A DNA stretch of 35,857 nucleotides from a virus, in IMG/VR virus record IMGVR_UViG_3300005529_000074, positions 1-35,857 of that record, one strand, 5' to 3'. The notes beneath the pieces were generated by a model. That model searched no databases. It was not told the origin of the DNA and worked only from the letters and a program-made list of their open reading frames with translations. Each line of letters opens with the position of its first letter. The stretch's first letter is position 1. Of this stretch, positions 1-35,857 are shown in pieces. Both the position numbers and the translations under genes were made by a program.

Positions 1-20
1 TGATTAATCCAGTTTCCACA

Positions 21-1142
21 CTAATCATTTGTATGGCTTACGCTAGCTTTGGCAGGGTTTTTGGACGGGGTTTTATGTCTCTCTGCCAGTTTTTCTACTG
101 CTTCTCGCAGGGCTTCATCGGGGTGGTAATAGCGCATGGACATATTGAGGCTACTGTGTCCAAGGATTTTACTTACATCCGCCAGCGCCACACCGGCTTC
201 AATCATTCTCGTTGCCGCCGTGTGACGCAGATCATGGAACCGTAAATCAGGCACTCCAGCATCGCGGCACGCTCTTTTGTATCGGTGATAGAGCGCGGCT
301 GCATTGGTGTATTTCTCCCCTCTTGAATGGAGAAATACATAGGGCTGATGGCCGGAGTAGAGCTTTTGTTCAAGCAAGATGGTTTTAAGCTCTGAGTTGA
401 TTGGCACTCTTTTATTCTTCTTTGTCTTTACAAATCCTTTTTCAATAAATATATATCCATTCTCAAAATCTATATTCTCCCACTTGAGGCTTACCACCTC
501 GCTTCGTCTTAGTCCTGTATGGAGCACGGTTTGAATTATTGCCCGTAGATAAGGTGGGCATACTGACATGAGCCTCTTTTCCTCTTCATCTGTGAGTATG
601 CGCTCCATCTGATTGTGCTCTGGCAGAAATTTTACTCTTGAGACGGGATTATCGCCAAAGAATTTTTCCTTCTGTTTTGCAATGTTATAGAGTGCCTTGA
701 GGCATGTAAGCTCTCGATTGACTGTAGCGGGCGAGTTTAATCGTTTAAGGTGATTGGTTTCATTGAGTCTTTGTGTTTGATACGCAGAAATATCAGCGGG
801 TGTAATTTCGTTTAATTTCTTTCTGGCAAAGAATCTCAGAAGCTGCTTGAGCGATTCTCTGTCTCTTTCCCATGCGCGGTTCTTTTTCACATTGCGGACG
901 TACGTTATATATTCCCTTGAGAATTCCTCAAGCGTTGGGATTGTGACCTCTTCTATTCCTAGTTTGCTGAGTTGTATCTTGCGCCTTATCTCTTCCCACT
1001 GAGCCTCTGCCATTCTTTTTGATACTAGATTGCATGGTCCAAGGCTCTTTTTATGCTCACGGCCGCTCTGGGAATACCGAACATACCAGTACGCCCTTTT
1101 TTGTCCATTCTTGCTCGTAAGGAATCTTTTATAGAGTCCCAT
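21..1142 (-). CDS. int: Tyrosine recombinase / phage integrase
   Basis: Site-specific recombinase expected to integrate and excise the phage by recombining attP with attB through a 3'-phosphotyrosine intermediate. The 373-residue length is normal for phage integrases. An N-terminal arm-binding-like segment (about 1-60) is followed by a SAM-like core-binding domain (about 70-170) and the catalytic domain. Catalytic residues are visible: R212 in TGLRRSEV, a lysine in the TKKNKRVP turn near 240-244, H303 and R306 in HDLRHTAATR, H329 in LGHSS, and Y338 in MRYYHP. It is the last gene of a leftward operon headed by the repressor, and its start overlaps the end of the preceding zinc-ribbon gene by 14 bp. 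It therefore probably shares the repressor's promoter. The attachment site is not identifiable from this window alone. Confidence 0.96.
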   Translation of the reverse strand: MGLYKRFLTSKNGQKRAYWYVRYSQSGREHKKSLGPCNLVSKRMAEAQWEEIRRKIQLSKLGIEEVTIPTLEEFSREYITYVRNVKKNRAWERDRESLKQLLRFFARKKLNEITPADISAYQTQRLNETNHLKRLNSPATVNRELTCLKALYNIAKQKEKFFGDNPVSRVKFLPEHNQMERILTDEEEKRLMSVCPPYLRAIIQTVLHTGLRRSEVVSLKWENIDFENGYIFIEKGFVKTKKNKRVPINSELKTILLEQKLYSGHQPYVFLHSRGEKYTNAAALYHRYKRACRDAGVPDLRFHDLRHTAATRMIEAGVALADVSKILGHSSLNMSMRYYHPDEALREAVEKLAERHKTPSKNPAKASVSHTND

Positions 1143-1545
1143 TTGTAAATGGCGTATGGCACTTGTGACAAAAATCTCTTGGATGCAAGTTCTTATATCC
1201 GCAAACGGGGCATATCTGAGAACGAGGAAGGCGTTTTGGTTGTATATCTTTCTGCTGTGAGACTTGTGTAAGGAGTTGCTGTCCTCGTGGAGTATTTATG
1301 GGAATCATCCCAATTTGCCCGCACTCAGGACACACTTCTTTCTTGGTCACGCTTCTCATCATTGTATAGAGCAGTCCCGGAATTACAAAGAGCCAGAGAA
1401 ATATCTCAAAGACAATATTCCCTGGCGTGTATTGTTTGGGATGTCCTGCATAGAGACAATTTGGGCAGATTCTTTTTGGCTCCGATATTTTTTTGATAAT
1501 AGCTATTGCAACGATAATAAGTAAAATCCAGAGGGCTGTTGGCAT
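1129..1545 (-). CDS. Membrane-anchored zinc-ribbon protein of the lysogeny operon
   Basis: A 138-residue protein I do not recognise as a named family. It has an N-terminal hydrophobic segment (about 3-20), a first CxxC pair (CPNC, near 27-30), a second hydrophobic segment (about 48-64), a second pair (CPEC, near 73-76) and a C-terminal zinc ribbon (CPVC...CHKC, about 112-132). The layout suggests two membrane passes holding small zinc-binding modules at the membrane. Its ATG directly follows the stop codon of the upstream gene and its end overlaps the integrase start, so it is translated as part of the repressor-integrase operon. Expression in the lysogen is therefore likely. Superinfection exclusion is a possible role but only a guess from position and topology. 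Confidence 0.75.
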   Translation of the reverse strand: MPTALWILLIIVAIAIIKKISEPKRICPNCLYAGHPKQYTPGNIVFEIFLWLFVIPGLLYTMMRSVTKKEVCPECGQIGMIPINTPRGQQLLTQVSQQKDIQPKRLPRSQICPVCGYKNLHPRDFCHKCHTPFTNGTL

Positions 1546-1761
1546 CTAAGATTGCACCGCTCTTTTGATTTTATCTCGATTCTTAAATGCAGCTGGGGGA
1601 GGCTTTTTCTCGCTATCCAATGAGACATAGAAATTAGTGATATAGAGATTCCGAATATTGATTCGAACTGGCCATTCCTTAAATCGTATGCGCACGCGTT
1701 TATTTGCCATTGGCTCTATACCATTTATAAGCCTGAGAAGTGGCCGGTCTTTGTCTTCCAT
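1546..1761 (-). CDS. Small basic hypothetical protein in repressor-integrase operon
   Basis: A 71-residue basic protein (runs such as NKRVRIRF and NRDKIKR) with no recognised domain. The start is supported by a purine-rich GGGGGGAG ribosome-binding site about 7 nt before the ATG on the minus strand. It lies 17 bp downstream of the repressor gene, and its stop abuts the ATG of the zinc-ribbon gene, so it belongs to the same transcription unit. The net positive charge would fit nucleic-acid binding, but no motif supports a particular function. Confidence 0.6.
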   Translation of the reverse strand: MEDKDRPLLRLINGIEPMANKRVRIRFKEWPVRINIRNLYITNFYVSLDSEKKPPPAAFKNRDKIKRAVQS

Positions 1762-1778
1762 AACTTCTCCCCCCTTTT

Positions 1779-2282
1779 TTACGCGCTTTTTTCCATTCCA
1801 CCCGGCAGGCTTATTTGCTCGATGGTACTTTCTCCTTTTTGAATCTTCTCCAAATACTCATCCACTTTTTTCATTCTCTGCGCCCTGGTAAGTGCAACGC
1901 CTAGTTCCGATGCCTTTGCATTTACAATCTTTATGAGCTTGGCTCTCATTCCCCAAATGGAGCTTGGGATAAATATGTCTCCTTCATGTCTGCCCAATGC
2001 CCATTCTGGAATAAGCCCAAACGTGTGAACTATGAGTTGCACCATGTGAGGTTTTGGAGCGGTATTGCCCTTTTCCCAGTCCTGTATGTTTCTAAGAGAC
2101 CTACCTATTACAGCGCCAAAATCCTCTTGAGTGAGATCGAGCTGGGTTCTCAGAGATGAAATAGCTTCAGCCCAATCTACCGTCACCTCTTTCTTCTTTT
2201 CTACATACCTCTTCTGTCTTTTATGCAAATTTGCAAATAACCCCTTGACAGACACATTTTTGCGTACTATAATTGAGTTCAT
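1779..2282 (-). CDS. XRE-family HTH repressor (CI-like)
   Basis: Likely lysogenic repressor. A classic lambda-repressor-type helix-turn-helix lies at about residues 40-95 (ISSLRTQLDLTQEDFGAVIG, then SLRNIQDWEKG and PKPHMVQL). A basic N-terminal extension (KRQKRYVEKKK) precedes it and a short C-terminal helical region follows. No LexA-type S24 peptidase domain is visible in the 167 residues, so RecA-stimulated self-cleavage is not expected. I chose ATG at 2282 because TAGGA lies 6 nt upstream; the TTG six bases earlier (2288) sits directly against that Shine-Dalgarno. It heads the leftward lysogeny operon. The rightward early promoter lies inside its first 13 codons, so repressor binding there could shut early transcription. 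Confidence 0.87.
   Translation of the reverse strand: MNSIIVRKNVSVKGLFANLHKRQKRYVEKKKEVTVDWAEAISSLRTQLDLTQEDFGAVIGRSLRNIQDWEKGNTAPKPHMVQLIVHTFGLIPEWALGRHEGDIFIPSSIWGMRAKLIKIVNAKASELGVALTRAQRMKKVDEYLEKIQKGESTIEQISLPGGMEKSA
2245..2273 (+). promoter_or_regulatory. Rightward early promoter (PR-like), perfect sigma70 consensus
   Basis: TTGACA at 2245-2250, exactly 17 bp, then TATAAT at 2268-2273; all 12 hexamer positions match consensus. The start point is predicted near 2280, about 37 nt before the first early ATG at 2317. The whole promoter lies within the 5' coding part of the repressor gene on the other strand. Confidence 0.88.
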
Positions 2283-2296
2283 ATTCAATCCTACAT

Positions 2297-2305
2297 GTTA
2301 CTAAC
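2297..2305. promoter_or_regulatory. Candidate operator palindrome between the facing promoters
   Basis: GTTA-C-TAAC is a perfect short palindrome located between the two predicted start sites and touching the -10 box of the leftward promoter. A repressor or Cro-like protein bound here could affect both promoters. It is only 9 bp and no second clear copy was found, so this is a weak call. Confidence 0.35.
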
Positions 2306-2332
2306 TATATATACACATGAGCCAAAAGTCAA
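2304..2332 (-). promoter_or_regulatory. Leftward repressor promoter (PRM/Pc-like)
   Basis: On the minus strand TTGACT (2332-2327) is followed by 17 bp and TATAGT (2309-2304), ten of twelve matches to consensus. Predicted start near 2297, about 15 nt before the repressor ATG at 2282 and just upstream of its TAGGA ribosome-binding site. It overlaps the start of the first early gene (2317) and faces the rightward promoter. Confidence 0.75.
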
Positions 2333-2547
2333 CATTTAACGGCAAAAAAATAATGCACAACATCTGGGAACGGGATATGACAGTACGGCGTTGGGCTGCG
2401 GCTAATGGGTTTAAGCCTGATACGGTTTATAAGCTCCTTGAATACGGCACGGGTGGAAAGAGGAGCGGTCCCGTAAACAGAAAAATCCTAAAAAGGCTCG
2501 AAGAGCAAGGGCTCCTCTCGGGAGCCAGGGAGGAGAGTTATGGCTAA
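2317..2547 (+). CDS. Cro-like HTH protein (BcepMu gp16-like)
   Basis: A 76-residue DNA-binding protein, first gene under the early promoter. Residues about 20-45 (TVRRWAAANGFKPDTVYKLLEYG) read as a helix-turn-helix, followed by a glycine-rich turn and a basic helix (NRKILKRLEEQG). The pattern resembles the short BcepMu gp16-type phage family. Its position directly opposite the repressor suggests a Cro-like role: damping repressor synthesis or early transcription. Its 3' end overlaps the next ORF by 8 bp, so the two are probably translationally coupled. The functional call is inferred from position and HTH pattern only. Confidence 0.7.
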   Translation: MSQKSTFNGKKIMHNIWERDMTVRRWAAANGFKPDTVYKLLEYGTGGKRSGPVNRKILKRLEEQGLLSGAREESYG

Positions 2548-2785
2548 ATCTAATTTTGATATTTCCCGCCTCAAGCAGTTGCCCATTCTTACACTTGAGC
2601 AAGCCTCTCAGATTTATCCATTCAAATTATCCACCCTTCGCGCGTGGTGTCGCGCAAAAAAGATGGACTGCGTGAAACTCGGCAAACTCTACTATGTCAC
2701 ACATGAAAACATCCATACATTGCTTAACAAACACCGTCAAAATGCCAATAAAACAGCAGATGTGATTCTCATAAAAGGGAGGTGA
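2540..2785 (+). CDS. Excisionase-like / helix-turn-helix protein
   Basis: 81 residues. The segment LTLEQASQIYPFKLSTLRAWCR followed by AKKMDCVKLGKLYYVTHENIHTLLNKH matches the arrangement of short MerR/excisionase-type winged helix proteins: helix, recognition helix, then a two-stranded wing with GK(L)YYV. Such proteins act as recombination directionality factors or as small regulators. An integrase is present, so an Xis role is plausible, but sequence alone cannot separate Xis from a general HTH regulator. The start is preceded by GGGAGGAGAG and overlaps the upstream gene by 8 bp. Second gene of the early operon. Confidence 0.7.
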   Translation: MAKSNFDISRLKQLPILTLEQASQIYPFKLSTLRAWCRAKKMDCVKLGKLYYVTHENIHTLLNKHRQNANKTADVILIKGR

Positions 2786-2790
2786 TAGAG

Positions 2791-2973
2791 ATGTTGAAGT
2801 TTCTTATTGTGGGTTTTCTTTGTTTTATGGCTTACTGCTTCTGGCTCGGCATGGTGGCTATAAGACGCAAGCACCACCCGGAGCCGGGCAAGAGGCTTAC
2901 CCTCGCTAATGGGCTTATCCCGAGACAGAGGGAAGAAGAGGAAGAGGATTGGAGGTATCAGAAATGGTCATGA
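2791..2973 (+). CDS. Small single-pass membrane protein
   Basis: 60 residues with one strong hydrophobic helix at about 2-23 (LKFLIVGFLCFMAYCFWLGMV), followed by a positively charged stop (AIRRKHH) and an acidic tail (REEEEEDW). Topology with N-out and C-in is likely. I chose ATG 2791 because GGGAGGTGAT ends about 5 nt upstream; the GTG at 2782 lies inside that Shine-Dalgarno. The 3' end overlaps the next gene. No family recognised. Small membrane proteins in phage early operons often affect the host or superinfection, but nothing here identifies a target. Confidence 0.6.
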   Translation: MLKFLIVGFLCFMAYCFWLGMVAIRRKHHPEPGKRLTLANGLIPRQREEEEEDWRYQKWS

Positions 2974-3164
2974 TACCAAAATCGTTTGAGCACAAGTATG
3001 TTCCCAAACGATGCGCAGAGTGCGGCTCACGCAATGTTGGAGAGTTTTATTATGAGCCGCATCTTGCCTCTCATTTGCGTATAGATGCAAGTAACAAACC
3101 TATTCTTAGATTTTGCAATATCCTCTGCCTAAGAGGCTATCTCATAAAAAAGGGGGTGATATAG
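2964..3164 (+). CDS. Small zinc-finger protein
   Basis: About 66 residues. Two cysteine pairs, CAEC (near residue 14) and C-N-I-L-C (near 50), about 33 residues apart, form a probable zinc ribbon or treble-clef finger (KRCAECGSRN ... LRFCNILCLRGYL). I use ATG 2964 because GGAGG sits 9 nt upstream; an in-frame TTG at 2949 lies at that Shine-Dalgarno. It overlaps the preceding membrane-protein gene by 10 bp and is followed directly by the next ORF. No named family recognised. One of several CxxC proteins in this phage. Confidence 0.6.
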   Translation: MVMIPKSFEHKYVPKRCAECGSRNVGEFYYEPHLASHLRIDASNKPILRFCNILCLRGYLIKKGVI

Positions 3165-3410
3165 ATGGAAGATTCATTGGTTCCGCTCTCAGATGAGCGG
3201 ATTTGTAAGATTAGGCAGATAAATATAGAGCCTTCATACGCTCACGGGCATCTGTCTAATTTTTTCTCCAATCTGGTGGTTGTGTACGAGAATGGAGACC
3301 GTCAGGTCCTTATGCAGCATATCCCGAACGAAGAGGCTGCAAGGCTTGCAGGTCTTATTATTGATGAAGTAGAGAAAATAAAACAACAGGAGGTAATACA
3401 TCATGAGTAG
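3165..3410 (+). CDS. Hypothetical early protein
   Basis: 81 residues, not recognised. The sequence alternates predicted beta strands (ICKIRQINIEP, NLVVVYENGDRQVLMQHI) with a C-terminal helix (EEAARLAGLIIDEVEKIKQQ), so it is probably a small alpha/beta protein. It starts one base after the preceding stop and has a GGGGGTGAT ribosome-binding site. Its end overlaps the next start by 8 bp. It is clearly part of the co-translated early cluster. Confidence 0.55.
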   Translation: MEDSLVPLSDERICKIRQINIEPSYAHGHLSNFFSNLVVVYENGDRQVLMQHIPNEEAARLAGLIIDEVEKIKQQEVIHHE

Positions 3411-3633
3411 CACAAAACAAGAAGCCCCGACAATCGAAATTATCGGGGCTTCAACGCCATCGAAAGGTAACAAGAGCAATGATAACATGGACATAGCTCA
3501 AAATCAATGTCCTTTTTGCGATACTGAACTCAAAGAGGATGCTGATGAGTTCTGGTGTCCAAACTGTCTCTACATTACCGCAAAATCAATTCTCAAGTTT
3601 GCATTTAAGGTTAACAGGAGGGCAAGAAGATGA
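3403..3633 (+). CDS. Small zinc-ribbon protein with a hairpin in its 5' coding region
   Basis: 76 residues. CPFC (near 37-40) and CPNC (near 52-55) form a compact zinc ribbon, followed by a basic C-terminus (KVNRRARR) suited to nucleic-acid contact. The first 30 residues are low-complexity. The ATG at 3403 is supported by ACAGGAGG upstream. ATG 3487 would give just the zinc-ribbon part but lacks a well-placed ribosome-binding site. A perfect 10-bp inverted repeat (3421-3452) lies in the first codons and could affect translation or transcription. The 3' end overlaps the next gene by 4 bp (ATGA). Confidence 0.58.
   Translation: MSSTKQEAPTIEIIGASTPSKGNKSNDNMDIAQNQCPFCDTELKEDADEFWCPNCLYITAKSILKFAFKVNRRARR
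3421..3452. repeat. Perfect 10-bp inverted repeat just after a start codon
   Basis: GAAGCCCCGA (3421-3430) and TCGGGGCTTC (3443-3452) are exact reverse complements, separated by 12 nt that can add an AAT/ATT stem closed by a CGAA loop. It begins 16 nt downstream of the ATG at 3403. There is no T-run after it on the plus strand. Read on the minus strand it is followed by a T-rich stretch, so a leftward terminator is possible. Confidence 0.65.
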
Positions 3634-4343
3634 GTCAGGAATTAGTCGTTAAAGAGCAACAGGAAAATGTATTTGCTTTATTCGATAAACTCGATGATGA
3701 CATTATACTTGCCGAGATTGAGAACCGCGTAGTATCTACGTGGGTATACCATTTTATTCAAGACGGGCAGGATATATGGGGTTTATCTAAAAAGGGGGTT
3801 GACCAAGCCCTAATGGAGCTTGAGAAGCAGGGGATTATCTATGATGAGCCAATCGTTAGCATTCAACCGGACCCTACTGACCCAGACTACATTTTATTTT
3901 TCGCCAATATCCGCAAATTCCGTTACGACGCTCAAATCAGAAAAATTGACCTTGGCTCTGTCTCTGGGTATAAGCGACAGTGCATCAAACACAAATCAGG
4001 CGTTAATGATCCATTCTGGTTTGAAAAAGGGGCGGCCAAGGCAACAAGGAATGCGAAAGCTCGGACCATTCCAGTCGAGATAGAGACAAAGATTATTGCT
4101 CTTGCTAAGACGCAGGGGAAAGTCAAACAGATAGATGATGTAGAATCTGAGGCTAAAGATGTCAATGATAAATTAGCAACTGAGAAGCAGAAGAACTATC
4201 TCAAGGGGCTCGTAGCCAAGAAGCTGGATGGTGATTGGAACGAGCTTTGCGCTGAATTTAATTTTCGAGACAAAGAGGAGTTACTTTCTAACGCTACTGT
4301 AAAGGAGGTAAATAGGTGTATTGAGTTTTTAAATAACCTATAG
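3630..4343 (+). CDS. Putative recombination / ssDNA-annealing-like early protein
   Basis: 237 residues, not firmly recognised. The core has a run of predicted beta strands (GVDQALMELEKQGIIY, DYILFFANIRKFRY) and then a conserved-looking stretch GAAKATRNAKARTIPVEIETKIIALA (about 134-160). The pattern (A-x-RNA-x-R-x-IP) recalls phage recombination proteins of the RecT/Erf/Rad52-like group, where a similar segment follows the beta core. A charged linker (about 165-185) leads to a C-terminal helical domain (KQKNYLKGLVAKKLDGDW...FRDKEELLSNATVKEVNRCIEFL). Its place in the early operon, upstream of the replication gene, fits a recombination role. It is the last gene before a strong hairpin at 4357. 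Function is inferred and could be wrong. Confidence 0.5.
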   Translation: MSQELVVKEQQENVFALFDKLDDDIILAEIENRVVSTWVYHFIQDGQDIWGLSKKGVDQALMELEKQGIIYDEPIVSIQPDPTDPDYILFFANIRKFRYDAQIRKIDLGSVSGYKRQCIKHKSGVNDPFWFEKGAAKATRNAKARTIPVEIETKIIALAKTQGKVKQIDDVESEAKDVNDKLATEKQKNYLKGLVAKKLDGDWNELCAEFNFRDKEELLSNATVKEVNRCIEFLNNL

Positions 4344-4356
4344 CCATCCTCCATAA

Positions 4357-4390
4357 GGGGCCTTCTGCTACCCGAACGGCAGAGGGCCCC
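4357..4390 (+). terminator. Strong GC-rich hairpin after the first early gene block
   Basis: Arms 4357-4368 (GGGGCCTTCTGC) and 4379-4390 (GCAGAGGGCCCC) pair over 12 positions with a single T.G wobble, around a 10-nt loop. It lies 14 nt after a stop codon and 12 nt before the next start. No T-run follows, so it may be a weak or factor-dependent terminator, or an RNA-processing or stabilising hairpin, rather than a classic intrinsic terminator. Confidence 0.6.
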
Positions 4391-4402
4391 GCTCAAACGC
4401 AG

Positions 4403-4969
4403 ATGAAAATCACTAACTGGATAACAAATGAAGTAATTTGTGAGAGTGACAAGTTGACCCTTGCAGATTTAGTCGAAGCTAATAAAGCCCATCTGTGCAA
4501 AGCCAATCTTCGCGGAGCCAATCTTCGCGGAGTCAATCTTGAAGAAGCTTATCTGTGTGAAGCGAATCTATGCGAAGCGAATCTATGCGAAGCGAATCTG
4601 TACGAAGCCAATCTGTGCGGAGTCAATCTTCGTGGAGCCAATCTTCGTGGAGCCAATCTGTATGGAGCCAATCTCGATGAAGCCGACATTTATGAAGCCG
4701 ATCTGTGGGGCGCGCATTTTGACAAAAATATTTTGCGAGCCTCGTGGGGGATGCCGCTGAACGCAAAGACAGCATTTTTACTGCTGTCTTTAAAAATTTC
4801 TCTGCCTGTAGAGTTGGCACAGGAGATGCTCCTCAATCCCAATTTTTGTTGGACTGAGGCATCTAGAGTGGCAAATCAGTATCCCGATATTTTGGAAGCT
4901 TTACGGGATGCCTGGCCAGAGGTATATCGTAAACTCTGTAGCAAAAAATCTGTAGAAGGGGTGAAGTAG
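4403..4969 (+). CDS. Pentapeptide-repeat protein
   Basis: 188 residues. From about residue 25 to 110 there are some 16 tandem A(N/D)LxE/G pentads (for example ANLRG, ANLCE, ANLYE, ADLWG), which fold as a right-handed quadrilateral beta helix. The C-terminal 70 residues are non-repetitive and helical (LLLSLKISLPVELAQEMLLN...EALRDAWPEVYRKL). Known pentapeptide proteins such as Qnr and MfpA mimic DNA and bind gyrase; others have no known function. At DNA level the pentads form a degenerate 15-bp repeat, so copy number may vary. A role in protecting or modulating host topoisomerase during replication is possible but unproven. No obvious ribosome-binding site precedes the ATG. Confidence 0.85.
   Translation: MKITNWITNEVICESDKLTLADLVEANKAHLCKANLRGANLRGVNLEEAYLCEANLCEANLCEANLYEANLCGVNLRGANLRGANLYGANLDEADIYEADLWGAHFDKNILRASWGMPLNAKTAFLLLSLKISLPVELAQEMLLNPNFCWTEASRVANQYPDILEALRDAWPEVYRKLCSKKSVEGVK
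4425..4735 (+). repeat. Degenerate 15-bp coding repeats of the pentapeptide gene
   Basis: Back-to-back 15-bp units of the type GAAGC(G/C)AATCT(A/G)TGC run through the repeat domain, with near-identical neighbouring copies around 4555-4620. They encode the pentapeptide repeats and suggest recent expansion by slippage. Confidence 0.7.
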
Positions 4970-5047
4970 ATTACGCAGTCTGAGAGGTGGGTGGCCTGAC
5001 GGGTGTTTAATGATGTGTGAAGTATGCCATTTTAAAAGAGGGGGTAA

Positions 5048-5176
5048 ATGGGTGCTGTCAATTCTTGCACTTGCGTGCAAGCTCCAATCTTACTTTCCAA
5101 AATCACAGCTATTTCAAAACTCCTACAAAATTTATATATCAAACAAGGAAAAAGGTCATGGGCAATAAAAGGATGA
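5048..5176 (+). CDS. Possible 42-residue leader ORF upstream of the replication gene
   Basis: ATG 5048 is preceded by AGAGGGGGT at good spacing and opens a 42-residue frame (starting MGAVNSCTCVQAP) that ends at 5176, 19 bp inside the replication gene. The Shine-Dalgarno is stronger than that of most neighbours, and the overlap would allow translational coupling. It also contains the small hairpin at 5064-5081. The product resembles nothing I know, and the ORF could be fortuitous. Confidence 0.28.
   Translation: MGAVNSCTCVQAPILLSKITAISKLLQNLYIKQGKRSWAIKG
5064..5081. repeat. Small perfect hairpin upstream of the replication gene
   Basis: CTTGCAC and GTGCAAG (7 bp) flank a TTGC loop. It sits about 77 nt before the likely replication-gene ATG. 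It may regulate translation or be a protein site; no T-run follows. Confidence 0.4.
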
Positions 5177-6105
5177 TTGATATGGATGGTTTATGTTTTG
5201 ACGATGAACTTGCGGTCCTAGGCGTGGATGGACTTTTTCTATACGCTCGACTGTGGAGCCTGGCTGAGGATTCAGGATGTTTTCTTCTAAATGCTCAATG
5301 GATTCAGTGCCAGATGGGCATGGTCCGAAGTGCATTTTCAATTAACCGCATAAAAGAAATCATTGCAAAGCTGATTGAATTACACAAGATAATTCCATAC
5401 ACAAAAGGGAATAAAACTTACGGGTATCTAAAGAATCTGAATAAGCACCAAAGGAAGCATTATCCATCTCCGCCAATCATCCCTTTACCAGATTGGATTG
5501 AATGGCATCCAAAACAGAAAGCCTCCGATCCGGTTCAGCATTACATCTGGAATGACCCTCCAGATGATATATCCCCCGATCCATCCCCCGATATATCCCC
5601 CGATATATCCCCCGACCCTACGAGGAGAGGAGAGGAGAGGAGAAGAGATAAAAGACTTAAAAGAATATCTCCTTCGGAGATAGAGGCGAACCTTGAAAAC
5701 GGTTCGCTCTCAAGTTCTAAACAAATTGAGTATTGGCAGAGATTTCTTTTAGAACCTATGCCCGAATTATTTACCGAGGTAATGGGATTTAAGCCCTTTA
5801 AGGAGAGCAAAAATGGCAGAGCTCAGCCGGAGACGGAAGATTTTAAGCACTCGAAAAAGTTCTGGGCATGGCTTTCAAGCTCATACAGTTTTAAGGGAGA
5901 TGATTATATCTACGAAACTATGAAAAAACTTTTTAAATTCTTTGCAAGCGGCGTGAAACAGGGCGTTTACTGGAATGTTGACGCTCCTACTATGAGGCAT
6001 TTTTTCGCTAATAAAGAAAAAATTTTGGCTCGGTACTTAGAGAGCCAATCAATCAAAAAGGAGATAGGCCATGGACAATCAAAAGAACTTGCCGTCAAAA
6101 ATTAA
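5158..6105 (+). CDS. Phage replication protein with N-terminal winged-helix (replisome organiser type)
   Basis: Likely replication initiator. The N-terminal part (GNKRMIDMDGLCFDDELAVLG...LFLYARLWSLAEDSGCF...KLIELHKIIPY...GYLKNLNKHQRKHYPSPPIIPLP) matches the winged-helix N-terminus common to phage replisome organisers and DnaD/DnaT-type proteins, including the closing 'KHQ..P....IP' strand. A middle DISP-repeat linker rich in D, P and S (about 134-160) is followed by a basic patch (RRGEERRRDKRLKR) and a C-terminal domain (about 190-315). I chose ATG 5158 with AAGGAAAAAGG upstream; an open frame from GTG 5017 adds 47 residues that do not look like the family. The 12-bp iterons in the linker may be the replication origin, as in lambda O. 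It overlaps the next gene by 35 bp. Confidence 0.72.
   Translation: MGNKRMIDMDGLCFDDELAVLGVDGLFLYARLWSLAEDSGCFLLNAQWIQCQMGMVRSAFSINRIKEIIAKLIELHKIIPYTKGNKTYGYLKNLNKHQRKHYPSPPIIPLPDWIEWHPKQKASDPVQHYIWNDPPDDISPDPSPDISPDISPDPTRRGEERRRDKRLKRISPSEIEANLENGSLSSSKQIEYWQRFLLEPMPELFTEVMGFKPFKESKNGRAQPETEDFKHSKKFWAWLSSSYSFKGDDYIYETMKKLFKFFASGVKQGVYWNVDAPTMRHFFANKEKILARYLESQSIKKEIGHGQSKELAVKN
5569..5616 (+). repeat. Four tandem 12-bp iterons (candidate replication origin)
   Basis: The unit ATATCCCCCGAT occurs four times head to tail at 5569-5580, 5581-5592 (two changes), 5593-5604 and 5605-5616 (one change). It is followed directly by a strand-asymmetric purine tract of GGAGA units at about 5622-5650. 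In protein it encodes DISP/DPSP repeats. Iterons inside an initiator gene are the lambda-ori arrangement. Confidence 0.6.
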
Positions 6106-6739
6106 ACTCGTTGAATTAGGACAAAACGACTTTGATAATGCTATTGAGAAGCAATGGCTTGAGATTAAGCGGAGGGAAAACACTAAAACCAGAGCCTATG
6201 AGCTTGAGGCTATTCGTTACTTGCGCGAGGAGCAAGGGATAGAAAATCCAAAAGAGCTGCTAAGCCAGCTCTTTAAAACTTATCAGGTTTTAGACCCTTA
6301 TGCGGATTATATTTCAGTTGCCGAGCGTGAATATTTCCCTCACAACTTGAAAGACCGCACGATTGCGCGATTTTTGAGGGCTTTTAAGCCGCTTTTTTCA
6401 ATTCTACAAAAGGCTCAACAAAGAATCGTTCTCCAGCAAACTTTTGACGCATTTTGGCAAAAATGTATTGCATATTTGGAAAAAAGAGAGTACCCGCGCG
6501 ATTTTCTAGATTTTATATGCGACCCTCAGTGCCCATTTAAAGAAAGCTCGTTCTACCACTGGCGCAAATTTGGTAGTGATGACCCCAAATATCTTGACCA
6601 GATGCTTGTATGGTTTCGCGCCTGTTTTGGTGTAAGCGGCATTGAGGAACTCTGCCAGGTCCCTCCCAATTCTGGAGAGTGGAACTGGTCCTGGCAAAAG
6701 ATGAAGCGGTGTTACGAAGAATTTACTTTTGGAGAGTGA
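6071..6739 (+). CDS. Hypothetical protein overlapping the replication gene
   Basis: 222 residues, mostly helical, not recognised. Features include an acidic/basic N-terminal helix (AIEKQWLEIKRRENTKTRAYELEAIRYLREEQG), a central region with a conserved-looking aromatic motif (VAEREYFPHNLKDRTIARFLRAFKPLFSIL) and cysteines near the C-terminus that do not form a clear zinc site. It begins inside the replication gene (35-bp overlap in another frame), so the two are translationally coupled. In many phages the gene after the initiator is a helicase or helicase loader. No Walker motif is present, so a loader or accessory role is only a positional suggestion. Confidence 0.6.
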   Translation: MDNQKNLPSKIKLVELGQNDFDNAIEKQWLEIKRRENTKTRAYELEAIRYLREEQGIENPKELLSQLFKTYQVLDPYADYISVAEREYFPHNLKDRTIARFLRAFKPLFSILQKAQQRIVLQQTFDAFWQKCIAYLEKREYPRDFLDFICDPQCPFKESSFYHWRKFGSDDPKYLDQMLVWFRACFGVSGIEELCQVPPNSGEWNWSWQKMKRCYEEFTFGE

Positions 6740-6742
6740 AGA

Positions 6743-7024
6743 TTGGCTTATATTCCCGGCGCGCCTAAAAGACTCAAATTAACATCCAATGACGAGACGC
6801 ACGAATACGATGTCATTGCGTGGAATGGGGTTAGTATGCTTGGGTTGCACCTAACCATTCGCCGCGTTCCTACTCCTGACGGCCATACCTTTGCCCCGAT
6901 GGATTGGCTGATTCCTAAGGCGCTTTTAAGAGAGCGTTATTTTGATAAATATAAAAATCTCGTGATCACTATAGGACCGGGCAAAGGGGAAAAGTTGTTT
7001 GATTGTACCATGACTGGAGGTTGA
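6743..7024 (+). CDS. Hypothetical small beta-rich protein (TTG start)
   Basis: 93 residues. The start is TTG at 6743, with GGAGA about 8 nt upstream and only 3 bp after the preceding stop. Predicted strands (RLKLTSNDETHEYDVIAWNGVSMLGLHLTIRRV, NLVITIGPG) suggest a small beta fold. The 'F.PMDWLIPKALLRERYFDKY' segment is helical. No family recognised. It lies in the co-directional early block and is followed within 4 bp by a zinc-finger gene. Confidence 0.55.
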   Translation: MAYIPGAPKRLKLTSNDETHEYDVIAWNGVSMLGLHLTIRRVPTPDGHTFAPMDWLIPKALLRERYFDKYKNLVITIGPGKGEKLFDCTMTGG

Positions 7025-7028
7025 AATC

Positions 7029-7244
7029 ATGTTTGAATACATAAACCGTATGCGTGGCAAAGACATTGAATATGCCTCATCTACAAAGACAGAGCTTTGT
7101 TCTACCTGCGGCTCCCGGATAGCTCCCGGTGATACATACCTGAAAGTTGACGATCATGAGATCACAAAAGGCTACGTGAGATTAAGACACAGAAAATACT
7201 GCCTGCCGTGCTCAAGAGGGTGGTTTGGAGGTAACGCTGGATAA
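7029..7244 (+). CDS. Small zinc-finger protein
   Basis: 71 residues with two cysteine pairs, CSTC (near 22-25) and CLPC (near 57-60), separated by strands with a conserved-looking 'R-I-x-P-G-D-x-Y' turn (GSRIAPGDTYLKVDD). This resembles the generic treble-clef or zinc-ribbon folds of HNH-like and rubredoxin-like small proteins, but no catalytic histidines are evident. The ATG follows GGAGGTTGAAATC. Fourth short CxxC protein of this phage. Confidence 0.6.
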   Translation: MFEYINRMRGKDIEYASSTKTELCSTCGSRIAPGDTYLKVDDHEITKGYVRLRHRKYCLPCSRGWFGGNAG

Positions 7245-7329
7245 TAGGCTGGAGGGACAGCTAAGATATGCCCACGAGAATTTACCAGACTTACAGGAAT
7301 CAACGAATGCACTCACACAAGGGGGGTAA
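7225..7329 (+). CDS. Possible 34-residue overlapping ORF
   Basis: A short frame opening at TTG 7225 and ending at TAA 7327, overlapping the end of the zinc-finger gene. Residues include LDNRLEGQLRYAHENLPDLQ, which reads like a helical peptide. GAGGG precedes the TTG; a start at a CTG further in is also possible. This is a weak candidate; a competing frame (ATG 7268 to 7453) looks less protein-like. Confidence 0.25.
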   Translation: MEVTLDNRLEGQLRYAHENLPDLQESTNALTQGG

Positions 7330-7482
7330 CATAGGCTTTTTGCTGATTTTGCGGATTTTTCGAGAAAAAACGCAATTTTGCTATAAAAAAATAGCGGCAT
7401 TTGCCCTTCTCACGCATTCTTATAGGGCAAGAATCGATTTTTTTGAAAATTAGATGCTGTCAAACACCAACCCATATTTTCG
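7330..7482 (+). other. AT-rich intergenic stretch before the second early block
   Basis: No convincing gene. It contains a small GCTAT/ATAGC hairpin (7379-7394) and the terminator-like inverted repeat at 7401-7430. The AT-rich composition would suit a promoter for the next gene, but I found no clear -35/-10 pair. Confidence 0.5.
7401..7447 (+). terminator. Possible intrinsic terminator
   Basis: TTGCCCT (7401-7407) pairs with AGGGCAA (7424-7430) around a 16-nt loop; after a 7-nt gap comes a run of seven Ts. The large loop and the gap before the T-run make it a weak terminator candidate closing the early operon. Confidence 0.4.
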
Positions 7483-8055
7483 ATGAAAGAACACTGCCTT
7501 GATACTAACTCTTATGAAGAGCTTGAGCCTCTTCCAGCGCCGCTTGTTCACATCATAAACGATGTGGTCGAGTGGATGTGGAACTGGCTGATTTGTAATT
7601 CATCCAGACCGGTGATTGCAGAGATGGTAGAGTGCAAGCCGGCGGAGGTTGACGAGAGTTATGCAGCTTCTCAACTTTCTCTTCCAATTATCTCCGAGAT
7701 GAAAGCAGAGGCTGAAAAATATTTCTCTTCTAAAACCAAGCATATTATCTCCATACCGCCGAGTCTGGTCTATGGAGCCCTCAAACGCTTTCTCTTTGTA
7801 AATCCTGCGTACTACAACTGGCTCCATAATGCAAATATCAAGACTAAAGAGATTTATGTGAAATATGAATTCTGCCCTGTATGCCAGAAGCAAGTAGCGT
7901 TTCTTGGATGGACTGAATATATCTATTTTCTTGAAAATAAAGACGCTCCAGCCTCCAAATGGGATAGCCGCAAACTGGAGCTTCATCATGGATGTAAAGA
8001 GAAAAATGCTAACTTTAAACCGCAGAAGCTAAAAATGCATCTTGCGCGGGGTTGA
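7483..8055 (+). CDS. Hypothetical protein with CPVC...HHGC zinc motif
   Basis: 190 residues, unrecognised. The C-terminal part has CPVCQKQ (near 131) and HHGCKEKN (near 168), which together could bind one zinc ion. The N-terminal two-thirds is mixed helical with several tryptophans (VVEWMWNWLIC). It follows a 150-bp AT-rich gap and ends by overlapping the next frame by 4 bp (TTGA). Its place just upstream of the terminase genes is typical of late-early regulators or HNH-type packaging accessories, but the active-site pattern of an HNH nuclease is not complete here. Confidence 0.55.
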   Translation: MKEHCLDTNSYEELEPLPAPLVHIINDVVEWMWNWLICNSSRPVIAEMVECKPAEVDESYAASQLSLPIISEMKAEAEKYFSSKTKHIISIPPSLVYGALKRFLFVNPAYYNWLHNANIKTKEIYVKYEFCPVCQKQVAFLGWTEYIYFLENKDAPASKWDSRKLELHHGCKEKNANFKPQKLKMHLARG

Positions 8056-8099
8056 AGTTTATCTGGTTCTGTGATATTTTACGCAATAGGGAATGGCAA

Positions 8100-8369
8100 A
8101 TGCCTTTATTTCATAAATACTCAAAAGACGAATTAGTATTGCAAGTGGCGGTAGAATTAAAACCAATGTTTCAATTTATACAGACATACAAGGCCCTCAA
8201 TGCGATGGTTCAGATATGGACAAATTCAATGGAACAACTATCTGAAAAGAGTAAAGAAATGGCAGACGCATTGACAGTTATGTATGGAGGGGTTATGGAA
8301 CTGAGCAATTCTCTTAAAAACTTGCAAAAAAAGGAAATGCAAAAAAAATGGTGGAGGCGTTTTCAATAG
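8100..8369 (+). CDS. Small helical hypothetical protein
   Basis: 89 residues from ATG 8100 (AGGGA 7 nt upstream). The frame is also open from TTG 8052, which overlaps the preceding stop. The body is almost wholly helical with heptad-like spacing (QLSEKSKEMADALTVMYGGVMELSNSLKNLQKKEMQKKWW), so a coiled coil is likely. It ends two bases before the small terminase gene. No family recognised. Confidence 0.5.
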   Translation: MPLFHKYSKDELVLQVAVELKPMFQFIQTYKALNAMVQIWTNSMEQLSEKSKEMADALTVMYGGVMELSNSLKNLQKKEMQKKWWRRFQ

Positions 8370-8370
8370 A

Positions 8371-8790
8371 ATGACTCCTGACGATTCCTCACCAAAATGC
8401 AATAATCCGGGCCATAAAGTTACGAAGGCCCAAATTAAACAAGCCCTGCGTAAAAGCGGCGGTATTATCAGTCAAGCTGCGCAGAAATTGGGTATTGCTC
8501 GTGAGAGTTTATGGGAGCGCATTCAGAACCATTCAGATTTAAAAAAAGTTCAAGAAGAGGCCCGCGAAGCCGTCACAGATATGGCCGAGTCTGTGATTGT
8601 AAAGGCTATTGCGGATGGTGATATTGACACAGCGCGCTGGTTCCTGGCGCGTATCGGCAAGCACAGGGGATATACAGAAAGGCAGGAAATAACCGGACCA
8701 GACGGAGGGCCGTTGAGGATCATAGTTGAGCGTACTATTACAGACGAAACACAATCGAATACGCGTCAATTACCATCGGAATCAGAATAA
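8371..8790 (+). CDS. terS: Terminase small subunit (HTH type)
   Basis: 139 residues. An N-terminal helix-turn-helix of Fis-like pattern (KAQIKQALRKSGGIISQAAQKLGIARESLWERIQNH, about 19-55) would bind the packaging site. A central helical oligomerisation region follows (AREAVTDMAESVIVKAIADGD), then the motif IDTARWFLARIGKHRGYTERQEITGPDGGP, which is frequent in small terminase subunits of PBSX/Mu-like phages. It lies immediately before the large terminase gene, which starts inside it (65-bp overlap in another frame). Role: recognises phage DNA and recruits the large subunit to the packaging initiation site. Confidence 0.82.
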   Translation: MTPDDSSPKCNNPGHKVTKAQIKQALRKSGGIISQAAQKLGIARESLWERIQNHSDLKKVQEEAREAVTDMAESVIVKAIADGDIDTARWFLARIGKHRGYTERQEITGPDGGPLRIIVERTITDETQSNTRQLPSESE

Positions 8791-9979
8791 GATTTTCTTT
8801 GGCAGTGACGCTCGATTTAAGGTCATAGCAAAGGGCCGGCGCTTCGGTCTCACAAAGGGTTTTGCCAATTATGCTATCGAGTGTATGATAGACGGCATCA
8901 GTCCAATACTCTGGGTAGATACCATACACTTAAACATCAATCGGTACATAGAGAGATATTTTCTCCCTCTTTTATTTGATCTTAACCCCTATTTATGGAA
9001 GTGGGAGAAGCAAGCGCAATTAATCCGAGTTGGAAATTCTGTATGTGATTTTCGTTCTGCTGAGCATCCAGAAAACATCGAAGGCTTCGGATATTCACTC
9101 ATAATTCTCAATGAAGCTGGAATAATTTTAAACGACCCCTACTTGTGGTACAACGCTATACAGCCAATGATTCTCGATTACAACTCCCCTATGCTTATAG
9201 GAGGAACTCCGAAAGGCATATTGCGCAAACACACAACCGAGCCTCATATCTTCTATGAACTTTACAAAAAGGGTTTAAGCGGAGTGCCGCACTGGCAGTC
9301 TTTTAAATTTTCTTCTTATGATAATCCCTATCTGGATCGCGAAGAAATAGATGCTCTTGTAAAAGAAACTCCCCATTCTATCCGCCGTCAGGAGATATTT
9401 GCGGATTTTGTTGATGTTACGGCAGGCGAGATAATTAAGCGGGAATGGTGGAGATATTATAAAACATTGCCGATGGAGCATAAGGGGCTTTTTCTTATTG
9501 GCGATACTGCACATAAACGAAAAACCATAAATGACCCCTCTGGCTTTCATGTATGGATGGTAACCAACAACGGCTATTATCTCGTTCATAGATGGGTTGA
9601 GCGTGTGGAATTCCCGGAACTCAAGCGCCAGACAATTGCTCTGTATAATAAATTCAATCCAGTTGCAATTCTTATTGAAGATAAATCAAGTGGCCAGGAC
9701 CTGATACCAGAACTCAGACGCGGCACTACCATGCCCATTATCCCCATTACCCCTACAACCGATAAAGTAAGCAGAGCCACTATGGTTACTCCAATTATCG
9801 AAGCAGGCAATTGTTATCTTCCAGAAGATGCTCCGTGGCTTTCTGATTTTCTCGACTCTGTATCTGGATTCCCCAATGCTGCACATGATGAAGATGTAGA
9901 TATTTTGAGCATGTTCTTAAACTACGGGAAATATTGGCCCTCTTCTAGGGGGGCACGCATAGGAGTAGCAAGCGTTTAA
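8726..9979 (+). CDS. terL: Terminase large subunit
   Basis: 417-residue packaging ATPase/nuclease. N-terminal adenine-binding Q motif (NQNKIFF, 19-25); nucleotide-binding loop AKGRRFGLTKG (35-45), where the usual GKT lysine is leucine (L42) and K36 could serve as a displaced lysine as in lambda gpA; Walker B-like LIILNE (125-130) with E130 as the catalytic glutamate and N129 in place of aspartate. A coupling motif (GGTPKG, 159-164) follows. The RNase H-like nuclease domain has D260 (GDTAHK), E318/D319 (ILIEDKSSG) and the HDEDVD cluster (387-392). The only usual start is TTG 8726, giving a 65-bp overlap with the small subunit. All nuclease acids are present, so the gene looks intact. Confidence 0.95.
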   Translation: MSVLLQTKHNRIRVNYHRNQNKIFFGSDARFKVIAKGRRFGLTKGFANYAIECMIDGISPILWVDTIHLNINRYIERYFLPLLFDLNPYLWKWEKQAQLIRVGNSVCDFRSAEHPENIEGFGYSLIILNEAGIILNDPYLWYNAIQPMILDYNSPMLIGGTPKGILRKHTTEPHIFYELYKKGLSGVPHWQSFKFSSYDNPYLDREEIDALVKETPHSIRRQEIFADFVDVTAGEIIKREWWRYYKTLPMEHKGLFLIGDTAHKRKTINDPSGFHVWMVTNNGYYLVHRWVERVEFPELKRQTIALYNKFNPVAILIEDKSSGQDLIPELRRGTTMPIIPITPTTDKVSRATMVTPIIEAGNCYLPEDAPWLSDFLDSVSGFPNAAHDEDVDILSMFLNYGKYWPSSRGARIGVASV

Positions 9980-9992
9980 TTGGAGGCGTCCA

Positions 9993-10256
9993 ATGGCTCT
10001 TGAGCTTACTGACCCAATTATTGAGGCAAAAATCTTGAAATACAAGGCAGATCATACTTTCCCGGCCTCGTGGTTGAATTATCCGCCTAGCGCTCTTATT
10101 GATCTGACTCCAACGTGGGCCAATTTCTTATGCCTCTACTGTGGAAATGGAATCATCCTTAGCGCCGCAAATCTTGTTGCTCTCAAAAGGGATGGCTCTT
10201 TTACGCTTGTGCATAATAAATGCAATAATACTATCACGATTCTAAAAAAAGAGTAA
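9993..10256 (+). CDS. Small hypothetical protein between terminase and portal
   Basis: 87 residues, unrecognised. CLYC (near 46-49) and a later H-N-K-C (near 76) may bind zinc. Predicted strands ANLVALKRDGSFTLVHNKCNN resemble a zinc-ribbon beta hairpin. ATG 9993 is preceded by GGAGGCGTCCA. Co-oriented and closely spaced with terminase (13 bp) and portal (13 bp), so part of the packaging operon. Confidence 0.6.
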   Translation: MALELTDPIIEAKILKYKADHTFPASWLNYPPSALIDLTPTWANFLCLYCGNGIILSAANLVALKRDGSFTLVHNKCNNTITILKKE

Positions 10257-10269
10257 GGAGAGATAAGGC

Positions 10270-11826
10270 ATGTCAGTCGCAAATATTTACTATATGCTCA
10301 CTAATGGACAGATAATTTCGCAGTCTACGCTTGATCTCTATGCCGTTAAACAAGCCTCTGGAGAGCTCTCAAAGCAACTGCCTCCTGATACATTTACAGA
10401 TTCTTATGATGCGCTCGGCCTTGTTGAACCTCTCTACCCACTTGAGCTTTTGGCAATGCTTATGGAGATGAATACTTATCATTTCCGATGCTGCAAAGTA
10501 AAGGCTCAAGATACTGCTGGGCTGGGATGGAAATTTATACCCAAAGATGGCATTACAAATGATACAGCAAATGATCTGCAACTCTCTGGCATAAAGAATC
10601 TTTTAGAGCATCCATCAAAAGAGATGTCATTTCTTGAAATTATGGAGCGCGCCCTTATTGACACGGAAGGTCTGGGTAACGGATACATCGAGATTATACG
10701 CGACAGCGTTGATGAAGAAATACTTGGACTGGCTCATATCCCTGGCCATACAATGCGCCGCTCGAAGGATAAAACCAGATACGCTCAAAAGCGCGCGGCG
10801 CGTGTGAGGTGGTTTAAGCCCTTTGGAGAGGAACGGGATATTGATATGAATACCGGGGATTACTACCCAAAAGGTAATCTTGCCCCGGAAGCGCGCGGCC
10901 ATGAAATACTGCACTTGCTCAACTACTCTCCACGCTCGGATTACTACGGCTCATCGGATATAACTCCAGCTCTGGGTGCTTTGCTAGGAGATATAAACAG
11001 GCAGGAATATAATCTGCAATTTTTTGAAAACCATGGAGTGCCGGAATATATTTTTCTCTTTGAAGGAGTTGATCTTGACGATACCCTTCAAGCTCAAATT
11101 CAAACCTATTTTCAATCAGACTTGAAAAAAAAGCGTCATGCCTCTCTTATACTCACGGCTAAAAAGGACCCATCGGACCCAAATGCTCAGGATATAAAAA
11201 TCACTGCCGAGCCTCTGGCAGTAGAGATTAAAGACGCTTCTTTCCGTCTTTACCGTACCGATAATCGAGATGAAATACTTGCCGCGCATGGTGTGCCTCC
11301 ATACCGCGTTGGAGTAGCGGCAGTAGGTTCTCTTTCAGGTACTACTGCTGTAGAGATGACAGAGATTTACAAGTCATCAATCATAAATCCAAGGCAGGCG
11401 AAATTGGAATGGATATTTAATCAATTTATACTCCCAGTATTTAAGGTCACTGACTGGCAGTTTAAATTCCTCGAAATTGATACAACCGATGAGGACCATG
11501 ATGTGAGCATATCGGAGAGGCTTGAGAAGATGGCTGCCCTCTCTCCTAATGAAGTGCGCCTGAGACATGGGCTTAAAAAAGTAGAAGATAATCCAAACAT
11601 GGATAAATACTATATAAACGGCGTGCCAATAGATGCAGCCAATGCACCTAGAACTGCTCTTCCTGTTCCCGCTCAAGAGCAAACTAATATACTTCGCGCG
11701 GTAAAAGACCTCCATGCAAAACTGGTTGCAATTGCAACTAAGATGGTTGATGAAAGAAAAGAAATAAGTGGAAAAAGTAATGGAAAGGATAAAGATTCAA
11801 GCAAGTTTTCATGGAGGGGACTGTGA
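10270..11826 (+). CDS. Portal protein (PBSX family)
   Basis: 518 residues. Forms the dodecameric portal at the head vertex through which DNA is packaged and to which the tail attaches. The N-terminal segment VEPLYPLELLAMLMEMNTYHFRCCKVKAQDTAGLGWKF is characteristic of PBSX-family HK97-like portals. Further family-like stretches are GNGYIEIIRD, ILHLLNYSPRSDYYGSSDITPALGAL, and DEILAAHGVPPYRVGVAAVGSLSGTTAVEMTEIYKSSIINPRQ. The C-terminal 40 residues are charged and probably disordered. The ATG has AAGGAGAGATAAGGC upstream. Its 3' end overlaps the head morphogenesis gene by 16 bp. Confidence 0.93.
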   Translation: MSVANIYYMLTNGQIISQSTLDLYAVKQASGELSKQLPPDTFTDSYDALGLVEPLYPLELLAMLMEMNTYHFRCCKVKAQDTAGLGWKFIPKDGITNDTANDLQLSGIKNLLEHPSKEMSFLEIMERALIDTEGLGNGYIEIIRDSVDEEILGLAHIPGHTMRRSKDKTRYAQKRAARVRWFKPFGEERDIDMNTGDYYPKGNLAPEARGHEILHLLNYSPRSDYYGSSDITPALGALLGDINRQEYNLQFFENHGVPEYIFLFEGVDLDDTLQAQIQTYFQSDLKKKRHASLILTAKKDPSDPNAQDIKITAEPLAVEIKDASFRLYRTDNRDEILAAHGVPPYRVGVAAVGSLSGTTAVEMTEIYKSSIINPRQAKLEWIFNQFILPVFKVTDWQFKFLEIDTTDEDHDVSISERLEKMAALSPNEVRLRHGLKKVEDNPNMDKYYINGVPIDAANAPRTALPVPAQEQTNILRAVKDLHAKLVAIATKMVDERKEISGKSNGKDKDSSKFSWRGL

Positions 11827-12668
11827 AGGAACCCTTTGGCGCTAAAGCGAGCGTATTAGAAATGGATATAGAAATTGCTCGAATGCTCATAGCAAGCGGC
11901 TGTATGCGTGCCCTCAAGCAGTCTTCCGATCCCCTGATTGAAGCCGCTCTGCCATTGCTCGAACGGCAGCTTTCCTCTGTATTTCGGTCTGCACGGTTTC
12001 AATTGCTCAGACGTCTTAAAGAAGTCGGAGCAGGCGATATTGCAAATATTGATGGAAGAACAAGGAACTCGATTATTAAATCCGTAATGTCCGATGCTCA
12101 AGCGAAATACGAGGCAATACTTACCGAAGCGGGTATAACCCTTGCCGATTCTGTACGCCGGGAAGTGGTGCAAACTCTAGGCGTTGATTTTACAGAACTA
12201 TCGAAAGAAGCGCTCACTGCCTTAGAGAACAATGCTCTTGCCGCATCCGATATTGTAATTACACGCGTTACTGATACGATTCTGGACAACATCCGTCAAT
12301 CCTATGCCGATGAGCTTTCTTCACTCGAAGTTGAGGACAATATCAAAGAGGAATTCTCTCAAGTCCTGGACAATGAAATTGCTCAAATTGCTGAAACTGA
12401 GCTCACCTCTTATGCGAACTATACAAGACAGACTACATACCGCGATTATGGAGTTCGATATAAAAAATGGGTAAGCATGGAAGATGAGCGTGTAAGAGAT
12501 GAGCACATTGTGATGCACGGACAAATTGTGGCTCTCGACCGTCCATTTACAAATGGGCTTATGTATCCTGGAGATAAATCAGGTCCAATTGAGTCATGGA
12601 TTCGATGTCGCTGCCACTTAGAAGATTATTATAGCGAGGAAGAATTGCCATACCCATTTTATGAGTGA
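11811..12668 (+). CDS. Head morphogenesis protein (SPP1 gp7 / Mu gpF-like)
   Basis: 285 residues. The N-terminal 190 residues are helical. The C-terminal part carries the minor-head-protein signature: TTYRDYGVRYKKWVSMEDERVRDEHIVMHGQIVALDRPF ... YPGDKSGPIESWIRCRCHLEDYY. The family pattern is W-x-x-x-x-D-x-R-v-R-x-x-H followed by a C-x-C-x ending. In SPP1 and Mu, homologues bind the portal and act in early DNA ejection or head assembly. It begins inside the portal gene and ends with a GTGA overlap into the next ORF. The TnpB island lies shortly downstream, so this is the last head gene before the interruption. Confidence 0.88.
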   Translation: MEGTVKEPFGAKASVLEMDIEIARMLIASGCMRALKQSSDPLIEAALPLLERQLSSVFRSARFQLLRRLKEVGAGDIANIDGRTRNSIIKSVMSDAQAKYEAILTEAGITLADSVRREVVQTLGVDFTELSKEALTALENNALAASDIVITRVTDTILDNIRQSYADELSSLEVEDNIKEEFSQVLDNEIAQIAETELTSYANYTRQTTYRDYGVRYKKWVSMEDERVRDEHIVMHGQIVALDRPFTNGLMYPGDKSGPIESWIRCRCHLEDYYSEEELPYPFYE

Positions 12669-12889
12669 GGAAACGATTGTCAGAAGAGAAGCATTCCCCT
12701 AGCTCATGTTCGCTTTTTGCTCTTGACCGTGCATTAAGAGAGAAGAAATTTCATGGCATAATCGAGGTAAGCTATCAGGGAGGACACCCCAGATTTGTAA
12801 AAATTCATCCTACATTTCAGCTTGGGATATCTAATTTTTCTGAAGGCATTATTACAGTTGAAGAGTCGGGATACAAACACGGGAAGTAA
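12665..12889 (+). CDS. Small hypothetical protein after head morphogenesis gene
   Basis: 74 residues from GTG 12665, which overlaps the preceding stop by 4 bp; TTG 12677 is an alternative. Pattern: a helix (SLFALDRALREKKFHGIIEVSYQGG) then strands (PRFVKIHPTFQLG). Small proteins of this kind, with 'F.G.iev.y..G.p..v...p', often sit near portal genes, but I cannot name the family. It is the last ORF in the head block before the accessory island. Confidence 0.5.
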   Translation: MRKRLSEEKHSPSSCSLFALDRALREKKFHGIIEVSYQGGHPRFVKIHPTFQLGISNFSEGIITVEESGYKHGK

Positions 12890-12929
12890 ACAAAATGCTG
12901 TCCGTGTGGTTAACGAAACGTGCCGTAAG

Positions 12930-12952
12930 TCCCCTCGCTTTAGCTATGGGGA
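12930..12952 (+). mobile_element. Solitary IS200/IS605-type end hairpin (remnant)
   Basis: TCCCC (12930-12934) and GGGGA (12948-12952) enclose TCGC-TTTA-GCTA-T. This has the same plan as the right-end hairpin of the TnpB element at 14498-14520, including an unpaired T directly before the GGGG arm. It lies about 360 bp left of the intact element and has no transposase gene of its own, so it is probably a scar of an earlier insertion or an alternative left boundary. Confidence 0.45.
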
Positions 12953-12953
12953 T

Positions 12954-13145
12954 ATGAGAATTGATTCTTACGATGAACTTAAAACAGAATTAATGAGATT
13001 GCTTTTAGAAGAGCAGGAATTTTTTTCAGGAATGAAAAGCAAGGGGGAATTAGGCAAGATAATAGAAAGGGCAGATAAAGAATCCTCTTATGAAAAGAAA
13101 GCAGAAGTGTTCCTTAAACTTTTAAGAGGCGAATATGAGCAGTAA
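12954..13145 (+). CDS. Small helical protein next to the methyltransferase stub
   Basis: 63 residues from ATG 12954; an upstream open frame to 12822 overlaps another gene and includes the IS-like hairpin, so it is probably not coding. Residues are highly charged and helical (SYDELKTELMRLLLEEQEFFSGMKSKGELGKIIERADKESSYEKKAEVFLKLLRG). It overlaps the methyltransferase-like start by 11 bp (ATGAGCAGTAA), which suggests a former two-gene unit, perhaps from a restriction-modification locus. It may itself be a fragment. Confidence 0.45.
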   Translation: MRIDSYDELKTELMRLLLEEQEFFSGMKSKGELGKIIERADKESSYEKKAEVFLKLLRGEYEQ

Positions 13146-13290
13146 GTATAAGAGAGTAGGCACAAAAACTAGCTCTTTTGGGTCTCCAGGGAGAATAGGG
13201 CACGACTCTACTCCTTTTTACACAAGTAAGCTGTATGAAGGATTACCTAAAGAAGAAATGGTCAAGTATGTAGAAAATCCCATAAGAAAA
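13135..13290 (+). pseudogene. N-terminal stub of a DNA methyltransferase, disrupted by TnpB element
   Basis: The first about 50 residues (KTSSFGSPGRIGHDSTPFYTSKLYEGLPKEE...YVENPI) resemble the N-terminus of a family of N4/N6 (cytosine-N4/adenine-N6) DNA methyltransferases whose openings read SSFG...GHDSS.FY.SKLY...ENPIPEE. The recognised catalytic parts (the DPPY-type motif and FxGxG) are absent, and they do not appear on the far side of the insertion either. So the gene was cut at about residue 50 and its remainder lost. The frame runs without a stop into tnpB. The family match is from memory of the sequence pattern and should be confirmed by search. Confidence 0.55.
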
Positions 13291-13291
13291 T

Positions 13292-13335
13292 CACGCAAGG
13301 GGACGTATGGCTTTAGCCGTATGGGGAATTGCGTG
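13292..13335 (+). repeat. Left-end compound hairpin of the TnpB element
   Basis: Outer arms CACGCAA (13292-13298) and TTGCGTG (13329-13335) pair perfectly over 7 bp. Inside, GTATGGC and GCCGTAT form a second 7-bp stem (two G.T pairs) around a TTTA loop. The inner loop sequence matches that of the hairpin at the 3' end of tnpB. Confidence 0.65.
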
Positions 13336-13374
13336 TCCTTGCTTTTCTCCTTGTATTATGGTATTTTTAATATT

Positions 13375-14484
13375 GTGAGGCTCGTAAAAACAGTTAAATG
13401 CAAGCTTGAAGTGAACCAGCAAGAGAGGCAATCTATTCTTGAAACTATCTCTCGATTCACTCAAGCTTGTAATGATGCTCTTGAGATTGCTAGAGAGAAC
13501 AAAATCTGGAATACATATAAACTGCATCATGCTTGTTATTATTCTCTTAAAGAGAAATACCAACTGACCAGCAATTACATAATTCGTGCTATTGCCAGGG
13601 TTACCACTAAAAGGCAACGCAAACCTAAATCCTTTAAAGGTGGTTCTATTGAACTTGATAAAGACCTTTTCAGTATTGAAGCTAAAGAAAGAATCTCTCT
13701 TGCAACTATTGGCGGTAGACTCAAGCTCAAGCTCTCTATCGGGAATTATCAGCGTGGGTTGCTTAAAGGACAAAAGCCTAAATCTGCTACTCTTATCTAT
13801 AATAAAAGAAAGAAGGCCTTTTATATCAACTTTGTTCTTGAGAAGGAAGTCCCCACCCCTTTCGGTGGTAATTCTGTAGGGGTGGATTTGGGCATCAACA
13901 ATATTGCTACTACTTCTAATGGACTCAGGTTTTCTGGCAAGAAGGCTATACATATAAGAAAGCACTTTGCTAAACTCCGTCAATCTTTGCAACGTAAAGG
14001 CACAAAGTCGTCTTTGAGACGATTGAAATGGCTTAGTGGGCGTGAGCAAAGATGGATGGCTGATTTGAATCATCGGATTAGTAAGAGAATCGTAGAGTCT
14101 TGTAAGGAAGGTGATGTAATTGTTTTTGAGAATTTGACTCATATAAGAAAGCGTATGAGAGTAGCTAGAAAGCAGAGATTGATTCAGCACAGTTGGAGTT
14201 TCAGTCAGCTTCAAACCTTTATCGCTTATAAGGCTCTTGAGAAAGGAATCCCCGTAATTTTTATAGACCCTGCTTATACCTCTAAAACCTGTTCCAGGTG
14301 TGGTAGTTTGGGTTCTCGTATCAGACATTCTTTCTTTTGCTCCTGTGGTTACCGAAATAATGCGGATTATTCAGCAACCTTTAATATTTCCAGTAGGGGT
14401 CATGCCTTACTGGTTGGGGCTTTGTCAAAATCCCCTGATGTTGGCTCGACCGACAAGCCAGCGGCTTTAGCCGTTGGTGTTTGA
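13375..14484 (+). CDS. tnpB: TnpB RNA-guided nuclease (OrfB_IS605)
   Basis: About 370 residues from GTG 13375; the frame is open from ATG 13135, so a 449-residue fusion with the methyltransferase stub is also possible. Wedge/REC-like N-terminal half, then a RuvC-like nuclease. Counting from 13135: D251 in VGVDLGINN, E332 in VFENL, D411 in NNADYSATFNI, with a zinc ribbon CSRC (386-389) and CSC (402-404). All catalytic acids and zinc ligands are present, so the protein looks active. TnpB cuts DNA guided by an RNA from the element's right end and favours retention of the element. The GTG start has no strong Shine-Dalgarno, which leaves open translation from the fused upstream ATG. Confidence 0.9.
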   Translation: MRLVKTVKCKLEVNQQERQSILETISRFTQACNDALEIARENKIWNTYKLHHACYYSLKEKYQLTSNYIIRAIARVTTKRQRKPKSFKGGSIELDKDLFSIEAKERISLATIGGRLKLKLSIGNYQRGLLKGQKPKSATLIYNKRKKAFYINFVLEKEVPTPFGGNSVGVDLGINNIATTSNGLRFSGKKAIHIRKHFAKLRQSLQRKGTKSSLRRLKWLSGREQRWMADLNHRISKRIVESCKEGDVIVFENLTHIRKRMRVARKQRLIQHSWSFSQLQTFIAYKALEKGIPVIFIDPAYTSKTCSRCGSLGSRIRHSFFCSCGYRNNADYSATFNISSRGHALLVGALSKSPDVGSTDKPAALAVGV

Positions 14485-14528
14485 CACTGGCACAGAAGCC
14501 CCTGCCTTCAGGCATGGGGAGTAGTCAC
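14400..14528 (+). ncRNA. Predicted omega RNA (reRNA) at the 3' end of tnpB
   Basis: The tnpB 3' end and following bases contain a hairpin with CAGCGGC/GCCGTTG arms around TTTA (about 14459-14476) and the right-end hairpin CCCCTGCC-TTCA-GGCA-T-GGGG (14499-14519). In studied IS605-group elements the guide-RNA scaffold spans exactly this region, with the guide formed by bases just past the element end (here from about 14529). The 5' boundary is approximate. Confidence 0.55.
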
Positions 14529-14555
14529 TCCTATATACTCTCATGGATGACCGTA

Positions 14556-14584
14556 TTGACAACGTTTAATTCTTATTCTATTAT
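14556..14584 (+). promoter_or_regulatory. Late promoter 1 (sigma70 type)
   Basis: TTGACA (14556-14561), 17 bp, TATTAT (14579-14584). It lies between the right end of the TnpB element and the protease/scaffold gene and would drive the capsid and tail genes. The same design, with the same -35 box, spacing and ATTC before the -10, recurs at 32056. Confidence 0.82.
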
Positions 14585-14624
14585 CGTTTTTATGGGCAGA
14601 AGTATTAAGTAAAAATTTAAGCTA

Positions 14625-14696
14625 AAGGGTTAGTCTGAGTTCCAGAAGCCCGATTGTATTCGCTCAGCGGCGAGTGCAATCGGGCTTTTTATTTTT
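14625..14696 (+). promoter_or_regulatory. Attenuator-like leader, copy A: conserved hairpin plus intrinsic terminator
   Basis: A 23-nt motif (14625-14647) identical to that at 32138-32160 is followed by a 16-bp terminator stem, 14648-14663 with 14670-14685 (three G.T pairs, 6-nt loop), then TTTTTATTTTT. The motif can instead form its own hairpin: GGGTT (14627-14631) with AGCCC (14647-14651) and TCTG (14634-14637) with CAGA (14643-14646), which occupies the first four bases of the terminator's 5' arm. The two structures are mutually exclusive. Located 40 nt after the -10 box and 23 nt before the ATG at 14719. Confidence 0.75.
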
Positions 14697-14718
14697 AGCA
14701 ACTTTCACGGAGGTAACA

Positions 14719-16794
14719 ATGCCTTTTGGAAAATGGAGTTCATTTCAAGAATGCGTAGATGAGATGCAAAAAAAAGGCGCGCAGTCCCCGGAAGGTCTTT
14801 GTGCCTATATTCATCACAACCTCACTGGCCAGTGGCCTGCTCAATCTAAAAAAGAACTGAACTCTCTTTCTTTAACTCTAAGCGACATTGCTCTTGCCGA
14901 TGCTGTAATTGCAGAGGCTATGGCTCTTAAAAAATATGTAGATAAGCCCTGGAATGGGGATAAGGCAAGATATACGCTTGAACAACTCTATAATGCAGTG
15001 CCTGATGCCGTAGCTGCATGGGCGCTCTCTAATGCCGATGGCAAAAAAGAGGACATAGTAAAATCTGATCTCAAATTAAATTACAAGGAGCCAAACGGCG
15101 ATATAAACCTTGCTGGGGTTCGCGCGGCGCTTGCAGCAATTGGAGGGGCGCGTGGGAATCCTCCCGATCTGCCTGCCGATGTGCTTGCAAAGGCTAAGGC
15201 ACAATTAGAGAAAATCCTTGAATCTGGCAATAAGGCTTTAGGAAATAAGTCTTTAGACTTTAAGTGTCTAGAGGGAGGAATTCAGGGCACATCAGAAGAT
15301 ATCTCCTTGTCAGCTCAAATAGTCCATAAAGACACAGCAAAGAGGCTTGTAATTGGCGCAGTGCTATATCCCGGTATCCCGGACGGCGACCAGGATGTTG
15401 TAACGCCGGAAAGAGTGGAGAAAGTGGCACATGCCTATATGGAACACTATAGGGGCGTAGATACGATGCACTCGCTAAAGAAATCTGGCGTTCCTGTAGA
15501 GTCATGGATTGAGCGCTCTACAAAATCCTTTGCCATAGGCGATATGACATACACATATCCGCCCATGACATGGTTTATGGCATCGCGCGTTGATAATGAT
15601 AAAGATTGGCAGGATGTGCTTGATGGAAAGCTCACTGGTTTTTCTATATGCGCTGTGCCTAAATCAATGCTTGCGCAAATGGCTGAGAAATCGCTTGAGG
15701 AACTTACAGCAACAAAGCGCGTGACTCTGCGTGACCTCGAAGCGATAGACCCGGAAGGAGAGTGGCTTGTTCCATTCGTCTCCCTTGTGGATAAGCCCTC
15801 CTTCCACATATCGAAATTCCTTGTCGTCAAACGCGCCGATGGCTATATGGCTGGCTCATTTCAGCACATCTCTTATCTACTTAAAGATGCCCTTGAGTCA
15901 TTAATCGAGAATTCCATGCAAAATTCTCTGGGCATTGAGTTGACCTCTCAGGATTGGTCATTGCAGATTATATATACGCTTCCTGAGAGCGTGGTATTTT
16001 CTGTCTACTCCTATGCTACAGGGGAAGATTCCGGTACATATCAAATTGGCTATTCCTATGATCCGCAAAATAAAACCGTAACCCTAAATGGCGATCCGCA
16101 GCCTGTAGACCTTGAAACAATCACCGCACCAGTTGAGACTCCCGCGCAGGTATCGGAAAAATCTAAGCCCTCTGCATGGAAGGAAATTCTCTCTAAGCTC
16201 TCAAAGGCATTTGCGCCCTCAGCAATAGCTCAGAAGGCATCGCGCACTATCTCCAATGCTACACTGGATAAGATTGAGAGGGCGCATGATTCAATGGCTA
16301 CAGCCATGGCCCATATAACGGACCTTAAAAACACCGCGCGGTTAGAAAGAGTCAAGGGAGCAAATCAAAAGAGCCAATCAAAGTTTGTAAATAAATCCAC
16401 ACAAGAGGAGGTGCTAGATACCATGACCAAAGATGAAGTGGTGGCGATAGTGCAGGAGCAAATAAAGCCTATCTCCGAAACTCTTACGGCAGTCTCTAAG
16501 TCCATTGAAGAGATAAAAACGGCAAACCATGTCAATGTAGATATCGCTAAGAAAGCCGAAGAGAAAACAGATGAGGAAATACAGGCTGCCGTAAAGAAGC
16601 TCACGGAAGATATGCAAGTTCTTCTTAATGATTTGAAGGAGAGAAAAACCGCCTCAAAGCGTTTAGAAGGGCAGGACGGCCACTATGTTGAGAAAAAAGG
16701 GGATGAAGATGGGTTTATACTCAAGGGCCGCAATCAATATGGTGTTCGAATAAAAGAAGAGCATAAGCAGTCGAATTCAAGAGAGAAAATCTAA
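14719..16794 (+). CDS. Prohead protease (XkdF-like) fused to scaffold
   Basis: 691 residues. A short N-terminal domain (FGKWSSFQECVDEMQKKGAQSPEGLCAYIHHNLTG) and a helical domain (YTLEQLYNAVPDAVAAWAL...) lead to the XkdF/Peptidase_S78_2-like protease region at about residues 200-325 (KRLVIGAVLYPGIPDGDQDVVTPERVEK..MEHYRGVDTMHS..VPVESWIERS...MASRVDNDKDWQDVLDGKLTGFSI). H and S candidates lie in DTMHS and GFSI. The C-terminal about 120 residues (MTKDEVVAIVQEQIKPISETL...DLKERK) are coiled-coil scaffold. ATG 14719 follows CGGAGGTAAC; the frame extends 15 residues upstream but that part is the terminator leader. Acts inside the procapsid, shaping the shell and then cutting the scaffold. Confidence 0.82.
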   Translation: MPFGKWSSFQECVDEMQKKGAQSPEGLCAYIHHNLTGQWPAQSKKELNSLSLTLSDIALADAVIAEAMALKKYVDKPWNGDKARYTLEQLYNAVPDAVAAWALSNADGKKEDIVKSDLKLNYKEPNGDINLAGVRAALAAIGGARGNPPDLPADVLAKAKAQLEKILESGNKALGNKSLDFKCLEGGIQGTSEDISLSAQIVHKDTAKRLVIGAVLYPGIPDGDQDVVTPERVEKVAHAYMEHYRGVDTMHSLKKSGVPVESWIERSTKSFAIGDMTYTYPPMTWFMASRVDNDKDWQDVLDGKLTGFSICAVPKSMLAQMAEKSLEELTATKRVTLRDLEAIDPEGEWLVPFVSLVDKPSFHISKFLVVKRADGYMAGSFQHISYLLKDALESLIENSMQNSLGIELTSQDWSLQIIYTLPESVVFSVYSYATGEDSGTYQIGYSYDPQNKTVTLNGDPQPVDLETITAPVETPAQVSEKSKPSAWKEILSKLSKAFAPSAIAQKASRTISNATLDKIERAHDSMATAMAHITDLKNTARLERVKGANQKSQSKFVNKSTQEEVLDTMTKDEVVAIVQEQIKPISETLTAVSKSIEEIKTANHVNVDIAKKAEEKTDEEIQAAVKKLTEDMQVLLNDLKERKTASKRLEGQDGHYVEKKGDEDGFILKGRNQYGVRIKEEHKQSNSREKI
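16423..16794 (+). CDS. Possible separately translated scaffold (internal start)
   Basis: Within the protease gene, AGGAGGTG (16406-16413) precedes an in-frame ATG at 16423 with a 9-nt gap. Translation here would yield a 123-residue coiled-coil protein identical to the C-terminus of the protease, as lambda makes Nu3 from within C. Spacing is a little long, so use is uncertain. Confidence 0.45.
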   Translation: MTKDEVVAIVQEQIKPISETLTAVSKSIEEIKTANHVNVDIAKKAEEKTDEEIQAAVKKLTEDMQVLLNDLKERKTASKRLEGQDGHYVEKKGDEDGFILKGRNQYGVRIKEEHKQSNSREKI

Positions 16795-16810
16795 CGGAGG
16801 TGCAAAACAA

Positions 16811-17758
16811 ATGCCTTTAACACCACTAGAGGTACAATTAGAGCGGGCATTGTCCGTTCTGGCTCAAAAGCAGTTGGATTTATCAGCGCTGGGAGCCGCT
16901 ATACTCCAGCCTGAGAAAGCGGCGCGGTTTATTCAAGCCATTATGGATTCTACCGTGCTAATGGATGAGGCGCGTATGATCCCTATGACGGCTAATCAAT
17001 ACGATATAGACCGCATAGGGTTCGGCTCAAGGATTCTCCATAAAGCCACTGAGAATACAGCCCCATCATCCATATCGGCTCCAACAGTGGCAACAAATTC
17101 AATCAAGGTATTTGAACGCATAGCAGAAGCGGAGATTACAGATACCGCTCTTGAGAACAATATAGAGCGTGGAAACCTTGAAAATACTGTGCTTGACCTT
17201 GCAGGCGCTCAGGTGGGTCTTGATATGGAAGAGGGATTGCTCAAGTCTGATACAACGCTTGCCGGTTCCGATGCCGACCTTGGCGATTTTGATGGATGGC
17301 TAAAGCTTGCGGCAAACCAGCTTGACGGCGGAGCAAGTCCCCCGGACTTTGACCCTACCGATGTGCGCGATATGTTCAATAAGATGCTCAATGCAGTGCC
17401 GAGAAAATACCTCAAAAATCGGAATGCGTGGCGGTTCTACTGCTCATGGAACATAGAGGATGACTATAGAAATGTGCTTGGAGATAGAGGAACGATTCTT
17501 GGTGATCAAATGCTTACCGGCTTTCAACAGTTATCGTTTAAGGGTATCCCGGTAGTGCCTCTTGCCAATATGCCGGATGGCGAATGTTTGCTCGTCTACC
17601 CGGTCAACACCGTCTACGGCATTCAGAGAAAAATCAGGATGGAACCCTATAGACTGCCGCGCCAGAGGACAACGATTTTTGTATTCACACTCTCTTATGG
17701 GTGCAACTACGAAGATGAAAACGGCGCATGCCACGCTAAGGGATATACCGGACCATAA
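16811..17758 (+). CDS. Major capsid protein (HK97-fold)
   Basis: 315 residues. N-terminal helical region (LERALSVLAQKQLDLSALGAAILQPEKAARFIQAIMDSTVLMDEARMIPM) and then a typical capsid pattern: YDIDRIGFGSRIL, SIKVFERIAEAEITDTALENNIERGNLENTVLDLAGAQVGLDMEEGLL (P-domain long helix and spine), DVRDMFNKMLNAVPRKYL, and a late FKGIPVVPLANMP with a C-terminal basic beta strand. Position directly after the protease/scaffold gene and with a strong GGAGGTGCAAAACAA start supports the assignment. Forms the icosahedral shell. The N-terminal region is short, in line with a separate scaffold. Confidence 0.87.
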   Translation: MPLTPLEVQLERALSVLAQKQLDLSALGAAILQPEKAARFIQAIMDSTVLMDEARMIPMTANQYDIDRIGFGSRILHKATENTAPSSISAPTVATNSIKVFERIAEAEITDTALENNIERGNLENTVLDLAGAQVGLDMEEGLLKSDTTLAGSDADLGDFDGWLKLAANQLDGGASPPDFDPTDVRDMFNKMLNAVPRKYLKNRNAWRFYCSWNIEDDYRNVLGDRGTILGDQMLTGFQQLSFKGIPVVPLANMPDGECLLVYPVNTVYGIQRKIRMEPYRLPRQRTTIFVFTLSYGCNYEDENGACHAKGYTGP

Positions 17759-17780
17759 TCCATGACAGGAGGCGCATAGA

Positions 17781-18005
17781 ATGGCAAAGATGGCTCAGTA
17801 TACGGTTGTAAATACCGGAGAGCGGGTTGTTGAGAGGTTTGGTATATGGTTTAAACCGCATGTGCAAACAGTTGTAGAGCTTACAGAGAAACAGTGGCGC
17901 GCGGTAAAGGCGGTAAAATGGCTTCAAGTAGCGCTAGTTGCCCAAGATGAACAATCCGACCTCTCCGTTGCTAAAAAACACTCTGCGCAAGGGAAGAAAA
18001 AATAA
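17781..18005 (+). CDS. Small protein after capsid gene (decoration-like)
   Basis: 74 residues, unrecognised: VVNTGERVVERFGIWFKPHVQTVVELTEKQWRAVKAVKWLQVALV. Beta strands then a helix. Position immediately after the major capsid gene is where decoration or head-tail filler proteins often lie. ATG preceded by CAGGAGGCGCATAGA. Its stop overlaps the next ATG (TAATG). Confidence 0.6.
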   Translation: MAKMAQYTVVNTGERVVERFGIWFKPHVQTVVELTEKQWRAVKAVKWLQVALVAQDEQSDLSVAKKHSAQGKKK

Positions 18006-18415
18006 TGGCTTACTGCACACCAGATGAGATTTTGCAGCTTACTGGAATTCGCCCGGCGAATTTTTCCCTTGCAGATGACCCGCCTGGCCCAGATGCTCAA
18101 ACAGCGTCTGAAAAACTCAGCGCTATATTATCCGCTTGGGCAGATAATATTTCCTCTGCAATTGATGCAAGGCTAAAAAATGGTTCCGTAAGCGATACAG
18201 ATGCGCGCTATAAGGGGATAAAGGATGTTTGTTTAAGAACCGTAGCAAAGCTTGTAGCAACGGCAATGCAGATGCGGTTATCTCCCGTAATAAGAATTGA
18301 TGATTTTATTATGCGCGTGCTCAATACATCCGATGTAACAAAGGAACTAAGCGCGGAGCTCCGCCCATATCAGCGCTCAACAGTAAATGTATTTCTGAGC
18401 TCGGAGGCTTCATAA
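18005..18415 (+). CDS. Head-tail connector (gp6-like adaptor)
   Basis: 136 residues. It opens MAYCTPDEILQLTG, the usual start of phage head-tail connector/adaptor proteins (HK97 gp6 and SPP1 gp15 type), and continues with helices (SEKLSAILSAWADNISSAIDARLKNG, YKGIKDVCLRTVAKLVATAMQM). It binds below the portal to build the neck. TAATG overlaps on both sides couple it to its neighbours. Confidence 0.78.
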   Translation: MAYCTPDEILQLTGIRPANFSLADDPPGPDAQTASEKLSAILSAWADNISSAIDARLKNGSVSDTDARYKGIKDVCLRTVAKLVATAMQMRLSPVIRIDDFIMRVLNTSDVTKELSAELRPYQRSTVNVFLSSEAS

Positions 18416-18852
18416 TGGCCGCTCTACGCATTTCAATCTCTGGCAATTTAACTCAGCTGGCTTTCCGCGTAACACGCGCTCTGCCTCATGCTACTGCGGA
18501 GATTGTAAGAAGGTTTGCAGTAGAGATTTGGCATAGCTTGGTAGGGGAAACTCCCGTACTTACGGGAGCCGCTGCAAGGGCATGGGATTTAGTTCGGCTT
18601 AGTGAGTTCGCATGGCGCGTGATGAATCCAAAAAGGTATCTCCTGATAGTGCTCTCTGGAAGGGGCGTTGTGGTTCCAGTACGAGCGCGAGCTCTTCATT
18701 TCTACATAGAAGGGCGTGAGATTTTTTGTATGCGCTCAAAAGCGGTAAAGCCAAATCCATTTGTGCAAAGAGCGATGAGAAAGGCTAAGGCACAATTCCC
18801 TTATATAGCTAAAGAGGTTCTAAAGCAAGAAGCTATTAAACCAGGAGGCTAA
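18415..18852 (+). CDS. HK97 gp10-like neck/tail completion protein
   Basis: 145 residues: RRFAVEIWHSLVGETPVLTGAAARAWDL ... VKPNPFVQRAMRKAKAQFPYIAKE. The 'P.LTG...W' and 'P.PF...A...A' elements are typical of the HK97-gp10_like family, which joins head and tail. Strands in the middle contain RYLLIVLSGRGVVVPVRA. Coupled to the upstream gene by TAATG. Confidence 0.74.
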   Translation: MAALRISISGNLTQLAFRVTRALPHATAEIVRRFAVEIWHSLVGETPVLTGAAARAWDLVRLSEFAWRVMNPKRYLLIVLSGRGVVVPVRARALHFYIEGREIFCMRSKAVKPNPFVQRAMRKAKAQFPYIAKEVLKQEAIKPGG

Positions 18853-18857
18853 GTAAA

Positions 18858-19058
18858 ATGAAGATTCCAAAAAATATAGGCAAGGGTGCATCAAAACTCG
18901 ATAAGGTTTATCAAATTCTTGAAGATATAGCAGATGATCTCAATACAATAAAAACAAAGGTCAATGCCACGCACGCAAAGCTCGATGCCGATACTGGAGT
19001 AAATGGCACTGATTATGCGTCTACAAATAACATAGGAACATTAAAAACGATAAAATAG
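18858..19058 (+). CDS. Small hypothetical neck-region protein
   Basis: 66 residues, unrecognised: helical N-terminus (KGASKLDKVYQILEDIADDLNTIKTKVNATHAKLDADTGVNGTDYAST). AGGAGGCTAAGTAAA precedes the ATG. Short proteins of this 'HAKLDADTGV..TDYA' type are common in tail and neck operons of mid-sized phages, but with no assigned role. Confidence 0.62.
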   Translation: MKIPKNIGKGASKLDKVYQILEDIADDLNTIKTKVNATHAKLDADTGVNGTDYASTNNIGTLKTIK

Positions 19059-19060
19059 CG

Positions 19061-19519
19061 ATGCAATTAGACTCTAAACGCTCAAGTATTGTTAGTAAAA
19101 TCTCTGACATTCTTAGCGCCCAAATAGGCTCTGAGAATGGCCATAAGCTCTATGATGTAACGAAAGGGATAAATTACGGAGATCATGTGCTTATAGAAAA
19201 ACTCGCATCCACTGGCGACTCTCTTATATGGATTATACCGGAGCCTTATACCCCTACAAGCGATAGAGACTTAGAAGACCACGATATTCCATTCACGTTT
19301 GCGGCAATGGTAAATGACCTTGATCCAGAAGCTGGACAGAAAAAAGCTGAGTCTATTAGAGACCGCGTATATGAGCTTCTATCTAGCGATAGGCAGCTTG
19401 CCGGATTAGTTGATGTTGTAATGCCCGGCACAATTGACCCAGCTTATCGGGTTACAGACCAGATGGCTGTATACAGTGCGGCATGCACGCTTATATTTCG
19501 AGTGCTTCTACAAGAATAA
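19061..19519 (+). CDS. Tail terminator/completion-like protein
   Basis: 152 residues. N-terminal helix (SSIVSKISDILSAQI), central strands (SLIWIIPEPYTPTS, IPFTFAAMVNDLD), a helix (AESIRDRVYELLSSD) and a terminal pair of strands (AVYSAACTLIFRVLLQE). This alpha/beta order, with the 'gi...i.vi.r' end and its position just before the tail tube, fits the tail terminator (lambda gpU-like) fold. Sequence similarity to a named family is not evident to me. Confidence 0.55.
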   Translation: MQLDSKRSSIVSKISDILSAQIGSENGHKLYDVTKGINYGDHVLIEKLASTGDSLIWIIPEPYTPTSDRDLEDHDIPFTFAAMVNDLDPEAGQKKAESIRDRVYELLSSDRQLAGLVDVVMPGTIDPAYRVTDQMAVYSAACTLIFRVLLQE

Positions 19520-19539
19520 AATCTATGGAGGTATAAAAA

Positions 19540-20739
19540 ATGGGATTCATTCCAATTACGCCAGGATTAGGAAGCATTGAAAAGGGCAGGTGGAGGGTTA
19601 TAAAAGAGACCACAGAAGGGGTAATACCAGATTTTAACGATACTGGCTGGCAGCCCTTTAAGATACAGAGCGGTGCGGCAATAACAGATACTCCTACTCT
19701 TATTGAAATTGATCCAATCCGCGACACTCTCTCTGCTTATGACACAGAGATTGGTAAAGAGGTGGTGGCTGGCGAATTGCCTCTATATTTTGAGGCTCCA
19801 ACGACAATTGGCGGACCAAATGATTGCGATACAATGCTTGAGCTGCTTTTTGGCTCAAAACATACCACCGCCGCTATGACCAATGCTGCAATAAAAGATG
19901 TAAATACCATTCAGGTTGACGCAATAGACCCTAATCTCAAGGTCAATGACATTATACTGCTCAAGATTACCCTGGATTCTGTGAACTATGACTATCCAGT
20001 TGCTGTTACATCCCTTAACACAACTGCGACGCCGGATGAGATAGGGATATTCCCCCCTCTTCCCGCTACTGCTACTCTAAATTCCACGAGCATTGGAGCT
20101 GCAAGGCACTATACCCCGAAAACCGGACTCCCTACCGGTTGCATACAAAGGCTTGAAGCCGATGACCAGATTCTCTTCTCATATCCAGCGTGCCGTATCT
20201 CTCAAGGGGTATTCGAGATGACCCCTAATAATCCTCTTGTGCCAAAATTTACAGTAAGCGGCACTTATGAAAATGAGCAAGATAGTTTTGTTGATACATA
20301 TTCGCCTCCTTCTCTTGGAAAATCTTTTGTTATGAAAGGAGCGCGTGTGCTCATAGATGATGAATACAAAACATGGAACGCATCGGTTACCGTAACATAC
20401 TCAAACCAGTTGGGAGAGAAAGAGGGGATTGAAGCCGCAACTGGCGTTTCCGGGCATTATGAAAATGTGCGGCAAATCACAGTAGCTCTAAATTTTCAAT
20501 ACAATAATGCCGCTGAGAGAGCAAAATTTAGGACTGCACAATCAAGAAAGATGCTCATTTATGGATCAAGAACTATGGATGATGGCTCAATCCGTTGCTT
20601 TGCGTGGTATTTCCCAAATCTCAAGGCTACCGCTCTTACTGAGCCTATTACAGGACGGCAAAAGAAATATCAGATGACCGCCCGCGCGTATCAGAAAGAT
20701 ACAAACGGAGATAATGAAGTGTGTCTTAGTCTGTTTTAA
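19540..20739 (+). CDS. Tail tube (major tail) protein
   Basis: 399 residues. It opens GSIEKGRWRVIKETTEG, a frequent start of siphovirus tail tube proteins, and continues with beta-rich sequence (GELPLYFEAPTTIGGPNDCDTMLELLFGSKH; FTVSGTYENEQDSF; RVLIDDEYKTWNASVTVTYSNQL). The 'L....G' plus 'K..qM.....Y' ending (KKYQMTARAYQKDTNGDNEVCLSLF) is typical. It is longer than the usual 150-250-residue tube proteins, suggesting a decorated tube or insertion domain around 120-200. Located just before the chaperone frameshift pair, as expected. Forms the inner tube of a non-contractile tail. Confidence 0.78.
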   Translation: MGFIPITPGLGSIEKGRWRVIKETTEGVIPDFNDTGWQPFKIQSGAAITDTPTLIEIDPIRDTLSAYDTEIGKEVVAGELPLYFEAPTTIGGPNDCDTMLELLFGSKHTTAAMTNAAIKDVNTIQVDAIDPNLKVNDIILLKITLDSVNYDYPVAVTSLNTTATPDEIGIFPPLPATATLNSTSIGAARHYTPKTGLPTGCIQRLEADDQILFSYPACRISQGVFEMTPNNPLVPKFTVSGTYENEQDSFVDTYSPPSLGKSFVMKGARVLIDDEYKTWNASVTVTYSNQLGEKEGIEAATGVSGHYENVRQITVALNFQYNNAAERAKFRTAQSRKMLIYGSRTMDDGSIRCFAWYFPNLKATALTEPITGRQKKYQMTARAYQKDTNGDNEVCLSLF

Positions 20740-20751
20740 AAAGGAGTTTCT

Positions 20752-21222
20752 ATGGCAGAAAGCAATATCCGATGGTCAGATAATGGAAAGGAGTTTGAGT
20801 TTAATGTAGAGCTTCCCGGCGTAGGAATATCGCCAAAGAAAGGACGCATAGGACACATGACTCTTTCTCAAGAGGATCGAATAATAGAGCTTGCCGAGCA
20901 AACATTTGGACAGCCGGTAAATTCTCTTAATGAGGTATTTGGCTTTGTAAAGGACCAGCCGCGCAAATACCGAGATATGATTCTTGAGATTATTCTTATG
21001 CAAAACCCTGATCTTACAAGAGAGGATTTGCTCAATGGGCTTTCATTCGGCGAGATAACACGCATTGTAATAAAAATAGCGCAGAACTACTATTTCTCTG
21101 GTCCCGAGGCGGACAATATGCGTTTTTTATCCGGTTCTCAGGAAGCCCCTACTCAAAGTGGGACTGCACAGAGTGCAGGCGACAGGGTCTTGAACGGGAG
21201 CGGAACTGCCGGGGAAAAGTAG
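20752..21222 (+). CDS. Tail assembly chaperone (gpG-like), frameshift donor
   Basis: 156 residues: SDNGKEFEFNVELPGVG... TLSQEDRIIELAEQTFGQPVNSLNEVFGFVKDQPRKYRDMILEIILMQNPDLTREDLL, then a low-complexity tail. It lies between tail tube and tape measure, the fixed position of gpG/gpT-type tail assembly chaperones. It ends GGG-GAA-AAG-TAG (21211-21222). The frame one base back is open for another 81 codons, so a longer product can form by -1 slippage. The short and long forms are needed in set ratio to coat the tape measure in lambda. Confidence 0.72.
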   Translation: MAESNIRWSDNGKEFEFNVELPGVGISPKKGRIGHMTLSQEDRIIELAEQTFGQPVNSLNEVFGFVKDQPRKYRDMILEIILMQNPDLTREDLLNGLSFGEITRIVIKIAQNYYFSGPEADNMRFLSGSQEAPTQSGTAQSAGDRVLNGSGTAGEK

Positions 21223-21467
21223 AGTCGCGTGATACTTTCTATAGGCTCGGCAATTGGGAATCGCAGTTATGCCCCGTGTGGCATATAAGACGAATAGGGT
21301 ATTTTGAACGAAAGGCATGGAACCTATTTAATCTTATCACAGGCGGCATAGTGCATTTTACTATGACCGAGTATATGAACACGGATAAGAGATTGCTCGA
21401 TGCCATAGCTCTATATAGTTCGGAGAAATCAAAGATTGATGAAGAGCAGCGCGGAGACAATGAATAA
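21219..21467 (+). CDS. Frameshift extension of tail assembly chaperone (gpGT-like)
   Basis: In the -1 frame codons run GTA-GAG-TCG-CGT from 21219 without a stop to 21465-21467 (about 81 residues after the shift: VESRDTFYRLGNWESQLCPV, then WHIRRIGYFERKAWNLFNL and on). The donor ends A-AAG-TAG: tRNA-Lys on AAG can slip back to AAA (21216-21218) while the stop codon waits in the A site. The in-frame ATG 21276 is not a likely start, as it has no ribosome-binding site. Its end overlaps the tape measure start (TAATG). Role: bridge between the tape measure and tail tube subunits. Confidence 0.68.
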   Translation, partial: VESRDTFYRLGNWESQLCPVWHIRRIGYFERKAWNLFNLITGGIVHFTMTEYMNTDKRLLDAIALYSSEKSKIDEEQRGDNE

Positions 21468-24400
21468 TGCCAACCGGAGCGGGTCCCAATGATACGATTC
21501 AAATTGATGTGCAAGCTGAGGTCAATCAGGCTGTTTCTGCACTTGAAAATCTGGCAAAGAAGCTTACCGATCTTAGCGGAGCCACTCGTCCATCTACAGA
21601 TGCCCTTGAGCGTACAGCCGGTTTTATTGATAATATAAAGAAAGCCGCCGATTCCGCTCAACCTAAAATAAAATCATTCACCGACCATATATTTAGCCTT
21701 AAGGGAGCCATATTAGGTTTACTCGGCGTTGGATCAGTCACCGCGCTTTTATATAAACTCACAAGCGCTGCTGGAGAGGAAGAGACATCCATTGCCCGCC
21801 TTACAGTTGCTCTTGCCAATGCCGGTACATCTTACGATAAAGTAAGGGACCATCTCGAACCTTACTTTAAGCAATTGCAAGCCACAACCACTTTTACAGA
21901 TGAAGAGGCAAGAGAGGCGCTTGCCCGGCTTACATTCACCACTCAGAACTATCAAAAATCCCTTCAAGCCCTTCCTGCTGTTATGGGATTTGCAGCCGCC
22001 AATTCTCTCGATCTATCATCAGCCGCGCGTCTTGTAGGTTCCGCAATAGAGGGGAATTTTATGATGATAGGCAGGTGGCTCCCTCAGCTTCGCTCCATGT
22101 CTCAAGCCCAGATTGACAATATGACCATCCAGCAAAAAGCTACGCTTGTTCTTGATTTGCTCAATAAGAAATATCAGGGACTTGCTGAGTATATGGCAAC
22201 TACATTCCCCGGCAGAATGCTCCGTGCGGAGCATGCCTTTAGCGATTTAGAAGAAGCGGTGGGGAGATTTATCACTGCCACCCCGGCCATAAATGCTGCT
22301 ATTGAAGTTGTTATATCACACTTTACGTCATGGACTGAGGCGCTAGATAAAGAGCGCGAGGGCATGGCAAAGACTATGGAATTTAATTTGAGAATTATTG
22401 ATATTGCCGAAGATATTGCATTGGGAATAAGTGTAGTTATTCAGAGTTTTCTTCTCCTTAAAGATACTGTCGAGGTTGTATGGCGGGCAATAGTAGTTGC
22501 ATTTGATACCATAAAAGCATCGGTAGGGTTTACGGTAAGTGTTCTCCTCACTGGACTTGGTTATTTAAGCAAGGGGCTTGAAGCAGTTGGGCTGGCCGCA
22601 AAGGGATCGGGAGATTCACTGGATAAAGCCTCTAAATTTATGATGGACATAGCAAAGTCAGGCAGAGACGAACTTGCTCCTGCTCTCGATGATCTTAAAT
22701 CTGCCTGGAATAATCTTACTACCGAATTTGGCTCCACAAAGATATATGACCGCGTAATAGAGATATTTAATGAGGTTAGGGATAGGCTAAAGGATATAAA
22801 AGTCAATGCTCCTGCGGTTGGAGAGCCAGGGAAGTATGCCGAAAGGGCATCAGCCCAAGTCGCACAGCTCAATAAACAACTCGATGATGAAATAAAGAAG
22901 CTCAAAGAGCAGGTTGAGACATTCGGCATGTCCAAGAAAGAAATTGCTCTTTGGGAAGCTGAGCAGCTTGCCGCTCAAGGTGTGGACAAAAACCGCATAG
23001 CTACCATAACAGCGCTAAAGATTAGGCTTGATGAGCTGCAACAAAGCCATGATGCGCTCATACGAGCATCGGAGAATATGAGAAAAGCCGATGAAGCTGT
23101 TACGGCTAACCTAGAAAAACAGCAGTCCATTGTCTCTTCTCTTGCTCTCTCATTTGATGATCTTGCAAAGGCTTATGAAGGAACCGGAAGGCGCATATCG
23201 CAATCGGATATCTCCAGTGTCATAGAATCCCAGCTCCGAAAACTGCAAGCCGAGTTTGAAAAGACTAAAGACGATATACAAAAAGCATTTGGAGGAACCG
23301 GCGACAGGCCATTCATTGATCCGCGCGCTATTGCTCTTACTGAGCAAGCATGGCAGCAGACGCAAATTAAGATGGCCGATATTCAAAGACAGGGCTATAT
23401 TCTGCAATTAAAAAATTCAGATGACTTTTTCGAAAGGATGAAAGGCTCTTTCCTTGAGTTTGCCGATTCCGTTAAGAGCGATACTCAAGCAATAGCTACG
23501 TTCTGGGGGAATGTTCTCTCTACAATGTCTCAGAATTTCTCTACACTGCTCTTTGATGTGGTTACGGGTAAGTTGCATTCCCTCCTCGATATTGCAAAGC
23601 AAACATTCCTTGCAATGGTCAAATCTGCAATAGATATGTTTGCAGCCATAGCAACGCAGAAATTCATTATAAATATAGCCGCTCAAATCTCCCCATCCTT
23701 TGCAGGACAGATGGCTCAGATGATTCCAGGGGTTGGAGCACAAGCCATTACTGGCGCGGATCAGGCCATAAAATCAATTACACCCTCCGTAATGGCCGGT
23801 TTTCTTAAATCCCTCTCCCCATACCTGCCAGCAATAGGGGTTGGAGTTTATGGGGCTTATAGCCTTGCTCAAGGGAATTTTATGCAAGGCATTGGAGGCA
23901 TAGCCGGAGCAGGATTGAGCGGCGCTATGGCAGCTGGATTGCTCGGAACCGCTCTTATGCCATTTGCCCCGCTTGTTGCAGTGGGTATTCCGCTTGTCGA
24001 GGGGCTGGTTGAGGGTTTGGTTGGCTTGTTTAAAAAACAGCCCTACTATGAAATAGACCTTGGACACCTACAGTCTACAGAGCTTAAGAGATTTGCCACT
24101 ATGGGAGATTTTCTTGCAGCTGTAGGGGATACATCAAGCGATATTGCAAAAAAGCTCGTTAAGATTTTTGAAGAGCATGGAGCAACAGCCGGGGCTGGTT
24201 CTCAATCCGTAAGAGACGCGCTACTCCAGGCAATAGACCAACAGTTTATTCAGCCCGTGCAATCTGCCATAAAGACTCTCCCGCAAAGTGTGGGAGACCA
24301 AATTATGGATGCCTTTCTCAATACTCCTATTGTATATAAAGGCGATCAGCTCACAATGAATCAGGTGGGAGATAAGATTGCAAAGGATGTGCAGAATTTT

Positions 24401-26200
24401 ATAAACACCGGATGGGCTTCCGCCGAACTTGAAGCTGCAATGCAGACATTTTGGAAATCGGCTCTTACATCCCTTGGAGTGCAGGCATCCAAAGCAAGTT
24501 CGCTTGTAGATGATATTTTCAAGGATTTCTGGACATCAAAAGATAAAGCGAAGATTGGGCAGGAAATGATAGCTACATTCCAGTCCTATGTAGCCGCTTT
24601 TAATCTCCTTAATAATAATGTTCAAGATGCGCTTCAAGGACAGATAAATCAGGCAATACAACTATCAAAAACCCTTGGATTTGCTGGGCTTCCTACGATG
24701 GCAGAGTTCGATGCAAAGCTAAGGCAGCTCATAGCAGATGCCAAAATAACTCCCGATACTATCGCTCAATTCCAGCAGCTCCACGATATACTCGCTTCGC
24801 TGCCTTCCGCGCTTGCCGCCGCTGTTGGCAGTCTCACAAGGTTTATAGATGATCTCAATGCCAAAATTACTGGGCTTGGCGGCACGGCAATTGATACTAC
24901 TTCATTTACACGAACCGCTATAGGAGCTATTGAAAACGCTCTTGCTCAAGGTGGTCTCTCTCTTGATGTAAGAGAGCAGCTGCTAAATCAAATGTCCGGT
25001 CTGGTGGACCAATTTGTCGCCGAACAACTCGCTCAGATGCAAAGGGCAAATGAGCAGATGATTGCTCAAGCCCAAGCACGCATAGATGCTCTTAATGCTG
25101 AGAAAACCAAGATTCAAGAGGCTTTTCAAGCGCGTATAGACGCTTTAAATAAAGAGCTTCAAATAGCACAGCAGTATCAAAGGCTTACTGAATCCATTAA
25201 ATCCGATATAGATAACATATTTAAATCCCCTAATGCGCCTCTAACCCCTACCGAGCAAATAAACAGGCTTCAAGCTGAGATAGATGCTGCCAAACAGCAA
25301 CTCTCTAAGACTACAGATGAGGCGCAAAGGCAAGCGATAATAGACCAGTTAAGGCAGTACCAAACTGAACTATTTGACCTTGCCGGTTCTGCATTCGGCT
25401 CTGGCACTCCAGAGATGCAGACCATATTTACGCAAGTTGCCGATGAACTCAATGCGCTCCTCAAAGAGACTCAAGATAAAGGCGATGATGCGATAGATAT
25501 TCAAAAACGTATAGATGCCAATACAAAGCAGATGAATGACCAGCTTGCCAATCTCGATCAGCAAATAGCCAAAGCCAATGCACAAATAGCCGCTCTGCAA
25601 GCTCAGGGTAATCAACTCCAGGGCATAGCAGCTGCGGAGGCAAGGCAGTATTATGAGTATATCCGTGCTGAGGCCATGAAAATACTCCAGGCGCGTTTAG
25701 ATGAACTTTCGCAAGCCTCTAAAACCTCCGTTATGTCTACTCAGCAGTATCAAAATGCCTCTGTATCTCTACTCACTCAAATCCGCGATATATTGGCCGG
25801 AACAAAGTCCGCTCAGCATGGGCTCACTGTTCCAAGCGGTGAGACGCTTCTTGCGTTTTTGCATGGTCCGGAGATGGTAGTACCTCATTCGGATTTTAAG
25901 CAAGCGATGAATTTCTATACAAGCTCAACCCTCAGCGCTCTTGGCGCTCTTTTGGGACGCATATTTGGAGTGGAAAATTCATCGCAAAACTTCTTCGGAC
26001 AAAGGATAGCGGAGGCAAGAACATCTCAAAGAGCCGTCTCTTCCGAAGCCAATATTCATCTCTATCTGCATTTTGATGGCAATGCTACTGCACAGGATAA
26101 GCAAATGGCATATAAAGAGATAGGGGCATATCTTGGTGAGTATCTGACAAAAGGAGAGGGCAGAAAGATATTGAAGCAGTTTAGAGAAGCAAATTATTAA
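21467..26200 (+). CDS. Tail tape measure protein
   Basis: 1,577 residues, the longest gene in the window. N-terminal coiled coil (EVNQAVSALENLAKKLTDLSG), a hydrophobic region near 85-105 (GAILGLLGVGSVTALLY), and TMP-like helical stretches (LARLTFTTQNYQKSLQALPAVMGFAAANSLDLSSAARLVGSAIEG). Several hydrophobic helices occur at about 700-860 (FAAIATQKFIINIAAQI; GIGGIAGAGLSGAMAAGLLGTALMPFAPLVAVGIPLVEGL) that may insert in the host membrane. A strong coiled coil lies at about 1185-1400, and the C-terminal GLTVPSGETLLAFLHGPEMVVPHSDF is common in tape measures. It sets tail length: at about 1.5 angstrom per residue, near 230-240 nm. Overlaps the chaperone by 1 bp. Confidence 0.93.
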   Translation: MPTGAGPNDTIQIDVQAEVNQAVSALENLAKKLTDLSGATRPSTDALERTAGFIDNIKKAADSAQPKIKSFTDHIFSLKGAILGLLGVGSVTALLYKLTSAAGEEETSIARLTVALANAGTSYDKVRDHLEPYFKQLQATTTFTDEEAREALARLTFTTQNYQKSLQALPAVMGFAAANSLDLSSAARLVGSAIEGNFMMIGRWLPQLRSMSQAQIDNMTIQQKATLVLDLLNKKYQGLAEYMATTFPGRMLRAEHAFSDLEEAVGRFITATPAINAAIEVVISHFTSWTEALDKEREGMAKTMEFNLRIIDIAEDIALGISVVIQSFLLLKDTVEVVWRAIVVAFDTIKASVGFTVSVLLTGLGYLSKGLEAVGLAAKGSGDSLDKASKFMMDIAKSGRDELAPALDDLKSAWNNLTTEFGSTKIYDRVIEIFNEVRDRLKDIKVNAPAVGEPGKYAERASAQVAQLNKQLDDEIKKLKEQVETFGMSKKEIALWEAEQLAAQGVDKNRIATITALKIRLDELQQSHDALIRASENMRKADEAVTANLEKQQSIVSSLALSFDDLAKAYEGTGRRISQSDISSVIESQLRKLQAEFEKTKDDIQKAFGGTGDRPFIDPRAIALTEQAWQQTQIKMADIQRQGYILQLKNSDDFFERMKGSFLEFADSVKSDTQAIATFWGNVLSTMSQNFSTLLFDVVTGKLHSLLDIAKQTFLAMVKSAIDMFAAIATQKFIINIAAQISPSFAGQMAQMIPGVGAQAITGADQAIKSITPSVMAGFLKSLSPYLPAIGVGVYGAYSLAQGNFMQGIGGIAGAGLSGAMAAGLLGTALMPFAPLVAVGIPLVEGLVEGLVGLFKKQPYYEIDLGHLQSTELKRFATMGDFLAAVGDTSSDIAKKLVKIFEEHGATAGAGSQSVRDALLQAIDQQFIQPVQSAIKTLPQSVGDQIMDAFLNTPIVYKGDQLTMNQVGDKIAKDVQNFINTGWASAELEAAMQTFWKSALTSLGVQASKASSLVDDIFKDFWTSKDKAKIGQEMIATFQSYVAAFNLLNNNVQDALQGQINQAIQLSKTLGFAGLPTMAEFDAKLRQLIADAKITPDTIAQFQQLHDILASLPSALAAAVGSLTRFIDDLNAKITGLGGTAIDTTSFTRTAIGAIENALAQGGLSLDVREQLLNQMSGLVDQFVAEQLAQMQRANEQMIAQAQARIDALNAEKTKIQEAFQARIDALNKELQIAQQYQRLTESIKSDIDNIFKSPNAPLTPTEQINRLQAEIDAAKQQLSKTTDEAQRQAIIDQLRQYQTELFDLAGSAFGSGTPEMQTIFTQVADELNALLKETQDKGDDAIDIQKRIDANTKQMNDQLANLDQQIAKANAQIAALQAQGNQLQGIAAAEARQYYEYIRAEAMKILQARLDELSQASKTSVMSTQQYQNASVSLLTQIRDILAGTKSAQHGLTVPSGETLLAFLHGPEMVVPHSDFKQAMNFYTSSTLSALGALLGRIFGVENSSQNFFGQRIAEARTSQRAVSSEANIHLYLHFDGNATAQDKQMAYKEIGAYLGEYLTKGEGRKILKQFREANY

Positions 26201-26273
26201 GGGGTGATCTTACATAAAGGCTACATCTTCTTTTATATCCTATACCATTGACACGCATCCATCTGAATATTCA

Positions 26274-26978
26274 TTGGATTGGCAGGCGGACAATATGGCT
26301 ATTCTTGATCGCCCTCAAATCTCATGGAGAAGTGCCGCTCTCGATGAGCAAATAATGGTTCTAGATTTGGGCGCATTATATTCCGATCCCCTTATTGCGC
26401 TCTATTACTCGAATCTTGACCATGTTCTTATAGAAGCCAATGACACTAACGCATGGGGTAGCTCAATATTTCCTTCTACTCAAGCCGATTTCGATTATGA
26501 CCCGGATTTATGTGTCTACCTCTCATCCCTACAGATAATAGGAGATGTAAGATATGTGAGAATAACCGTTCCCGTACAATCTACAGTTGATGGTGCAGAT
26601 TGGTATGAAATAGGCATTGTGGCTTTCCCTACGGATATTCAAGAGTTCAATCTCTCTAAAGAGCAGTTTGAGTGGCCTGTAGGGATTACAAAGACGATAT
26701 ACGAAAATGAAGTGGAGCTTATAGGCACTACTGACAAACAGCTTTTATCCTCTCTTCCTACCCTTACATTTCAACTCTCCGGCACTATGTCTCAAGACAG
26801 AACCTCCAGAGCTAAATTCAACAGCGTTTTTGCCAATCCATCGAAGCCTCTAATATTTGTGGACTTTGAGAAAACGGATTGGTCTTATTATCTTGGCAAG
26901 CGTTCATATCAAATAGATATGCCAAGACAAAATGCAGCCTTAATGAAAATTACAATAGGTTTTAAAACAATTGCTTAA
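26274..26978 (+). CDS. Tail tip protein (distal-tail-like)
   Basis: 234 residues from TTG 26274. The frame is open back to 26208 with coding-like residues (KATSSFISYTIDTHPSEYSL), and GGGGTGAT sits 5-8 bp before an ATA at 26214, so the true start may be a rare AUA codon. The sequence is beta-rich: an N-terminal domain with a 'VLDLGALYSDPLIALYYSN' strand pair and a 'WGSSIFPSTQADFDYDP' loop, then a second domain (FEWPVGITKTIYENEVELIG ... LTFQLSGTMSQDRTSRAKFNSVFANPSKPLIFVD). Position after the tape measure fits the distal tail protein slot. Family not recognised. Confidence 0.6.
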   Translation: MDWQADNMAILDRPQISWRSAALDEQIMVLDLGALYSDPLIALYYSNLDHVLIEANDTNAWGSSIFPSTQADFDYDPDLCVYLSSLQIIGDVRYVRITVPVQSTVDGADWYEIGIVAFPTDIQEFNLSKEQFEWPVGITKTIYENEVELIGTTDKQLLSSLPTLTFQLSGTMSQDRTSRAKFNSVFANPSKPLIFVDFEKTDWSYYLGKRSYQIDMPRQNAALMKITIGFKTIA

Positions 26979-26989
26979 AAGGAGGGTAA

Positions 26990-27520
26990 ATGAATATAAC
27001 CTTATGGAAAATCAAGAATTTCCCGCATATAGCAAGAGGGTATATGCGCATACTAAAAGACAAACTAAGCGGCGTATCGCATCCACAAGCTCGACTCTAT
27101 GCCGAGGTGTATAAGAATGGGGATCTCGCGGCAGACTTAGGCTGCATCTCTATTAATGTAGTGACCGATGCTTTTGCCTCGTATCTTGTGCAGTGCCTCA
27201 TAGGAGCGCAGTCTGCTGGTGTATTTAAGTATCATGGCTGTGGGACAGGAACGGGAGCAGAAAGTGCGGGCAATACTGCACTAAGCGCCGAAGTCGGCTC
27301 TCGTGTTATTGGCACTCAAGAGGTAGGAGCAAATTCTAAGCAATATAAGTCAGTAGCCCAAATTGCATTCTCAAGCAACTATGCCATTACTGAGCATGGG
27401 GTATTTTCGGCATCGAGCGGAGGCACTCTATTTGATAGAAGCGTTTTTGCAGCTATTAATGTTGATAGCTCAACTGAAATTAAGTTTACATTTACTGAGG
27501 ATGTTCCTTCGGGCAATTAA
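26990..27520 (+). CDS. Conserved tail protein
   Basis: 176 residues. The central motif VFKYHGCGTGTGAESAGNTALSAEVGSRVIGTQEV... SVAQIAFSSNYAITEHGVFSASSGGTLFDRSVFAAINV recurs in many phages as an uncharacterised tail or fibre-associated protein, with the pattern H-G-x-G-T-G ... L ... TEHG-F ... GG-L-DR-F. Beta-rich. GGAGGGTAA precedes the ATG. Lies in the tail-tip gene cluster, so a fibre or tail-tip structural role is likely. Confidence 0.65.
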   Translation: MNITLWKIKNFPHIARGYMRILKDKLSGVSHPQARLYAEVYKNGDLAADLGCISINVVTDAFASYLVQCLIGAQSAGVFKYHGCGTGTGAESAGNTALSAEVGSRVIGTQEVGANSKQYKSVAQIAFSSNYAITEHGVFSASSGGTLFDRSVFAAINVDSSTEIKFTFTEDVPSGN

Positions 27521-27531
27521 GTCTCTACACA

Positions 27532-30500
27532 ATGGCACAATTTATCTCACGCTTTGTATCATTTGCAAAGGCAACAGTAAACGGCGATCAGGTCATAGCG
27601 CACGGGCTTGGAGAATCGCCCAAGGCTATTTTATTCTTTACTACCGGAGTTGCATCTGTATCGGGGAGCGTAGATACAAAATCTCGAATGTCTTTTGGGT
27701 TTGCCACTGCTCCTGCTAACCAATATTCCGCATCTGGCGGCTCTTCCAATAACGATTCTCCCACTCAAGCGGCAAGGCGCATAGGCGCTCACACACTTAT
27801 TATTAAAGGCGCTCCTACAACTGGCATTGTAGGAATTGCGGATTTAAAATCATGGGATGCCACTAATTTTACAATCACATGGAGTTCAAACGGCACTCCG
27901 GCATGTATAGTCCACGCACTTGTCCTCGGCGGCTCTGATTTGCAGGTTAAATGCCTTAACTGGCAGCTTCCCACAAGCGCTCAAGGGGCCTCAAAGTCCA
28001 TAACAGGCGCTGGTTTTAGTCCCGATGCCGTAATACATATTTTTGTAGGCGGCGTTACATCTCTTGATACCAATGTTGCTAATAATGGCATAGGCATTGG
28101 AGCAATGGATAAAAATGGCAGTCAATTCTCTTGCTCTATACTTGATCTCAATGGGGTTACTACTTCAGACGCTCAAAGGTCTCTTGTCACTGATTACTCT
28201 ATTTCTATGATAGACCAGTCCCTTTCTATTGTAGCCAATGCACAATTTAGTTCTATGGATGCCGATGGATTTACGGTCACGTGTCCGGTAAGGGCTGGCT
28301 CAGCATATCAAATAGCCTCTCTTTGTCTGCGCGGGATAAATATAAGGATAGGCAATTTTCTTAAAACTACCGGCTCCGTGCCTCCAGACCCTGGATATGT
28401 GGAGCAAGCCATTCCAGTTGGATTTAAAACGCAATCTATTTTATTTTTCTCTCACTGTGCTTCAAGCGCTGGTGCTCTATCCCATGCCCGCATATCAGCC
28501 GGCGGAGCTGATGATGCTGGACATGAAGGGTCTGACCTTTGCACAATGCAAGATGGAGCAAACCCTTCTAATTCCAAATCCGTCTCCAAGAACGATAAGG
28601 CTTTTATGGTCGCTGATAATACGAGCGCCAATATCGAGGCGGAGTGCGACTTCGGGAGCGCGGATTTTCAAAACACATATATTCGATGGACTACAAATAA
28701 CGGCGTTGCTACCCAAATTGCCTATATTGCTCTATCGAAATATGTAACTGTAGTGGATGCTCCAGTAGGCGGTTCTATTCCTATAAGCGGGGGTGTATCC
28801 AGAGCAAAGATAGTCAATCAAAGCGCGGGCGGTGGCTCAGTCCCGGTTGGAGGCGGCGTTTCTACAAAACGTGTGCTTACTATAAATGCAGGGCAGGGAA
28901 CAATACCCATTGCCGGTGCACTATCGAGGCTTGTAGAAAAGGATATCGGGCTTGGCTCTATCCCCATTTCTGGAGTGCTTCAACAATCCCCCATTTATGA
29001 ATGGTTTTGGTCCACCCATGACACTGATATTAGAACTCCGAATAAGGAGAAGAAAATACTCGTTGAGATAACATCCGATCCCAATTCTCTTCCAGCCAAT
29101 TCTCCCTCAGATAGAAGATACTCCAAAAGGCTTACCCCAAAATTCCCCGACCTTTCCAAAATAGCTACTCAGGATATTTTTGGCATTATCTCTTACGGTT
29201 CTATTGATATAGAGGTATCAAATATAGGGCAGGATGGAGAGCCGACTATAAATCCCATGTCGCGAGACCTCACGAATCTAACCGCAAGGGTATGGGAGGG
29301 CAATGGAGATTGGCAACTTAAATTTAGAGGCACTGTAAGAAAAGCAAAAATAGGCTCGATAAGCAATTTTACAATAGAGGATTTAAATATCCGATCCTTT
29401 TCTCAAATATATCCCCGAAGAATTATAGATACGACTCTTTTCCCTAAAACAGTGGACCAGGGGAGCATACAATGGATATTTGGAAGATGCGAGGGGCTAC
29501 TCTTAAAACTGGTCCATGTTGATAATGACAACCGTCAATATCGGTACTTAGTAGGAGAAGGGATTGGATTAAACGGCGGATATTTTGATAAAATATATAC
29601 TCTTTATAGAAACGACTCGGCTTTTTATGTAGCCACAGGAACAGTGCGGGGAGCTACTGCAAACACAATTACATTTGATTCAGCCGATAGGCAGTCAAAA
29701 GACTGGTATACATGGTGGTGGGTAGTAGTAACTGATTCTCTTGGCAATAAGCAAACAAGGTATTTAACTGGATACGATTCTACTACAAATACTGGAGTTG
29801 TGGATTCAAACTGGATTGTTATCCCTCAATCCGATGGCACGTGGACTTATGAACTAAAGCAGTGGCGGTTCTATATTGATCTGTCTACAAAATGCGCGCT
29901 TGTGGAACTGAAACAGTTTCAAAAAACCGGCTCTACAAATGATGTAATAACGGCGGATGTAGACGGCTTTCAAGAAGAGAAGAATTTTGCAAGGGCCGTG
30001 CAATCATTCCTCTCAAACGATACATGGGGAATGAATAGAGCAATAAATATTGAGATGTTTGATGAAGCAGCGGCAAGCCCCGATATTGCCTCACTCTCGT
30101 GCGAGGGATTTGTCGCGGATAGGAGAAGAACTGGAAATGCCGCTCAGGATATTCTTGCCGATCTTATGCGTCCTGGGAGAATGATATTTGAAGAAACGGA
30201 TGCTGGATTGGGTATAAAGATAAATTCCACACCTGGACAATCAAAAATCACGTATTCATATCAACGCTATCTGGTAAAGGATTCTTATGAAGGAGTGGAT
30301 TTTACCGACCTTGATCAGCGCATAAGAAATATTACAGTGCGCTATAATTTCTCTCATAAGAAAGATGATTTTATTGGCTCTTTTACAAGGGCCTCATCAG
30401 ATGCCGGTGTGGATACCGAGCTGCTTTTGCCCTTTACATACTCAAGCGCAGATGCTGATAGGCTCTTAGATATAGAGAGAAAACTGCAAAGAGCAAAAAT

Positions 30501-31821
30501 TAGAACTATCCGAATAAAAGTAAACCCCCCGGCTGGTATAGTGCACTCAATAAACGATAAAGTAACCCTGGATTTGCCAAGACACGGCATAAATCTTTCT
30601 GATTTTATAGTAGAAAGCGCATCTGAGAATGCCGGAGTATGGTCTCTTTCGCTTTTCCCCGATGATCCAAATATTTTTATATATGAGCCTTCCTCAACCC
30701 TTCCACCCGCTCCAGCTCCGGGTATTATTCCAGACTATACATCTACCCCGCCCGTTCCATTGTCAAATGTCATTATAACGCCTGGATACATAATTAATGC
30801 GGATAAGAGCGTAACGGCTTATTTTGATATATCTGCCACCCCGCCTGAGTCAAACTATAAGGAGTTCTCGGTGCAATTAAAACAATCTGCCGATTCCATT
30901 TATCAAGAACTCGGAAGGGGATATGATTTCTTGAGGCTTTCCAATCCTATTATTATCCCCGGACTCTCTTACGATTTTATAATAACCCCCTGGAATTTTA
31001 ACGCCACTCTTGCTGGGCTTGCCTATACGCAAACTGGCATCATAGCAGGCGGCGATAATAAGACTCCAAAGGCGGTAACAGGATTTGTCAACAATGGCGG
31101 GCATGGTGATATAGGTTGGAAATGGAATGCTGTCACGCAAAATACTGATAATTCCAATCTTATTGCGCCTCTCATGGACTATGAGCTCGAGATTTATCCT
31201 GCCAATTCATTGTCGAATAAAGAGGATACAATTTATATAAAGCCTTCAGATAAGCCTCAATACACATATCTTGCTCAAACTGCAAATCTGGCCAATTCTT
31301 CAATAAGCAAATGGGCAAGGATAAGGGCGAGGAAATGGAATGGGCAATATTCGGCATGGACATCCCCTCTTGTGCAGTCATCCACAAGCGCTATAGTAAA
31401 GGGCGATGTGCCAACCAATGAATTTACATCCGAATTTTACACACACATAGACGGTCCCATAGCTCCAGTTTATCCCGCCGCCCACATTTCGGGCACTGTT
31501 ACTATAATAGCCGGAGCCCCAGTGGACCTTACATGGATTATTATGATGCACCATTCCGCCGATTCCTCAGTAGGCAATTCTGGCTGGTATTATGACCTTT
31601 TAAGGGGGAATACAGTGATTAAATCCGGCTTTCTAGCTCCGGCTCTCTTTAAGGCTTCTGGAGGCATAGGGGAGCAATATTATTCAAATAAATTTACTGA
31701 CTCTAATCCGCCGGCAGGCACTTTTACATATAGCATCAAGATGACGCCGCCCTTTACGGGGCTTCCGGCAGGCGTGGATTTGCGTGATCTTTCGATGACA
31801 GGAAGGCAGCACAGCAGGTGA
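27532..31821 (+). CDS. Large modular tail-tip protein (hub/receptor-binding type)
   Basis: 1,429 residues. Residues 1-405 are three tandem copies of an about 135-residue beta domain: [G]-h-x-[SP/KT]-x-[A/S]-[I/V]-[L/H]-[F/I]-F at 27-36, 160-171 and 297-306, and S-x-DA-x-x-F-T-[IV] at 107-115 and 241-249, with a weaker third. Residues 408-483 hold four about 21-residue glycine-rich repeats (G-x-IPI/V-x-G). A central tail-hub-like region (485-1050) contains DIEVSNIGQDGEPTIN, YPRRIIDTTLFPKTVDQGSIQWIFGRCEG and a carbohydrate- or tube-binding-like beta region. An FN3-like domain (about 1080-1165) and a C-terminal beta domain end the protein. It has no signal peptide. Probably the tip fibre or hub that meets the host. 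Confidence 0.7.
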   Translation: MAQFISRFVSFAKATVNGDQVIAHGLGESPKAILFFTTGVASVSGSVDTKSRMSFGFATAPANQYSASGGSSNNDSPTQAARRIGAHTLIIKGAPTTGIVGIADLKSWDATNFTITWSSNGTPACIVHALVLGGSDLQVKCLNWQLPTSAQGASKSITGAGFSPDAVIHIFVGGVTSLDTNVANNGIGIGAMDKNGSQFSCSILDLNGVTTSDAQRSLVTDYSISMIDQSLSIVANAQFSSMDADGFTVTCPVRAGSAYQIASLCLRGINIRIGNFLKTTGSVPPDPGYVEQAIPVGFKTQSILFFSHCASSAGALSHARISAGGADDAGHEGSDLCTMQDGANPSNSKSVSKNDKAFMVADNTSANIEAECDFGSADFQNTYIRWTTNNGVATQIAYIALSKYVTVVDAPVGGSIPISGGVSRAKIVNQSAGGGSVPVGGGVSTKRVLTINAGQGTIPIAGALSRLVEKDIGLGSIPISGVLQQSPIYEWFWSTHDTDIRTPNKEKKILVEITSDPNSLPANSPSDRRYSKRLTPKFPDLSKIATQDIFGIISYGSIDIEVSNIGQDGEPTINPMSRDLTNLTARVWEGNGDWQLKFRGTVRKAKIGSISNFTIEDLNIRSFSQIYPRRIIDTTLFPKTVDQGSIQWIFGRCEGLLLKLVHVDNDNRQYRYLVGEGIGLNGGYFDKIYTLYRNDSAFYVATGTVRGATANTITFDSADRQSKDWYTWWWVVVTDSLGNKQTRYLTGYDSTTNTGVVDSNWIVIPQSDGTWTYELKQWRFYIDLSTKCALVELKQFQKTGSTNDVITADVDGFQEEKNFARAVQSFLSNDTWGMNRAINIEMFDEAAASPDIASLSCEGFVADRRRTGNAAQDILADLMRPGRMIFEETDAGLGIKINSTPGQSKITYSYQRYLVKDSYEGVDFTDLDQRIRNITVRYNFSHKKDDFIGSFTRASSDAGVDTELLLPFTYSSADADRLLDIERKLQRAKIRTIRIKVNPPAGIVHSINDKVTLDLPRHGINLSDFIVESASENAGVWSLSLFPDDPNIFIYEPSSTLPPAPAPGIIPDYTSTPPVPLSNVIITPGYIINADKSVTAYFDISATPPESNYKEFSVQLKQSADSIYQELGRGYDFLRLSNPIIIPGLSYDFIITPWNFNATLAGLAYTQTGIIAGGDNKTPKAVTGFVNNGGHGDIGWKWNAVTQNTDNSNLIAPLMDYELEIYPANSLSNKEDTIYIKPSDKPQYTYLAQTANLANSSISKWARIRARKWNGQYSAWTSPLVQSSTSAIVKGDVPTNEFTSEFYTHIDGPIAPVYPAAHISGTVTIIAGAPVDLTWIIMMHHSADSSVGNSGWYYDLLRGNTVIKSGFLAPALFKASGGIGEQYYSNKFTDSNPPAGTFTYSIKMTPPFTGLPAGVDLRDLSMTGRQHSR
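28757..28981 (+). repeat. Four glycine-rich coding repeats in the tail-tip gene
   Basis: The protein reads GGSIPISGGVS, GGSVPVGGGVS, QGTIPIAGALS, LGSIPISGVL with about 21-residue spacing. The DNA copies have diverged, so this is an old expansion, probably a flexible or beta-solenoid linker between the N-terminal triplicate domains and the hub. Confidence 0.65.
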
Positions 31822-31828
31822 GATATAC

Positions 31829-32059
31829 ATGCGATATGTAATCTATGATACTTCTACGGGCGAAATAATAGCGCAGTGTATAACATCAACACTTGAGGCT
31901 TTCTATGCCCATGAACTTGACCCCGGACAGGGGAAAATGCTAGTTGATGATGATAGCCTATGGGATAGATGCGGATTATATACAATTTTGCAAAATGGGG
32001 TAAGGCAGAGAAAGATTTATGTGGATGTTACAACAGGCAGGCTTATGCCAAGGGATTGA
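31829..32059 (+). CDS. Small hypothetical protein ending the tail operon
   Basis: 76 residues, beta-rich (RYVIYDTSTGEIIAQCIT ... RQRKIYVDVTTGRLMPRD). The 'Y-x-x-x-T-G-E/x-I' and 'V-T-G-R-L' pattern resembles short phage tail-associated proteins with repeated Y..tTG strands. GGTGAGATATAC precedes the ATG. Its stop codon lies inside the -35 box of the next promoter, which marks the end of this transcription unit. Confidence 0.6.
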   Translation: MRYVIYDTSTGEIIAQCITSTLEAFYAHELDPGQGKMLVDDDSLWDRCGLYTILQNGVRQRKIYVDVTTGRLMPRD

Positions 32060-32084
32060 CAAAAAGTGTGGGAGATTCTAATAT
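32056..32084 (+). promoter_or_regulatory. Late promoter 2 (sigma70 type)
   Basis: TTGACA (32056-32061), 17 bp, TAATAT (32079-32084). Same layout as the promoter at 14556, with ATTC before the -10 in both. Drives the signal-peptide gene cluster from 32229. Confidence 0.82.
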
Positions 32085-32137
32085 GACTTAGAGGACGATT
32101 TATGGGCCATAATTTTATCAAATAAGATTTTCTGATT

Positions 32138-32210
32138 AAGGGTTAGTCTGAGTTCCAGAAACCCGTGTGTGCTTGCTAGATAGCGAGTGCTCACGGGTTT
32201 TTTATTTTAA
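32138..32210 (+). promoter_or_regulatory. Attenuator-like leader, copy B: conserved hairpin plus intrinsic terminator
   Basis: The 23-nt motif (32138-32160) is identical to copy A. The terminator stem pairs 32161-32177 with 32182-32198 (17 positions, one T-T mismatch, AGAT loop), followed by TTTTTTATTTT. As in copy A, GGGTT (32140-32144) with AACCC (32160-32164) and TCTG with CAGA form a rival hairpin overlapping the terminator's 5' foot. The terminator's closing pair is A-T here and G-C in copy A. Begins 53 nt after the -10 and ends 18 nt before the ATG at 32229. Confidence 0.75.
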
Positions 32211-32228
32211 CGGTTTTGGAGGGTCAAC

Positions 32229-32717
32229 ATGGTCAAAATCAAAAAATTGTTTCTCGCTCTAATGATAGCGCTTTTGCTTTTCTTTGTAGATGCCTCTATT
32301 TATGCGCAATCTAGCCCAGAGCTCGAACCTCAAACATCAAAGACTCAAAACTGGTTCCGAGCATATAAAGACAAAACTGGCATTTGCGCGACTGATTACA
32401 CCACGGAGCCACAAGCGCGCTGGTCGCAAGCCTCGGATTTTCAATACAAATACCTCTATATCCATAATACAAGCGAGGCCAATAGCATGACATATAAGAT
32501 AATTATATATGCCAATAGCGAAACCACGCGCGGGGGATGCTTGCTTGATTACTGCAACAAGAACTTGGATGCAGTTGCAGGCGGAAGCTATGATTTAATC
32601 CCTCTCCCTGAAGGAATAGCAAAGATTGAGATTTACGTAAAAGATAAAACGGGAAATACCGGTCACTGTGCATATAACATACAGGCAAACGGACATTTCT
32701 GGCGAGGACTTCATTGA
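32229..32717 (+). CDS. Secreted hypothetical protein
   Basis: 162 residues with a Sec signal peptide: MVKIKKLF, then hydrophobic LALMIALLLFFVDASIYA, with likely cleavage after IYA (near 26). The mature part has four or more cysteines (TGICATDY, GGCLLDYCNKN, TGHCAYN) that could form disulphides outside the cytoplasm. Beta strands such as KYLYIHNTSEANSMTYKIIIYANS suggest a small beta sandwich. First gene behind promoter 2 and its attenuator-like leader; GGAGGGTCAAC precedes ATG. No family recognised. Confidence 0.68.
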   Translation: MVKIKKLFLALMIALLLFFVDASIYAQSSPELEPQTSKTQNWFRAYKDKTGICATDYTTEPQARWSQASDFQYKYLYIHNTSEANSMTYKIIIYANSETTRGGCLLDYCNKNLDAVAGGSYDLIPLPEGIAKIEIYVKDKTGNTGHCAYNIQANGHFWRGLH

Positions 32718-32742
32718 CTTAAGTGTAAAGAGGAAGGCAACC

Positions 32743-33912
32743 ATGAACAAAATCATATTGCTTTTATTCATTTTATGGTTTTCAACCCTTCAAGCATTTG
32801 CACAATCTGCGCCGTCTACGATTAGACAGCCAGAAGGTATCCAGGGCGGAGTTCCAGATCAAGCAGTTCCGTCAAACGAATTTGTGACTGGCATATCAAG
32901 TGGAACATTCACTCATGCACGCCCATCATGTTCAACTCTTGAAAATAGCGGCAGCGCTTGCGCTGCTAATACGACTGATTTTGACCCTGCAGGCTCAGCG
33001 GCTACGGTTCAAGGTAACTTTGATACTTTTGCTGCTTCCTTGCCATCCACATACGATCCTTATGGAGCGGCGGCTGCCCGAATCACATCCAGCACATCAT
33101 CTCCATCTAATCCATGCACGGGATTGCAGGGGAATTTCTGGCGCAAGTTGGACGGAAGCGGAAACTTCGTAGACCTGTACCAATGCGATTGCGAAGGGGC
33201 GGACAATGCCACGAATTGCGTGTGGCACTCGAACGTAACTCCGGTTACCGCTCCTTTGGCTATGTCTTCTGGAAACTTGATTCTGGATATTCTTGGACTG
33301 ACGGAACAAACGACACCGACAAATGCCTATATGATTCCGGCAGAGAAAATAGCAGATGGCACTTATGCGAAAATCAATCCTGTAAATATAAAACCCAACG
33401 CTTGTACTCTTGCCGATACCGCTACGGCGTTGGCGACTAATGGCTCTAATTGCTCTGCTGGTAATTACCCTCTCGGAGTAGACGCAAACGGTAACGCCGA
33501 ATCCTGTACGGCGGTTCCACTAGCGGTTGAGGTGTTTACCTGGGTTGTTCAAGTTACAAGCTCTACTGCGGGCGTAAAATATATGCCCACGGCAAGTGTG
33601 ACTGAACAATCGAGTGACGCAACGAATAGCTCAGCAGTGTATGTCATCACGCGTACTGGAACTTTAAAGAATCTCTATTGTAATATCGCTCAGGGCGCAT
33701 CAAGCACGAATAACATCACATTCGTTGCTAGATACGATGCCGCTGACACAGCCATCACATACAATCAGACGACAAATGGAACTGGGAGCAATACCAGTAA
33801 CACGGTTGCTGTAACGGCAGGACATTTGCTTAGTGTTTCCTATACCTCTGCAACAGCGTCAGTCAACTATGGATTTATTAAATGCACTATAGAGGTGAAC
33901 TTTGCGAATTAA
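32743..33912 (+). CDS. Secreted beta-rich protein with signal peptide
   Basis: 389 residues from ATG 32743 (GAGGAAGGCAACC upstream); the frame is open 25 codons earlier but that segment lacks a signal-peptide start. Signal peptide MNKIILLLFILWFSTLQAFA with cleavage before QS. The mature part is rich in S, T, A, N and G, with cysteines in CDCEGADNATNCVWHSN and with strands toward the C-terminus (LKNLYCNIAQGASSTNNITFVARYDAADTAITYN ... LLSVSYTSATASVNYGFIKCTIEVNF), like a C-terminal beta-sandwich of fibre or pilin-like proteins. Second gene of the signal-peptide cluster. It could be a tail-fibre subunit or a surface protein made in the lysogen. Confidence 0.65.
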   Translation: MNKIILLLFILWFSTLQAFAQSAPSTIRQPEGIQGGVPDQAVPSNEFVTGISSGTFTHARPSCSTLENSGSACAANTTDFDPAGSAATVQGNFDTFAASLPSTYDPYGAAAARITSSTSSPSNPCTGLQGNFWRKLDGSGNFVDLYQCDCEGADNATNCVWHSNVTPVTAPLAMSSGNLILDILGLTEQTTPTNAYMIPAEKIADGTYAKINPVNIKPNACTLADTATALATNGSNCSAGNYPLGVDANGNAESCTAVPLAVEVFTWVVQVTSSTAGVKYMPTASVTEQSSDATNSSAVYVITRTGTLKNLYCNIAQGASSTNNITFVARYDAADTAITYNQTTNGTGSNTSNTVAVTAGHLLSVSYTSATASVNYGFIKCTIEVNFAN

Positions 33913-35857
33913 ACTTTCCATAAAAAAATATCTTTCCATAAGTTTATGCGCTTTATGGACTCTGCTTTATTCAGGTATGTATAAAGCTCCCCTGCCTACC
34001 CCTGTAGTGCCAACCAGCACAATCGGGGAAACGGCGGATACAACGAATGTAAGATTCCTGGCAAAGGACGGGGCTTATGTATCTCCCACTGAATCCATTT
34101 CAGATGCCACATCGAATGGTAGCACGGGCGGCAACGTGCTTAGATGGAATATCAATCTCGATATTTACACTGCTCCCGAAGCTATCTTCTATGTGAATGT
34201 TCCTAGCACGGGTTACTATTGTGTTTGGATTTCTCACAGGAACGGCGATTTATTTCAGCTTAATACTTCGGATTTAAAAACCTATGTAAATTCCACATTC
34301 GGCATATTATCCAATCAGTCCAATTATGCTTTTGAGCTTGCAAAGAATTTCAATGGCACTCCGAAGAAATTCAATATCGCAAGTTCGGGGAATAAGTATT
34401 TCTATTTCAGGGGCTCTAAGGGAGTCAGGGTTGATGGAATGTATATCGGTAAAACCTCTGATGGCACATCAAGCGGATCATGCACAGCCACGCCTTCGCT
34501 TCCATCGGGTATTGCTCCCTTCGTACCTGACTATACTATGGATTCATATTCCGCAATCACGGTCAATCACGTATTCGCTGAGGATGAATGGTACAACGCT
34601 CCAAATCTGCCGATAGCAATAAACAATACAAGCGACACTATCACGAAGGATGCAGTTCTATGGAAGGATGCCGACAATAAATTCTGTGGAGCGTTTACGG
34701 TTTCCGATGCCACGCAAAATAATACTGGTTCTTATTGGCAGCAGGATGAAGTGGAGATAGTGCTTTCCCCTAATGGCAATAATGTGGCCGTCAATAACCA
34801 GAGTGTGAAATATGCGATCCCCTTTGGATGTACTGGGGCTGTAGCTCTTGCGTGGTCTGCAAGTGGATTTACTACAGACTGGACTACTGATGCCTCTATA
34901 AGCTGCTCATCTGCTTATTCAGGTGGAGTATATACAGTGGAGTTTTGCGCTAACTTGCAATCGGCTGATACGACTTATGGTTTTAATCCCGCCGTAAATG
35001 ATCCTGCGAATATTCAGATGATGATAAGTGAGGGCGGAGCCTACAAGCAGGCTTACGCTTTTGGCTCTACAATTAATAGTCCCTTACAATGGGGGAAAAC
35101 TCAATTCTCTTCTGCTACGCCTCCGGCTCCTCCCGCTGATACCACGCCTCCGACCTATACCTCTACAGCCGAAGCTAACATCACCCAAACCACCGCCGAC
35201 CTTCTCGTAAACACCGTAGCGGACGATAGGAGCGCGAATATTCGAGTCGAGTTTTACTGGGGCACATCTACTGGCAACTACAATCTCACCACATCGCCAA
35301 CTCCATTTAATACAGTGGCAACGGGCAACAGCACTTCTTACAGGGTTACAGGTCTCAGTTGCGGCACTACTTACTATTGGCAAGCGAAATTAATTGACGC
35401 AACCAGCAATACTACTACTACAACTGAGGATAGCTTCTCTACGGCGGCTTGCACCGCTTATTATATTTCCCCATCCGGCAACGATACTACAGGGGATGGC
35501 TCTGTTGGCAATCCCTGGAAAACTTTTAGCAAAGTCAAAACTGCTATGGCTTCATCTGCAAGAGATATTATCCTTGAGAATGGGACATATACGCCATCAA
35601 CCACCGGACTCCCAAATATTGATTGCACGAATGGTTGGCCTAATGGCACGGTATCGCAGCCTATTACCATCATAGCACAGCATGAACGCAAGGCACTTCT
35701 CCAATCAGACGGTTCTGTTGCCGCTTTCAGGTTAGCCAACTGCTCCTACTGGAATGTAGAGGGTCTACACGGCGAAAGCATGGATTTATCATCTACGAAT
35801 GGCGGTAAACAATACCAAGTTTTTCAGATAGACAACAGCAATCATATCAACCTGAGA
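33902..35857 (+). CDS. Large secreted multi-domain protein: CBM9-like, FN3 and beta-helix (truncated by window end)
   Basis: An open frame of 652 codons from TTG 33902 (GAGGTGA 3 nt upstream, 11-bp overlap with the previous gene) to the last base. A basic then hydrophobic N-terminus (RIKLSIKKYLSISLCALWTLLYSG) looks like a signal peptide or anchor. A beta domain follows, then a CBM9/DOMON-like region (about 215-360: DAVLWKDADNKFCGAFTVSD...YWQQDEVEIVLSPNG...), a proline linker (ATPPAPPADTTPPT), an FN3 domain (about 415-520, ending SYRVTGLSCGTTYYWQAKLID), and the start of a parallel beta helix (YYISPSGNDTTGDGSVGNPWKTFSKVKTAM...DIILENGTYT). This resembles tailspike-like or adhesin polysaccharide-binding proteins. 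Function beyond glycan binding is inferred. Confidence 0.72.
   Translation, partial: MRIKLSIKKYLSISLCALWTLLYSGMYKAPLPTPVVPTSTIGETADTTNVRFLAKDGAYVSPTESISDATSNGSTGGNVLRWNINLDIYTAPEAIFYVNVPSTGYYCVWISHRNGDLFQLNTSDLKTYVNSTFGILSNQSNYAFELAKNFNGTPKKFNIASSGNKYFYFRGSKGVRVDGMYIGKTSDGTSSGSCTATPSLPSGIAPFVPDYTMDSYSAITVNHVFAEDEWYNAPNLPIAINNTSDTITKDAVLWKDADNKFCGAFTVSDATQNNTGSYWQQDEVEIVLSPNGNNVAVNNQSVKYAIPFGCTGAVALAWSASGFTTDWTTDASISCSSAYSGGVYTVEFCANLQSADTTYGFNPAVNDPANIQMMISEGGAYKQAYAFGSTINSPLQWGKTQFSSATPPAPPADTTPPTYTSTAEANITQTTADLLVNTVADDRSANIRVEFYWGTSTGNYNLTTSPTPFNTVATGNSTSYRVTGLSCGTTYYWQAKLIDATSNTTTTTEDSFSTAACTAYYISPSGNDTTGDGSVGNPWKTFSKVKTAMASSARDIILENGTYTPSTTGLPNIDCTNGWPNGTVSQPITIIAQHERKALLQSDGSVAAFRLANCSYWNVEGLHGESMDLSSTNGGKQYQVFQIDNSNHINLR

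Follow-up and report, generated by a model that had tools for sequence, protein, structure and literature searches.

Why does a single phage genome carry the same arrangement of promoter, leader, and intrinsic terminator in two places, each directly ahead of a gene? The window analyzed here is the whole of IMG/VR record IMGVR_UViG_3300005529_000074, a linear virus record of 35,857 bases whose gene content indicates a temperate tailed phage. We propose that the two cassettes are attenuators of RAT/LicT or ANTAR design that would be opened by one trans-acting RNA-binding factor, a reading that we hold with slightly better than even confidence.

Genomic context of the two cassettes

The minus strand of the window encodes an integrase and a repressor. 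On the plus strand, excisionase-like and replication-like genes are followed by terminase, portal, MuF, protease, capsid, tail tube, and tape measure genes, and the order portal-MuF-XkdF-XkdG is common to this phage, Methanobacterium virus Drs3, and a prophage in genome G121.

The earlier note on this DNA placed the cassettes in front of "both late operons", a description that is half right. Cassette 1 does head a plus-strand block of protease and capsid genes, beginning with an XkdF-like head maturation protease (14719-16794, with GGAGG at 14709-14713) and continuing with the major capsid protein (16811-17758). It lies, however, inside the morphogenesis cluster, with the terminase (from 8726), portal (from 10270), and MuF (from 11811) genes upstream on the same strand. 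Cassette 2 stands ahead of genes for signal-peptide-like proteins, the first of which (32229-32717, plus strand) encodes 162 aa with a signal-peptide-like N terminus and has no family match. All three consecutive ORFs in the stretch behind this cassette (32229-35857) start in a signal-peptide-like manner; the last, from 33902 onward, contains a CBM9-like domain and runs off the end of the record.

Other regions of the window have features of their own. A TnpB gene with OrfB_IS605 and Cas12f1-like TNB domains (13135-14484) is located between MuF and cassette 1, and this stretch of the morphogenesis cluster (13135-14545) has, by eye, an omega-RNA-like 3' end. The terminase large subunit (8726-9979) looks mosaic: residues 11-236 share 44% identity with a Campylobacter phage, and the best matches of residues 226-416 are Stenotrophomonas phages. 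The early region encodes a pentapeptide-repeat protein (4403-4969). Directly upstream of the terminase genes, a 190-aa ORF with CPVC and HHGC motifs (7483-8055) has no family match and is a candidate late regulator.

Shared anatomy and conservation

Both cassettes are composed of the same elements in the same order, and every element that the earlier note listed was found at both places. Promoter 1 (14556-14584, plus strand) consists of TTGACA at 14556, a 17-nt spacer, and TATTAT at 14579-14584, with 11/12 consensus matches; promoter 2 (32056-32084, plus strand) consists of TTGACA at 32056, a spacer of equal length, and TAATAT at 32079-32084, with 10/12. The spacers end in ATTC. A leader of about 100 nt follows in each case, with TATGGGC at 14591-14597 and 32101-32107, and each terminator is located about 30 nt ahead of the next start codon. 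Together with an early promoter at 2245, these are the three best promoters of the window. Between 14.6 and 32 kb the plus strand has no promoter as good that could serve the capsid and tail genes, which counts in favor of the attenuator model.

Each leader contains a 23-mer, AAGGGTTAGTCTGAGTTCCAGAA, that is identical at 14625-14647 and 32138-32160 on the plus strand, as had been claimed. The window contains no third match at up to three mismatches, with 0 expected by chance. With the adjoining terminator foot, 27/28 positions are identical between the copies, and outside the conserved pieces similarity drops towards background: 8/14 in the 14 nt ahead of the motif, 6/17 in the promoter spacers (where ATTC is the only contiguous stretch), and 13/40 in the 40 nt upstream. 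The preservation of this block amid diverged surroundings is a point for the attenuator model. Because bulge, loop, and arms of the hairpin described below agree in 24/25 letters while the surroundings have diverged, the same factor likely recognizes both copies.

An intrinsic terminator follows the motif in each cassette, on the plus strand. Terminator 1 (14648-14692) has a 17-bp stem (14648-14685; -30.4 kcal/mol, z -7.6) and a U tract, and terminator 2 spans 32161-32205 (stem 32161-32198; -24.9 kcal/mol, z -6.8). The 3' arms of both carry GCGAGTGC, and the 5' arms differ yet still pair, as previously noted. Column by column, the stem is kept through three two-sided and four one-sided changes, with nine invariant pairs and one mismatch, a U-U in copy 2; the pair at the foot changes from G-C in copy 1 to A-U in copy 2. 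The plus strand of the window has no strong terminator besides these two, which likewise counts for the attenuator model. A stricter test, which folds short windows, requires one simple hairpin, and so may miss odd terminators, returned -33.0 and -27.9 kcal/mol for the cassettes versus -14.1 for the next in the window.

A predicted hairpin overlaps the terminator foot

Structure prediction folds the 23-mer and the terminator foot into a 25-nt bulged hairpin that cannot coexist with the pairing at the terminator's base. In both copies (14627-14651 and 32140-32164, plus strand) it has the AG bulge and AGUUC loop described earlier and a predicted stability of -9.7 kcal/mol. Its 5' arm is GGGUU and UCUG on either side of the bulge, and its 3' arm is CAGA followed by AGCCC in copy 1 or AACCC in copy 2. 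The one differing base, G to A in the foot, keeps its pairing in both alternative folds, which favors the attenuator model.

By prediction, the hairpin and the terminator are mutually exclusive. In the nascent RNA the hairpin predominates for the most part (probability 0.41-0.96) until the 3' arm of the terminator emerges; once that arm is made, its probability falls to near zero. Over the whole leader the terminator beats the hairpin by 7.7 and 9.9 kcal/mol, the cost of holding the hairpin, and a bound protein could pay this gap. When the hairpin is held, the upper terminator stem is still predicted to form, standing clear of the U tract.

Taken by itself, the hairpin is only moderately improbable, its stability being reached in about 2% of shuffles or of segments drawn at random from the window. 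Its one change between the copies is one-sided, with no compensatory change, and the comparison comprises only two copies from one genome; both facts count against the attenuator model. The case for the hairpin comes instead from how little it differs between the copies and from its overlapping the terminator foot exactly.

Searches for homologous leaders

Rfam scans yielded no family above the gathering threshold and, in permissive runs, none credible below it; no match to another known element was found. The weak resemblances to RybB and MtlS that lie below the threshold probably stem from the terminator alone. An exact 17-mer search of IMG/VR and GTDB returned five matches, all unrelated. 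Relaxed patterns returned 39, 30, and 3 matches in IMG/VR, none with a correctly placed terminator, and the 25-nt hairpin was absent at up to three mismatches from 793 sampled genomes of two phyla (398 + 395). A 108-nt covariance model run against about 110 loci recovered only the two copies and one chance-level match (E 3.3), and blastn against phages and plasmids revealed no leader of similar kind. Among relatives, promoter-terminator leaders of similar make were limited to two unrelated cases. Records very near the window's own may be left out of these searches, so near relatives may exist unseen.

The earlier note had named a lack of further homologues with covarying stems as an argument against its reading, and none were found as far as we searched. 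With no homologous leader found, the hairpin is without covariation support, and this absence counts against the attenuator model. It is not a disproof, since the closest available relative has about 45% protein identity: portal- and capsid-based searches reached at best 39% in IMG/VR and 45% in the G121 prophage. In the latter, about 50 nt separate MuF from the protease and there is no leader, which also counts against the model; the leader was therefore either gained in the lineage of this phage or lost in that of G121.

A proposed attenuator pair and its factor

We propose the following sequence of events. RNA polymerase would start at the strong sigma-70-type promoter, transcribe the leader, and by default stop at the intrinsic terminator right ahead of the first gene. 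An RNA-binding factor acting in trans, probably a phage product made at an earlier stage, would hold the 25-nt hairpin, whose 3' arm (CAGA ARCCC) includes the 5' foot of the terminator. The terminator stem would thereby be shortened and kept off its U tract, and transcription would enter the genes. One such factor could activate the head-and-tail genes together with the distal gene block. The earlier suggestion that one factor could switch both units fits the mutually exclusive hairpins of both leaders and with their placement for gating two blocks.

Among the ORFs scanned, Pfam recognized no antitermination factor of the CAT_RBD/PRD, ANTAR, Q, or NusG-like kinds, which counts against the model; the factor may be encoded by the host. 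Alternatively, the phage could encode a new family of RNA-binding antiterminator, directed at a 25-nt target of its own, that switches on morphogenesis and the distal exported-protein block at once, although we regard this as rather unlikely. In lambdoid phages, late genes are under the control of Q-type proteins that load through promoter DNA. A new-family antiterminator would add a further route, besides N/put and Q, by which temperate phages gate late genes, possibly in combination with a leader peptide. Site-specific antitermination through RNA at two places in one phage would also offer a compact switch, with a trans factor still to be found, and could be used as an orthogonal regulator.

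Alternative explanations

The terminators could instead be overcome by a Q- or AlpA-like DNA-binding factor that loads the polymerase at the promoter, the loaded enzyme then ignoring the terminator and the 23-mer serving as a pause or accessory site. A promoter-leader-terminator-gene layout at two operons also characterizes AlpA, with alpB and PA0807 (PMC7969949); it resembles lambdoid late promoters, and the CPVC...HHGC ORF directly upstream of the terminase genes would be a candidate. Q and AlpA elements sit between -35 and -10 (PMC7969949), whereas here the spacers and the upstream 40 nt are diverged and the conserved block lies in the transcript, hugging the terminator. A search for Q or AlpA proteins gave no match, and the AF2 model of the candidate ORF is uninformative (pLDDT 40.6, too low for use). 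Since the promoter spacer is unconserved, we consider this type of loading less likely than the attenuator pair, and improbable. Factor-free, processive action by a put-, EAR-, or conAn-like RNA, in which the hairpin and upper terminator stem would bind RNA polymerase, gains from the two tandem hairpins predicted to form when the first is held and from the conservation of GCGAGTGC in the upper stem. The put element, however, measures about 70 nt, has a pair of long stems, and works at a distance (PMC9378689), and the cassettes have a single, nearly invariant hairpin seated on the terminator, for which Rfam again offers no counterpart. That difference makes put-like action less likely than the attenuator pair, and we give it a slim chance.

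Ribosome-coupled attenuation draws on a feature absent from the earlier note. The ATG of TATGGGC starts a possible leader ORF of 6-7 codons in both leaders, ATGGGCAGAAGTATTAAGTAA (MGRSIK*; 14592-14612, plus strand) and ATGGGCCATAATTTTATCAAATAA (MGHNFIK*; 32102-32125, plus strand). The two share the pattern ATGGGC...ATYAARTAA, differ in length by 3 nt, differ only synonymously in the last two sense codons, and end 14 nt ahead of the hairpin. If these ORFs were translated, the position of the ribosome could pick the fold, and with the leader masked as far as the ribosome, the predicted probability of the nascent hairpin climbs to about 0.96. Against this, the pattern would arise by chance with a probability of about 0.04 under an estimate that takes the conserved ATG and TAA columns as given, the first ORF is close to leaderless and has no Shine-Dalgarno sequence (AGAGGA precedes the second), the peptides differ and contain no run of regulatory codons, and the terminator still wins at equilibrium. 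The ORFs are a lead on weak evidence, and we consider ribosome coupling about as doubtful as put-like action. Least probable of all is that the cassettes are two small-RNA genes, producing RNAs of about 100 nt with a shared seed and lying ahead of a gene only incidentally. The promoter-terminator distance and the shared 23-mer would fit, as would the faint RybB and MtlS resemblance if it were not probably that of the terminator. The seed, however, has no above-chance target in the window (its longest complement measures 10 nt, and duplex energies resemble those of shuffles), the units end about 30 nt ahead of a start codon with a well-placed ribosome site, and the genes behind them have no equally good promoter. 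The same complement length and duplex energies led us to reject an antisense RNA that would be encoded in the window and target the motif.

Comparison with known systems

The earlier note likened the cassettes in concept to HK022 put, a comparison that our findings do not support. HK022 put antiterminates as RNA alone through the beta' zinc-binding domain and, to our knowledge, is not built over a terminator. Like the cassettes, it places a shared cis-acting RNA behind the promoter in two phage leaders, but it serves early operons and, as a two-stem element, requires no protein dedicated to it (PMC9378689). The cassettes were found to match put in neither sequence nor structure, put being taken here from its published description. 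AlpA and Q share with the cassettes a strong promoter, a short leader, and a terminator directly ahead of the first gene at two operons (PMC7969949), but these two recognize DNA between -35 and -10, the stretch in which the cassettes agree at only 6/17 positions.

The closest parallels are the RNA targets of the attenuator type. RAT, in LicT-type systems, is a bulged hairpin of about 25-30 nt that takes the terminator foot as its 3' arm (PMC3369936; PMC9981650), and the hairpins of BglG, LicT, and SacY, like those predicted here, are exclusive with an intrinsic terminator. RAT has two asymmetric internal loops and serves sugar operons, whereas the cassette hairpin has a single 2-nt AG bulge and serves phage morphogenesis genes, and no CAT_RBD/PRD protein was found among the scanned ORFs. 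The ANTAR proteins EutV, NasR, and AmiR act on several leaders per genome, each with a shared hairpin overlapping a terminator (PMC3369936). Their targets comprise two hairpins with A1 and G4 in the loops, in contrast to the one conserved hairpin and 5-nt AGUUC loop seen here, and the scanned ORFs contained no ANTAR domain. In both LicT-RAT and ANTAR systems, the held hairpin shortens the terminator stem and parts it from the U tract (PMC3369936). A hairpin seated on the terminator foot is the RAT/ANTAR layout (PMC3369936); the cassettes are of a known kind in their design, and the factor that would read them may or may not be new.
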